This document shows positions 1 to 64,000 of a stretch of 64,000 nt of DNA, piece after piece. Source of the stretch: Punctularia strigosozonata HHB-11173 SS5 (Eukaryota; Basidiomycota; Agaricomycetes; Corticiales; Punctulariaceae); assembly GCF_000264995.1 (NCBI RefSeq), contig NW_006767434.1, positions 285,450 to 349,449 on the forward strand, given 5' to 3'. The notes beneath the pieces were generated by a model that did not search any database, was not told where the DNA came from, and saw nothing but the letters and a program-made list of their open reading frames with translations. Each line of letters begins with the position of its first letter. Positions within the stretch are counted from its first letter, which is position 1. The position numbers and the translations under genes were made by a program.

Positions 1-240
1 GCCTCGCGGCGATGGCGAACAAGGTGAGCTCGACCAGGGTCCAACGATTTCTACAAATAGCGTGGAGCGTGGACTGGTGCCTGTAGACCCTGAATGATGC
101 GGTCATCGTCTCATCCCAAGTGGCGGCGCCGGACAAGTGCGGATGGGTCGCGATGAGCTTGGCGAGCCCGTCTTCCACCAGCCGGAGATCCAGGACCGAT
201 GCATACACATAGCAGGAATAGGCCTCCGCGTCCCACCGGG
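1..240 (-). CDS. Partial exon of an unrecognised protein, running off the left edge
   Basis: On the minus strand, the stretch 240..1 follows a plausible acceptor (ACCAG at 245..241). With two leading bases it reads as one open frame with GC-rich third positions, giving a peptide rich in Leu, Ala and Tyr that contains SCYVYASVLDLRLVEDG and ATWDETMTASFRVYRH. The frame stays open to the window edge. I do not recognise the family. Minus-strand open text between about 330 and 752 could hold upstream exons, but I could not join them. It could also be a chance open frame, since there is no start, no stop and no motif. Confidence 0.3.
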
Positions 241-1638
241 CTGGTAACACGTGTCGTGAAGGGGAGCGAACATTCGGAGTTCTCCAGGCGTGCAGCTGAT
301 ATCGTCTCGTATCGGAGTTGAAACGATAATCATAGCGAACCAGGTTTTGCCGCGAACACCTCGGCGGCGCAGGAGAGGCCACGCGCTCGCTTGTGAATGG
401 GGGTAACAAGTAGGTAGTAGTGTCGCCATCTTATTCGCGCCTCGTTGCGCTGGTATCTGGCGACGGCCGGCGTCCAAGCGAGAAGTTTGGCACCAACTTT
501 GCGGGATGTTTGTTTCCAGATGAGAATTTGCACCGACAAAATGGATAATCGGGGTGAAGCACATTTCGGAAATCTGTGAATGCCGGTGGCAGCGAGGAAG
601 ACCACCCAATCGCGCGATGATCGAGTGACATGTAGTTCTTCGCCGGTCGAGGAGCAAGGGATGTCAATGACGGTCACAACGCCACAGGTGACGAGCGACA
701 AGGCCATCGACGTTTTTTTTTTGCGGGCGAAGGCGACGTCACCGAGTGCCATATGGAGACGCCGAGCAAATCATTGATTCGAAGTTGTTCGGAACTCGCT
801 GAAGACACGGCGCCGGCGTGGGCGACGGAGATGAAGAGTCGATAAGGATTCATACGCACGCCGTCCTGGCAGCCGAAACTGCCCTCTGAGACAGCAGCAA
901 CCTAACGAGTACACATCAAGCCTCCGTTGCACGGCGTAGATCGAGCGTATGAGTCATTTTCGTCATGTTGCATGTAGCCTCTTTCAGGGTAGCATCTTCG
1001 GCTCGATGACCGACTCGGAGTTGTGTGCTGCCGACGGGTCCAGCCAGCAGATACGCGGCCTTGAGAACGGGGTTCCGCGATATAAGCACCGCGCTGTATC
1101 ATCATACTTACCTACCGAGAGAGCCACCCCTAGGACATGAGCCACTTGGAGACGCGAGGGGGATCCGGTGCTGATCACACAACATGTGGTCTTCGAATCT
1201 CCCTATGATAAATTGCTGAGAACTCTGTTGAGAACTTTCAGAATATCACTACATACGCAAGTAGCGGGTCAGAAATGGCAAGTGCAGCAATTTCTAGCTG
1301 TGAACTTCCGTATGTCATTGATACCAGTTTATGTGCGACATTCGTGTTGTGGGACTGGTTGAACTTGATTAATGTTCGCGTCTTCGCGCGACAAATCGAA
1401 AGCAAATCAATGCATCGTTATAAATCAGTAGTTTGGCGGCAAAAAAAAAGCAGAGGATAGCGGCCCAACCGTGTATATATGTCACGTGTGCTCGTCTGAC
1501 TTCGACGTAAATTACGTAAAGCAGTCAACATCACGTGCCAAATCAATGTGGGCGGAATGTTGGCTTCAGCCACCTCTGGGTGTCTGTTGTTCAGCTACCA
1601 GACGATTGTCATCAGGCTCTACCGCATATCTACAGAAC
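241..1638. other. Unresolved / intergenic stretch
   Basis: No gene could be built here with confidence. The first 500 bases may carry 5' exons of the minus-strand gene at the left edge. The part from about 1150 to 1638 drops in GC, contains short A/T runs (an A9 run near 1441), and looks like the 5' flank of the ubiquitin-conjugating enzyme gene. Confidence 0.4.
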
Positions 1639-2491
1639 ATGGACGCACGGCTTAGGAGAGTCAACAAGGAGATTGCAGGTCAGTTAATTTCTCTAGGACG
1701 TCAGTGCTCATTCGAATGAACACCTGCAGCGTAGACTGCAAAAATGACAAGACATCCAACATTCGGATCGAGTTGATCGACGACTCGCCGTACCACCTCA
1801 AGGGATCCTTCAACGGGCCCGAAGGCACGCCATATGAAGGCGGCCACTTCGAAGTCGTAGGTGTCACCCACGCCCTCCGCCCTGCCCGAGCGAGTGCGTC
1901 TCACCTAGCGCCCGCGTGCGTGCCGTCTCTCAGGACATCGTGATCCCGGAGAGCTATCCGTTCCAGCCCGTGAAGATGAAGTTCATCACGAAGGTGTACC
2001 ACCCGAACGTCTCGTCCGCATCGGGCGCGATCTGCCTCGATATCCTCAAGGACGCGTGGTCGCCCGTGCTGACGCTCAAGTCGACGCTCATCTCGCTGCA
2101 GTCGCTCCTGTGCTCGCCCGAGCCGAACGATCCGCAGGACGCGGAGGTCGCGAAGCATTACTCGACCAGCAGGAGCAGCTTTGACGATACGGCGCGGTAC
2201 TGGACGCACATATACGCCGGCGGGCCAGATCCGAAGACGCGCGGCCAGCCGGGAGGAGGGCAGGCGGCGGGGAGGGACGAGATCGCGATAGCGGGCCTCG
2301 AGCGGGCGCATGTCGAGCAGTTCGAGGCGCTCGGGTTCGAGCGGAGTAAAGTCGTACGTCTGTGATCCTACCGCGTTCTCTTTCATCTAACGTAAAGTCC
2401 GTAGATTGACGTGCTTCGTCGATTGAACTACCGCGGGGCGAACGTCGCCAAGATCAACGACGATAGGGTGGTCGAGGAGTTGCTGAAGTGA
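1639..2491 (+). CDS. ubc1: Ubiquitin-conjugating enzyme E2, UBC1/UBE2K type, with C-terminal UBA domain
   Basis: Four exons: 1639..1678, 1735..1856, 1934..2353 and 2405..2491, with introns of 56, 77 and 51 nt. The protein opens MDARLRRVNKEIAD. The UBC fold follows, with YHLKGSFNGPEGTPYEGG, FPFQP-like FQPVKMKFITKVYHPN, then the active-site region GAICLDILKDAWSP, in which the Cys is the thioester residue, and LLCSPEPNDPQDAEVA. After a Gly/Gln-rich linker, the last 45 residues (EQFEALGFERSKVIDVLRRL..) form a UBA domain, as in yeast Ubc1 and human UBE2K. Members of this class take ubiquitin from E1 and build Lys48-linked chains in protein quality control. Known from the family: E2-K architecture. 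Inferred: function here. Its 3' third is present a second time at 3378-3640 because of an assembly duplication. Confidence 0.95.
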
Positions 2492-3062
2492 TTCCCCGCT
2501 CTCATCGTCGAACCCCTGCCCCTTGCATGAGCTGTATTTTTCAGCTTCCCCACCACTGTTGTATTCCTGCTAGTCCATTTTCACGACTGTAAGATGGGTT
2601 GTTGTACGACAATCGACGATCAATGCATCCGATAGATATCGGTCGACCTTGGCTCTGACTTTGAGGCTTGAACCAGACACAGGTAGGGTACTCTATAAGT
2701 GTTGAATCACTCCTTGATGCACTACATATAGTACGTCAACTCGCTGGAGAGGAGGCGAGCGTATACCTCCGCTGTGTCACATGCCTGTCACTTGCTATCT
2801 AACCATATACTACTCATCACCCTTGTGCCTGATGGCCGCGTCTCATACACGCCTAGGTTGTCCTCAGCCTCTCCCGACGCCTCCGTCCGTCGAGCTTGTC
2901 GCAGTTTCATCGGGCTGAACAAGGCCGAACGGGACTTCCAGGATGCAGTACGGGGGCGGCTCCAGTCAGGGTGGTTATAGGCAGAGGCCTCAAGGATACG
3001 GCGGACCGAGTCAGCAGCCGCAAAGCCCGCATAGTCCACAAGGATACGACAATCCGCCGTAT
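2229..3062. repeat. 834-bp exact duplicate, copy 1, left of an N gap
   Basis: Bases 2229..3062 recur without visible change at 3378..4211, a shift of 1149. The copy holds the end of ubc1, the intergenic region and the first 120 bases of the next gene (false start at 2943). One copy stops exactly where the N run starts, and the other begins exactly where it ends. This is the signature of two overlapping contigs that were not merged, not of a biological repeat. Confidence 0.9.
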
Positions 3063-3377
3063 NNNNNNNNNNNNNNNNNNNNNNNNNNNNNNNNNNNNNN
3101 NNNNNNNNNNNNNNNNNNNNNNNNNNNNNNNNNNNNNNNNNNNNNNNNNNNNNNNNNNNNNNNNNNNNNNNNNNNNNNNNNNNNNNNNNNNNNNNNNNNN
3201 NNNNNNNNNNNNNNNNNNNNNNNNNNNNNNNNNNNNNNNNNNNNNNNNNNNNNNNNNNNNNNNNNNNNNNNNNNNNNNNNNNNNNNNNNNNNNNNNNNNN
3301 NNNNNNNNNNNNNNNNNNNNNNNNNNNNNNNNNNNNNNNNNNNNNNNNNNNNNNNNNNNNNNNNNNNNNNNNNNNNN
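3063..3377. other. Assembly gap (315 N)
   Basis: A run of undetermined bases between the two identical copies. The gene model from 4092 onward is complete without it, so the gap probably does not stand for real sequence. Confidence 0.97.
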
Positions 3378-4211
3378 ATCCGAAGACGCGCGGCCAGCCG
3401 GGAGGAGGGCAGGCGGCGGGGAGGGACGAGATCGCGATAGCGGGCCTCGAGCGGGCGCATGTCGAGCAGTTCGAGGCGCTCGGGTTCGAGCGGAGTAAAG
3501 TCGTACGTCTGTGATCCTACCGCGTTCTCTTTCATCTAACGTAAAGTCCGTAGATTGACGTGCTTCGTCGATTGAACTACCGCGGGGCGAACGTCGCCAA
3601 GATCAACGACGATAGGGTGGTCGAGGAGTTGCTGAAGTGATTCCCCGCTCTCATCGTCGAACCCCTGCCCCTTGCATGAGCTGTATTTTTCAGCTTCCCC
3701 ACCACTGTTGTATTCCTGCTAGTCCATTTTCACGACTGTAAGATGGGTTGTTGTACGACAATCGACGATCAATGCATCCGATAGATATCGGTCGACCTTG
3801 GCTCTGACTTTGAGGCTTGAACCAGACACAGGTAGGGTACTCTATAAGTGTTGAATCACTCCTTGATGCACTACATATAGTACGTCAACTCGCTGGAGAG
3901 GAGGCGAGCGTATACCTCCGCTGTGTCACATGCCTGTCACTTGCTATCTAACCATATACTACTCATCACCCTTGTGCCTGATGGCCGCGTCTCATACACG
4001 CCTAGGTTGTCCTCAGCCTCTCCCGACGCCTCCGTCCGTCGAGCTTGTCGCAGTTTCATCGGGCTGAACAAGGCCGAACGGGACTTCCAGGATGCAGTAC
4101 GGGGGCGGCTCCAGTCAGGGTGGTTATAGGCAGAGGCCTCAAGGATACGGCGGACCGAGTCAGCAGCCGCAAAGCCCGCATAGTCCACAAGGATACGACA
4201 ATCCGCCGTAT
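3378..4211. repeat. 834-bp exact duplicate, copy 2, right of the N gap
   Basis: Second copy of 2229..3062. It starts inside ubc1 exon 3 and repeats exon 4 with its stop at 3640, then continues without a break into the complete gene at 4092. The ubc1 tail at 3378-3640 is therefore an artefact and should not be annotated as a second gene. Confidence 0.9.
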
Positions 4212-5034
4212 CCGAATCAGCAACAGCCTCAGCAAGCGTACAGCACGGGCTACAGGCCGACGTCGTTCGACGATCCGTCTGGGGTCCCTGGAGGCGAGGC
4301 GTACTGGGGCCTGTGAGTCCAATCATCCAATGCGTATACCAAACCAAACCGGTATTGGCGTGGTGAAGGCGGGAACTGATTGCGGCTTGTATGCGCAGAT
4401 TGATGGACAACGGGAGGCCGACCGAATTGATGATACGCCTGTGCGACTCGCTGTTCATGTTCATCGACCGAAACTGCTCCCAGGCCGAGCTGCGGGGGAC
4501 ACAACGCCTCGAGCCCGCGAAGTACATGTGGCTCATGACCGCCCTCGGCGCCCCGCCCGGCACCGTACGCCCCCTCCTCATATCGCTACCTGCCACTCCC
4601 CCCTCTAACGCATCCACTTATTCACATTCCTATAGGCGGAGGCGGTGTGCATCTCCCTCCAGTCCTTCTACGACATGGCCGCCGTCCCGTACCAGTTCGT
4701 GCCCGTGCCCGGGTCGTCCGGCTCCCCGGTGCCCGTGCTCGACGCGCGCGGGTTCCTGCATATGGCCGTCTTCGAGGCGCGCGCGGACCCGGACGCGTCC
4801 CACCGGCACTTCCAGAAAGCGCTCAACGTGTTCGGCCTCGTCGACCCCGCCACGAACGCGCGGTTCCCCGCGCCGATACCGCGGAGCGCGTTCCCGTATA
4901 TGCCCGAGTGGCAGCTGAAGAACGCGTATACGGCGTGGCAGACGCAGGCGATTATCGCGAGCAGTGGGGCGAGGAGCAATGCGATGGTGGCGGGTATGCT
5001 GGGTGGGGGTAGGTTTGGTGGCTTTGGGTCGGGT

Positions 5035-5066
<32 letters not shown>

Positions 5067-5296
5067 AGGTTCGGGCTTTGGGGCGTACGGGGCGGGTAAC
5101 AGCCGTGAGTTGCAGCTGTTGTTATACCTTCGGATGACTGACGGATGGGACAGAGGTGATGCAGATGCTGCAGACGCAGCAGGCGGAGGCGAAGAAGCGC
5201 GCGAGCTACGCCAAGCTGGCGAGCGGCGTGGTGAGCCTTTTAGGAGGTGGAGGTGTGGGCGGCTTGGGAGGCGGGTTAGGAGGCTTTGGTAGTTGA
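4092..5296 (+). CDS. Uncharacterised fungal protein with Gln/Pro/Gly-rich N-terminus (possibly DUF7514 family)
   Basis: Four exons: 4092..4312, 4399..4564, 4636..5104 and 5154..5296; all junctions keep frame. Residues 1 to about 55 are low-complexity Gln/Gly/Pro/Tyr sequence. A globular part follows with LMDNGRPTELMIRLCDSLF, LEPAKYMWLMTALGAPP, then SLQSFYDMAAVPYQFVP and FEARADPDASHRHFQ. The C-terminal part has a run of GM dipeptides and Gly-rich stretches ending GGLGGGLGGFGS. The middle domain reminds me of a conserved fungal domain listed as DUF7514; that is from memory and unverified. No catalytic motif, signal peptide or membrane segment is visible. Function unknown. The truncated copy at 2943-3062 is an assembly duplicate. 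Confidence 0.8.
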
Positions 5297-5937
5297 AAGA
5301 GGCGGGCGTTGCTGCATAGATGATCTTTCGGTTTGGCTCCAGGGTTTGGATGGTATCTACTCAATGCATTGATTGTGGAAAGTATGTAGTGTGTGTGTAC
5401 TAGTATCCCGACTTTGTCTGCTTTCAGTGCTGGCTAGCCGATTGCGATCTCTATGCCCCTATCTCATGGTGGGCACTGACCGCCCGACCAGCTCCGTCCT
5501 CACCTCGTCCTGAGCCCGACCTATTTTTGTGCACTCGTATACGAGTATAGGATGACGCTTTCGTCCGCAAAGTCGCGAAACGCAGGGAAAAATGACGAAA
5601 ACACGAGATAGAAACGGGATAGAAGGCGATCAACACAAGGATCAACGCGCGACCATGATGACCATCTGCTTCGTCCATGGAAACCGCGCACTGCTCTCGC
5701 GCCGGCACCGCACCTTCGACCGTATCAGAACGACTCGTTCATATGCTCCGTCTTTGCAGCAGATGGCGGGGAAGCCGCCCCCGTTCTTGCCGTGTCAGAT
5801 CACCGGGCCTACCGACCAGCCCTCATTGCCCCGAGATGTGAGGGACGGCCGAGCGTATCATTACTCCTTCTCCGCTGTTACCCTTCCTCCTCTCGCGGTA
5901 GGACTGCTACTCCTTCCGTGCTCACTGGACAACAACC
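5297..5937. other. Intergenic region
   Basis: No convincing gene. It includes the 3' flank of the preceding gene and the promoter side of the pseudokinase gene. A CT-rich tract (5862-5920) lies just before the start codon at 5938, as is common in fungal promoters. Confidence 0.5.
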
Positions 5938-8900
5938 ATGGGCGATGGCTACGGCGACGAAGACGGACGCATCGCGCGCTTGCTGGCGGACGTGCTGGAC
6001 GCCGCGCTGGCTATCCGCAAGTTGGCGTCCAGGCCGGGTGCGAAGCAGAGCGCGTATGAGTGTATGGGTCTCGCGGGGCACGTCGGGGAGATCGTCGCGT
6101 GGGCGGAGGAAAAGAGGGGCTGGCGCGCGCCCGCGGACGTCGTAGAGAGCTTGAGGCGACTGTGGAGGTTAGTTCAAACGCCGTTTCGCTCTCGCTCTCT
6201 CGCGTACAGGCTTGTCCGGCTGACGTTTTGTTGTCACTTTTCGTGTAGGTTGTATGCGGGTCTTGGGATGCTGATCAAGACGTTGGCGGACGGGACGATG
6301 CTGAAGCGCGTGTTGTGGAAGGAGACGGTCAGCCGACGGATAGCGGCCGCGAGCGGCGCTCTGGGCGAGTTCTCGGTGACGTTCGACGTGAGTTTGGCAC
6401 GCGGAAGCAGTTTTCGGTTTTGACGCGTGTATGCTAAATGCCTCAAATCTCCTCCGCTAGTTGGCGTCGCAGCAAGATCTGCAACGGGTCGACGCAGAGA
6501 CGAAGAGGGCGAGGGAGATGGACACGCAGATGTTCGAGGCGATGCTCCGGTCGGTTTTGGAGAACGACAACGAGATATTGCGCGTGAGTTGTCTGTGATA
6601 TGCAATCATCTGACTGGCCTCGCTGGCTTAACACGACTCTCCCCCGTTGACTTTACAGACTCTCGGCGTGGAACCCGTCATGTTTCACAGTGCGACGCTC
6701 AGCATTGAGAAGGTGCGGCGTGACTCCTCCCCTGTATACGCGTTTCTGGCTCATCTCTTGTTTTCATACTACCTGCAATAGCGATTATCGCAATTGGCTA
6801 ATGAAGACTCCGTCGAGCGACGGCTGCTGAGCCGTGCGCTCGAGCACATATACCGCGCGCAGTCTCGGACTCCGTCTCGGACCCCGCCCGACGGCTTCTT
6901 CCTGAGCGCGCTGGACGTCATCGTCGATTCCACCGCGAAGCTCGGCCCACACCTCTTCGGAGGGAGCTTTTACGATGCGGCGGTCTGCGTCCGCGCGCTC
7001 CCTCGTGGGATCCCGCGACCGGTACGTCCGAGATGGCATGTTCTTTCAATTTTCAGCGCTCACGCGGTTCGCGCAGGTTATCGAGGAATGCGTTGGACAA
7101 TGGAGGTCGCTCGAGCACGATAACGTCGTGTCGTACATGGGCGCCTGTCTGTCGGACGATACACCGTGCGTGGTGTACGAGCGGTCGCCGACCTGGAACG
7201 CGTCGCGGTACCTGGAACAGCATCCGGAGGCGGATAGGGTCAAGCTCGTATGTTCCATCACCTCGTCCTTGCCCGCGCGGGACCCTGTCACTGACCTGTC
7301 GCTAACTCAACCAGTTGCACGATATGTCGTTAGGCCTCGTATGCTTACACTCCAAAGACGTGGTCCATGGCGACCTCCGGGCGGTACGTCTTCCCTCTGC
7401 CATACTCAGTGTAATGTGCAAAGAGCTGATATGGTCGCGCAGGACAACGTGATCGTCTCTGCCGATCAGAAGGCCGCTTTGGTGGGATACGGACTGAAAC
7501 AGCTCGACGCGCCTACAGAGGGCGTACAGAGTGTCCCGGACAAATACAGCGACGTGTACGATTTCGGTCTGACCATTGTGGAGGTGAGATCCATTCTATC
7601 ATTTTCCATCCTTCTGATAGCGACCAACTGAGCTCCTGTTTTCCACCCTGGCAGGTCTTCAAGGGATCGCGCCCGTCGAAGGGAACGGAGCCCGCAGCGC
7701 TTATTCGGAACATCGGTGAACGCGATCCGACCGTGGCCGTGTCTGGTGTGGAAGACGCGCTCTGCGCGCTCGTCGCGGATTGCTGCGCGCCGGATCCGGT
7801 GCATCGCCCGCTGGCGGCGAACGTCGCGGCGCGGCTCGGGTGGATGTGCCTCATGCGCAAGGGATCGTCACGGTCGGAGGAGGAGGGGGAGAAGGAGAAG
7901 GAGGCGCAGGCGGGCAGTCTGTCCGGGTCGATGTCGGCCGGGTCGAGGACGTCCCTGTCGTCGTCGTCATCCTCGAGCGTGTTGTTGGCGTACGCGACTT
8001 CGTCGTCCTCGGACGATGGGGAACCCGTTCCGCCCCCGCCTCCCGAGGTTCGAGTTGCCCCCCAGCAAATGCTTCCGGAACCCCAACCCCAACCGCAGCC
8101 GGACCAGCAACAGCGACCGGACCAGCAATTGCGACAGCCTGGGCGCGCCTCACAAGTGAGCGCCCTGTCGGACTTTACGGAAGTGATGACCCTGTCTCGC
8201 GCCCTACCCACCGCGCCGCACTACTATTACTACCCTCCCCAACTCCCACCCCCACCCGTGCGTCCCGCGATGTCATCAGCGCGGTCGATCGCGCCCTCCG
8301 TCGCGACGAGCAGGAGCGGGAGTCACGCCGCCGGTAGAGGAAAAACGCCGCGCGCGAAGACGTACGAGTCGACCGCGCCGCTCGCCATCGCGCTCATGGA
8401 CTCGCTCTCGCCGGCGCCCCCGCCCCGCACGCGGCAGCGGAAGGACAGCGCGCCCGCCCGTGTTAACGCGCAGGAGGCCAGGGCCGCGCCGCCGCTGCAG
8501 ATACAGATCCTCCAGCAGCACTACGCGTGGGCGGATCCCGGTTCTGTCCCCGGGTCGGCGAGCACGGTGCGCGCGCCTATGTCGACGGTCCGCCAGACGT
8601 TGGATCCGGAGCCGGGACCGAAGCGGCCGTCGCTGCCCGCGACGCCGTCGAGGGTGGTGTGGAAGGTCGCGTCGTCGTCGTCGGAGACGTCGTCGAGCCC
8701 GCTGGAGGAAAGCCCGCCTCCGCAGTCTGGGCTCGTCAACGCCGAGAGCGAAGCGTATGTGCCTCCTCCTCCTCCTCCGCCGCCTTCGCGTCCTGCGCGG
8801 CCTGAAAGGAGGTACACCACCGGTCGGGATCGGGAGGAGGACGAAATGCGGGCATGGGCCAAGGCGGCGTTGGTCAAGAGGCATTACCGCACGCTGCGCG

Positions 8901-8983
8901 AACCGGATCCGCTGCCTCCGGGCGGATGGGGCAGCGTGCCGAGGTTTGGGGAGGGCGTGCTGGTGTTTACGCAGAATCGGTGA
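5938..8983 (+). CDS. MLKL-like architecture: N-terminal helical bundle, pseudokinase domain, long Pro/Ser-rich tail
   Basis: Nine exons: 5938..6167, 6249..6387, 6461..6583, 6659..6712, 6782..7021, 7077..7247, 7315..7383, 7443..7583 and 7655..8983, giving about 831 residues. Residues 1 to about 180 are predicted amphipathic helices resembling the four-helix bundle at the N-terminus of MLKL and many fungal signalling proteins (for example the segment GEFSVTFDLASQQDLQRVD). A kinase-like domain follows. The beta-3 lysine is replaced (VCVRAL), the catalytic loop keeps its Asp as HGDLRADN, and the DFG motif is changed to GYG (ALVGYGLKQL). SDVYDFGLTIVEV matches the usual subdomain IX. Losing both Lys and DFG-Asp argues for a pseudokinase. 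The last 350 residues are disordered and rich in Pro, Ser and Arg. No membrane segment is seen. Inference: a signalling or cell-death-related scaffold; no activity is shown. Confidence 0.82.
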
Positions 8984-9360
8984 TTCGGATATATGGATAA
9001 ACACCTCCTTCGAGATTTCGTTACTTTCCCCGCGTTCCTGACTTGACCTTATCGTTGCACAATCTTACACTCATTTGCATCTGCTTTTGCACCCTGTATG
9101 GTCTCGTTTACTTATCCTCGTTATCACAACACTCCCTTGTATGCTCGTGTCGATGTTTTATATACCAGTAGTCCTTGATCTAGAATCTATAGCATCCGCA
9201 GTGCCTTGCTCTCGCCGCGGCTCATCTGACCTGCGCAACAAGCTGTTCACATCGAATTCTATTGCGCTGTCCTTCCTCGTGCTCAGCGCGCAGTCCGGCG
9301 GTAACGCAGGCATCGCCCCCGAGTACGCGGTATAGCCCCGACCACCAGCTGGGGATGGAG

Positions 9361-9370
9361 ATATAAATAG
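9361..9370 (+). promoter_or_regulatory. TATA box of the CipC-like gene
   Basis: ATATAAATAG lies about 85 bases before the start codon at 9454, followed by a pyrimidine- and CA-rich leader (CAACAACATCAACATG) typical of strongly expressed fungal genes. Confidence 0.6.
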
Positions 9371-9453
9371 CCATGGTATAACTCGATCAAAGCCCCCTGA
9401 GCTACATCCGGTCTACCCTCTCAACCCTTGTCCGTATCATCAACAACATCAAC

Positions 9454-10565
9454 ATGGGTCTCTTTGGCGAAATCGAGGGACTGCTCTCGAACCATCAGGG
9501 CCAGCAGGTTCACCAGGAGATCTACACGCAGCAGTATGTGCCCGAGCAGCACCAGGGTTCGTGGACGCACGAAGGTGACCGCATGCAATTCGATCGTGTT
9601 AATCCGGCCGTCGCTCATCATCGCGGGGGGGGGGTACTTTAGCGATCGCGGGCGCTGCTGGTTTCGAGGCCATGAAGGCGTACGAGAACCACCTTCGCGA
9701 GACCGGGCAGCAGCCTAGGTACGTTCGGCGTCTCTACCTTACCCCAGATCTCGTTCGCGACGGTTTGGCGGGCCCGATCTGATTGGCACGACGCCTTTTT
9801 TCTTTTTATTTTTCACGACAGCCATGCACTGATGAAGGAGCTCCTGGCCGGGTTCGCTGCGGCCGAGGTCGACAAGCTCGTCGAGACGAAGGGGTTGGAT
9901 TACATCGATCGCGAGAAGGCGAAGCGCCACGCCGTCGCGCAGGCTCATCAGGTGCGAGACGCTCTCAATAACCCCTCCTTTTCTTTCTTTTTTTTCTTCT
10001 TCGCATTCCGGCGCAGGGGCTGACCACTCCGATGGGATCGCTGCTCTGCTTAGATGGCTGCCGAGCGCTATGGGGAGGGCAGCAACGGGTACGAGTGGAC
10101 GCAGCAGCACGCGGGAGGATGGAACTCGAACCCGGGCGGTCCGCACTATAACGAATCGTACGGCGGCTATCCCGGGTTCGGAGGCTACCAGGGCGGTGGT
10201 GGTCAGTATGGGGGTGGATATGGAGGACCTCCGGGCGGTGGATACGGCGGTCCCCCGGGCGGTGGATACGGCGGTCCCCCGGGCGGTGGATACGGCGGTC
10301 CTCCGGGCGGTGGATACGGCGGTCCCCCGGGCGGTGGATACGGCGGTCCTCCAGGTGGTGGATACGGCGGCGGATACGGCGGCCCTCCCGGTGAAGGGTA
10401 CGGCGGCCAGGGATACGGCGGTGGTCCCGGCGGCGGTGACTTTCGTTCGTCTTTTTGAAAGATGTGCGCAGGTGCTCATTGCGAGTAGGCTACGGAGGTC
10501 CTCCCCAGGGCCAGTACGGCGAGGGCGAGCACCACCACCGCCACCATCGCCAGGAGGGGTGGTGA
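9454..10565 (+). CDS. CipC-like (DUF3759) protein with Gly/Pro repeat tail
   Basis: Five exons: 9454..9574, 9643..9718, 9822..9951, 10054..10435 and 10489..10565. The core reads AIAGAAGFEAMKAYENH, then ALMKELLAGFAAAEVDKLVE and TKGLDYIDREKAKRHAVAQA. These are the conserved blocks of the fungal CipC-like family (concanamycin-induced protein C of Aspergillus), small cytosolic proteins induced by stress or during growth on plant matter; their biochemical role is unknown. After the core, this copy carries an unusual tail of six to seven YGGPPGGG units and a His-rich end (HHHRHHRQEGW). If the last intron is not removed, the protein would instead stop at 10458. A TATA box lies upstream. The core family call is firm; the last exon is less sure. 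Confidence 0.85.
10213..10368 (+). repeat. 24-bp coding tandem repeat (Gly-Gly-Tyr-Gly-Gly-Pro-Pro-Gly)
   Basis: About six and a half copies of a 24-bp unit (GGTGGATACGGCGGTCCCCC + GGGC) within the CipC-like gene. Copies differ at third positions only, so the array can vary in length without breaking the frame. Each unit adds eight residues to a flexible tail. Confidence 0.85.
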
Positions 10566-11536
10566 GGTCGCTTTGCACTGCTGGGAATGATATATAACGG
10601 AGACCGGAATGGGGTCGATTGAGCGTCGATTGATGGTGTATGTACGATGGAGCTTAGCCTTGATACCACGAAACCCAGCGACTCGGTGTTGAATATTTCT
10701 GTGATTTGGACGACGGAACGAACGAGAGCGCGCAGAGCTGCGGGCTCGAGCATGCCAGCTTCCGCGCGCCTTGCGTCATGCCTTGACCGCGTCTCTCGAC
10801 ACGCCTTGGCTACTCGCACCTGGTATTCGTCGATATCATCAAGTCCAGGGAAAACTCTGGTTCAGGGACGTCGTGTACGCCTTCGTGGTGACTACTCGGT
10901 CTCAGTCGTTGGCCGGAAGGCCACGCGCGGCGCGCTTTTTGTCTTTAGTCCTCGCAGTGACGCAGTCCTTCCACCTAGGCCTGAGCAAGGTCTAGACTTT
11001 CCGCAAACTGCACGAGTCGTTCGTCTCTACATCCTACTCGGGTCCGGTCTCCGTTATATGCCTGCGTCGCAGAGGAGTCGTCACGGTGCGAACGGCACTC
11101 CTGTCCTCTCGAAAGACACGCTCTCTTTTGTTTCGCCTCATCTCGGTCGGTTCCGATAGGGTTCGGAACTCGGGTCCTGCGCTTGAAGGGTGATCTGCGT
11201 GCGTCGTCGTGGCCCCGATGCGGAAGGCGCCGACCGACGAGTGGCCGGACGCGCGAAATCGAACATAATAAGGCCAGGCACGCCGACCATGACCACCCCC
11301 CTCCTGGCCGCTAGCTTTGGCAACAGGCAATCGCGGATCCGAGACACTTATTGTCTACCTGCACCTGCGAACAATGGGCCAGCGATTCCCCTCCCTTCGT
11401 CTCGGTCTTTGAGGGTATAAAAGACGCAGGTTGTTGCAGGGATGGGTTCGTTCAAGCGATTTCCAGCTTGCTCGCGCCCACAAAGCCCTCTCTCTTCTAC
11501 AAACACCTAACCACCACCACCCCCTCTCAACCAGCA
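10566..11536. other. Intergenic region upstream of pheromone gene 1
   Basis: No gene recognised in 970 bases, although several frames stay open because of high GC. The final part carries the TATA box and leader of the pheromone precursor gene. Confidence 0.5.
11416..11422 (+). promoter_or_regulatory. TATA box of pheromone precursor gene 1
   Basis: TATAAAA lies 121 bases before the start codon at 11537. The minus-strand pheromone gene at 24.5 kb also has a TATAAAA about 110 bases before its start, so the two promoters share this layout. Confidence 0.65.
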
Positions 11537-11686
11537 ATGGACTCGTTCGCCGTCGCTTTCTTCACCGCCACCGCTTCCGCGCCTTTCGAGCAGGCGGAGT
11601 CTACCCCGTTCGAGGGCGAGGGCGAGGACAAGCTCCCCGTCGAGTACGACGGCAAGGGCAGCTCCGGCTCGTGCGTCATCGCTTAA
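11537..11686 (+). CDS. Lipopeptide mating pheromone precursor (CaaX type)
   Basis: A single exon of 49 codons. It starts MDSF and ends GSSGSCVIA, a C-terminal CaaX box in which the Cys would be farnesylated and carboxymethylated after removal of VIA. A Glu/Asp-rich spacer (EGEGEDKLPVEYD) precedes the presumed mature peptide, as in Agaricomycete a-factor-like precursors, where an acidic or charged pair marks N-terminal cleavage. These peptides are exported and bind STE3-type receptors on compatible mates. The minus-strand gene at 24433-24579 has the same plan and the same last four residues, which makes chance unlikely. No STE3 receptor was recognised nearby. The mature N-terminus cannot be fixed from sequence. 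Confidence 0.88.
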   Translation: MDSFAVAFFTATASAPFEQAESTPFEGEGEDKLPVEYDGKGSSGSCVIA

Positions 11687-12646
11687 GCGGTCAGTGAGCC
11701 GAACCGTACCTGCGTTTTTTTTCGCGTCCTTCGTCTGACTGATGTCGTTTTATGAGCAGACGCGCACCCGGAAAACCACCCGGTTTGTGAAGACGCTCGT
11801 CGGTCATTCGTTGCGCGGCCAAACCGACGGCATCGTCACTCGCCCGCCCATCCACCACAAGAACCCGTTTAGCAATGCAACGCCACACGCCACCTCTTTT
11901 CGACTTTCTTCTTTCTCGTGTGAATGGAGCAGGGGAGATTGGATTGCACGCGCAGTAACTTATCATATTTATCGTTCACCCTTTTTTTTTCGCCTTTCGC
12001 CCTTTCGTTCGACGACGCATACACCGTTAGTCGTATACGTGACAAGACTGTATCATTATCTACCGCTGTTGTAAAACCACCTGTTCTTTTATTAACACCA
12101 TATCCCTCCCCCGGGCGAATATAAAACTGAGAAACACATACTTTATCGGGGTGGTTCAGCAGAACAGCTTCTGTTTGACTCTCGTGCGGGTCGACGTCAC
12201 TGAGCCTGTTTGTTTATTCACTCCCTGGCTCCATCTCCTCCCCTCCACCTCGTCTCCCTGTACTGCTGTCCAGGACCACCTCGAGGCTCGCGTCCCGACG
12301 TCGTATCGCAGAGAAATCAGGGACGATCACGAGCCTGAACGTGAAGGCGCGCCCCCTCCGGGAGACCGAACGCGCTGATCGCAGGCTCCCCGCCCCCATC
12401 AACAAGCAGGCAACGCCTCCGCCCAGTTCACGCGCAGCACGCAGCCTCTTCGCCAACGCTCACAGCAACCCTCGCGCACTCCGCCCGGTCCTCTACAGCT
12501 TCCCCGGACGACCCTCCGGAGCTCCCACTGCGCTCGCTCAGCAAGCAGCGAGGCTGTGTTTCACCCGCGGCTTGCTATAACCCTCGACGTCCGAACAGGA
12601 TAGACGCCGCAGCCATCGATTGTACGACGACGACCCGACGCGCGCC
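11687..12646. other. Intergenic region between pheromone gene 1 and the chitin synthase
   Basis: Contains the 3' flank of the pheromone gene, with a possible 3'-UTR intron (GTCAGTG near 11691 to an AG near 11760), and the promoter of the chitin synthase, with CT-rich tracts. No further coding gene recognised. Confidence 0.45.
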
Positions 12647-13926
12647 ATGTCGCACTATCCTCCTCCGGTGCGTTTTTTCCATCTCCCCCCGAATCCGTAG
12701 GAGGGGACCCGTATCTGAACGCACGCGCGACGTCGTAAACAGGCCGACGAGGCCCAACGCGGGCGCTACAACGACGGCTACAACCCGTACGCGGCCCCCG
12801 CTCCATACGACACCAACCCGCACGACGCCTACAACCCGCACGAACCCCAGGCGCCGTACCAGCCCGGGCTCTCCAACCCCTTCGCGACCCCCAACGTGCC
12901 CGACCCGCGTCTCTCAGGCTACCACTCCCCTCCCCCGCCGCAACAGCTGCACGACCCGTACGGCGCCGCCCCGCCGCCGATGCCGATGCCGCACTCGCCC
13001 CCGCCCGGCGCCGCCGACTACCTCAGCGCGCACCCGGCCGCCGCGTACTACCCCCCGCCGCTCTCGGGCCCCACGCCTCCGCCGCCGAGCATCTCGCCCT
13101 ACGGCATGGGCTACGACCTCCACGACGACCCGCACGAGCACGAGCACGCGGACGAGGACGGGGGCGATATCCCGCTCCTGCGCCGCCCCGGATCGGTGTC
13201 GAGCGCCGGCGCGGGGCGCGTCCCCGGCGCGTTCGACGAGGACCGGCCGATCGTGGGCGACGACCGGTCGGAGAATAATATACGGTATGGACGGATCCCG
13301 CAGAGGGTGCCGAGGCGGTACAAGACGATCAAGAAGGTCGAGTGCGTATCTCATCCCTCCGTTCATCCCCTGCCCCCCTGACCCCCTCTCCTCGTTTCCC
13401 TACCTGCTACTGTTCAGAGAGAGAGAGTGTGTGTGTGTGTGAGCTGACGAACGCGGCGCAGGCTGTTCCACGGCAACTTCGTGCTCGACTCGGCGGTGCC
13501 GACCAAGCTGCTGAACATGTGCGCGCTCCGGAACGAGCGCGAGTTCACGCACATGCGCTACTCGGCCGCGACGTGCGACCCGAACGACTTCAAGGACTCG
13601 GGCTTCACGCTTCGGCAGGTGCACTACGACCCGCCGCGGCGGACGGAGCTGTTTATCGTGATGACGATGTACAACGAGGACGAGGAGCTCTTCTGCAGGA
13701 CGATGCACGGCGTGATCAAGAACGTGGCGCACTTGTGTAAGAGGGAGAGGAGCAAGACGTGGGGCAAGGAGGGGTGGAAGAAGGTCGTGGTGTGCGTCGT
13801 GAGCGACGGACGGCAGAAGATCAATAGTCGGACGTTGAGCGTGATAGCCGCGATGGGCGCGTACCAGGACGGGATCGCCAAGGTCCGTTCGTCTCCGTTC
13901 GTCTCCTCCATAGCCGCGAAGACCTG

Positions 13927-13958
<32 letters not shown>

Positions 13959-16725
13959 ANNNNNNNNNNNNNNNNNNNNNNNNNNNNNNNNNNNNNNNNN
14001 NNNNNNNNNNNNNNNNNNNNNNNNNNNNNNNNNNNNNNNNNNNNNNNNNNNNNNNNNNNNNNNNNNNNNNNNNNNNNNNNNNNNNNNNNNNNNNNNNNNN
14101 NNNNNNNNNNNNNNNNNNNNNNNNNNNNNNNNNNNNNNNNNNNNNNNNNNNNNNNNNNNNNNNNNNNNNNNNNNNNNNNNNNNNNNNNNNNNNNNNNNNN
14201 NNNNNNNNNNNNNNNNNNNNNNNNNNNNNNNNNNNNNNNNNNNNNNNNNNNNNNNNNNNNNNNNNNNNNNNNNNNNNNNNNNNNNNNNNNNNNNNNNNNN
14301 NNNNNNNNNNNNNNNNNNNNNNNNNNNNNNNNNNNNNNNNNNNNNNNNNNNNNNNNNNNNNNNNNNNNNNNNNNNNNNNNNNNNNNNNNNNNNNNNNNNN
14401 NNNNNNNNNNNCCCCGGCGCACAGAACATCGTGAACGGCAAGGAGGTCACGGCCCACATCTACGAGTACACGACCCAGATCTCGGTCACGCCGAGCATGA
14501 AGATCGAGGGCGCGGAGAAGGGCGCGGTCCCGGTCCAGATCATCTTCTGCCTGAAGGAGAAGAACCAGAAGAAGATCAACTCGCACCGCTGGTTCTTCAA
14601 CGCCTTTGGTCCCATCCTCCAGCCGAACGTGTGCGTCCTGCTCGACGTGGGCACGATGCCCGGCCCGACGAGCATCTACCACCTCTGGAAGGCGTTCGAC
14701 ATCAACTCGAACGTCGGCGGCGCGTGCGGCGAGATCGTCGCGCTCAAGGGCAAGTTTTTGCGCAACCTGCTGAACCCGCTCGGTGCGTCGTCCATGCCTC
14801 CTCTGTTTTCCCCCCCCCCCCCCCTCAAATATGGACTGACTGACTCGTACGCCACTCGGGCAGTGGCGGCGCAGAACTTCGAGTACAAGATGTCGAACAT
14901 CCTCGACAAGCCGCTCGAGTCCGTGTTCGGGTACATCACCGTGCTCCCCGGCGCGTTCTCCGCGTACCGGTACATCGCGCTGCAGAACGACGCGACGGGC
15001 GAGGGGCCGCTGCAAAAGTACTTTCTGGGTGAGAAGATGGTGAGTCGCGCGCGCGCATCGATGTGAGGAAATATTGGGGTAGCAGAGGCTGACACAGGCG
15101 TTGGATAGCACGGTGCCGGCGCGGACATCTTCACGGCGAACATGTACCTCGCGGAAGATCGTATCCTGTGCTGGGAGCTGGTGTCGAAACGGGGAGGCGC
15201 GTGGATCCTGCACTACGTGAAGTCGGCGTACGCCGTCACCGATGTTCCGGACCAGGTGCGCGTGCTTGTTACTAGCAGCGGAACCGTTGTGGACCCCTCA
15301 TGCCCTTGCAGGTCCCCGAACTTATCTCGCAGCGCCGTCGCTGGCTGAACGGCTCCTTCTTCGCCGCCATCCACTCGACGGTCAAGTTCCACTACATCTA
15401 CCGCTCCTCGCACTCGTTCATGCGCAAGTTCTGGATCCACGTCGAGGCGCTCTACCAGCTCTTCAACCTCATCTTCTCCTGGTTCGGGCTCGGCAACTAC
15501 TACATCGCGTTCGTCATCCTCTCCAACGCGCTCGAGGACAAGCAGTTCGGGATCAAGGGCATCAAGGTTCTCAACGACGTCCTCAACTACTTTTACCTCG
15601 GGATGCTCATCATGTGCTTCCTCCTGAGCTTGGGCAATCGACCGCAGGGCAGCAAGTGGTCGTACACGACCGCGATGCTCGGCTTTGCGCTCATCACGGT
15701 GTACATGACGGTGCGCCTCACTCACGTTTTTGTCTCTCTCTTCGGCGATTCTCCCCCGTGCTGACGTTTTTCGTTTCGTTACAGTTTTCGGCGTTCTTCC
15801 TTGCGGTGAAGGGCATTCAGAACGTGGAGCACAAGGAGGACAGCGGGATCAAGCTTTCCGACATCTTCACCAACTCGATCTTCCGCGATATCGTCATCTC
15901 GCTCGCGGCGACGCTCGGGCTGTACATCGTCGCCTCGCTCATCTTCGTAAGTCGGCTTGTTTCGTGTTGTTTGGTGTCGAAGGTTAACGTGATGGCCAGT
16001 TCGAGCCGTGGCATATGATCACCTCCTTCGTGCAGTACACCCTCATGGCGCCGTCCTACATCGCCGTGCTCAACGTCTACGCGGTATGTCATTATCGCCT
16101 CGCCCCCCTCCGCGGTCCGTCGCTCACGACCGGTGTTTTTCTCCAGTTCGCCAACGTGCACGACGTCTCCTGGGGCACGAAGGGCGACAACAAAGTCAGC
16201 ACCGACCTCGGCGTGGTGAAGACGGGCAAGAACGCGAACGAGGTCGAGGTCGAGGTGCCGACGGAGGAGAAGGACATCAACGCCGCGTACGAGGACGCGA
16301 TCCACGTGCTCCAGTCCAAGCCGCCCAAGGCCGAGTCCAAGCCCGATCCGCAGACGCAGCAGGAGGACTACTATCGCCAGTTCCGGACGAACGTGCTCCT
16401 GGTCTGGACGCTATCGAACGTGAGTGAGCCCGCCCCCCCAACGCGAAGGCGATGAACGTGCGGTTGTGCTGATATCGACATGCAGGCGCTGCTTGCTGCG
16501 CTCGTCGTGTCGCTCACGGGATCGGCTGCATCGAAGAGTGCGCAGCATACGGTGAACGGATACATGTCGTTCATCCTCTTCTCCGTCGCGGGCCTCGCAT
16601 GTAAGCATCTCACGTTTTTTTCTTCTGGTTCGTGATCACACGTTGATCCAAACCTCCATTGCCTAGTCGTACGATTCTGCGGCTCGACGCTATACATGCT
16701 CATACGTCTCTTCGCTGGAGAATAA
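12647..16725 (+). CDS. chs: Chitin synthase (GT2 family, division 1-like)
   Basis: Twelve exons: 12647..12667, 12743..13341, 13462..13882, 14425..14782, 14864..15039, 15109..15255, 15312..15710, 15785..15946, 16000..16083, 16147..16419, 16486..16600 and 16667..16725; every junction keeps frame. The N-terminal 200 residues are Pro/Tyr-rich and disordered. The catalytic region shows [53 protein letters not shown], the acceptor/base motif [10 protein letters not shown] and the product-binding QRRRW. Several membrane helices follow (for example [20 protein letters not shown]), ending in a last helix before LFAGE. It makes chitin from UDP-GlcNAc at the plasma membrane. An N gap (13960-14411) lies inside intron 3 only. 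Class within division 1 (I, II or III) cannot be settled by eye. Confidence 0.95.
13960..14411. other. Assembly gap (452 N) inside chitin synthase intron 3
   Basis: The gap is preceded by a run of about 30 C and followed by CCCCGGCGCACAG and the next exon. Exon 3 ends ..GIAK at 13882 and exon 4 starts NIVNGKEV at 14425, which join as they do in chitin synthases generally. The gap is therefore wholly intronic, and the true intron may be far shorter than 542 bases. A C homopolymer is the likely cause of the break. Confidence 0.9.
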
Positions 16726-17527
16726 ACCGCATACACGAAAACCATTATTATATCCGGAGCGGAAGACGGGGTGGGATACCCATGGCTCAGGACGCTCTCG
16801 CGACGACAGTTACGACCGCAGGCTACCACGCCCTATTTATCACCAGAATGTACTGTTGTCCTGTTATTCGATACCCCACAACCACGATGGCAGCTGTCGT
16901 CGGTTCCAACTGATCCTCCCTGAGAGTGTGAAGCAGCCCCAAATCCCTCACGCACCGTTGAGCGGCGGGAGTGCGCGGAATGTCACCGCCGAGTTGCCAA
17001 GTTCTTTCCGACGAGTAAGATTTCGTGTGGCGCCTCGAACACTCGTTCTCGATCTGAATCTAGTGTTCCCTTGCTTCTTGACTCGACCAGACGACCTCCG
17101 AACGGAAGAGTTCATCGCGGTTGACCAGGGACGGGAGCAAAACAACATGCTGACAAGCATCGTGGAAATGCCCTTCGATCGGCTCTTTGAGCGTACTGAT
17201 TGAAGGACATTCTTCGAAAATATGAGCACGAATCGCGCCCATGTTCGGAGAAGAAACAGCAGGCGATCGCACGCCTCGAGATGATAACGGTCGGACAAAG
17301 GCATACAGATGCCGAATGCACCGTTCAGGGTACAGGAGGCCAGCTCATTCCTATATGTATAACGCACAGCAATCCAGATAGCGATAAGACATGGCGCTCA
17401 GGTTCATCTGACAGCTTTGGGCGCGATGGTATGCGAGTCGCCGTGCGAGATGAAGAGGCGGTATAAGAGCGCTCTCTTGTGCAGGAGGCTCTCTCCTCAG
17501 TTCCAACTCGTCCATCCACTACCCCCA
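16726..17527. other. Intergenic region
   Basis: About 800 bases without a convincing gene between the chitin synthase stop and the small gene at 17528. Minus-strand open text here lacks recognisable domains. Confidence 0.45.
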
Positions 17528-18061
17528 ATGGCCGCAGTCCAGCTAAACGCCATATACATCGTCTCCTTCTGGCGCCCCTATCCTCCAGGCGACCCGTTCC
17601 ACTGGGGCCTGCTCGTTCGAACGAGCGCTGGACAGCCAACACTCTTCCATGCCGTGCAGAAACCAGGCTGGGTGTACGAGAAGAGAGAGAATTACAACTT
17701 CGAGAGCTCTCAGGTTGCGGTGCAGGCTGCGAAGATAGGCTCGGTGCCTAGCGGCACCACTCCAGCAGTCCTCGACGCTCACTTCCGAGGCGTCCCTGTG
17801 GGCAATTCAGCAAGTTACGCTGGCGAGGAGTGGCGCTGCAACCACTGGACGCGAGACGTAGTCCGCCTCCTTGTTGGTTTAGGTGAGCAGCTAACATCCT
17901 AGCTTGCAAGCGTTGCCTGTGCTCAGCGGCCAAGTGCAGGTTGGGTCCAAACTGCGGACGTCGACAAGATGTGGGAAGGAATCAAGGAGGAGGCCTTGAA
18001 GCTCAGAGATAAGGTTGGGAGTGGCGAGGCGAGCTGCCAGCTCATCGATGTGACCAAGTAG
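17528..18061 (+). CDS. Small protein with conserved HWG and RCNHWTRD motifs; possible papain-like (DeSI/PPPDE-like) fold
   Basis: Two exons, 17528..17882 and 17940..18061, giving 158 residues. The protein starts MAAVQLNAIYIVSFWRPYPP, then GDPFHWGLLVRT, a middle part, EEWRCNHWTRDVVRLLVGLG at the junction, and ends CQLIDVTK. A paralogue at 36027-36556 on the minus strand has the same intron position and keeps both motifs (FHWGIVI, EWRCNHWTRDAM). A His followed by hydrophobic residues near the N-terminus and an xCNHW/F motif near the C-terminus recall the His and Cys of permuted papain-like enzymes (PPPDE/DeSI, LRAT and NlpC/P60 relatives). That is inference from motif layout only; the order and spacing fit, but no search was done. 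No signal peptide is obvious. It is convergent with the APH-like gene. Confidence 0.7.
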
Positions 18062-18151
18062 CCGGCTGTGAAGCAAGCCCGCTGTGAAAGAAGAGTTACA
18101 GATTTAGTCAGTCACAAGGAAACGATGTGGATACGGACTGAGCTGGGGCCA

Positions 18152-18991
18152 TCACCACGGATCGTTGTATTTCCATAGTTCTCGTTCCACGCAGAGCTCG
18201 TTGGGTTGAGAGCCGAACACTTGATCCAGAAGCGTATGCCAAGCGGCGTAATTCTCTGGGCCGTAGTGCGCCCGAGTGTAATCCCAGTAATCGGGCATCC
18301 AGGCCGCACCCTCCCAGTCAACGATGCCTGCCAGTCGATTGCGATCATCGACCAGGATGTTGAGGGGGTGCAGATCGTTGTGTGACAGGCACAGTGGGTG
18401 CTGGGTATTGTGCACCTTCTCTGCGATGGCTTTGAGGCGAGGTTGATGCGGCAGGTGAGACTTGGAGATGAGATAAGCGTAAAAGTCCTTTTCGGTAGCG
18501 AAAGGCCCAACTGGGGAGTGGTCGACTCGCGGGCAGTAGAATGGACCTCCGTCCGGGCCGCACACGGCAGCGCTGGGCGGTATTCGCGGTATAGTGCGAA
18601 CTTGATCGAAACTCGCTTTCAGATCAGAGGCGAGCGAGGCGACTTCTTCGGCGGTCATCGCGTTCAGCCGTCCTCTGAGCGGTATGCCATCGATAGCGGT
18701 CATGACGACGAACGACCCGTTCGCGGAAGGAAGGGCATCAACGAGACGGGGAACGCGGGCGTCGGTATATTGAGCGATGAGCTGCAACGCTTGGGCCTCC
18801 AAGGTGGCCGTCCTGCCCACTTTGGCGTACAGGCCGAACGGCAGACGGAAGCACTTGGGGGAGGATGTCGGTGGGTAGAGCCCAAGGCCGATGGCAACGA
18901 GTCCCTGGTATACCAGGAGTCGTATTCGACGAGGAATATAATGCCATAGAGCGAGCGCGAGGCCAGACTTTGCCGACTTGTGGTGGACCAT
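18152..18991 (-). CDS. Aminoglycoside phosphotransferase/choline kinase-like (APH) protein
   Basis: One intronless frame from the ATG at 18991 (MVHHKSAKSGLALALWHYIP) to the stop at 18152; an upstream in-frame ATG at 19057 is also possible. The protein kinase-like APH fold is shown by PFGLYAKVGRTATLEAQALQ, where the Lys lies on the phosphate side, the catalytic loop CLSHNDLHPLNILVDD (Brenner motif HxDxxxxN) and the metal-binding IVDWEGAAW. Fungal genomes hold many such genes of unknown substrate; they phosphorylate small molecules, and a true antibiotic target should not be assumed. The length, about 279 residues, fits the family. It reads toward the plus-strand gene ending at 18061. Confidence 0.88.
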   Translation of the reverse strand: MVHHKSAKSGLALALWHYIPRRIRLLVYQGLVAIGLGLYPPTSSPKCFRLPFGLYAKVGRTATLEAQALQLIAQYTDARVPRLVDALPSANGSFVVMTAIDGIPLRGRLNAMTAEEVASLASDLKASFDQVRTIPRIPPSAAVCGPDGGPFYCPRVDHSPVGPFATEKDFYAYLISKSHLPHQPRLKAIAEKVHNTQHPLCLSHNDLHPLNILVDDRNRLAGIVDWEGAAWMPDYWDYTRAHYGPENYAAWHTLLDQVFGSQPNELCVERELWKYNDPW

Positions 18992-19689
18992 GATAGACAC
19001 GGTCGAACAGCAACGCCAGCCATCGGAGCTCACGTTTGTCGAAAGTCGTGTTCCCACGTTTTATTCAGCCAGCTTTGTCGTTGACATGTTCTCCGTGCTG
19101 GCAGCATCGGTACTACTTGGAAGCAGCTTCCACTTCGAACCGAGAAGACGGCCTTTTTCCTTTCAACTGCCCGTGCACTCACAGTCGTGTACTTACGTGC
19201 ATGTATGTGCGAGCTTGGAGTTGGCAAGTGCGCCTTGAAGTCATCAAACCTACATCCTACGATTCACACAAGACCTTGGATACGTCGATATAGCTAATAT
19301 ACGGTAGGTGGAAGTCCACGAGCACACAGCGCCTTGCGCCTGAATCAGCGTGCGCAGAGGCGGGCTGACGACGAGCGGGAAGAAGAAAACTCCAGGGCTC
19401 CGTTCATCGTCAGCCCGCTCTGCGCCTCCTTACTTCTCGTCGGTCGTATGATGTGGATCCGGAGGCGGCATGTCCGCAAGGCTCACCCTCCTCCCTGGCG
19501 GAGCTGCGGACGCCGAGCGTTCTTGCTCCTTCCGCCAGCTACGGTAGTTATCCCACCCCAGCGCGAGCTGAAGGCTGTAATCCGCCGAGAGCGCGTCTTT
19601 TCGCGATATGGACGGCAACCCTCCCGCAGGCACTGGCCGTCGTCGTCGTGAGCTCTCACGCTGGAAAAGAAAGCAAGAAAGAAAGAAAA

Positions 19690-19740
19690 GGAAGGAAGGA
19701 AGGAAGGAAGGAAGGAAGGAAGGAAGGAAGGAAGGAAGGA
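19690..19740. repeat. (GGAA)n microsatellite
   Basis: About thirteen uninterrupted GGAA units just downstream of the cytochrome-like gene on the minus strand. This is probably length-variable between strains. Confidence 0.95.
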
Positions 19741-19762
19741 AAAAGGAGGGCTCAGGGGAGAA

Positions 19763-20717
19763 TTAATCACCGTTTTCGAACCACTTCATCGCGTACGCGT
19801 CCGGGTCCGCTCGATATTCCTCGGGCACCTTGTTATTCGCGATCGCGGCCCACCGATCCGACTCGGGCGTTTTGACGAGGTGGGGAGGGGTCATGCGCAT
19901 CGTCGGCGAGCCGTCGGGCGTGCGTCCGGCGGTGGAGTGGCACGAGACGCAGGATGAGATGAAATTGTCGGCCGGTCCTAGAGCATCGTGCATACAGTAT
20001 ATATATCATGAACAAAAGGTCGGATGAAGGTTGGGGTAGGGGGGGGGGGGGGCACTGACCGTTTAGACGCCGGTTCCAGCCCCAGAAGGGGCGGGTCCCG
20101 CCGAGGGTGTTGAGGAGTTCGGAGGCGGCGGGGTTGATCCAGCTTTCGGTCGGGAAGCAGCCGGCGTCGTACGCGGCTTGCGTCATCTTCGGGTCGTTGC
20201 CTGTCAACACGGTATCAGTGTTCGCTCGGGTCATAAAGTTGGATATGGTAGTCACCCCACATGAGGCCCACGGGCATGAGCCGGTACCAGGGCTGGTTGT
20301 GCCGTCGGGTCCGGAATCAGATATAGTTCGAAACGGGAAGGCAGGCGCGATGATTTGTGGAACGTACGTCGGCGTCTGGGCGAGACCCGTCGTACATGAA
20401 GGTGCCGAACACCCAGCCGATGGGCGAACGGTCGTCTTTCAGAGCGATGTCCATCTGGATAAGCTGCACGTCCGACGTAAAGTCGTTTCTGAGGACGGGG
20501 CTCTGGTCGAACGGCGGCTGGGGGTTGTCAGAAGGCGTTGCCTGCGGCGTGATCATCTGCAGCAACGCGTAGCATCCGTTGGTCGGCCCGTCAGAGACAC
20601 CCGTGGATCAGACAAGAAAAAAATAAGAATAGGACTTGCGGCTTTCCTCGTCGGCGAGCCTCGCAGCGTCGGCACTTCGTCCGCCGTCGCGGTCGTGAAG
20701 AGGATCTTGAATATCAT
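19763..20717 (-). CDS. c-type cytochrome-like protein with a single CxxCH haem motif; N-terminus short or damaged
   Basis: Clear exons on the minus strand: 20368 up to about 20541 or beyond (reading MITPQATPSD.. to ..FMYDGSRPDAD), 20292..20256 (PWYRLMPVGLMWG), 20200..20060 (NDPKMTQAAYDAGCFP..PFWGWNRRLN) and 19977..19763 (ISSCVSCHSTAG..MKWFENGD). CVSCH is a covalent haem c site; ALKDDRSPIGWVFGTFMYDG is a conserved block in related proteins as I remember them. The first exon would be MIFKILFTTATADEVPTLRG at 20717, but I could not find a splice that joins it in frame to the next exon. It also lacks the signal peptide expected for an exported haem protein. A minus-strand TATAAATA at 20867-20874 suggests transcription. 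Either the gene is decaying or its first intron is unusual. Confidence 0.62.
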
Positions 20718-20866
20718 GCTCCCGTTTGGATGACGGACACACGGAGAGCGCGAGTGAAAAAACAGCGGCGGAACATCGGGGTGCGGTGTGCGGTGTGCTG
20801 GGGTGCTGGTGGTTGGGTGGAGGAGGTGACAGGGCTGAGGAGGCCTGCTACCCCGCACGCCCCTCG

Positions 20867-20874
20867 TATTTATA
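20867..20874 (-). promoter_or_regulatory. TATA box upstream of the cytochrome-like gene
   Basis: TATAAATA on the minus strand, 150 bases before the putative ATG at 20717. It suggests that the shortened reading frame has its own promoter. Confidence 0.45.
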
Positions 20875-21330
20875 CACTACATGCCAAAGATGCTGTAGAA
20901 GCCGTCGCACGGTTGACCGCTGCGACTGCGACATCCATAGGGCGCGTGTTTGCCTCAACCGGAGAGCGCTAGTAGGAATAGATGGCATAGCGCTGGAATG
21001 AAGCTGGAGAAGCGCCTCACCTCTCCGCCTCGTTGCACCCGTGGGGCATTTCCCCGCTCATAACGATTCGAAACAGGGGATCGACCCTGGTTTGATACTG
21101 CAGAGTCCGTAGCCGCAACCGTGCGCCCTGCACGTGGACGTGAAAGGAGGATGAGTGCAAGCTGGTCGGGGCCAATACGCGCTATGTAACCGCATCAGTG
21201 GGCGCGCCGCAGTCCGGCGCAGCTCTCCCTGGGTCACTCGCAGCTCCTGAGCGCGCGTACATAATAAAAAAACATCGCGAGCGTCCCAACGCACCGCACA
21301 CACTCACCGCCGCGCACAGCCTGGGCACAC

Positions 21331-24023
21331 ATGAAGTGGACGTTATGCACCCTCGGCGCGCTCGCGTTGGGCGCGAACGCTTCGCTCGCCTCCTCATCTT
21401 TCCGCGTTCAGGACGACGCAGCATCCCTGTACAACACGGCGTCGGGACAGCAGGACGAGGTGCGCGGTAAACCCATAACTTTCCTGTCCTGTCGAGCTCA
21501 CACGCGGGCTATGTTTTGTTTCGCACAGTCGTCGCCGATCTCGCTCCAGAACGTGCACGACAGCTTCGTCGCGCTGAGCCACCCCCATTTCCCCAAGCAC
21601 GCCGTGCGGATCAAGCAGACCGACTTTTGCGATCCCACCGTCAAGTGCGTTCTTTATCGTCCCTCTCCCATTCCGACCTCCACATATGCGCCACGAGTCA
21701 ATCGAAATAGGGGCTAATCCGAACAAAAAAAAACCTCTTGACAGTGTATACTCGGGCTACGTCGACATCACGGGCGCGAAGCACCTGTTCTTCGTATACT
21801 TTGAGAGCCGGCGCGACCCCGCGAACGACGATGTCGTGCTCTGGCTGAACGGAGGTGAGCGTCCGTTCCGCGCGGTGTGGCGATAGCGAGCTCATTGGAA
21901 TGGGAACACAACCGACAGGACCGGGCGGTTCAGGAACGCTCGGCATGCTGATGGAACTCGGTCAGAGAGATCAACGTTCCGCCAATAGGTATTACCACCT
22001 CCGTGGCTAACGCCGTCCGATCCCACAGGACCGTGCACGGTCGCGTCCGCCAACTCGACCAAACTCAACCCATATTCGTGGAACAACGAGGTGTGAGATC
22101 GGGCCACGGGGACACCTTGCCGAGCCTCGGGCTGAAAGCAGATGCCGTTTCTCTAGGCTAACCTGCTCTTCGTCGAACAACCCGTCGGCGTGGGCTACTC
22201 CTACGCGGAATACGGCGAAACGGTGGTACGTGCGTCCTCCGCCCCGTCTTTTCTCCATCTCCACCATCACCACCTCCCTCCTCCTCTCTTCACTGCAGAC
22301 CCCCCCGACTGACTTATTACCCACAGTACACCACCGCGGACGCCGCGAAGGATATCGCGGCCTTCCTCGCCATCCTCGCCAACGGCTTCTCCGAGTTCGG
22401 CGCCAAGCCGTTCCACATCGCGGGCGAGTCGTACGGGGTAGCCTATCTTGTTCACTTACGACCTCGCAACCTCGCGATGGCTGACTGTTTATTTTTTTCG
22501 ACGTGGCGTTTTCGCGTGTAGGGCCGCTACGTCCCGTGGTTCGCGGCGGAGCTGTTCGACCTCAACGCCGAGCTGACCGCGCGCAACCTGACCGCGGTCA
22601 ACCTCCAGTCGATCCTCATCGGTCCGTCCGTTTTTGTCCCCCTCCCCACCCTCTCTCTCAGATCAGAAGAGTCGACTGACCGCGCGTACAGGTGACGGGG
22701 ATAGCGACGAGCTCTCGTAAGTCGCCCCCGTTCCGCGTTTGAGTGCGAAACACCGCCGCCCGTGGTCTGATGCCGTGCCCGACGACAGGAACATACTCGC
22801 GGCGGTTGACATGCAGTGCACGGACGCGTCGGGCCTCCCGCCCGTCCAACCCATCAAGTATGCCCTTTTGCCGAATACCGATCCACCGCCGCACATCTCG
22901 CTGACACGCCCGTGTTCGAATCCAGGACCTGCATCCGCATGAAACAGGTGGTGCGTCAATCAGCCCCCCCAACCCCCAACCTCCTCGTTGACTGCGGTCG
23001 AAGCCGGCTGATCGTATCTCTTCGTCCTACTACAGGCCCCGCGCTGCAAAAAGTGGTACACCGAGTCTTGCAAAGACTCTCTCGACGTCATCAACTGCGG
23101 CGCCGCGATTTCGTTCTGCGACGAGGAGCTCACCGCGCCCTTCCTATCGGGCGGTACGTGCAAACACCCTCCTATTCCACCCATCCCGCGCCGTTTTCCC
23201 TCTCCATCCAGCGCTGACCCTCCCGTGCCCGCCCAGGCATGAACCCGTACGATCTGAGCAAGAAGTGCACGGTGGAAGAGCTCATGGACAATCTCTGCTA
23301 CCCCATCTCCAAGTAAATGCCTTCTCCGTCTTCCTATCTCTCTTTCCCTCTAGATGCTAACCTGCGGCGCAGGAATATCACCGCCCTGCTGAACCAGCCC
23401 TGGGTGCGCGCGGAGCTCGGCGTCGACCCGATCTTCGATGAGCAGAACATAACGTATACGCCCGTGTCCTGGACGGTGAACCAGGGCTTCGCGGCTCGGC
23501 ACGACCATATGTACACGACGGAGGGGCACATCGCCGCGCTGCTCGAGCGCGGGATCAAGGTGCGCGTTCCTATCTAACCCACCTCTCTCTCCCTCCACCA
23601 CCACCTCCTCTTTTTTTCAAAAAAAAAAAGGAAGGACGTGAGTTACTGAGCGGATGGACGATAAGGTGCTCATCTACGTCGGCGAGTACGACGTGCTCTG
23701 CAACTGGCTCGGCAACCTCCACATGGCGCTCAACCTGGAGTGGACGGGCGCGGAGGGCTTCGAGGCGGCGGCGTTCCGGGGGTGGGAGGTCGAGGAGGGC
23801 GGAGGGCAGGTGGGTAAAGTCCGCGCGTCGGGAGGGCTGACGTTCGCGACCGTCGCGGGCGCGGGACACATGGTGAGCGAGTCTGCCTAACCCACAACCC
23901 CTTTTTGCTGCTCAGGACGCACGGGACTGAAAACGGGGGTCGTTTCGCGCGCAGGTGCCGTACGATAAGCCGAAGGAGGCGCTGGCGATGTTCAATCGGT
24001 GGCTGGAAGGCAGACCGCTCTGA
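21331..24023 (+). CDS. Serine carboxypeptidase (family S10, carboxypeptidase Y-like)
   Basis: Sixteen exons from 21331 to 24023, all joining in frame; for example 21331..21459, 21529..21644, 21745..21854, 22327..22437, 22522..22621, 23373..23559, 23666..23872 and 23955..24023. It starts [20 protein letters not shown], a signal peptide. The family motifs follow in order: [37 protein letters not shown] (oxyanion region), [32 protein letters not shown] with the catalytic Ser, [12 protein letters not shown] with the catalytic Asp, and [14 protein letters not shown] with the catalytic His. The triad is complete. S10 enzymes release C-terminal residues at acid pH in the vacuole or outside the cell. 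The cysteines expected for disulfides are present ([21 protein letters not shown]). N-glycosylation sequons occur (NSTK, NLTA, NITA). Confidence 0.94.
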
Positions 24024-24432
24024 GAGCGCCCGCCTGGACAGGAACCGAACATATGACGGTAAGCACGCGGCTGGAGGAAAAAGGCGCAAGGCTGTGGCTT
24101 GGTGACGGGTGTGGTCGGTACTGGATACATGTGATGCTACATGTAAGAGGGATACGTCTACAATAAAATGTGCGTCGCTATGGTATGGTGGTACACTTGC
24201 GAGGTGCGGGGGGCGAACGAAAGCGATAAATAGTAATAAGTAAGTTGGGTCTTGCCAAGGGGGACCAAGGGGGGACCGAGTGAGTTGGGTGAAGGTGGGT
24301 GGAGGGCTGGTTAGGCATAGTCTGTGGGACCCGTTGTGGGCAGGCTCTGGGACGGAGTCCATCTGGGAGTGTCGTCAGACGTGCGCGGTCGCAGACTCGG
24401 GGAGGCGTCCAAACTCACGGAGACCCTCATGA

Positions 24433-24579
24433 TCATGCGATCACGCACGAGCCCGTCGAGCCCTTCTTGTCGTACTCGATGGGCAGCTCGTCCTCCTCCG
24501 TCGCAGAGAAGGGGGTGGTGGCGTTCGCAGCCGGGAGGGTGGAGACCGAGGGGAGGGTGAAGTACGTGAAGGCGTCCAT
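24433..24579 (-). CDS. Lipopeptide mating pheromone precursor 2 (CaaX type)
   Basis: A single exon of 48 codons on the minus strand. It starts MDAFTYFTLPS and ends KKGSTGSCVIA, again a CaaX farnesylation box. The acidic spacer EEDELPIEYDKKG aligns with EDKLPVEYDGKG of the gene at 11537, so the two mature peptides should differ at only a few positions but probably have different receptor specificity. The same upstream frame stays open to 24981, but family length and the TATA box argue for the short form. Convergent with the serine carboxypeptidase. Together with gene 1 this suggests a pheromone/receptor (B mating-type) region. Confidence 0.88.
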   Translation of the reverse strand: MDAFTYFTLPSVSTLPAANATTPFSATEEDELPIEYDKKGSTGSCVIA

Positions 24580-24686
24580 CGCGACGGCGGGATGATCGAT
24601 ACGCGCGGAGGGCGTTAGCTGGCGATTGAGTGGGCAGCTGTACGAACGAGAGCTCGTGGGTCCATCCGGCACGAAAGGGCGACCGC

Positions 24687-24693
24687 TTTTATA
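24687..24693 (-). promoter_or_regulatory. TATA box of pheromone precursor gene 2
   Basis: TATAAAA on the minus strand, 108 bases before the ATG at 24579. The spacing resembles that of pheromone gene 1. Confidence 0.65.
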
Positions 24694-25153
24694 CGACCGG
24701 GCGCGCAGTTGAAAGATGTAGATGTCTGAGAAAGCAACGCGGTGGACGATCGTGTTTATCGGGGGAGACAAAAGTAAAGGTGCACTGTGAGTGCCTGGGT
24801 GCGCTATTGTCTTCGGAACAGGCTGCAGAGAGACGTTATTATTGCGCCGTTGCGAGCCACGCTGACTTCTGGCGTGGACAAAAGAACGCGGTCGATCTTG
24901 CTGTCGTGCACTGGTCGGTGCCTGCCCGCGCTCGACGCAGAGACAAAAGACTCGAGGCCATCTCGGTCGCGGCGTCACCAACGCCGGTGTCGGAATTATC
25001 GTTCTTGCTCGATCTTGATTTCATGGCTGATCTGGTGGAGGTAGAGGGTGATATGGGCGTGATACAGTGAAAGAAAGCGAAGGGCGGCACCGGCATAGGG
25101 CGTCGTCGGAAGAGAGGAAAGAAGCGAGAACGTTGCGAAAAAGCAAAACCGAT

Positions 25154-25247
25154 TGCATTAAGGGGGAATCGAACCCCCGGCGGGTCGAATTCGTCCATCA
25201 AACGGATTCGCTGGCAACGACCCAGGTTACCACTACCCCATTAATGC
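25154..25247 (-). tRNA. tRNA-Gly (GCC) with a 23-nt intron
   Basis: On the minus strand, the 7-bp acceptor stem GCATTAA pairs with TTAATGC, followed by discriminator A. The T arm is GGGGG-TTCGATT-CCCCC. The anticodon stem GGTCG pairs with CGACC around a loop TT-GCC-A..T, interrupted after position 37 by about 23 bases, which is the canonical place for a tRNA intron. The D arm is GGG-TAGTGGTAA-CCT. Removing the intron leaves 71 bases. The identity Gly(GCC) rests on this folding by eye. Confidence 0.85.
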
Positions 25248-25411
25248 TTGTAGTTCCAAGTGTTGACGTGGCTCATATTCCAGGGCACTGCAAGTCCTAA
25301 CGACACATCAAGCAACAGCCCCTCGGATTCTGTTTACTCACCGCCATCCTCGTCTCTTACTTACGCACCACTGGATCACCTCCTCCCTTCGCCCCACGTC
25401 TAAGCTCGCTA

Positions 25412-26468
25412 CTATCACTGACCCAGAGTTCCTATCGGACCCCCAGTTCCTATTCCTACTTTTTCGTCTCTCCACCCCGCTACACCGTACATCAAATACT
25501 GAAAAAATGCCCGGATGATTGCCTTTAGTGTGCTCTATTGGGGCATACCAATATTATCTGGTGAAAATGCTGTAGATGGCCTCCGCACTCGGAAGGACCC
25601 AGAAATCCTATTTTCACACGCTACCCCATCTGGCAGAGGATATCATCAATGCACGTATTTCCGCTTGCAAGGCTATCATACCGCAAGATGAGATACATTT
25701 TTTTCCACGTCTGTCCATAAAATAAGCCAATGCGTTGAGTAGTGGTTGTGCAACAAGGCCAACACTCAGGAGGTCCGTGATGTTTGTCTGTCACTTGCCC
25801 CTGTCTCTTCGCTGTATCGACTACCGTTTATGGTAGGGCTGTGTAGTGGATGACTGTCCGTAAGGATTTAGAACAGTCGCGACGTTTCTAAATCGCATCA
25901 GCCGAGGTGCCGAGATCAGATCTCTGAAGTTTAAGCTCCGCCGGTGCCAGGAGCATGCTCGTAAACGCTTTGATCTACGAAGGGGTCGCGACCCCCTCGT
26001 AAACGCGAGAGCGCGTCTAAATCAACGAGATTTCGAAGTCCGCTCCCATAAATGGCAGCTCTGTCCCGAGATAACGGGGCTCAGCGAGACGCGCTTTCGG
26101 CAGCTCCAAGCCTCCGAAATCAAGGTACACGAGCTTACGGATGTCGCAATCTGTTCTAAATCGTCATTCTAGATAAAACTGATATTCCGGCGGTGCATTT
26201 AGAAACACGCGACTGTTCTAAATCCTTACGGAAAGTCATCCAGTGACGCGACCGTGTCACCGATAGGAACTCTGGGTCCTCCGACCTCTTCATCGAGGAA
26301 AATATTCACTGTCCCTTCGATATAGTCGTTAAAAATAAGGTAACTACATGAGCATGTAGCGCAGGTCATTTCACACTAGGGCATATGCAGAAGCAGAGGG
26401 AATAGAACCACCAGATATGAATCCCACGCAAAATAGTGTTTCCGATAGGAACTCTGGGTCAGTGATAG
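25412..26468. mobile_element. 1.06-kb MITE with perfect 27-bp terminal inverted repeats and TA target duplication
   Basis: The left end, CTATCACTGACCCAGAGTTC + CTATCGG (25412-25438), is repeated exactly and inverted at 26442-26468. Both ends are flanked by TA (25410-25411 and 26469-26470), the target duplication of Tc1/mariner-type elements. No long coding frame exists inside, so it is non-autonomous. It sits 165 bases downstream of the tRNA gene and carries a second inverted-repeat element within it. Confidence 0.88.
25847..26242. mobile_element. Nested 396-bp MITE inside the larger MITE
   Basis: TGGATGACTGTCCGTAAGGA.. at 25847-25893 recurs inverted, with about three mismatches over 47 bases, at 26196-26242. 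The interior is AT/GC mixed without coding potential. Because it lies wholly inside the 1.06-kb element, it probably inserted later. I see no clear target duplication. Confidence 0.72.
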
Positions 26469-26470
26469 TA

Positions 26471-27414
26471 TATGTACTTACAGCGCAATCCAGGACCAAG
26501 ACAACGGGTCTCGCTTAAGGTGGCGTGACCGCGGCAATTGCGCGGGTACGAACCGTAAGTAGTCCGTGTTCTTTCTCAGAGATCGCCGTTTACTGTTTTC
26601 GAACCGCGCGCTGGTCTTGGACTGTTCCTCCGGTGAGCAGCGATCTCCGACATGCCGATTGTGCATATCGATCGTGTGGAGTGCGAGGCCAGTATGAAGA
26701 GGTGCTGATAGGGCGTCTACTCGAAGGAATCGAAGCGCGAGCGAAAGTCGGACAAATTCCTGAGCCTTGCTGACACCCTCTCGAAGTGAAATCGTCGGCT
26801 TTCGAACCTGCGGAAGGAACTTGGAGGCTCTGTGGTCTCTAGACTCATGCCAAACTCTTTTTCCCTTCTAACGAGCGGCTGCGATGTGCACCGGCAGCGG
26901 TGGCTAAACATACATGTACTCTAACAAATGGTGGAACCAGGCTGCCACCGGGTCACCGGCAGTATCGGGTTCCCGGTCTTTGATCACTCATCGAACACCA
27001 CGAACGCAGCGACAGCCTCGGAAGCCCGGCAGCGGACCTACAAGGAACCCACATATGAACTGGCCGCCAGTCAGGTACAAGTGGGACCAGGTACTGTGCT
27101 CGTTACGATCCTCCCCTCCGCATGTAGACGGGTCTCTCGAGACTGTGCGGTGAGAATGCGTCACCGAGCGTCGCCTCCCTGCCTGTGTTCGGACCTTGGA
27201 GGACTCGTGCGCCGCCGCGACGTCAATACGTAATGCGGCTATCGGTTTCCCCTCATCGATGAGGTTCGCGAGCGAACCCCCGTGAGAGCTTCTTCACTTG
27301 GCCGCTGCTTCCTCGACTCTCTTCTTGCGCCTCATATACCGGCCTGGACGAAATCTGGAGCGCCGCCCCGCTTCAATTTTCCTCTCGCACCGGCGGCGCC
27401 AACTTGTACAAGGC
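26471..27414. other. Intergenic region
   Basis: About 940 bases with short, unrelated open frames and no recognised domain. The last 200 bases are the promoter side of the DUF6534-type gene. Confidence 0.45.
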
Positions 27415-29076
27415 ATGGGCCAGTTCGACTCGTCACTTGGGTACGTCTATTTCCCTACCTCCACATCCATTAACTGATATAACGTGAATACAGGGCGATC
27501 CTCATAGGGACATGGGTCGACTGCATGCTGTATATGTGGGAGATTGCACAGGTACTAGATTCTCAACTCGTAGCCTCGTCAGCATACGCTGACGGGACTG
27601 CTCGATGTGGTTTGCAGATTTACCACTGTTTTAAGCACTTTCCGCATGATCGTCGCTCTTTGAAAGCTACCATTTGGTTGCTATTTCTTGTGGATACGGT
27701 CGGTACAGCGGCAGGCAACGGAACAGCGTATCTGGTATGCATGTCCGTCCATTGCTACCGCCTTCCCGGCTCACCTCTCGTCTGTGTTTACGACGATAGT
27801 ACATGATAACATACTGGGGTTTGTCTCCCGCTCCTCTGGCTAGCAGTATGTACTGACGCTGCTAACAGGAGACATGCCGGCGATATCTAAACAGTACTGG
27901 ACGTTTCCTACATATTGCCTTGCAACTGCGTGCTCCGCCATCATTGTTCAGTTCTTTCTTCTGTACAGGTTCTGGAACCTGTATGTCCCGAGTCCTTACA
28001 TTTCCCGCGTTATATGTGACGTATTTCCATCGGATATAGCTCTCGGAATCACTTCATAACCGGCTTCATGTCTCTCCTCGGTATTACTGCAGTGAGAAGT
28101 CGGGCAGGACGATGTGTTTGTGAGCGGCTGGGCTGATCAAGATTTCCTACAGTTGGTAGGAGCCATTTACACGTCCTTCACGTTGGTGAAAGAGCCAAAC
28201 CTCAGTCAACGAGCTCGCGTTGTCACGCCGGTGACGTATGTATCTAACGTCTTTTCCCCTGATCAAAGAGCTGACAGTGAAGATTATCACCCTTCTCGCA
28301 TCCCTGCAGCATATGGTTTGGTAACTAATTTGAATTCAAACTGATAATTCTAGGATACTGACCCTTTCTAACAGCTTCGTCCGCAGCTTGTGATGTCTTA
28401 ATTGCCGTCAGTCTTGTTTGGCAATTCCAACGAGTCAGGTCGCCATCGAGATCGACGAAAACGTTGGTCTACATGTTCTTGGTCCACCTTCCCTTGCTCA
28501 TGCCATACACTCTAGAATGCTTTCAAAGCTCACCGGCATGGCAATCCGCACTGGTTCCATCACAAGCCTGTTCGCGCTCCTCGTCCTCGGCACCTTCCTC
28601 CATGACCCGCAGGGCAGCAGTGCGTCGCGTTGACACTCCCTTCGTTAATGCCACCGCTCATGAGCGTTTAGTCGCGGTCGGGATCAACTCGTGCCTCGGT
28701 CGTATATACGCTCTTACGATGATGTACAATCTCAACACTCGCACCAAGATTCGTCTTGCTGCCGTCAGTAGGAACACTGCGAACCACGGCCCGACTGTCA
28801 CCGCCGGGGTTACTGGGCTAGGTTTCAGCCAATTCCGTGAGTCGTTGATGACCTTCTTCTCCGTCCCGATGGGGTTGACGACGAGCTGTGTTCAGGTGTG
28901 GATACGGAGGTTGTCACCGATTACGAGCCTGCGCCGACGACGGACCAATACCAGCTCGACCAGGTATGTCGTCGTGTAAAGCTTCGGGTGTTCATCGCGG
29001 ACATTCCTCACATGTTCCCCAGACTACGCTCGGCGAGGATGACGTCCCCGCTGACAAACCAGACAAGGTGGTGTAG
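27415..29076 (+). CDS. Multi-pass membrane protein, DUF6534 type (copy A)
   Basis: Many short exons reconstructed by comparison with copy B at 31235. The start MGQFDSSLG is followed by AILIGTWVDCMLYMWEIAQ, LKATIWLLFLVDTVGTAAGN, KQYWTFPTYCLATACSAIIV, LSQRARVVTPVT, then the DUF6534-like block SSAACDVLIAVSLVWQFQRV, MAIRTGSITSLFALLVLGTF and INSCLGRIYALTMMYNLNTR. The tail ends DKPDKVV. About seven membrane helices are expected. These proteins are abundant in Agaricomycetes and have no known function; some reports place them among receptor-like proteins, which is not shown here. It is less GC-rich than copy B, which suggests relaxed selection. Exact exon borders are approximate. Confidence 0.68.
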
Positions 29077-31234
29077 CGCATACCATGAAGTACGACTACA
29101 ACGAGGTGTATGTTATACGCTATCGATTGAATACTATCACTGGACTCTCACAGGTAATTTTGTTGATGCCAATGAGATTGAGCGGACTTGTGTTTTTTGG
29201 GAGCGGATCTACTTGTTGGGTAGGAGGGAGCACCTGTGATCCAACGTTCGCCGCCCGTAGTCGTCACGGCCGTCCAACTATGCTGAGTGGCGAATGCGTC
29301 CACGGCCACACAGCATCGTAACTGGAAGGGGAAGCATAATAAGGGTATCCCCTCAACAAGCTCTTCGTTTCCATGGCTGTTAATCCTGACGCAAACGAGT
29401 CGTCGGGGAACTCTTCAATCCGGTGCATCACACACGTTCACTGCCTCGAGTCTTCGTTCCATCTACCTCAGCTTGAAATGATAAGATTCACGACCTCATT
29501 GGCCGGCACCGCGTCGAAAGCATCTATTGCTCTCGACGATGATACCTCCTGAGCAGTGAGAGCCCCAACTCTGCGTCTACTATCCATGTACCATCAATGT
29601 CTTTCGCACCATCAATGTCCGTCACCAAAGATGAGGTTGCTCAGCGATGCCCATTCGTTGTTATGGCTTGAAAATAAACATACATTATTTGGCCTATTAT
29701 ATCATGGTATGGGTAAAAACAATAACAAGCTGAGTACCTACAAACGCGAGCATAAAGTCGACAAGGTCGTCGAAAGCATGTATCAAGTTGGTTCTCTCGC
29801 GAAGATATCCTTCGGCTCGATGGATCGTTACATTATAAAGTCCTACTATATGCTCTTTATTTTTACACTTCCCTATTCATACCCATAAAAAAAGGGAGCG
29901 TCTCGCAGGGCAATCTTTGGGTGAGGATGGAGAGCAAGACATCTGAGTTCGAGCTCCGCCCAAAATAATGACAAAGCAGAATTTGGCGGGGCCTGCCGCG
30001 AGCCAGTCGGCTCGGCATCACGGCATGAGACGACTCGGCATGGGAATAAAGACTTTTGGCAGGACAGAATGCCGGCATCGTTCTGGCAGACCAACTTTCC
30101 CAAGAATTGAGAGGAATTGTCGCAGGTCAGAGGGCAGGGCACCATCAATGTCCTCAAAACGACATTGATGGTAAGTACATCGACAGTAATCCTGGGTTCA
30201 CCACAGGTCGTGTACACACTGTACTTTTACGACCGTAAGTTCGTCCCGCGTCCCCGGGGCACCCGAACCGAACTTATTGTCCCCTGTCCCCCTGGCACTC
30301 CGAACCTCCGGGACACATTATATTTGACCGTGAGAGTCTTAAATCTGACCGTGTGATCAAGAAAATTTGACCTCGTAAGCACGTGTCCCCCGGGCAGGCT
30401 GCGGATGAACTTCCCACGGCCGCGAACTTGGGTCATGTCCCCTGTCCCCCTCCGACCTGGCCGAACTTACGGTCGTAAAAGTACAGTAATCCGAGACCAA
30501 ATGGTGAGACGCCCTATCAAAACCAAACGGAGTTTAGAGTGGACGGCACGCAACCATCCGCGCCACCGCGTCTCGCGTGGCTTAAACGCCGCTGTCAGGT
30601 TCTTCTTTCGCGCGCCATTTCGCGTAGCTTGACGGTTCTGGCCATCGCTAGCGTATTAGCTATGCTGTCAAGGCATCTGACGCTGGCCACGAGAGCTTCT
30701 TTTCACTAGCAATCAGTGTCCAGGATCACCTCTCGCGTAATCGGAGCTTCCCGATCATCACAGCTCAGTTCTCATTCCTCGAGACGCAGGTCAACCGACT
30801 TCAGAAGGGCTGAGCGTTGAGTCCGCAGGAACTATAGGCACGCCTTCCGGCTCCGTCCAGAATGGTACGGCGACCGAAGAGATCCGGTGCTCGCCACGAC
30901 TCGAATGTCAACGGCATATGTAAGATGCGTGCCTCCGGTGGTACTTACCCTATCCGGTCGGTCCCGCAGCGTACCAAACACTCCAAATACGTATGCAACA
31001 ACGGCAATCACTCGAAACGAGCGCCAATGAGGGTTCGTCCGCGCACTGTTCGCCGTCCGTCCTGTCGCGCTTCTCGGTTGCTTTCATTTCGGTTTTGCCT
31101 CTGCCACGTACGTAGATCTCCCACTTGCATATAAGTATACCGGTCCTGATGCCCCTGGAGGCGGGCTGCCTCCCTTTGCTTTTCCTCTCGTAATTTACCT
31201 TCCTGTCGTTAACGCGAATACCTCTCGAAGAGTC
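29077..31234. other. Intergenic region with a small MITE
   Basis: Over 2.1 kb separate the two DUF6534 copies. Open frames are short and without known motifs. The only structure found is the inverted-repeat element at 30218-30487. The stretch 29580-29900 is AT-rich. Confidence 0.5.
30218..30487. mobile_element. 270-bp MITE with perfect 26-bp inverted ends
   Basis: ACTGTACTTTTACGACCGTA + AGTTCG at 30218-30243 is exactly inverted at 30462-30487. The interior repeats CCCCTGTCCCCCT-like segments and could fold as a hairpin. ACAGTAATCC occurs both near the left side (30183) and overlapping the right end (30482), which may reflect the insertion history. There is no coding content. Confidence 0.75.
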
Positions 31235-32990
31235 ATGGGCCAATTTGACGCATCCCTTGGGTACGTCCTTCAAGCTTCATGTTCATCCAAACCCGGTTGC
31301 CCTCCTCTGTCATCGAGCCGTCTACTAATCTTTCATCTGTACAACACAGCGCGATTCTGATCGGAACATGGGTCGACTGCATGCTGTACATGTGGGAGAT
31401 CACGCAGGTCAGTGCGAGCAGTACTCTTTCCTGCCATCCGCTAACACCGTGCGGTCATAGATGTACACGTGCTTCAATGCTTTCCCGAACGACCACCCCT
31501 TCCTACGAGCGACGCTCTGGCTGCTGCTCCTCGTGGACACCGTGGGCGCGGCCGCGGGGTGCGGCACGGCATACCTTGTACGTCTCCGTCGACTGTTCGC
31601 TCGCATACAGGGACGCTCACGGCGATGACAGTATACAATAACTTACTGGGGTACGTCCTCGTCGCATCAACGCGACGCGCACACGCGCTCATCGACGGTT
31701 GCTCAGGAAACCCGGAGGCGATCTCGAGGCAGTACTGGACATTCCCGATGTACTGCACAGCGACTGCCTGCTCCGCGTTCATTGTCCAACTCTTCCTCCT
31801 GCTCCGTTTCTGGAACCTGTAAGTCGTACTCTCTGAGTCGCGGGCCCTCGGGAGATTGACGTCTGTTTCCAGCTCACGCAACCACGTTCTCACCTGCGTC
31901 TTGTTCGCCATGAGCCTAACCGCTGTGAGATTCTGCTTCGCGCGCTGCGCTCGACGACATGTCTGATCATATGTCAATGTATACTAGCTGATTGGAGGCA
32001 TCTACACCTCTGTGATTCTGGGAATAGCGCCCCTCCTCAGTCAACGTGGACGGGTCGTTACTCCAGTGACGTACGTACCGCATCGACTCCACCTCAAACC
32101 CGTCCTCACCCTGCGCCTCTTCCATTGTGCAGCATATGGTTTGGTACGTGACGCATGATTCACCACTGGGATCCATTCGATATTGATTCCATCGCGATGC
32201 CAGTCTCGTCTACGGCGTGTGACGTCTCCATCACCCTCAACCTCGTTTGGCAATTCCGAAGAGTCCGCACGTCGTTCAAGACAACGCAAACGTCAGTACT
32301 CGCGCGCACCTCGATATTTCACTCCGCTCCATGCTCATACCTACCACATCGCAGCATGCTCTCCCGGCTCACGAGTATGGCGATCCGCACCGGCTGCGTC
32401 ACGAGCTTCTTCGCGCTCCTCATCCTCTCCTTCTTCCTCCAGAATCCACAGGGCAGTAGTAAGTCGCGCTTCTCTCGTCCAAGCTTACTTGGTAATGAAT
32501 ACTCTGGCCCAGTCGCCGTCGGTCTCAACTCGTGCTTCGGTCGTATCTACGCGCTCACTATGCTGTACAACCTCAATACGCGCGCCTCGATCCGACAGGC
32601 GGGAAGCAGCGGGGGCGACGGTATTAGCGCCGGTGCAGGTCAGAACGTCACCAGCGGTAACGCGGCGATCGATCTCGGCCAGATCCGTGAGTCTCATCAC
32701 CACTCCCTTAACCCGATCTTCTTCACTGTGATGGAGGGAGCCGACATTGTTACCTTGCATAGGCGTGGACACGCAGGTTGTTTCGGACTGTGGTCGTTCG
32801 CGGAGGTCGGAGAGCACCTACGACGAGGTACGATGTCGTATCAATGCCTACAAGTGGCGTTCTCAGATTCTGTATAGCCCATGAAGTCCGTGTAGGGAAT
32901 CTGCTGAACTGAGTCAAGTCCATTAGTGCGCCATCTTCGAGCCACCGTTCCATTCTTCGTCTCTAATTACACAACGCAGGACTCACAGAG
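31235..32990 (+). CDS. Multi-pass membrane protein, DUF6534 type (copy B)
   Basis: Starts MGQFDASLG at 31235. Exons encode AILIGTWVDCMLYMWEITQ, LRATLWLLLLVDTVGAAAG, RQYWTFPMYCTATACSAFIV, IYTSVILGIAPLLSQRGRVV, then STACDVSITLNLVWQFRRVR, MAIRTGCVTSFFALLILSFF and LNSCFGRIYALTMLYNLNTR. The order and intron positions match copy A, so the two are tandem duplicates in the same orientation. The final exons are uncertain: after GVDTQVV the frame may splice to a short exon ending near 32990 or stop near 32878. Function unknown; a plasma-membrane or endomembrane location is inferred from the helices. Confidence 0.68.
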
Positions 32991-33493
32991 ATGACGAGAA
33001 AGTAACATACACCTAGCATCGTGTTCGTTGCCTATAATGAGAATCTTCGGATGTGGCGTACGAGCGTCGGAAATCCCGATGGTCGCCTCGTTGTTCAACA
33101 GGAGTGGTCGGCCTCGAAATGTTCTGCAGCATGGAGGCTTTGATAAGCAAGTGTGTGAAGAACCCAGCACACTGAAATAGACAATCACTGATGACTGCAA
33201 GCTCCGGGAGAGTCACAGTGGCTCATTCTTACACATGCCCGTCGGGGTATGGCCTAGCATACAACGTATAATGAAGGATTGTTGTTCTGACGCGTATTCT
33301 ACACTTCGTCACAAATTTGATCGCATCTTCCAAGATTCTGCTAGTGAAACAACCCCAGGCGAGCAGCCTTCATATTATATATTCTGCGATCAAGCCTACA
33401 TCACGAAGATAACGAAACGTGTTCAAGGTCTGCATGAACTGGGACTTCAGGTCTCTCTAAAGTACGGCTGGGGACTGTACGATAGACAAAATA
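32991..33493. other. Intergenic region
   Basis: Five hundred bases between the end of the DUF6534 copy and the 3' end of the minus-strand membrane gene. No feature recognised. Confidence 0.45.
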
Positions 33494-35342
33494 TCAAGAA
33501 AAATGGGGCCAGTAGTTTGACCAGGATGGCAATTCATAGGCGGCGGGTTCTAGAAATAAGAGCTGGCGCAAGCTCTCGACAAGGAGGTAGCCAGACATCG
33601 CTATGTACGGCACAGCGGCACAAGCCACCAGTCGCGTTTCCCCTCGACGTTCCCCGGTGAAGTTTCCCAAAGCCAAGCGAACAGCGACAATGGTGGCAAC
33701 AGTGAGTGCCATAGCCGTTCCCCACGACGAGATCACGACCGTAGAGATTCGCCACAACACCCGCTCTGTCGCGGTAGGAAACTGAGCGTTCCATCCGAGG
33801 AAGTGGGGCACGCCGTACGTCAAAGCTAACACTACCGCGGATACGTTGGACCGGATAATCCCTGGAAGGCCGTGGCCCTTGAAGTCTGTCGATGACTGCA
33901 ACGTAGAGTATGGCATGACATATGGCTTGTCGGGTACCGGGGGAGCTACGAGGCCATAGCGCCTCATCGCCGCCGACGCAAGCATCCACCTTTGTATGTC
34001 TTCAGAATCAAGGGTGACGGGGTTGTCCATTCTATCATTTCGAATATACCAGGGTAGGGGTTGTGATCCATACAGAATCCTGCTCTTGAGTTTGAAGAAG
34101 TCGGGCCTCTTCATTATTTCGCGCTTCGGAGTGAAGTTCGCGCCTCCGAGGAACGATGTCTCCGGAAGAAGCGACACAGGCAACAACTTCGGACGCCAGC
34201 GTGTATCCCGAGAGTTGACCTTCACTGGCTGTGGAAAGACGAAATGCGGAACGGGAGCGGAAGCTGAAGGTGATGAGCTATTGGGGTGCTCGGACCTCAC
34301 ATCTTGTGATTCTTCAGAATATTTCACGAAGTGCATCTCGGCGGGAAACTTGATGCAAGCTACTCCGTACAGCATGTGGTACTCCTCGACGCTGCACATC
34401 ATCATGAGTGCACACGCTTCCATCGCCCTCGAGCCTCTGATGAGAGTTGGTTCCGATACATTCAAAGGCTTTGACCACCACAGCAGGTATGTGATGAGAG
34501 TGCATAGCCCGTGTGCGACTGTTGAGACTTCGAGAAGACTAAGTGGGAGATGCTGAACGATTCTGGACAGACAGTTCGCGCAGAACCATGCCACCTGCGC
34601 TATAAGAAGTGCCTTGCTCAAGCTGCTCGCTTTGGTTCGATCGGTGATGGAAATTTCCGACAAGTCCGGAATGAGATCGGGATCGTGCTGCATCATGAAG
34701 CAGACACCCTGCGGTGTGAGGGCCATTCGAGTTCGCCCTGCCGGAAGGATCGATCGTTCGTCGCTAGGTTCAAGGCTGAAGTCGAACACGTAGCCTCCCA
34801 TAGAAGCATAGAAGGCGTGAACCATGGTGAATGCATGTTGGCGACGATTGCGAGTACCATTAGAGAAGTGAGTGTGAGGGAGGAGATTGAGTTCTTCCTA
34901 CGTAATGATTTGTTATGTCGGGGACAAAAGCCTGCAAGACAAATCTGCGTACCTGCTGCACGTCTACGATCTCCTTGTCGGATATCGAATGATATTTGGG
35001 GTCTGTGCGAGAGACGTGAGGTAGTAGGCGGCTCGCATGGTCCAGTACCGATAACGCGTTGGACCTCTGATTGAAGGCGATGAACAGAAGTAGTTCAGGG
35101 CAGAACAGCGCGGCGGCCATCCAAAGGAAACTGACAACGAAAGATCGAAAAATTGAGGGTCGATGTGTAGGTATGTCCATGTGGACAGCACTCCAGACAC
35201 TGATCAAGAGCGTGCTGAAGCACAACGAAAGTATACCGAAGGTCCCGCGGAAGTCGGGTTCGGAAACCCACAGAATTGGCTCTTCTCGCTTGGGAAGTGT
35301 ATGCATAGCAGCGTCGAGCATCTGTGGCAAGCTGAACATCAT
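33494..35342 (-). CDS. Conserved fungal multi-pass membrane protein of unknown function
   Basis: Two exons: 35342..34953 and 34897..33494, joined in phase 0, giving about 597 residues. The ATG at 35342 (MMFSLPQ) is chosen because a minus-strand TATAAA sits at 35439-35444; an upstream ATG at 35489 lies outside that. The protein has two luminal-type blocks: EPDFRGTFGILSLCFSTLLI near the N-terminus, and VHAFYASMGGYVFDF followed by ALTPQGVCFMMQHDPDLIPD in the middle. Helices follow (AWFCANCLSRIVQHLPLSL, ALCTLITYLLWWSKPLNVSE) and a C-terminal group of four. The blocks TPQGV..DPDLIPDLS and YLLWWSKPLNV are, as I recall, typical of a large nameless ascomycete/basidiomycete membrane family. No enzymatic motif is seen. 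Confidence 0.78.
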
Positions 35343-35438
35343 GAAGCGGTGACAGACTCCAGCACGCACCGCATCAATCAAGGAGTCGACGAGTAAACAG
35401 GCCCCTGATGTAGCACGTTCAGGGCAGGGCGTAGCTGC

Positions 35439-35444
35439 TTTATA
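35439..35444 (-). promoter_or_regulatory. TATA box of the multi-pass membrane protein gene
   Basis: TATAAA on the minus strand about 97 bases upstream of the ATG at 35342. It supports this start over the ATG at 35489. Confidence 0.5.
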
Positions 35445-35489
35445 CTGCTGGCGAGTGATGTCAGTGAAATGAAAGCAGCATGAATGCAC

Positions 35490-36026
35490 CGTGCGCGTAG
35501 CCCAGGTGTATCAAGCATGTTGTAGAGCTATTGCATCGCGAAGCATATCGGACCGATACATTAATGTCATGGGTTATTCTTGTGAAGACACGATGTGCTT
35601 GCTTCCCGTGGAGGCAACACGAGGTTGCAGCGTTGGTCCTCATTCAACGTCTAGTTCGTGACATCCTTTTACAGCAGTGAAACCCACACGGCTGGACGAG
35701 CCTATATAGAAGCAATGATCTCAATATGATTGAACTTAAATTTGCTTACATGCAGGGGCGCATCACAAGGGCATTGCAACAGTCTAGAATCTAGGAAAGT
35801 TCGCGAGGTCACTCTGTCAGTTACATAGAGCCAAATAGCGATGATTCTTCGACGGAAACGACGTACAGAACTATGTGGGAACATGATGTTGTGGGGAGTG
35901 GTAAGCCCGTGTTTTCCCTGCGCGACATTGGTAACTCAATGGTATTCCTTGCCGGTAAAGCTGATCTAAACGTTACTACATACTCATAATTTCGCCAACA
36001 TTATCCGTTGCCGCATTCGGTACCAT
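35490..36026. other. Intergenic region
   Basis: AT-richer stretch with no gene recognised, between the heads of the membrane gene and the tail of the small paralogue at 36027. Confidence 0.45.
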
Positions 36027-36556
36027 TCAACCACCAGTAGCATCTATGAACTGGCAGTCCGCTTCGTGGTTTGCGACCTGATCCCTGATATCAATGGCCC
36101 GAGCTCTTATGCGCTGCCATTGCCCATCGACGTCCTCCGAGCTCGCCCAACCTACACCGTCTGGTTGAGATTGTGAATGCAGGAGATGATGCAGAACCGA
36201 CCTAAATCAGACAGAGAGCGCATCGCATCGCGTGTCCAATGGTTGCATCGCCATTCGACGTCAGGGTAGTTTACGGAGTGCCCGATTGGAATACGTTGAA
36301 AAAAATTCTGCAGTGCAGCCTTCGTGGTACTCTCCGGCACGTCTCCGACTTTTGCCATCTGCACTGCAACCCTGGGGCCACGGGTGTCGAAGCCTTCTTC
36401 CATGTGAAATACCCAGCTCGGTTGCTGCCTAGCGTGGAACAAGATCGGTTTCGCATCGTTTGGTTGGATGACTATGCCCCAATGAAAAGGATCACCGGGA
36501 GGATATGGACGCCAGAAGGAGGCTATGTATATGGCGTTTGGCTGGATGGAGGCCAT
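36027..36556 (-). CDS. Paralogue of the 17528 gene, with the same HWG and RCNHWTRD motifs
   Basis: Two exons: 36556..36202 and 36151..36027, with an intron at the same codon position as in the 17528 gene. The protein starts MASIQPNAIYIASFWRPYPP, keeps GDPFHWGIVIQ and EWRCNHWTRDAMRSLSDL, and ends with a coiled tail DCQFIDATGG. Roughly half the residues match the paralogue, with the His, Cys and following His conserved, as expected if they are catalytic. Without splicing the frame would end after LGRFCIISC.., so the intron call rests on the paralogue. A permuted papain-like fold is inferred, not demonstrated. Confidence 0.7.
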
Positions 36557-36660
36557 CGCAGAGTCTGGTTCGTGGCAACGCTGCTATCGCCCCAGCTTCG
36601 TCTCGCTCTTACTTTCCCACGCTTACCCCACCCCCCAACTAATATTAACGCTATCAAGGC

Positions 36661-37203
36661 GAAGTAACGCGCCCGGTGCGATGCTTCCGCAGGTATCTCG
36701 CCATATCCGTCGCAACCCACCGTATAGCCACCACAAGGATGATCGTGTCGGACCATTCCTTGGCCATCGAACGCCTGCGCTGGGCGGAAAGGTACCACCC
36801 GAAAGTCCCCAGGGAATGGCGGCTCTGCCGATTCTGCGAGGCAGCTATCGAGGATCCGGGTCACATACTGCACTGTGGTGCTTCCCCCGAACTCTGCGAT
36901 CTACGGACCTCGTTCCTCGCTACAGTATGCACGATCCGCCCGTCCCTGAACGCCATGCTTCGCGAGCCTGGCGACTTCCTCATGTGGGCGACCGCTGACC
37001 AGGCGTGCGTGGATTACGTCGGTCAGTTCTTGCGTAACGCTCTGCGTATATTCGATGCCGCTCCACCCTTTTACCCTGCGCATATCACGCACCCGCTCCC
37101 GTCTCCCCCCACGGTTGGGACCTTACACGGCGGCGTCGAGGTTGGGGAGGGCGAGGACTCGAGCGACGATGAGGTTGACCCTATTGCCGAAGCGGAGGAA
37201 TAA
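36661..37203 (+). pseudogene. 3' end of a non-LTR retrotransposon-like protein (zinc-binding RT tail)
   Basis: An open frame from about 36676 to a stop at 37203. It contains LAIERLRWAERYHPKVPREW, RLCRFCEAAIEDPGHILHC and LRTSFLATV, the pattern CxxC..H..C found at the C-terminus of many fungal reverse transcriptase polyproteins. It ends in an acidic tail EDSSDDEVDPIAEAEE. The reverse transcriptase core is absent upstream, where the paralogue gene at 36556 reads the other way, so this is a 5'-truncated copy. It could also be a domesticated small protein, but no start with a promoter is evident. Confidence 0.55.
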
Positions 37204-38163
37204 CTATTACACCCCGCTACGCTCTGATTTTTCACTCTGCATCGGCAGACCCACTGTATTCACATCCGTATACGGCCACAATGGACGATCTCTTGACCTG
37301 TCCGTCGCCTCGTTACTGCACCGGCTCTCGTGAAACCACACAGAGTAGGCCAGCTACGCTGTACTTCCAGCCTACAAACATATTTACACAGTGCATTGGA
37401 TACGCCTTACCTTGCCCATTGCGCTTGACTGCAGTTGTAGATCCGTGTTTCCTTTGATGATGCTTTTCCCCCCACCCCGCTTTTTTCCCAAGCGGTTTTG
37501 CGGGGTGGTCGGGGTTTTTAATGCACTGACGAGGAACCGGACTTCCACCAGTCAGCTGAAGACGGCTTGCCTAGTTTACATTACATAGCACTGTATGTAC
37601 ACATGTACCTAGGACTTTTTTGGTGCCGGTGGTGAGACGGTGCGGTCGGCTTCATCAGCTCACGAAAACCGTCGAGCTGCTTGGCACGCTGCCGACTGCA
37701 CGAGTGGCGTACGTGCAGCGCAGCAACCGGCTGTTCCGCTACCGGGACCTCGTCGGCAATCTACCTACCTACCTACCTACCGTATTCCGTTCATTATTGC
37801 TCTTTGGGATAGTCAAGATAGTATATCTTCTACAACTAGATGAGCTGGGTTCTACCAACGAATATCTGTCAATGCAATGAGTCCCTGACGCACGACCCAT
37901 TGCCCTAATGCAAGTAGCTTCGCGCAGTCTTCCGAGCGGTAGGCGCGTTGCTCGTAGGCGAGGCCGCGGAGCGACATGTCGCTCTTGATTCGAGTCTCAT
38001 GTACGCGTACGGCGCAGCGTCAAAGACAGGACCACCATTACCAATCGCGTGTCTCGAGCTCATTTGCGGTGGGGGCTGAGCGCGTTTTTGAAGCACTATG
38101 AAGCTCTTCCCAGGGACGCTACTTTGGAAGTACTTGAAGGGAAAATCCGGGACGTTTGCTGAG
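37204..38163. other. Intergenic region
   Basis: No gene recognised. A (CTAC)n run lies at about 37762-37783 and resembles the run at about 62637-62656 near the right end of the big transposon. Confidence 0.45.
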
Positions 38164-39430
38164 CTATGGCTTGTCCTCAAGATCCTTCGGAGATTGTACG
38201 CCGGTGATGTCCATCACTACGGGTTGCATCTCGTGTTCATCCACATCTACCGAGATCGATTGGCGGCGTCTCGCGGCGAAACTTATCCTCGAAGATCGCG
38301 GTACGAGGGTGGAGGATCCCACGGAACCGGAGGAGGGGTCTCTGTATACCCGATGAACCACGAGAAGCAGCAAGCTGGGATACATGGGCTGTTAATCGAG
38401 CTCGATGAATGTTATCGGGAGATGAGAGCGGCGATACTTACGGTGAACTGGGGCAAGCAGCTAGTCACAACTTCGTAAGCAGTGGAGCCCGTCACGAATA
38501 AAACGAGTGTTACGATCTATCAATACCGCATATACATCAGCGCTTGCGCGGAACTCGGTGTGATCATATCCGTGGCTTACCCACGTTGCGCTATAGAGGG
38601 CACCCGTTTCCACCAGTAGAAGAAGTATTCGAGAGCTCGTCGTGTGGATGTTCACTGCTCCAGTGAGTCGCGAGAGTGACCTGCGTTGTTGATTAGTAGA
38701 CGCAAAGTAAAGACGAAATTGTAGGCGTACCAGGCTCGGATGCCGATGAGGATAGTACAACACAAATTCGTGGCAAGAGTGAGCACGCCAAAAGCCGTTC
38801 CCCATCTCCCAACCTCGACGTCCACAGCGGAGACGCCAGTAGGAGTGATTGACTGTTGATGCGCGCCTCCGAACACGGCAACTGAATGTGAGAGCGCTCA
38901 TGAAATATCCAACAATGCACCGAGGATGATACTAATCTCACCTATTGACCCAGCGAGCAGCAAAGATGGCAGAACGCACATTCGCCAATTACATCCCCAC
39001 ACCCCCCATACTCTCCATATAACGACGGAATCTCCGATGAGATACTAAGTGGCGTTTTACGCATACATTATGAGCGGCAAACCGACGGATGGGACTACTC
39101 GGGCTTACATTCGCGCCTTCGATGTATATCTGGGCAGCATTCACCGGTAAGCCTGGGTCATCTGCGTTGGGTGTTCGCGCAATCGCTTCGAGTAGTTGAA
39201 AGAACGTGATGGCAAGATGGCTGGCAGCGATCCCGTACATTACGAAGGCAACGACTGCCATGATCTTGCTTGCTCGCGTTTTCTTCTTAATTCTTGAGTG
39301 GAGAGGTAAGCAGAGACCCCGTCGAAACGGAGCGGTTGCGCACAGAATGTTGATCGTCAACACTAATAAAATAATATAAACACCTATCGATGCAATTTAA
39401 CTTGACTTCATGTGACAATGCTGCTAAGTG
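38164..39430 (-). pseudogene. Decayed multi-pass membrane protein gene
   Basis: Minus-strand pieces occur in order. GVYIILLVLTINILCATAPF (about 39390) is followed by KIMAVVAFVMYGIAASHLAI, NAAQIYIEGANV, GTAFGVLTLATNLCCTILIG, IRAWYAYNF, RILLLLVETGALYSATWV and a Ser/Arg-rich cytoplasmic tail near 38380-38164. This is the layout of the many seven-helix fungal membrane proteins of unknown function. An in-frame stop lies just upstream of the first helix near 39400 and I found no start, so the N-terminus is lost or lies in an unseen exon. A working gene with an extra 5' exon is possible. Confidence 0.5.
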
Positions 39431-39737
39431 CCTTTGCCCAATGAATACCACTAATAGTCGTACACGCTCTTGTAGTAAATCACGGCTATTTAGTGGTGAA
39501 CTACCAGTGGCCTAGTGCGAGCGGGCTGTTCAGCAGTACCGCACGTCCTCGGAGGTTCGGGGATGTGAATATGCTTCTTTGATGGGATCAATAAGACGGT
39601 ATGGGCGTACAGGTCGCTACCAGCCACTGCCTTGCTTCTTGGGAGGTGAGGAAGCATGGTCCTGGGCGTTTGGTATCGTTGCTCGCTTAATGCGCTGCCC
39701 ATTCGCTTATTCCCTCCGCCCGACGCGCGTTTACCGC

Positions 39738-40798
39738 CCCTCGCGCCTCCGCCGACGCTCGCTTAGGGCGCCGGCCCTTCCCGCCCGACGCTCGCNNNNN
39801 NNNNNNNNNNNNNNNNNNNNNNNNNNNNNNNNNNNNNNNNNNNNNNNNNNNNNNNNNNNNNNNNNNNNNNNNNNNNNNNNNNNNNNNNNNNNNNNNNNNN
39901 NNNNNNNNNNNNNNNNNNNNNNNNNNNNNNNNNNNNNNNNNNNNNNNNNNNNNNNNNNNNNNNNNNNNNNNNNNNNNNNNNNNNNNNNNNNNNNNNNNNN
40001 NNNNNNNNNNNNNNNNNNNNNNNNNNNNNNNNNNNNNNNNNNNNNNNNNNNNNNNNNNNNNNNNNNNNNNNNNNNNNNNNNNNNNNNNNNNNNNNNNNNN
40101 NNNNNNNNNNNNNNNNNNNNNNNNNNNNNNNNNNNNNNNNNNNNNNNNNNNNNNNNNNNNNNNNNNNNNNNNNNNNNNNNNNNNNNNNNNNNNNNNNNNN
40201 NNNNNNNNNNNNNNNNNNNNNNNNNNNNNNNNNNNNNNNNNNNNNNNNNNNNNNNNNNNNNNNNNNNNNNNNNNNNNNNNNNNNNNNNNNNNNNNNNNNN
40301 NNNNNNNNNNNNNNNNNNNNNNNNNNNNNNNNNNNNNNNNNNNNNNNNNNNNNNNNNNNNNNNNNNNNNNNNNNNNNNNNNNNNNNNNNNNNNNNNNNNN
40401 NNNNNNNNNNNNNNNNNNNNNNNNNNNNNNNNNNNNNNNNNNNNNNNNNNNNNNNNNNNNNNNNNNNNNNNNNNNNNNNNNNNNNNNNNNNNNNNNNNNN
40501 NNNNNNNNNNNNNNNNNNNNNNNNNNNNNNNNNNNNNNNNNNNNNNNNNNNNNNNNNNNNNNNNNNNNNNNNNNNNNNNNNNNNNNNNNNNNNNNNNNNN
40601 NNNNNGCTCTTCCCGCCCGACGCTCGCTTAGCGCCCGCGCTCTTCGTGCCCGACGCTCGCTTAGCGCCCGCGCTCTTCGTGCCCGACGCTCGCTTAGGGC
40701 GCCCTTCCCGCCCGACGCTCGCTTAGCACCCGCAATAGTTCCTGCCCGACGCTCGCTTAGGGCGCCCGGCGTGTCCTGCACGTCCCTGGCGGCGCACC
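39738..40798. repeat. GC-rich tandem array, unit about 33 bp
   Basis: GCCCGACGCTCGCTTAGCGC + CCGCGCTCTTCGT recurs head to tail with small changes on both sides of the N gap (39796-40605). GACGCTCGCTTAG is the constant part. The array ends about 40 bases before the left end of the 22-kb transposon. Real length is unknown because of the gap. Confidence 0.85.
39796..40605. other. Assembly gap (810 N) within the tandem array
   Basis: A run of undetermined bases inside the 33-bp repeat array. The repeat itself probably stopped the assembly. Confidence 0.97.
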
Positions 40799-40831
40799 CT
40801 TCAGTCCGCTTGCTTAGCATCTGCGTAGCAT

Positions 40832-40838
40832 ACTGCGC
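40832..40838. repeat. Target-site duplication, left (ACTGCGC)
   Basis: ACTGCGC directly abuts the left terminal inverted repeat and recurs directly abutting the right one at 63037. Confidence 0.8.
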
Positions 40839-40919
40839 CACCTCAGGCACCCCATGTACGGACACCTCTAAGGTGTATCTCTCCCACCTAATTTTTGCTT
40901 CCAAGAGGTGTTGTCGTCC
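40839..40919 (+). repeat. Left terminal inverted repeat, 81 bp
   Basis: Its reverse complement matches 62956-63036 with about four substitutions. The outer edge reads CACCTCAGG and the inner edge TTGTCGTCC. Confidence 0.88.
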
Positions 40920-41459
40920 ACGTTTTCAGGATTTTGATGGCTGCGCGTTTGGAAACGCCCACCTATGACCACTGCAGGCATGGAATCGTCCACTTCAGTA
41001 TGGCCCTTCTCATCATGCGTGGACCATCCATGGGAACGTTCGATGGTATCTGGGGTCCTGCAGCGGAGTGCAGGCTTGGTATATATCCGGCGTGGTCCTG
41101 ATAGCGTAGGGTTGCCGCACCGCAGAATGACGATTGTTGCACCGCACGAGACCCGGCCATGGAATGATCCTACATACTATATACCTGCAAAAGTTACGGA
41201 TACTCGTGGATCATATTGGATAGAGTAAGTTGGCCCGGCTGTTTGTATTCCTAGGTCATATTATTCTGCCGCATCTCCTGCTGAGTTTGTAAACATATTC
41301 ATCGAACTTTGGCTGATCTGCTTTCTCACCTGTTTACGATCATGATCAAATGAAGTTTGCTTCCCGCCCACGCTATTAGATCGCATTCGATGGGCTGTCT
41401 GTGTAGCCAAGGATTTCGGACAACAGTGTACCACCCACCGTTTGCCGGTGGTCGGACGA

Positions 41460-41840
41460 TGGACGATCCAGGATTGCTGATCGAACAGCGGACAATATAT
41501 GGAATGTCCAACCACCTGTCTGCAGATCCCATGGGCAGTCCACTATTGGTGATGGACGGTCCATGATGTTGAATCGTAATCGTGGGTCGTCCACCGCGCG
41601 CGGAGTGCGCGGTGTGGACGGTCCAGCCAGCCGCCAGTGCGCATTGTGGACGGTCCATCACAGGCCACTTACTCTTGCAGGAGTGGACTGTCCAACGTCA
41701 CGCGTTCTCGTCAGTCTGGACGATCCTTCATTCAGGTATTCCTTTCGTGGATCGTCCAGCCGGCACTGTACACGGAAGCCGATGTGGATCATCCAGAGGT
41801 AACAGTTGAACGCATACAGGGATGGACGGTCCATTATCCC
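41460..41840. repeat. Left subterminal palindrome array
   Basis: About a dozen short near-palindromes with the core TGGAC-N-GTCCA or TGGAT-N-GTCCA (for example at 41552, 41618, 41648, 41683, 41753 and 41823), spaced 30-70 bases apart. The same motif fills the right subterminal region. Such arrays are usual transposase binding sites. Confidence 0.75.
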
Positions 41841-42008
41841 ACTTCGCCAATCGCCGTACTATCCGATCCTTCTTCACAAATTAGTTGACATACCGGCCCT
41901 TTGTCAATACTCAATACTCGCTGCTCCCTTGTTTGCGAATTCTCTAAAACATAGAAGACGTTTTGACTACATGACGTCGATACATATCTGTACGGTATAT
42001 ATGCGGTT

Positions 42009-45000
42009 CTACCCCTCCTCGCGCGCAGATGTCGCTATTTCATCAGCTTTCCTTTTCCTAGGGCGAGGGCGAGGGCGAGGGCGTTTGTGATCGGTCGGCT
42101 CCCGAGGGTCTTCGACGACACGCGGCAAATTCGGTGCGCCGGATGCACCCCTTGCCATCGATGGCTGCAACGGCCGATACTCAGCTTGCATCGATGCGGA
42201 CCTCGATGCACCAAATGCGCCCATTGCCATCGGTGGGGCTTGCAGCAACTGACGCTCGGGTTGTGGTGCGCCTCTTGTCATGGGCAGCGCCTGCACTGGC
42301 GGACGCTCGGGCTGCATCGAAGAAAACCTTGACGGGTGGCCGGGTTGCGGTGCTCCTCTCATTGTCGGAGGCCCCTGCGCTGGTGGACGCTCGGGTTGCA
42401 CCGAGGCGAACCTCGATGCGTTGGACCCCCCTCTTGTCGTCGGCGGCCCCTGCATCGACTGACGTTCGGGCAGCGCCTGCGCTGGAGGACGTTCGTGTTG
42501 CATCGAAGCATACCTTGAGGGATGGTCGGGCTGCGGTGTGCTTCTGGACATCGGCGGCCCCTGTACCGGCGGACGCTCGGGTTGTACCGAGGCGAACCTC
42601 GATGCGCTGGGCCCACCTCTCGTCGTTGGCGGCCCCTGCACTTGTAGACGCTCGGGTTGCACCGAGTTGAACATCGACGCGTTGGGCCTCCCTCTTGTCG
42701 TCGGCCGTGCTCCTCTCGTCGTCGGAGGCCCCTGCGCTGGTGGACGCTCAGGTTGCACCGAGGCGAACGTCGACGCGTTGGACCCCCCTCTTGTCGTTGG
42801 CGGTCCCTGCGTGGACTGACGCTCGGGCAGCGCCTGCGCTGGCGGACGCTCGTGTTGCATCGAAGCGTACCTTGAGGAATAGTCAGGCTGCGGTGTGCTT
42901 CTGGACATCGGCGGCCCCTGTACCGGCGGACGCTCAGGTTGCACCGAGGCAAACCTCGATGCGCTGGGCCCACCTCTCGTCGTTGGCGGCCCCTGCGCTG
43001 GTAGACGCTCGGGATGCACCGAGGCGAACCTGGATGCACTGGGTTCGCCTGTTGTCATCGGCGGCCGTTCGGGATGCACCAAAGAGAACCTTGACGCGCC
43101 AGGCGCACCCCTCATCATCGGCGGCGCCTGCATCGGCGGGTGTGCCGGCCGCGTTGCTGATCCCAAGCGATCGGGCTGTGATGACACCAGCATTGTGTGA
43201 TATTCTGGTTGCAGGTACGTTGGCTCTGACGAATCTAACATGCCGGATCGTGTGTACGCGTGGTCATAGCCTCGGCTCGAGCCTGCCTGCGGTGCTTTGC
43301 GACTGGGAGGCTGATTGTCCAATCGGCTGCGACCGGGATACGCCAGCGTTTCGGACATTGCGGGCCTTGTAGGCTCCACAGGTAGATGTTGCCACTCGTC
43401 TGGGCTACCTGTCGTCTGCGGATCGTCAAGAACGGGGCCGAAGGTCCCATGCTCGGCGTGAGAGCTGTTGTCGTCGTACTCTCCTGTATAAGGAACGGCA
43501 CCCTGGACGTCGTCGGTGTCTTCATAGATGCCGTCCTCGATTGTTTCCGAAGGGTAACGATTGACGTCGTGACTGTATCCTGCGCCATTATATATGTAAT
43601 CGTCATCGTAGCTTCGTCCTGCGGGATCTACAAAGCCTGGCCATGGTTGTCCCATCTAATATTTCGGTGATTGTTAGGCCAGGGGATATCAGTTGAGATC
43701 GTCGCCTACCGAGTCCCAGTCCTGCTCATAATCGGCTTGAACATCCCTATCGATGGCATCGCGCACTGGAGGCTGCGTTGCTGACGTTTCTCCTGACGTC
43801 TCTTTTACACGGCTGGTTAATCGACGTCGCTTCTTGGACGGGCCAGGCTCAGCGGCCGATTTTTCATTCCCGTCGGCGTCCTCGGCTGGCCAATTGAGTC
43901 TCCCTTGGTCCTGGTACCATGCGGACGTGGATGCGACACGGTATTTCACCATCTGCTTGACCCAGTTGTGTATTATGATCGTCTTGCCGTCGACGATCGC
44001 CTTGTCCTCGTTTTCAACCCAGCAAAGCACGAGTGGTACCTCGCCCTGATCCTCGAGTGGCAAAGCCTTCTCCTCTGTATGGCGCGAATGAACATCGACA
44101 GTTCGTTCCATAAATATATATTCACTCACGATCGGACCAGTGTTGTATATCGAATTTGACGCCTGCACCGTTGGGACTTTGCATGAATGGCGCTACCATC
44201 TCCCTCGTGCTCCGGCCGTTCCCTGCTGCCTTCGGATGATACTCGTACGACCCCTTCTTTTCGATCCATACAGCGTTGGGATGGAAGTCGACAAATCGGA
44301 TCTTTTCGTGATACATGCGATTGAGGAGGCCCTGCCATTCCATATCAGTTCCAGGCAATGCTACATTTGCCCTCCCTGATCGTCACCGTTAGTAAGCCTC
44401 AGGCAAGATATAGATAACGTGGCTGACTGAGTTTCCACTTGAAGACATCAGTGAAGATGCGGACTTGGTAGTCTCGCAGTCCTTCGATTTTTCCGTCCGC
44501 TCTAACGTTCCTCGGCGCCGCTTTGAAGTCGTGGCTGTTTCCTTGGCTGGGTATTTCCGGAGCGGCCTTCCCTTCGCGACGAAGTTTCACACATCTGCGC
44601 AACATCTGTAAGTCATGTATAGGCGCAGAAAGGCGAGCTTTAAGTACACACTTCAGCATCGCCCCTTGGTTCGATAGCCAGTCGAGCTGATCCGGTTCCT
44701 GGATCACCTTGAGCTCTTCGCCTTCAGGCGACCCCACCCATATCATGCCGCGCCCTCTGGGACTGATGTCGATCACGGAACCTGAGATGTGATATCCATG
44801 CGAAACGTAATATCCGCGAGCCTATTCCGATTGTGAGAATATGTCTGCGCTGTGGATTACGAAACTCACCAAGGTAGCAAACTCGTTTGCGACTCGCGAA
44901 ACCTCAACGCCGGTCTTGCCTTTTGCCGCAAGCTGCTCGAGGTACGCCCTATGCCGGTCGATGTACCAGTCTATATACGGCTTCATTACTTCGTCCCGCT

Positions 45001-48000
45001 TTGACTCCGGCACGTCCTTGAGAAGGTCTCGGTATGCTTCGCTCTTGCGTTTATTGAAGTCCGCGGGAGTCTCCTCTGAACGACTTTCGTTAGTGAAACG
45101 ACATGAGGGCAGACAGGAAAGACGGACCACCTTTCTTATGAGGGGCATGGTAGGCGTACCAGGCCTCAAACACAGACCAAGGGTTCTTCGCGCGACGGAG
45201 GCTCAGACCGGGCAGACCCAGCATGTTGGCGATAGTTGCAAACGGCTTCTCGAGTCTTGTTGCCGTTTCGGATATCCAAAGTTGAATGCGCTCTGCCTCG
45301 GCTTTGATCATCTTTTCGTCTTCCTGGCTCAGCCGCCCAGGCTTGGAGGACGACTTGCCGGCACGTTTCTTGCCCTTAGAAGCGGCTGACATTTCCCTCT
45401 CGCGTCAGTAGCCAAGAATGCTGATACTTGTACTAGTCGTACTCACCTCCCTGTTTTGGTGTATCCCCACGGTTGTTGTCGTTCACGGGCACGTCAATGT
45501 CATCGACAGGTGAATCAGAGTTATCCACAGGCGGGTTGTCTTCGTTGTGGGCGGCTACAATGTGATCAGGCTAGAACCACACCCTCGCTGCGGAACACTT
45601 ACGGGCCATCTTCGACATAGGGCGAGCAGGGCGGCTTCCCTTCACCAACTTTGACTTTGCGTGCCCAGGCTGACGTGACTTCGACTTGCGCTTGCGAGTC
45701 GGCGTCTTGTCATCTTCTGGGACTGCTTCGCTCTCCAGCTCTCTATCGTCCAACGCGTCCGCGTCCTCCTGGAGCATCTCGTCCTTCTTCTTCGACCGGT
45801 GCTCATGTTCGGGCAGGAAATCTTCCCCAGAGTCTTCGGACTCCATGATTTCATCATCAGACCGGTTGGCTTTGCTTCCCTGGCGATTTGGATGCTGTGT
45901 GTCATCCTTAGTGCGTGGTGGTTGACCCCGGGATAGGCTTTTATAGTCGATGCGTGCTGTCTTGCGAGGTGAGCGCTTTACATGTGGCGCTTGGTTCCTC
46001 AGCGTGCCTTCCCTGCCTACGTCCTCGTGTCCATCAGCCTCGCTGCCAATCCCTACTACGCCCGTATCCAGCAACTTGTCACGTCTCTGAACCCTCTCGT
46101 GGTGTCGCTTCTCCTCGTCTCTATCCTCCTCGTCCCTGTCCCCGTCGTCCTCGTCCCCGTCCTCCTCGTCTTCGTTCTTCTCCTCGTCCCCGTCCTCCTT
46201 GTCCCCGTCCTCCTCCTCGTCCCCGTTCTTCTCCTCGTCGTTCTCGTCAGAATCGAGTTCCTTCTCCTCCCCAATCTCCTCAGGCTCGCTCCCCTCGGAA
46301 TCGTTCTCCTTCCCTTCATCGGGGAGCTCAGAATCAGTCTCCTCCTCGTCATCACTCTCAGGCACCATCTCCCTCTCGTTGTCTCCGTTTTCGTACTGCT
46401 CCTGCTCCTCGTCATCCTCCTTGTCGTCTTCCAGAATGACGCCACGATATGGATCGTACAGAGTCTGGTTATGTGTTCTCCAGATCGGAGAACTTTCCTG
46501 GAAATCCAACGGATGGGCTATCTTTTCTGGGGTGAGTTCCGGGGCAGGGAACATGTACGACAGATCTAGCATGTCGGTCGCATAGGTAGGGACGTCCAAG
46601 TCATAATCATCCGATCCATGGAAGCTGCTCTGAGAAACGTTAGTGCTCCGGATTCGCATACTCTATAGACACAGCAGTACATACAGTGCTCATCTGGTGG
46701 GGGTCGTGAAGGTCATCGGTGAAGTCTTCGTGCTCAACCGGGCTCGTAGGTCGATAGTAGGTGTGAGGTGGCGGAGTTTGGGGAGTTGGCAGATACGGCA
46801 GATACGACGCGCCATTTCCTTCATTGCCTACCATCCGTGGCGGGGGCAAGTAGTCCGTAGGTCGCGTTGAGGACGGAGGCGAAGCTGACAAATCGTCGTC
46901 GTCGTAGATCTCATATGCATTGCGCCCATATAGGTCGAGCGGCTCGCTTGGGACCGCCGTCTCGATAGCCAACGTCTGGGCGCTGCTATTGGCCGCTGCT
47001 CTGCGCTGACCTTGCGCTCGCTGATATCGCATGTTAAGTTCGTGAAGGTTGAATATACGCTGGTGAGTCTTACCTTTGTGTTGGCGCCGTTGGCGGCATC
47101 CTTGCCCTTCGCTGTCACTTTGCGGGTTGGAGGAGGAGGCAAATCAGCGCCGTCGTTGCCTTCGGGTCGTGGTGGCGGCTGAGAAGGCGAAGGCGAGGCT
47201 GATGGTGGAGGCGAAGCCGTTGGATCGTCCTTGTCGGGGATCTCACGCTCCTTCTCCCCATTAGGGTCGGACGGCTCGCTAGGGACCGCTGTGTTGATAG
47301 CCAGCGGCTGGGCACTGCTATCGACCGCTGCTCCGCGCTGACCTTGCGGTAGCTGATATCGCATGTTAAGTTCGTGAAGGTTGAATATCCGCTGGTGAGT
47401 CTTACCTTTTTGTTGGCGCCGTTGGCGGCATCCTTGCCCTTCGCTGTCGCTTTGCGGGTTGGAGGAGGAGGCGAATCAGCGCCGTCGTTGCCTTCGGGTC
47501 GTGGTGGCGGCTGAGAAGGCGAAGGCGAGGCTGATGGTGGAGGCGGAGCCGTTGGATCGTCCTTGTCGGGGATCTCACGCGCCTTCTCCCCATTAGGGTC
47601 GGACAGCTCGCATGGGACCGCTGTGTTGATAGCCAGCGGCCCGGCGCTGCTACTTGCCGATGCCCCATCTTTGGTCTGCAACGCCTGACGGGATCCATTG
47701 AGTATGCGAGCATAACCCTAAGAAGTCAAATGAAAGGCCTACCGCCGTTTCACCGGCCGTGCTCTTGGCACCCTTGCCCCTCCTGGCTACCTTTCCACGA
47801 ATAGGTTTCGGCCTTGCGGAATCAACCTGGGGACTCGTGTCAAAGGCACATTCGTGTTGTCAAATTTCGACCAAACCTCGGAAGACGGCTTGATTTTCTT
47901 TGCGTTCAAGATCTCCTGTTCCTTTGCGTCCGGTTTCTGCATGTGCGTGGTCGGTGGTACTGACTCATAGCATACCGATGAAGCCCACCTGTCGGTTTGA

Positions 48001-48020
48001 CAAACGAGTCTGCCGACCAC
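42009..48020 (-). CDS. Very large KDZ-element accessory protein: Pro-rich, acidic, HMG-like and repeat regions
   Basis: Read on the minus strand from about 48020 (start uncertain) to the stop at 42009. In order: tandemly duplicated Pro/Ser-rich exons (47.7-46.6 kb); an acidic Asp/Glu-rich exon (46659-45571); an exon starting MSAASKGKKRAGKSSSK with ANMLGLPGLSLRRAKNPWSV and FEAWYAYHAPHKKG, continued by EETPADFNKRKSEAYRDLLK, a helical segment recalling HMG-box proteins; then PRGRGMIWVGSPEGEELKVI, RDYQVRIFTDVFKWKLSQPR, IRFVDFHPNAVWIEKKGSYE and a basic cluster SKKRRRL. The last intron (43709..43656) joins the Asp-Trp-rich exon to a 548-codon exon of about 30-residue repeats (ASRFASVQPERPP type), ending in KRPRPRPRPRKRKADE. 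I recall similar long proteins in polypore genomes; their function is unknown. Nuclear location is inferred from basic clusters. Separate shorter genes cannot be excluded. Confidence 0.6.
42130..43080 (-). repeat. Coding minisatellite in the accessory gene
   Basis: Units of about 90-105 bases encode variants of ASRFASVQPERPPAQGPPTT. At least eight related copies occur, with a higher-order duplication of roughly 360 bases (42400-42760 against 42760-43020). The frame is kept throughout, which argues that the repeat is translated. Confidence 0.8.
47041..47660 (-). repeat. Tandem exon+intron duplication, 332-bp unit
   Basis: Bases 47041-47372 and 47373 to about 47660 are nearly identical, including the splice donor (CTTACCTTT on the plus strand) and the Pro/Ser-rich exon. 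A third, more diverged unit lies at about 46700-47040. The duplication adds an in-frame exon each time. Confidence 0.8.
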
Positions 48021-48622
48021 TGGTCAGAGTTGGTCCCGGCAACGCTGAGACTTCCCGCTGATGACTTCTAGTCTGAAGAGGATAAGCCATTTCGGCACTC
48101 GTGCAAAGAACCGCGTGGAGTCACACCTTTACGCGATCTGTTTTTGCCGGCGTTGTCGATGATATATCATCAGACCCTTCAGTGCCGGCCTGAAGAGGTA
48201 GGTCAGCAGGCGGACATAGGGACGAGAATTACATACTTACCATTGGCACTCACGACTTGAGTGCTGGGCACGCCAAATCAACGAGCAGGGCAGCGCGGAA
48301 CGCCCAACACGGTTCAAACACTCAAGGGGCTCGTACATGAGCACGTGGAACGCCCACCCCACACGCAGACGCCGGCCAAGAGACGATAGCGACAGGTGCA
48401 GCCGCGAAAACTTTCTGCGATTAGCAATCGCATGCTCTGATAATCCATCAGAGTGCATTTGTTGATGCAGATGAGCTCATACCTGTGCAACCCTAGATAC
48501 GAGCAACCCCGAAGGGATGATCGGGCCTTTACGTGTTCCAGATTTAACGTCTGTTCGCTCGTTCGCTCACCATCTCCACGATCGCAATTGCCACCATCTT
48601 CAAGCAACTTGCACTCTCCACA
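48021..48622. other. Divergent promoter region between the accessory gene and the plus-strand gene
   Basis: Six hundred bases between the uncertain head of the minus-strand accessory gene and the plus-strand gene at 48623. Possible extra 5' exons of the minus-strand gene lie here, but none could be proven. Confidence 0.4.
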
Positions 48623-51087
48623 ATGCACGCATTGCTGGAACGCATGAAGGAGGTTAACGTCAGCGAGGAGGATCGCGTGAGCAATTATCAAGAGTTGGCC
48701 GTCGCTCGCCAGATTCTGGTAGGTCATCGTGACAAGCTCATCAGCGATCTAACATGTTCAATCAGGCACATGTCTTTGCTCGAGAGCTGGCGTACCTACC
48801 GAGCAATGATGCTCCGCTGACCAATATCGTGGCGCAGCACCTGTGGTTCTTCCATCAAGACTGGGTGCTATTCGGCACGAAACCAGATCAGTATCTGAGG
48901 GTGGTGTTTTATCAGGGAGAAGTTCGACTTACCGGTCATCGAGTCCACGACGTGACACCCATTTTTGCTTGTTGGACGTCAACAGTGTTGGCTGATTTGT
49001 TTATCCAGAGGCTCGTATCGGTATTCTCCGTGCTTTACGAGCGTTGGTCAGGCAGACAGTTTCGCAACCCTCGAACGTTCCCTATCATCGTATACGCGCG
49101 GAATCAGCTGGTCCCTTTCGCCGGATTCAATACGCGTGGCTTTGTTCGCGAGACGACATGGTCCTCACATCCTGAGCCGACCGGGGATCGATACGAGCCG
49201 CTCCTGGGAAGCCCATGGTTCCTGGATTGGAGTGATCGTTCTTCCGAGGCGAGTGGACACGTCCACTGTATGACATTGCTTCTGATCCTGGTTACACGTT
49301 AGGCTCGTGAGTTACTGCGGCACATGATAAATGGCAGCCTACTCGGAGCCGGCACGTTTGCAAACAGCCCCTTCGTGGAATACCACATGGCAAACTTTCA
49401 TCAGCTACGGATGGCCTGCGCCGTGAACGCTGATCAGTACCTCAAACGCGTGCTCACCCTCGGAGAAGTTGATCTCACCGAAGTCCCCTTGTCTCAGGCG
49501 GTTTGGCTCGAACTGTTTCTGCTTTTTCTACCAGCTGACGGGTGATAAAGGATCTTTCCCTTCGTTTTTGTGCGCTATACACACGTTGGTCCGGGATTGA
49601 GATTACGGCACTAGAACGGCTTACGCCGCTGACGCGCACCGTCGGTATCCCTTTCGAGATGGATATTCACCAAATCTGGGCTACGCGAGGTGACGCTGCG
49701 GAGGGAATACAATTTTGGGGCTAAGGGGATGTTTCGATCAAATCGTTTCCGCAGGCCATGATGTTCAGCTTACCCGATAGCACCATGCAGTAATTACCGT
49801 TTCCAACGTGATCGTGATACAAGGCTGCTTGATAGGATAGTTTTTCCGTGCCGAAAACAACGGGAAGACCCGGCAGCAGTGGCGAACGCGACAACGTCGG
49901 GGCGACTCGCAATTTCAGCCCAATGCCCGTCTCACCCACCTTGACAGGGCTTTCCTAAACCTTCGAACGCTGGCCATGTCGCTGACGAACTATCCTGGTT
50001 ATCTTCTCGACCCGGAGGAAGTCGATCTACAGGAGTTCCCGACTCCTGAGAGGCTGAAACAGCTTATATACACAACGAACCGAGGCAGATGCACTGAGGT
50101 CAGTATTCTCTCAATGACACGATATCAACTGGATACTTACCAGCACAAAGACGAGCGTATTTATCTCGCTGTTGATGGTGGGACGTGGTTCGAGGGCTCG
50201 ACGAGAAACGATCATACTGCCGCATATAGTCAACTATCATCGCGAGAAGATCCTGTATGGCACAAGTGCAGCGACATACCTAGCTTGGCTTTGTGCGAGC
50301 ACTGACCTAAAGCCCGACGAGCCCTATATGGAGGTGATTGCTGCAGGATGAATGTCTTCGCCCGTTTCTGAAGTGCATCTGCAGGAGGTCGTGGAGCGGT
50401 TCGACATGGCATATAATCTGTGGAGGATGTCGCAAGTCGAAGCGATTGGGAGTACCAACCGCTCCGCACTCATGGGACCTGCTGACTTCGGGCTTCCACG
50501 TGGAGTGAATGTAGCTGCGTTGATGTTCGGTGTAGACGACAGATTAGCCAGCAGTCCGTTTCGCGGCTGGCTGGATATCCGCGCTGATGAAGTAAGTTCT
50601 CCGTCGCCTTAAACGTCTGAGGGTTAGAGCCAATATGCGCAGACTTGGGACGTTGTATTTTACCTCCAAAATCATCTCAAGTTTCGAAGATGCGGCGCTT
50701 CCGACGTCATTGCCTGGCATATCGATAACTACCATCGGCTGCAGCGCATGTTCAGTGATGTCAACAGCGAGAAATTCTTGGATTGCAAGGCGTACTTACG
50801 GCGTGTAATGGCACACGGCGGAATGCAGGACGCAAATCTGCAGAATCAAGCAACACAAGACGTGAGCTGGAGTCGGCTTTACCGAGTTTGTGTACTCACT
50901 TCTTGAACAGCAGCTTCTTGGCGCATGGGAGAGTCTGTGCTCGTCGTGGAATGGGGTATCGTTTACGGGACTTGCGCCTATCAGCAGGTTTGAGGTTCGG
51001 CAGGATTTAGCTGCTGACTGGGGTACTGCTGTGGACTGGTCTGCAATCACAATCACCGGGAGTGCTGAGGAAGAAGGTACTGTGTAG
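48623..51087 (+). CDS. Unrecognised multi-exon gene with repeated modules, inside the transposon
   Basis: The first exon starts MHALLERMKEVNVSEEDRVS and splices (donor 48720, acceptor 48767) to AHVFARELAYLPSNDAPLTN, then QYLRVVFYQGEVRLTG and SVFSVLYERWSGRQFRNPRT. A second module repeats the order: ARELLRHMINGSLLGAG, QYLKRVLTLGEVDLTEV, LRFCALYTRWSGIEITALER. A third partial module has DPEEVDLQEFP and, at the end, WESLCSSWNGVSFTGLAPIS, stopping at 51087. So the same pattern (ARELL.. QYL+V+..GEV+L.. +Y.RWSG) appears two to three times. I do not recognise the family. The later exons are hard to join and there may be two genes (a second start near 49978, MSLTNYPGYLL). No signal peptide or membrane helix is seen. 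Confidence 0.45.
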
Positions 51088-52315
51088 ATAGATTTGCGCT
51101 GTCAATGCATGTAGACCTGCTAATAGTACGTACATTCATCCAATTGTGTATGTCATTGCAAGTAAACCATCGCGACTCTGATCGGACTACGCGATGTAGT
51201 CGATCGAGCTACAGTCCGTTGTTGACAAGGGCAAGCTGGCTGGCATGGGCGGAAGCAAATTGCGCGCGTCGGAAGTTACCGACGCGGAAGCAAATTGTGC
51301 GCGTTGAGACGAAAGTCCACCGCGGAAAAAGCGTAAATCGGGACGTTTCTTCAGCGGTAGTCAGTCATCAGATCATGCAAAGAGATTGTGTCGCGAAACC
51401 ACTCATTTCTAGGCACGAGAACTGCACGATCTTGAGACGAGACGTGCGTGTGCCAAAAATAGAGCGGTGCCTGAGGCGGTCGTCGACGAGTTTTTGTTCA
51501 TTGTGAGGCCAAACGACCGTTTTCGTGCATTTCTCGCGAATGGTGTCCTTATATAGGCGTCTATATGGGACACACAAAGAATCAGCCCGAACGGACGACT
51601 TTTCGCAACCGATGCAAGTCATACGTACATTCACATGGATACATCGTTGCGTTCAGGCCAGTTGAAGACACTGCGAGAGCAAAATTAGTGTATACCTCAC
51701 AATAACTTGCAGAACTGTTCTATATGCCTTCAAAAGTATACGTGCAGAATATCCAGGCTGGATGGTGGCTATAGGGCATGCTATAAAAAGTTTCATCCCT
51801 GTTGCTCTCATCGGGTTTCCAAAGATCTGCTCCTGTGCAATCAATTATGATTTTAACAGTCCTGATTTTCTACATCTAGTCTACGGTACATATACCTAAT
51901 TGATGCCGCATCATAGAGTCTAGTTCATCATGAGCGAAATTTTTGATAATGGAAATGATTCGCAAATACATGGCAATTTGGTGTGCCGCTATCAGTACAA
52001 CGGCTGAGCTTGACATAGATCCGAGCCAGGTTTGTAACGTATGCATGTGTTGAAACTGTATTCCATTGTTAAATATAGCGATTATTGCTTGCACCATTTG
52101 CGATAGGCACATTACCTTCACCATAGCGTGAAACATATAAATGTGATCTACTGAGTTCAATATAAAGGCAAAACAATTGATACTAAGATATTGTGTGGTC
52201 TATACTATTGCCAGTCTGTGAATTTTTTTACTGCCTTCACCCTCTAGGATACGAGGATACAGGACGCGATCAATGCAGATGTGGCAGGCGAATGCCGTCA
52301 CGTGCCACACCTAAA
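51088..52315. other. AT-rich spacer within the transposon
   Basis: No gene recognised. The part 51650-52190 is the most AT-rich of the window. A minus-strand open frame at 51876-52160 has hydrophobic stretches (MVQAIIAIFNNG, SSAVVLIAAHQIAMYL) that may be a remnant of a membrane protein gene. Confidence 0.4.
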
Positions 52316-53242
52316 ATGGGAATTGAGCACCCATATATGACAACTGCCCACTTCGTCGCACTCGAAGGGATTGCACCAGATATGCTCAGTCAGGCGACGC
52401 TGGACATCATCGGCCTCGCCCAGTTCAACTACAGCTTCGACTCGCTCGAGGGTGGAAAGCCAAACGAGCTCAACGAGGCGATGGCGACCATGTTCAGCGC
52501 GACGGAGGGGTCGCACTTTTGGACGCTCCTCCAGGCTCGCATCCCGATCTTGCGGAAGATCGTGCGTCCCACGACCCTCTCCTTACGACGAAGGTTGGCT
52601 AATCGTACCTTGGCAGCCAACCGAGCGTGATCGTACTATCGAGTATGCACAGAACACGATGAAGTGCATTGGCTATGCCCTCATCTCTGAGCGAAAGGCG
52701 GCTATCCGTGCTGAGAAGCACGGAGCGCACGTCGAGAAGGGCAACGTACAAGGTAGCTCCCCTCGTCATGGTCGACCTTGGTCCCCATACTCAGATTGCC
52801 TTGACCAGGACGTGATCTTCTCAGTCTCCTGATCAAGTCGAACATGGCGGTTGACATTCCGGAAGAGCAACGTCTGAGTGACCACGACATCCTTTCCCAT
52901 GCGTCCTTAATTCATCTTATCACTCGCCCTGCTTCATCTGACTGACCTGCATGCAGAGATCCCGACGTTCATGGTCGCCGGCCACGAAACGACGTCAACC
53001 GGTACCACCTGGGCCCTCTTTGCGCTCACTCAGAACCAAGATGTCCAATGCAAGCTCCGCGAGGAATTGCTTTCCCCGACACCCCGACCATGGAAAAATT
53101 GAACGCGCTACCCTACCTCGATGCCGTGATCCGGGAGACGCTGCGCGTGCACGCCTCAGTGAGCGCCACGACTCGGTTCGCGATGAAGGACGAGGTGATT
53201 CCAGTCAGCGAGCCCTACACGGACAAGGACTACCAGCCGTAA
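52316..53242 (+). pseudogene. Cytochrome P450 fragment, truncated and frameshifted
   Basis: Exons with P450 character occur in order: [39 protein letters not shown] after a normal intron, [19 protein letters not shown], the I-helix [20 protein letters not shown], then [17 protein letters not shown] with the ExxR motif. After that the frame stops at 53242 following [10 protein letters not shown]. The haem-binding Cys motif is absent and the N-terminal membrane anchor is missing. Between LREELL and the NALPYLD block the frame shifts by one base (near 53070). So this is a dead piece, with GC-rich host-like codons, carried inside the transposon. A complete host copy should exist elsewhere. Confidence 0.85.
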
Positions 53243-53579
53243 TCCGGTGAAGTAGACCGATCAATCTGAGGACGTCACAGAGAAGTAGGAGCCGATGAAG
53301 AGGAGAAACAACGGCAGGAGAGGTCGCCGATGAGCGTTGAGTTCTGTGCTGTGGTAATCTCGAAGGCTCCTTGCACGTGCAGTTGTAACGGGGGTATTTC
53401 CCTTCTGGGCTATGCTTTGTCATCATTTCGTCGGTGCCACACCCTGGCTTATGTCACAGCAGTGCAGCACAGCAACAACGTGGGCATCCTCCTTAGACGA
53501 ATCCATCACTCTGGCAAGACGGGTGAGTAGTCTACCTTGCATCCTGACTTCTGATAGATTTTGAATGCACAATACAGCT
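53243..53579. other. Spacer within the transposon
   Basis: No gene recognised in these 337 bases between the P450 remnant and the small coiled-coil gene. Confidence 0.4.
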
Positions 53580-53865
53580 ATGAATACCAAAGCCAACACA
53601 TCCCTCGACGACAAGGACACGATCCTTGCCGGCGGCTATAAAGATATCGGTAACGGTATGTTAAGTCGTCATATCGGACTTACCTGATGCTGAAACCTAC
53701 TGAATAGTCTTCCCAAGGGACGTTGCTCCCCATATCATATATGCCATCATGGCGGAGAATGTCCAGCTCAGAGCGGAGAATGCGCGACTGAAGGAGGAGA
53801 ACGAAGGGATGCAGGTTACCTTGAAGCATTGGGATCATAACTTGGCGATGTGGATTCGCTACTAG
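53580..53865 (+). CDS. Small two-exon protein with a leucine-zipper-like coil
   Basis: Exons 53580..53655 and 53708..53865 join in frame through a normal 52-nt intron, giving 77 residues. The N-terminus is MNTKANTSLDDKDTILAGGY. The second exon holds AENVQLRAENARLKEENEGM, a strong coiled coil with Asn and Leu at heptad positions like bZIP zippers, but without a basic DNA-binding region before it. It may be a dimerising small protein or the remains of a larger factor. It lies between the P450 fragment and the tandem repeats of the transposon. Confidence 0.5.
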
Positions 53866-54329
53866 TTCTGATATTTGCATCCTGTGTTCTCGATAAAATC
53901 ACTCAATGCTCACGTCCTATGAGTATGAAAGAGAGCGGACTACGGATTGACAATTCAGGCTTAGCTTGGGTGTATGATGTCCCGCGGCCGAAAGCGGAAC
54001 ACCGGTAGCCGCGCTGCACGATTTTGCACGGGTGGCACGTCTGCAATCTCGGCGGGGATCCAGTGAGCCGAAGCCAATGCACCGCAAGTATTAAGCTAAG
54101 TACATGCAGTATAACAGCTACTACATCTATCTAACTCAGCCGTCCTCTTCGGCCGTGAAGTCCATGCAATGCTTGTCAGGCGCATCCATATTGAGACTCC
54201 GACCGCTCGTGCAATCAACGGTTCCACGCCTTAGCTCATCTCAACCCGATTCCTGGTCAGACAGCAGACAACTGAGCGTTTTGAACTCTTCTCCAGCGGT
54301 CTTTTCCCCCATGCTCGCAGATATGCATA
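53866..54329. other. Spacer within the transposon
   Basis: No gene recognised between the small coiled-coil gene and the 150-bp tandem repeat. Confidence 0.4.
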
Positions 54330-54890
54330 GACCTACACTAAGCGACACGTGTTGAAGAAGGAATGGCCTCAGTGGCCACTGAAAGGTGTGTATGCATGCT
54401 GAATTAGCGACGCTTTCTTGCTCACCCACTTTTGTCTCTCCAGCAAGCCGTCTCCGCCCTGCACTCGGCAGAGAGGCATAGACCCACACCAATCCACCAT
54501 GTTAGAAAAAGACGGCCTCGGTGTCCATCGAAAGGTACATATGCATGCCCAGTCAGCCACGCTTTCTTGCTCACCCGTTCATGTTTTCTCCAGCCAGCCG
54601 TCTCTGCCCTACGCTCGGCAGAAACGCAAATACCTGCACCAACCTACGCGCGTTGAAGAATGTTAAAGAAGGAACAGTCTCGGTGTCCATTGAACAGTGT
54701 GTACGCATTGAAATGGCAATGCTTTCTTGCTCACCCGTTCATTTTCCCCTCAGCCAGCCGTCTCCGCCCTACGTAGGGCATATACGCATGTATTCGTGCC
54801 AACCCACCGCGTTGAAGAAGAGACAGCCATAGGTTCCATCCGAACGTGTATATGTGTGCCGAAGAAGCGACATCATCATCCACCTCTCCT
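54330..54890. repeat. 150-bp tandem repeat, about 3.5 copies
   Basis: The anchor GCTTTCTTGCTCACCC recurs at about 54410, 54568 and 54718, each followed by a CCAGC or CAGCC motif, CGTCTCCGCCCT and GGCAGA..CAT.. blocks at the same spacing. A partial fourth copy starts near 54866. The copies differ by 10-25 percent, so the array is old. Confidence 0.75.
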
Positions 54891-56757
54891 TACTTCCGCT
54901 TGGCGTGCATACATCCTCCTCAATATATCGAGATGAAGGGGACTTCAGGACTAGACGGAGGTGAGCATGGAGGCTGGCGACCCGATTTCCACGCTCTAGC
55001 GTGCCCCACGCTGCTCGACGCCCATCTACCCCTCTTTCATTCCTTCCAGGATGCGCAAAGCTTTGCTCCACCTTCCCTTGACGCGGTTTCATCCTGCTGG
55101 GACATAGCGCCTTGTGCGCCTCCAACCGTTCCATCATCCACGCCGCTTCCTATCTACCCACCACACCTTTCACCCTCTCCACCCCCGCGCATGCCCGTCA
55201 AGCTGAAGACGAATTTCTCTGGTAGGGGAGGTCAGCGCCTACAGTCCGAACATCGACGCGCTTAGGCCCGAGCGGCGCTTGCCCTGCATATTGTTATTCT
55301 CGGGGGTAGTTGCTCGAGGCTGGAAGAGGCACGTATGCACGTAAACCACCTCTATGCTCCAGCATCATGGAAGCTTCCCGTCGCTGCTCACCCCGGTGCA
55401 TCTTCGCAATATACCCATTGTCCTTCACCCTTCCCGGGCCCGTTGAACTGAAGAGGTGATGCCTTTGGGGAGGAGAAGTGTGCGCAATGCAGGCACGGGG
55501 TTCGTCGGTGCTTCCGAGCTTCAGCGTGCATGCTCTTCCAGCCGTCGTTCGCGTTGCCCTCCTGTGTCTGGCTTGTGATACCCGGTACACATTCCTTTTT
55601 TTCCTATCAGACACTTTCTATACAGTACTGAACCACGTTTCGCACATAGTATGAAGTAGACATGTAGTTCAGACGGCGTCTGACATCTCCTCCGGAATCG
55701 AATCTGCGACTGGCGCCGCCCTTACCCGCGTTCCGACCCAGACGTTTACCCCGCCCCCAGATGGAAGCCCGTCACCGCTTTGGCGGCGCCCCGGATGCGG
55801 CTGAACGTATCTCTGAGCTGAAGGGTTTCGTGAAGGAAGCTTAATTGCCCTCATCCTCTTTGATCCTCCCGAGCCCTGTCGAGCTGAAGAAGCGATGCCT
55901 CCAGGCTGGAGTAGTATGGAAATACGGAGTTCATTGATGCTCCCGAGCTCCGGGTGCCTGTTCTGCCGGTCACCTCGTCTTCACTCAACTTACAATCCTT
56001 GGTACTCGTTCTATTCTTTCTGATCGACCGCTCTCTACGCACCGATGCATTCCGTTGAAGGCAGATCCAATTCAAATTCCCTGCCTATGACATGCGACTA
56101 TCTCACCACCTCTCATCCCATGCTTCGACTTCCTTAATGGGCATCTCTCATCTCAGATTTTCAAACTCCGGTAAAGGCTCTCTTCATTCGTATAACTTAC
56201 TTAGTTCCTGCGAGTAGCATAAAAAAGGATCACCGACCTTGGGGCGCGGCTTGCCAGTCGCACGAACTCCAGAGACGGGCAAGATTTTCTTCGACATTCT
56301 GGTTGTTCTTCTAGTGTGCTTTCTAAACGCATCTCAAACCGCGACCGGAATAAATGGAAACGGAAACATACCGGTAGGTAAGAATTCTTGTGTTAATGGA
56401 AAGCCGATCGGCACAGTTGCGGCAAGCGGCGAGTTGCCGATCGCGCGGGACGCGAGGGCTTATCGGCTAATCACGTGATGCATCCGCTTATGGAGGACCA
56501 GCGGTCCTTGCCCTCGACCCCAACTTACCTCGTCCTCCCGATCGATGTGGGTATCATCTGCCGCTGCCGAATCAGCCTGCCTCTACTTCGTCTCGCGTTG
56601 ACTCGAAGATCGCTGATGGGCCCGGACTTCAGCGCTGCTTGCCTACGCATGAATCGGATAGGAAGATACAGGAAAGGTGTGCACGCATGTTAGATGTGAG
56701 TGTGGTTATGACTATACCTTACCCTAGGCGTCACTCGTACCTGTACCGCCATCTACA
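54891..56757. other. Non-coding stretch within the transposon
   Basis: Several short open frames but no recognised protein. A CTCC/CATC-rich strand bias runs from 55080 to 55400. This looks like filler DNA, possibly old insertions. Confidence 0.4.
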
Positions 56758-57060
56758 GGCCATCGACGATGGCGGCCGAACCGCTCACGATGACGATTTG
56801 TGCAGGCTTCGCCGGCGCGTCGACATCCGAATGCGTCGCCGCGTTCACGGACAGCGCCAACCAGCTTACGGCCATCCCTCTGTGAGATTGCCCTGTCGTG
56901 CCACTCCCCACCGATTGCGCGCTCACGTTATGGGCTAGCCCGACGACGACCGAGTCCGTCAAGACTCTCAACTGCTTTGGCGAGGGCTGCGAGCTCGTGT
57001 CGACCAACAGCCTCGGGCAGCTCACCACCTCCGTCCAGTGCGTATAATATCCATTCGTTT
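56758..57060 (+). pseudogene. Fragment of a GC-rich host-like gene for a small Cys-containing protein
   Basis: After a good acceptor (CTACAG at 56757) the frame reads MAAEPLTMTICAGFAGASTS, then ECVAAFTDSANQLTAIPL. A GTGAG donor near 56879 and the acceptor GGGCTAG near 56938 would continue it as TTTESVKTLNCFGEGCELV and STNSLGQLTTSVQ. Codon use is far more GC-rich than the flanks. There is no start with signal peptide and no clear end. Probably a captured piece of a host gene, as with the P450 remnant. Family not recognised. Confidence 0.45.
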
Positions 57061-57517
57061 CCCTTCATTTTCACTCCTTTCCCTCTTATCTCGGCTTCTT
57101 CTTCCGGCAGGCCGTCGTCAACCCTTTCGTTTACCCATCACGTATCCATTATCCTCGACCCTCCCAGGCTCGCTCAACTGTAGAAGTAATACATTTGGGC
57201 TCAGCGAACTACGTGCGCACGGAGATCATTGATACGCTGGTTTGAGTGCTGCCCGCTCTGTTACATCAGTCGTCGCCACCCGACCTTCTTCGTACAATGT
57301 GTGAACTCCCTACATTGATTCCTTCTGTTTGATGACTGTCGACGACAGACAGCGCACCACAACTGGTAGTAGATAGCTCTAAGATACGAGAACATGTCTT
57401 GCGGACGAGGGACAGCGTGGATAATCCAGGATGAGATATGACGTGCCCGACGCGGGTTATTACCACTGAGGGACCGTATCCGTTTGCCTACGCTACGCAC
57501 TGTCTTCCAGAATAAGC

Positions 57518-60500
57518 ATGCGAGTACCCCGCAGTGTACTACGGGATCCGAACCAACCAGGATTCCAGCAACGGGGCTTGGTCGAAGGACCGCATTATAC
57601 TGCCCGCCATGTCCTCCCGCCTCACAAAGACGGTGCACCGATCCCGGTGATAGCTTTACCGGATGGCCGCACATACGCTCAGTACCCGTCGAACTACAAG
57701 AGGAAGAGTACATCCCATGGCTTGCCACCTCCTGATGCCAATGAAGAGCAAACCCCCCACAAGCATAACTTTTCAATGCTATCTATGGACTTTGATGGTC
57801 CGATGCAACCTGCTCGAGACAAGGAACGCTACGCCCGTAAAAAGGTCAACCAGTCTCGCCGCTGGCAGGAAACCGTGATTCCGGCCCTTGAGATGCCTTA
57901 CTTGGACTACTTAGCATGGACCAACAACCTTCGGCTCAATCCACCGTGTATATCACCGTGCTCATGCCCTGAAGCTGCCAAAAAGCGGTCACTGAAGATT
58001 CTTGGGGTGTATATCAATCGTAAGCTACGCGTACTTCTGTCGGTTCTTACTCGAATGAACATCGTGTAATAGGCCTCGAGACGGTCAACTTATCTTTATG
58101 TGACTGTACACCCGTGGCACAACACCTTCTACTTCGGGGGCTTTTTCCTTGCGCGCCTCACATGCCGTCATTGGCATTCGACCTCAACATGTTGGAACTA
58201 GTCTCGACGCTCTTCTTGAACATCGCACCCAATGTCACTGCCTGGGCATCTACACTGGAGAGTTTTCTCGGGGTTCGGGAGTATAAACTGCGTACTCGGG
58301 TACGCTGAAGGTTTATCCTCGACTCGCGGAAAGGAAGCTGATTTTCAAGCTAGGACTCTCTTCGGCGCCGCTTTGGTAATGCACTGCAGTGGTATAACCA
58401 CCTGACGGCCAGCGTTGCGCACAGGATAGAGAATAAAATCGATGATGCGCGGAGAAGGATGGAGATGGAGAAAACAGCCAGTGAGCGCATGTCATGCAAA
58501 CATTCCTTTTGCGTACTTACTTTCAAACCGGTTCACTTTCAGCGACAATTACCCGATCTCACAGATCTACCACCCTTGAAGCTGCCGCAAGCGAGGACGC
58601 AGATACTCGGCTTCCAGGCTCCGCGGAGGGAACCTCATCGCAGCCTCGTGCATCTGCAACGAACAACCGCCCGCAACCTCTAAACCCTTTTGACGAATCG
58701 CATCGAGGACTTCCAGGCAGCTCGACTCCGAAAAGTGGTCGCGCAGGTGAACACGCGGATGGAAATCTGCCAAGCAAGTATCTAAGATCCAGATGCTTCC
58801 TATGCTTTGGGAAGCCGCACGACGACGCAGATGCTGAGGGGTAAGTGACAATGCTCATCTGTGTTTATGAAGCTCAAACATCCTCATAGATTTGACGCTA
58901 TAGCATGCCTCGATGCCTGTTTCACACAGAAGCGTCAGGCGCCCCGTCCGGAGAAGAAATCGGACAAGGATGTGGACTCGACTCCATCATGCCGCTCGCA
59001 GCCCAAGGCACGCCCCGTTCGCCGGGATCCTCCACGGTATCACCCAAACTCGGTATTTATATTGGATATGGAGATCAAGCAAATGGAAGAGGAGGTGGCA
59101 CGGCTACGAAGCAAGTCATCGAGCGGCAGCCGCCCCTCCCAGTCCGACGCGGAAGACAAGACGCGAACTAAGCGCAAAGGCAAGAGACGTCATGGTGTTG
59201 ATAGCACGGAGTCGGCCACGCAGCCTGACGTCGAGGAGGACAAGTGCGAAGGTCCGCTTCGGGTGCCCAATTCCGTTCTCGATGGGTGCGAATCTTCCTT
59301 CAAAGCTGCCGACGAGCAACGTGAGAAGGCAAGTACGAACTTCTTTGAAGACACCGGCCTTATGGCTTTGATTTGCCGACACGATCGCGTACTGTGGATC
59401 GCAAATATGAGAAGTGCTGGTGAACGCCAGCACTATTCCCTCGCTCTCCTCAGGAAGCTTTTCCAGCACCTCCCGACCTCCTATCGCATGGGTATCCTGT
59501 ACGATATCGGATGTCAGCTTCACCGCAGCTGCTATAGATGGAAGTTTCTTTCCGAATGCAGCAATCGCATCGTCTTCGCAATCTCTGTCTTTCACGCTTA
59601 TGGGCATCAATGGCCCTGTCAGCTAGTATATCACCCCCGCAAATGCAAGGGATTCGGTCTCTGCGATGGAGAGGGTTGCGAGCGATTCTGGAGCGCAATC
59701 CACCATCTCGTCGCTGTGCTGCGAGTTAGTGGAGTGAGTTTCATGCATCAAATACACGATAATGCCACTCACCGACCTTGCGCAGTATCATCAGCGCCTA
59801 TATGTTCTAGACTCCCAGATTGCCCACCTAGACTCCACTCACAGACGTGCGCTGGGTCATTGGTTATCCAGGAAACATAATCTATGCCTTGCCAGGTTAG
59901 CTGAGGCTAACGAGGAGCTTCGGAAGTGCAACGTAGACCTAGAAGTACTCGATGGTCAGTGGGTTGCACAGCAGGCAGCGCAGACGAGGCCAATCAAACG
60001 TGAGCGCTGTACTAGCCCAGTTGCGATACATGAAACAAGCTTGATTTAGGTCAATCTAAGAACGCGGGCGAGAAAGCAATCGATGCCATCCTGCGGATGG
60101 ACGAGCAAATCCAGATGTTGGACAAGTACATCGCCATGGAAGAACGAAAAGTTCTAACCGGGAATGCGGACCCTACCACGACATCCACCATCAAGCGGCT
60201 TAATGATGACCGTTCCCGTGTGCAACTTAGACGCACGAAGTACTATGACGAGCTGAGCCTCGAGAATGTCGCCGCTCTCACAGATGTTCGCAAGAACAAG
60301 TTCCTTGAGGTCCGAATGAACGCGCTCGCGTTGAAGACCCGTGTACGTGAACGTCTCCGACAGCGAAAGTTCGAGTTAGCCCAAATGAAAAGATCGATCC
60401 GTACGCAGTCGTCTGGCAAGTACAATCGCGATTGAGCTGTTCTTCCGCTCATCGCCTCAGTACAGACCGCAAATTGTCCACTCACACTAGTCAAGCAGTG

Positions 60501-61812
60501 CAGCGACGCGAACCAGCTATCCAGTCGCATGCCCGCCTGTACAATGCCAAATGTCGAGAAATGGGCGAACTCGTTCGGAAAGGGCAAGCACCGCCGGGTG
60601 CAGTCGTCCCCGATGAAATCGACCTCACCAAACTATGGACCCTGGACGTAGACGACAATATCTGGCAAGATACCGGGCTCTTGGACGATGAGACGGCGTC
60701 GACGGACGGAGTGCCACCTCTCTGGCTCGCGGACGAGCAGGTCAGGAAAGGAATTCGGGCGATGCTAGAGGTTCGGCGATGCGAAGAGGAACTGTCGAGA
60801 ATCAGAAAGGAGAGGTCGATTTTGCAAGAATGGGCGCGGGCAGAGTGGGAAGCGATTGAATATGCTATTAAGTCTCACGGAAAGTGCTGGTTATTCGATG
60901 GTCTCTCCGATGCTAACGTACATGGGCATATCAGATGGCGAGGACGGAGTTGTGCACCAACTGCGGATGCGGCGTGGTGAACTGCTTCGCCTGATTGTGA
61001 CATGGCGCCGAAGAGTCGGCGATATAGACAGTGGTGAACTTTGGGACGGGTCGTGGGGCCCAACGTCAAAGGAGATAACCGAAGGCATCCAGCATGAAAT
61101 GCAGGCATCTGCATCGACACCCGCTTCTGCATCGGGACCCGAGCTCTGGTCCTCCGAGTTGTCTAACCCCGCATACTCACAGGAGGCAGCATTCGATCAC
61201 TGCATCCCAGATGATCCGGACGATCCGGACGACTATGTTGACGTCGAAGGGAATCCAGTCGATCTGTCCGACAACGACGATTCAAACGAGGCTCTGGCAG
61301 CGGTCATTGAAAGCGTCGAGAACATGTATCTTCATACTAGCGGTCAGCCTTCCGACGCGTGGATTGATCTTCCCTGGTCATCGGCACCATCAACTCCATC
61401 GTTGATTTACAGCTCCCCAAGCTCCGCCTCTCGGCGTTTGACATCAACACCAAGTGCCAGCTCATCGGCTTCAGCAGCTGATCGCTATTTGCCCGCTATG
61501 TCGGATAGTACAGCTGATCCAGCAACGCCCACAGCACGATCTAGATTTGGTGTTGCCCATCGGAGGGCCGATATGATCGGTACGGGAGGCTCTGCGGGAT
61601 TTAACCTGGCGCGTTCCGTCCCGCGTCCCATCCCGTTTGCATTGCCGTCTACGTCGGAGGTGCATTCGGAAGATGCATTTGATGACCCCCTGACTTCACG
61701 TGAGTGATGTTCTTCTACAGTGCCATGTTAACGTTCTTACGCAGAACTCTCAGGTATGTACGACACCGCCGGCGATGTGTTTTATAGCCCGAAGCGCTCG
61801 AGACTTCAGTAG
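57518..61812 (+). CDS. KDZ (Kyakuja-Dileera-Zisupton) transposase with CxC cysteine cluster
   Basis: Exons: 57518..58019, 58073..58299, 58354..58480, 58543..58840, 58890..59733, 59786..59999, 60050..60419, 60461 onward, up to ..61699, and 61745..61812; about 1,280 residues. Motifs in order: NFSMLSMDFDGPM and a WxxxVIPALEMPYLDYLAW block; the cysteine cluster CISPCSCPEAAKKRSLKILG, SLCDCTPVAQHLLLRGLFPC; DSLRRRFGNALQWYNHLTAS; RCFLCFGK; then the core AIACLDACFTQKR, ALICRHDRVLWIANMRSAGE, SYRMGILYDIGCQLHR, FAISVFHAYGHQWPCQL, CKGFGLCDGEGCERFWSAIH. The acidic residues in LDACF, YDIGC and GEGCERFWS are the expected catalytic ones of this DDE-type family. A coiled region and an acidic tail follow. Only one junction, near 60,850-60,945, does not splice cleanly (34-nt intron or frameshift). 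The start codon is tentative. Confidence 0.88.
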
Positions 61813-61929
61813 TAGTGCTAAACTTTTATGTATCTTACGGACGACCTACATTGAGCCCGTTGAGCCCAGCGAGACGCAGCATGAGAAATGTGCACCGTCC
61901 ACCTTCGCCAAGGTGGGTAACGTCGCTGG

Positions 61930-62400
61930 ATCATCCATAATGCGGGAGACATCGCTGCAGTTGGAGTTGGATCATCCAGCTTCGTATACCATGCATCCGG
62001 CGACGAGGTGGATTGTCCACACTGCAGAGCCCCGCGGGTTACGTAGTGTGGACCGTCCACAATCTACATGGGCAACACGGGAGTCGTCCACCATGTCCAC
62101 GGTGGATGCTCCAGCTTTCCATCACTCTGCTAAAAGTCCTGTTGGACAGTCCACACGGACAGGATGTATCCACTGTGCTCAATGTGGATGCTCCAACATT
62201 CCATCGTATATTTTGCAGTGCTGTTGGACGATCCACGTACATATATGGCTATCCACAGTGTTATGTAGTGGATGTTCCAGCATTCCATAACGCTGCTGGA
62301 AGACCTGCTGGACAATACACACGTACATGTGCGAAGGGCAGTCCTAGTGGACGATCCACGCGTACATATGCGAAGGGCTGTCCACACGAGATGTTCGTGA
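61930..62400. repeat. Right subterminal palindrome array
   Basis: Cores such as TGGATTGTCCA, TGGACCGTCCA, TGGACAGTCCA, TGGACGATCCA and TGGATGCTCCA, at least ten of them, with further copies near 62886-62935. They match the left array at 41460-41840. Confidence 0.75.
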
Positions 62401-62955
62401 CCGGAGATGTTTCTCCGTCACCCACTCGGCTCGGAATATACAGCTGTCTAAGCCAGCATGAACAGACGGTTGATATCGATGCCCGGATGCTATCCAGTAG
62501 TACGGGATGGACGCGTGTTGGATGGCAAGCACGAAGAATTTCATTATGAGAAGGTACGAGTTGCAAAACAACATGTGGGTAGTTCGTGCGGTCTATGCCA
62601 AAGGAAATGAAGGGAGCACAATTGCGCCGGAAATATACCTACCTACCTACCTACCAACCTTTCGCAATCGGACCCCTAACACCGCGAAGGTACAATATGG
62701 CCGCCCCAATGCGCCCCAACTTATCAGAAATCCACATGGGCGTTCCATAGTAAGTCCTTTGCATACTGAAACCTGTCTTTACAGGCGTGCATCGTAGAGA
62801 AGATACTTGGGCACTAGGTATGAACACATCTATATAGAGAAGACCACGAGCAACGTTGTAGCTGACGTGTATTCTGCACGAACGATGGATCGTGGATTGT
62901 CCAATGTATATGTCGTCGGATTGTCGTCCACAATACGTGGATGCATCATATTTAC
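62401..62955. other. Inner flank of the right transposon end
   Basis: No gene recognised. A (CTAC)n run lies at 62637-62656 and more subterminal motifs lie between 62880 and 62940. Confidence 0.45.
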
Positions 62956-63036
62956 GGACGACAACACCTCTTGGGAGCAAAAATGAGGTGGGAGAGATAC
63001 ACCTTAGAGGCGTCCGTACATGGGGTGCCTGAGGTG
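62956..63036 (-). repeat. Right terminal inverted repeat, 81 bp
   Basis: Inverted match of 40839-40919. The outer edge ends CCTGAGGTG at 63036, followed at once by the target duplication. Confidence 0.88.
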
Positions 63037-63043
63037 ACTGCGC
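63037..63043. repeat. Target-site duplication, right (ACTGCGC)
   Basis: Direct repeat of 40832-40838. The next base differs from the left flank, so the duplication is 7 bp as seen. Confidence 0.8.
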
Positions 63044-63361
63044 GCCGTGTGCCCGACATTCCTTGGTGCAACTTGTCTACGTCATGCTTGATAAAGTGCC
63101 GCCGAGATGCCGAAGCAGTGCAGATCGCCATGTGCCTGGGCCTGAGTTGGCATAACACGTGCTGGCTGCCGGATTTCTATATTGAGCATCCACCGCCCAT
63201 TGACCGAGTCTCGCCACGTGTCATAGAACCCGAGCCGCCGGGTTTCCTCCCACAGGGCGCTAAGCGTGCGCTGCTCTAAGTTGTGAATTCTTCTAAGTCC
63301 TATAGATGAGCGGAATGCGCATTTGTGCTCTGTTACATGTACATTTGAAGTAATATATACA

Positions 63362-64000
63362 CTAGTCGTCTAAGTATCCCTCCCATGCATCTTGCAGAAG
63401 CTGCTCCGGATCGGCCACGTTGTCGTCGTCGATGTCGTCCTCAAAGGAATCGAAATCGTGTTGGGAAACCAAAGCTGGCGAGGATGAGACAAGACGAGAA
63501 TCTGCGTCGTCAGTGACTGCGGCATCGCGAGCTGAGTTCGGAACATTGTTGACGTCCGCAGCGACAGCGGCAGGTCCAAAGTCGGCGGGACCAGCTTCCG
63601 CAATAGTGGCCGTTGCGGGACCGGGTTCGACGGCGGCAGCAACGGCGCCGGCGTCAGCACCTTGAGCCAGGCTGAGCCGCAGCCTGTCCTGAGCAAGCTT
63701 GCGTTTACGCGGTTTGCCGTACTTGATGTATGGTCCTACCCAGTCGCTGCCGAGGTTGTGTTTGAGGAGCACTGGGACCCACTTCGCCGCAAAACCGCGC
63801 ACTTGCCGACGGAGTATCGATGCTTGCTTACAGGCGGAGGCGTCGAGGGAGTGTCGGAGACTTTCAGAGATGTCGGTACGACGAGCAGGTTGAGATAGCC
63901 ACCATTCAGCCTTCCACTCCATCCATACGATAGTCCGCCGCATTTCCTCCCCCAGAAGAACGACTTCCTCTGCCCATCGCGCTGCACGGGCGTCCGTCTT
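63362..64000 (-). CDS. C-terminal part of a second KDZ-type transposase-like protein, running off the right edge
   Basis: The minus-strand frame is open from 64000 to the stop at 63362. It reads ARAARWAEEVVLLGEEMRRT, WMEWKAEWWLSQPARRTD, KQASILRRQVRGFAAKWVPV, then an Ala/Pro-rich low-complexity part and an acidic end DIDDDNVADPEQLL. The block RAxRWxEEVxLLxEEMRR..WKAxWW is, as I recall, typical of the C-terminal tail of CxC2-type KDZ transposases in Agaricomycetes. The catalytic core would lie beyond the window. It is 325 bases outside the right end of the 22-kb element and in the opposite orientation to its transposase, so it belongs to another element. Confidence 0.6.
   Translation of the reverse strand, partial: KTDARAARWAEEVVLLGEEMRRTIVWMEWKAEWWLSQPARRTDISESLRHSLDASACKQASILRRQVRGFAAKWVPVLLKHNLGSDWVGPYIKYGKPRKRKLAQDRLRLSLAQGADAGAVAAAVEPGPATATIAEAGPADFGPAAVAADVNNVPNSARDAAVTDDADSRLVSSSPALVSQHDFDSFEDDIDDDNVADPEQLLQDAWEGYLDD

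What the first reader, a model, noticed from the sequence alone, without database searches (positions are those of the whole stretch)
40839..63036. A complete 22-kb DNA transposon with defined ends, target duplication and several cargo genes
The 81-bp inverted ends, the directly abutting ACTGCGC duplication and the matching palindrome arrays on both sides define the borders to the base. The element carries a nearly intact KDZ transposase, a giant accessory gene, an unrecognised modular gene, a small coiled-coil gene and host gene scraps. Most fungal DNA transposons are 1-6 kb, so this is a large cargo-carrying element with precise limits. I read the ends from the sequence; KDZ elements in Agaricomycetes are known.
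Basis: partly seen in the sequence, partly recalled or inferred. Interest (0 to 1): 0.85.

Follow-up and report, generated by a model that had tools for sequence, protein, structure and literature searches.

The report
22-kb KDZ-type fungal DNA transposon
A fungal genome carries a single-copy, 22-kb jumping gene with exact ends; relatives in the same genome share its terminal motif, its 7-base target duplication and two extra genes of unknown function, and this copy has also picked up a broken piece of a host enzyme gene.

Summary
The element is real and its borders hold to the base: 40839-63036 (22,198 bp), ends 78/81 identical, 7-bp duplication ACTGCGC. No second copy of its end was found, but a terminal motif (CACCTCAGnCACCCC) marks relatives: five further end pairs carry exact, different 7-bp duplications. 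Ten KDZ places form its class; 8 of 10 have 'gene A' 10-17 kb away, 0 of 19 other KDZ places do, and 8 of 10 A loci have 'gene B' within 6 kb. So the 'giant accessory gene' is core equipment, not cargo. Transposase (KDZ plus CxC1) and gene A are predicted as open multi-exon genes. The identifiable cargo is broken: 847 bp of a host P450 gene, introns included, 95% identical to its donor, plus small patches. Best reading: a cut-and-paste, Kyakuja-like KDZ transposon that acquired host DNA, probably by gap repair. Superfamily and 7-bp duplication are known; long TIRs, the A/B module and 20-36 kb size look little described. The empty site could not be tested. One relative (C4) has its TIRs inside out, unexplained.

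The parts
40832..40838 (.). target site duplication, left copy (ACTGCGC)
40839..40919 (+). left terminal inverted repeat, 78/81 to right end; begins CACCTCAGGCACCCC
40914..41758 (.). left subterminal motif zone: 6 x TGGAC(G/A)A or its complement
42009..47942 (-). gene A: predicted 12 exons, 1768 codons, no Pfam match over cut-off in the parts scanned; tandem repeats at 42282-43066
43824..45348 (-). gene A part conserved in relatives C23 and C8
48622..49724 (+). gene B, first tandem copy (borders approximate, from conserved blocks and open frames)
49976..51084 (+). gene B, second tandem copy (borders approximate; intactness not settled)
52384..53230 (+). captured host cytochrome P450 fragment with introns, 95% to C17:550772-551629; cut at both sides and with a 7-bp deletion in an exon
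53565..53865 (+). small predicted ORF with a coiled-coil-like stretch (by eye); no support beyond the frame
53988..54129 (.). dispersed repeat (4 hits on C2 and C7, 70-82%)
54290..54860 (+). direct repeats, about 70% alike, no convincing gene call
55690..55780 (.). patch 92% to C5:479387-479481
55783..55843 (.). patch 97% to C26:7012-7072, 2 bp from the previous patch
56146..56426 (.). 72% to C22:311451-311733, just inside a relative's end
56731..57092 (+). patch 91% to C6:1645316-1645681 and C17:5492-5858
57518..61707 (+). transposase gene: predicted 9 exons, 1235 aa, CxC1 and KDZ domains
58894..59760 (+). KDZ catalytic domain
62013..62930 (.). right subterminal motif zone: 7 x TGGAC(G/A)A or its complement
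62956..63036 (-). right terminal inverted repeat
63037..63043 (.). target site duplication, right copy (ACTGCGC)

Best explanation
A complete, single-copy, autonomous-looking cut-and-paste DNA transposon of the KDZ superfamily, closest in its termini and 7-bp duplication to the Kyakuja branch. Shown: exact ends, target duplication, an open predicted transposase with invariant candidate catalytic D, D, E residues, subterminal motif clusters, and a module of ends, gene A (opposite strand), gene B and transposase shared with relatives. Inferred: the CxC1-bearing transposase binds the terminal repeats and subterminal motifs, cuts both ends and joins them to a 7-bp staggered target; genes A and B act in transposition or its regulation, as second proteins do in other DNA transposons. 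The P450 stretch and the small patches most likely entered by template switching during repair of the gap left by excision, because introns are kept and pieces matching different contigs lie nearly side by side.
For: TIR and TSD exact; TIR found only in this element. Relatives: C8 19,903 bp/CGATCAT, C23 25,931 bp/ATGGATG, C6 36,020 bp/CATACTC, C20+C22 contig tips/TGGTAAG, C4/GCGTCTT, each an exact 7-bp repeat next to the terminal motif. KDZ E 5e-57, CxC1 E 5e-9, both over cut-off; D7, D204, E260 and E263 invariant in 9 of 9 aligned class-1 domains. Gene order kept (tblastx). Gene A has a class-1 KDZ within 20 kb at 8 of 10 A loci, 0 of 19 class-2 places have A within 20 kb; about 2e-14 under random placement. 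Gene A and transposase predictions beat 40 of 40 shuffles each. Subterminal motif enrichment. P450 capture 815/858 with introns; predicted donor gene covers the P450 profile 3-453 of 462.
Against: No empty site and no second copy of this element. The TIR is 81 bp here, while Kojima 2025 reports no TIRs for two Laccaria Kyakuja families. Two of ten class-1 KDZ places lack a detected gene A and two of ten A loci lack a detected B. Five of the ten A loci rest on weaker hits (C8 2e-5, C22 8e-5, C4 0.003, C9:207896 0.003, C6:1655389 0.005). Ten of the 20 further terminal-motif sites read have no partner. The C4 relative has its TIRs facing the wrong way. The fold of the KDZ domain is of low confidence (pLDDT 53). 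What A and B do is untested; no Pfam match over cut-off and no PDB relative. The matching interval of C23 shows no capture.
Confidence: 0.87

Rival explanations
1. Genes A and B are host cargo picked up by the transposon.
For: Neither has a Pfam match over cut-off or a PDB relative, and neither is needed by simple cut-and-paste transposons (the second part is general knowledge).
Against: The 10 gene A loci found (a lower bound) lie near a class-1 KDZ (8) or 5-6 kb inside a terminal motif of the family (C22, C6); order and orientation are kept at 24-40% protein identity. No free host copy was among the hits.
Confidence: 0.08
2. The element is a non-autonomous carrier moved in trans by another KDZ transposase.
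For: Single copy, no close sister; part of the interior is broken host DNA.
Against: The predicted transposase frame is open over 1,235 codons with the invariant residues kept; beyond the terminal motif its TIR differs from those of the other families.
Confidence: 0.15
3. Assembly artefact or chance pairing of repeats.
For: The assembly has N gaps (39796-40605 ends 233 bp left of the element) and gaps inside relatives' TIRs.
Against: No N inside 40839-63036; exact 7-bp duplications recur at five other end pairs.
Confidence: 0.02

Closest known systems
Kyakuja DNA transposons (KDZ; Laccaria Kyakuja-1_LB and -2_LB; Kojima 2025, PMC12730594: outline, section 3 part 1 of 3, figure legends and passages seen)
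   Same: KDZ transposase, 7-bp target duplications, 5'-CA..TG-3' termini
   Different: Those two families are reported to have no TIRs and to carry TET/JBP; this element has 81-bp TIRs (relatives longer) and no Tet_JBP match inside; genes like A and B were not mentioned in what I saw
Cryptococcus KDZ1, KDZ2, KDZ3 (PMC12810828, passages seen)
   Same: KDZ plus CxC1 transposase, TIRs; there with proven mobility
   Different: 9-11 kb, 139-241 bp TIRs, 8-bp (4-8 bp) duplications; here 20-36 kb and 7 bp
Pack-MULEs and other gene-capturing DNA transposons (PMC6431247, passages seen; hAT with histone H3, PMC6710886, abstract seen)
   Same: Host gene fragments held between TIRs
   Different: This element keeps its own transposase and further conserved genes
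Starships (abstract starts in the listings only)
   Same: Large fungal transposons that carry extra genes
   Different: Tyrosine recombinase and Pezizomycotina there; KDZ transposase with TIRs here

Membership tests
KDZ superfamily | KDZ transposase domain (PF18758) | tested here: met
   E 5e-57, 193.5 bits against cut-off 26.6
KDZ superfamily | Zn-chelating CxC cluster in the transposase | tested here: met
   CxC1 PF18802 E 5e-9, 36.7 bits against 26.9; CxC2 below its cut-off
KDZ superfamily | Catalytic D, D, E in an RNase-H-like fold | tested here: inconclusive
   Candidate D7, D204, E260/E263 invariant in 9 of 9 rows (that these are the catalytic residues is recalled); model pLDDT 53
Kyakuja branch | 7-bp target duplication | tested here: met
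   Window and five other end pairs
Kyakuja branch | 5'-CA..TG-3' termini | tested here: met
   CACCTCAG..CTGAGGTG for relatives, CACCTCAGG..CCTGAGGTG here
Kyakuja branch | Absence of TIRs (reported for two Laccaria families; not clearly defining) | tested here: not met
   81-bp TIR, 78/81
Kyakuja branch | Transposase falls in the Kyakuja clade | not testable with these tools
   No reference Kyakuja, Dileera or Zisupton sequences were at hand
Zisupton or Dileera | 8-bp target duplication | tested here: not met
   7 bp in 6 of 6 pairs, window included
Starship | Tyrosine recombinase captain gene | tested here: inconclusive
   No such match in the 10 ORFs and the window proteins scanned, which do not cover the whole element; not searched for by name
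TET/JBP-carrying KDZ | Tet_JBP gene inside the element | tested here: not met
   4 places in the genome, 1 over cut-off, none in C2:326288-348485

The most novel reading that the evidence does not exclude
Basidiomycetes hold a lineage of giant, mostly single-copy KDZ transposons (20-36 kb) built on a fixed module of TIR, gene A, gene B and transposase, in which A and B are partner proteins needed to move such large DNA, and which stitch host gene pieces (P450 here, an RPA3-like gene in the C8 relative) into themselves during gap repair.
Probability: 0.35. Interest if true: 0.62.

Novelty: new variant of a known kind. Interest (0 to 1): 0.47.

Why it matters
KDZ elements are called understudied in the Marasmius genome paper (PMC8290104, passages seen). 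Here are exact borders for several large ones in one genome, a conserved two-gene companion set without any recognised domain, and a captured host enzyme fragment whose donor is still present. That makes it testable whether basidiomycetes have their own large gene-carrying DNA transposons and what A and B do.

Tried and rejected
Looked for further copies of this element by its end: none. Looked for the empty site through repeats of the flanks: the right flank gave only itself, the left flank is a dispersed 33-bp tandem repeat that shows no empty site; no other strain is held. Tet_JBP as an accessory gene: not in the element. Rfam: nothing at gathering score in the window. PDB profile searches for A and B: nothing at E 5. 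A hexamer coding score was too weak to use and was replaced by a codon and splice model. The KDZ fold was of too low confidence to search. A tree of 10 KDZ domains left the window row without a well-supported neighbour. Capture in C23 between B and transposase: none found. I considered reversed-ends transposition (recalled from maize Ac) for the C4 copy, but its interior has the ordinary gene order, so I do not claim it.
Full report
What was checked. The window lies at C2:285450-349449 of an unnamed 33.6-Mb genome in 32 contigs. The left end starts at 40839 and the right end stops at 63036; ACTGCGC abuts both. The two ends match over 81 bp with 3 differences. The end was found nowhere else by DNA search or by a 25-bp pattern with up to 3 mismatches. 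There is no N between the borders. The host is taken to be a basidiomycete from its KDZ/CxC content; it is not named.

Relatives support the borders. Three KDZ relatives were read around their transposase, and two showed the start CACCTCAGnCACCCC. That pattern, with up to one mismatch, has 36 sites in the genome (13 exact) against 24 for the pattern read backwards, so one-mismatch sites are largely chance. Two of the 36 are the window's; I read 20 of the other 34 (all 11 exact, 9 of 23 with one mismatch). They give five pairs, each with an exact 7-bp repeat next to the ends: C8 (19,903 bp, CGATCAT), C23 (25,931 bp, ATGGATG), C6 (36,020 bp, CATACTC; one-mismatch ends), the tips of contigs C20 and C22 (TGGTAAG), and C4 (GCGTCTT). 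The other ten sites have no partner; six (C2:2931788, C4:453, C6:2079454, C7:3053, C13:737334, C16:558335) look to me like further family ends, the other four do not, save for a head-to-head motif pair at C15. The inverted repeats of the relatives are longer than in the window: identical over the 300 bp compared in four pairs, two differences in C6. In pieces around N gaps of uncertain size they reach about 1.8-2.0 kb in C8 and about 4 kb in C23; about 1.5 kb in C4.

Transposase. Pfam KDZ rings at 48 stretches (a lower bound), which I group as 29 places. Ten of them, the window included, form 'class 1': the window domain is 51-59% identical to the nine others by tblastn, while of the remaining loci only one gave a weak match (28% over 94 residues). 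The predicted gene spans 57518-61707 in 9 exons, with CxC1 and KDZ domains. In an alignment of 9 of the 10 class-1 domains (C7 left out, it holds a stop) the candidate catalytic residues are invariant. A fold from those 9 rows reached only pLDDT 53, so it says little.

Genes A and B. Gene A is predicted from 47942 to 42009 on the minus strand, 12 exons and 1,768 codons. The predictor scores it 142; the best of 40 dinucleotide shuffles scores 3.5; for the transposase 41 against 0. tblastx without summed statistics shows A, B and transposase in C8 and C23, and B and transposase in C9 (where A lies outside the fetched part), in the same order and orientation. The A core is 40% (C23) and 24% (C8) identical to the window. 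A search of the genome with the C23 A core (E up to 0.01) lists 10 loci, with the C23 B protein 8 loci; none was dropped. Five of the A loci rest on weaker hits (E 2e-5 to 0.005), but for C8 the predicted gene, and for C4 the recognisable C-terminus, agree. Eight of 10 A loci have a class-1 KDZ within 20 kb (10.4-16.8 kb) and eight have B within 6 kb; none of the 19 class-2 places has A within 20 kb. The two A loci without KDZ are near the C22 contig tip and in the C6 element with an N gap of at least 13 kb. The two class-1 places without A are C7:1260110 and the 21.7-kb contig C28. B is tandem-duplicated in the window and in C23. Neither A nor B has a Pfam match over cut-off (the low-complexity parts of A only in part) or a PDB relative at E 5. 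They look like core parts of this transposon lineage; their job is inferred only.

Captured host DNA. Between B and transposase, 52384-53230 is 95% identical (815/858) to C17:550772-551629 and keeps the introns; the donor is predicted as a P450 gene covering nearly the whole profile, while the copy is cut at both sides and has a 7-bp deletion in an exon. Further patches match C5, C26 and C6/C17 at 91-97%; two of them lie 2 bp apart though they match different contigs. That pattern fits template switching in gap repair; this is inference. In the C8 relative an RPA3-like predicted gene lies in the same interval (PF08661 E 1.2e-5, over cut-off). In C23 the 4.55-kb interval matched nothing else in the genome, so capture is not constant.

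Subterminal motif. TGGAC(G/A)A or its complement occurs 6 and 7 times in the outer 1.2 kb and 6 times in the rest (0.30 per kb), and 18 times in 40.8 kb outside the element (0.44 per kb). The motif was chosen after looking at enriched words, so the P values (2e-6, 1e-7) are optimistic. The C4 TIR holds GGTACGTACC ten times counted over both strands (a palindrome, so five sites). Such clusters are where transposases often bind (recalled).

Comparison with print. Kojima 2025 (outline, section 3 part 1 of 3, passages, legends) gives 7-bp duplications, CA..TG termini and no TIRs for two Laccaria Kyakuja families. Cryptococcus KDZ1-3 are 9-11 kb with 8-bp (4-8 bp) duplications (passages). In Pleurotus, intact KDZ elements are preceded by a CxC2 cluster (passage); here CxC1 fits better and CxC2 stays below cut-off. 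The Marasmius genome paper says it characterised KDZ/Plavaka TIR motifs in a supplement that I could not open (passages), and a later Marasmius paper mentions a library element size up to about 42 kb (passage). The giant-transposon review has no occurrence of KDZ, Zisupton or Kyakuja. Iyer 2014, which is cited for KDZ, is not held and may describe companion genes. My six library searches listed nothing that I recognised as the A/B module, but subscription papers and Repbase are outside them and I opened only eight papers.

Odd relative. In C4 the interior (from the C-terminus of A to that of the transposase) is joined without N to the OUTER ends of 1.5-kb repeats, with GCGTCTT on the interior side; the inner ends face other sequence, on one side what looks by eye like a DEAD-box helicase gene. 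I cannot explain it; misassembly is possible.

Noticed in passing
C4:1096992-1120868 (L008, L063, L064, L075, L076): KDZ relative whose 1.5-kb terminal repeats are inside out: outer ends and the 7-bp repeat GCGTCTT face the element's own genes; no N at the joins.
   Followed up: partly
C20:423929 to contig end and C22:311078 onward (L048, L049): Identical ends with reciprocal 7-bp TGGTAAG: the two contigs probably hold the two sides of one insertion and so are neighbours on one chromosome.
   Followed up: partly
C6:1649378-1685397 (L077, L078): 36-kb relative with A and B hits but no KDZ match; its interior seems to hold a DIRS-like retroelement (recognised by eye) and an N gap of at least 13 kb.
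   Followed up: partly
C8 relative, interval between B and transposase (L037): A 164-residue predicted gene with an RPA3 (PF08661) match inside the element.
   Followed up: partly
C15:571841 (L057): Two terminal motifs abut head to head in about 30 bp, like the scar of an internally deleted element.
   Followed up: no
window 2229-3062 and 3378-4211: 834 bp identical on both sides of an N run: probable scaffold duplication.
   Followed up: no
window 27487-28753 and 31343-32594: Neighbouring stretches 69-85% alike, perhaps a tandem gene duplicate outside the element.
   Followed up: no
window 39716-40838: Left flank is a 33-bp tandem repeat array interrupted by N, with relatives on C16, C14 and C2:58k.
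   Followed up: partly
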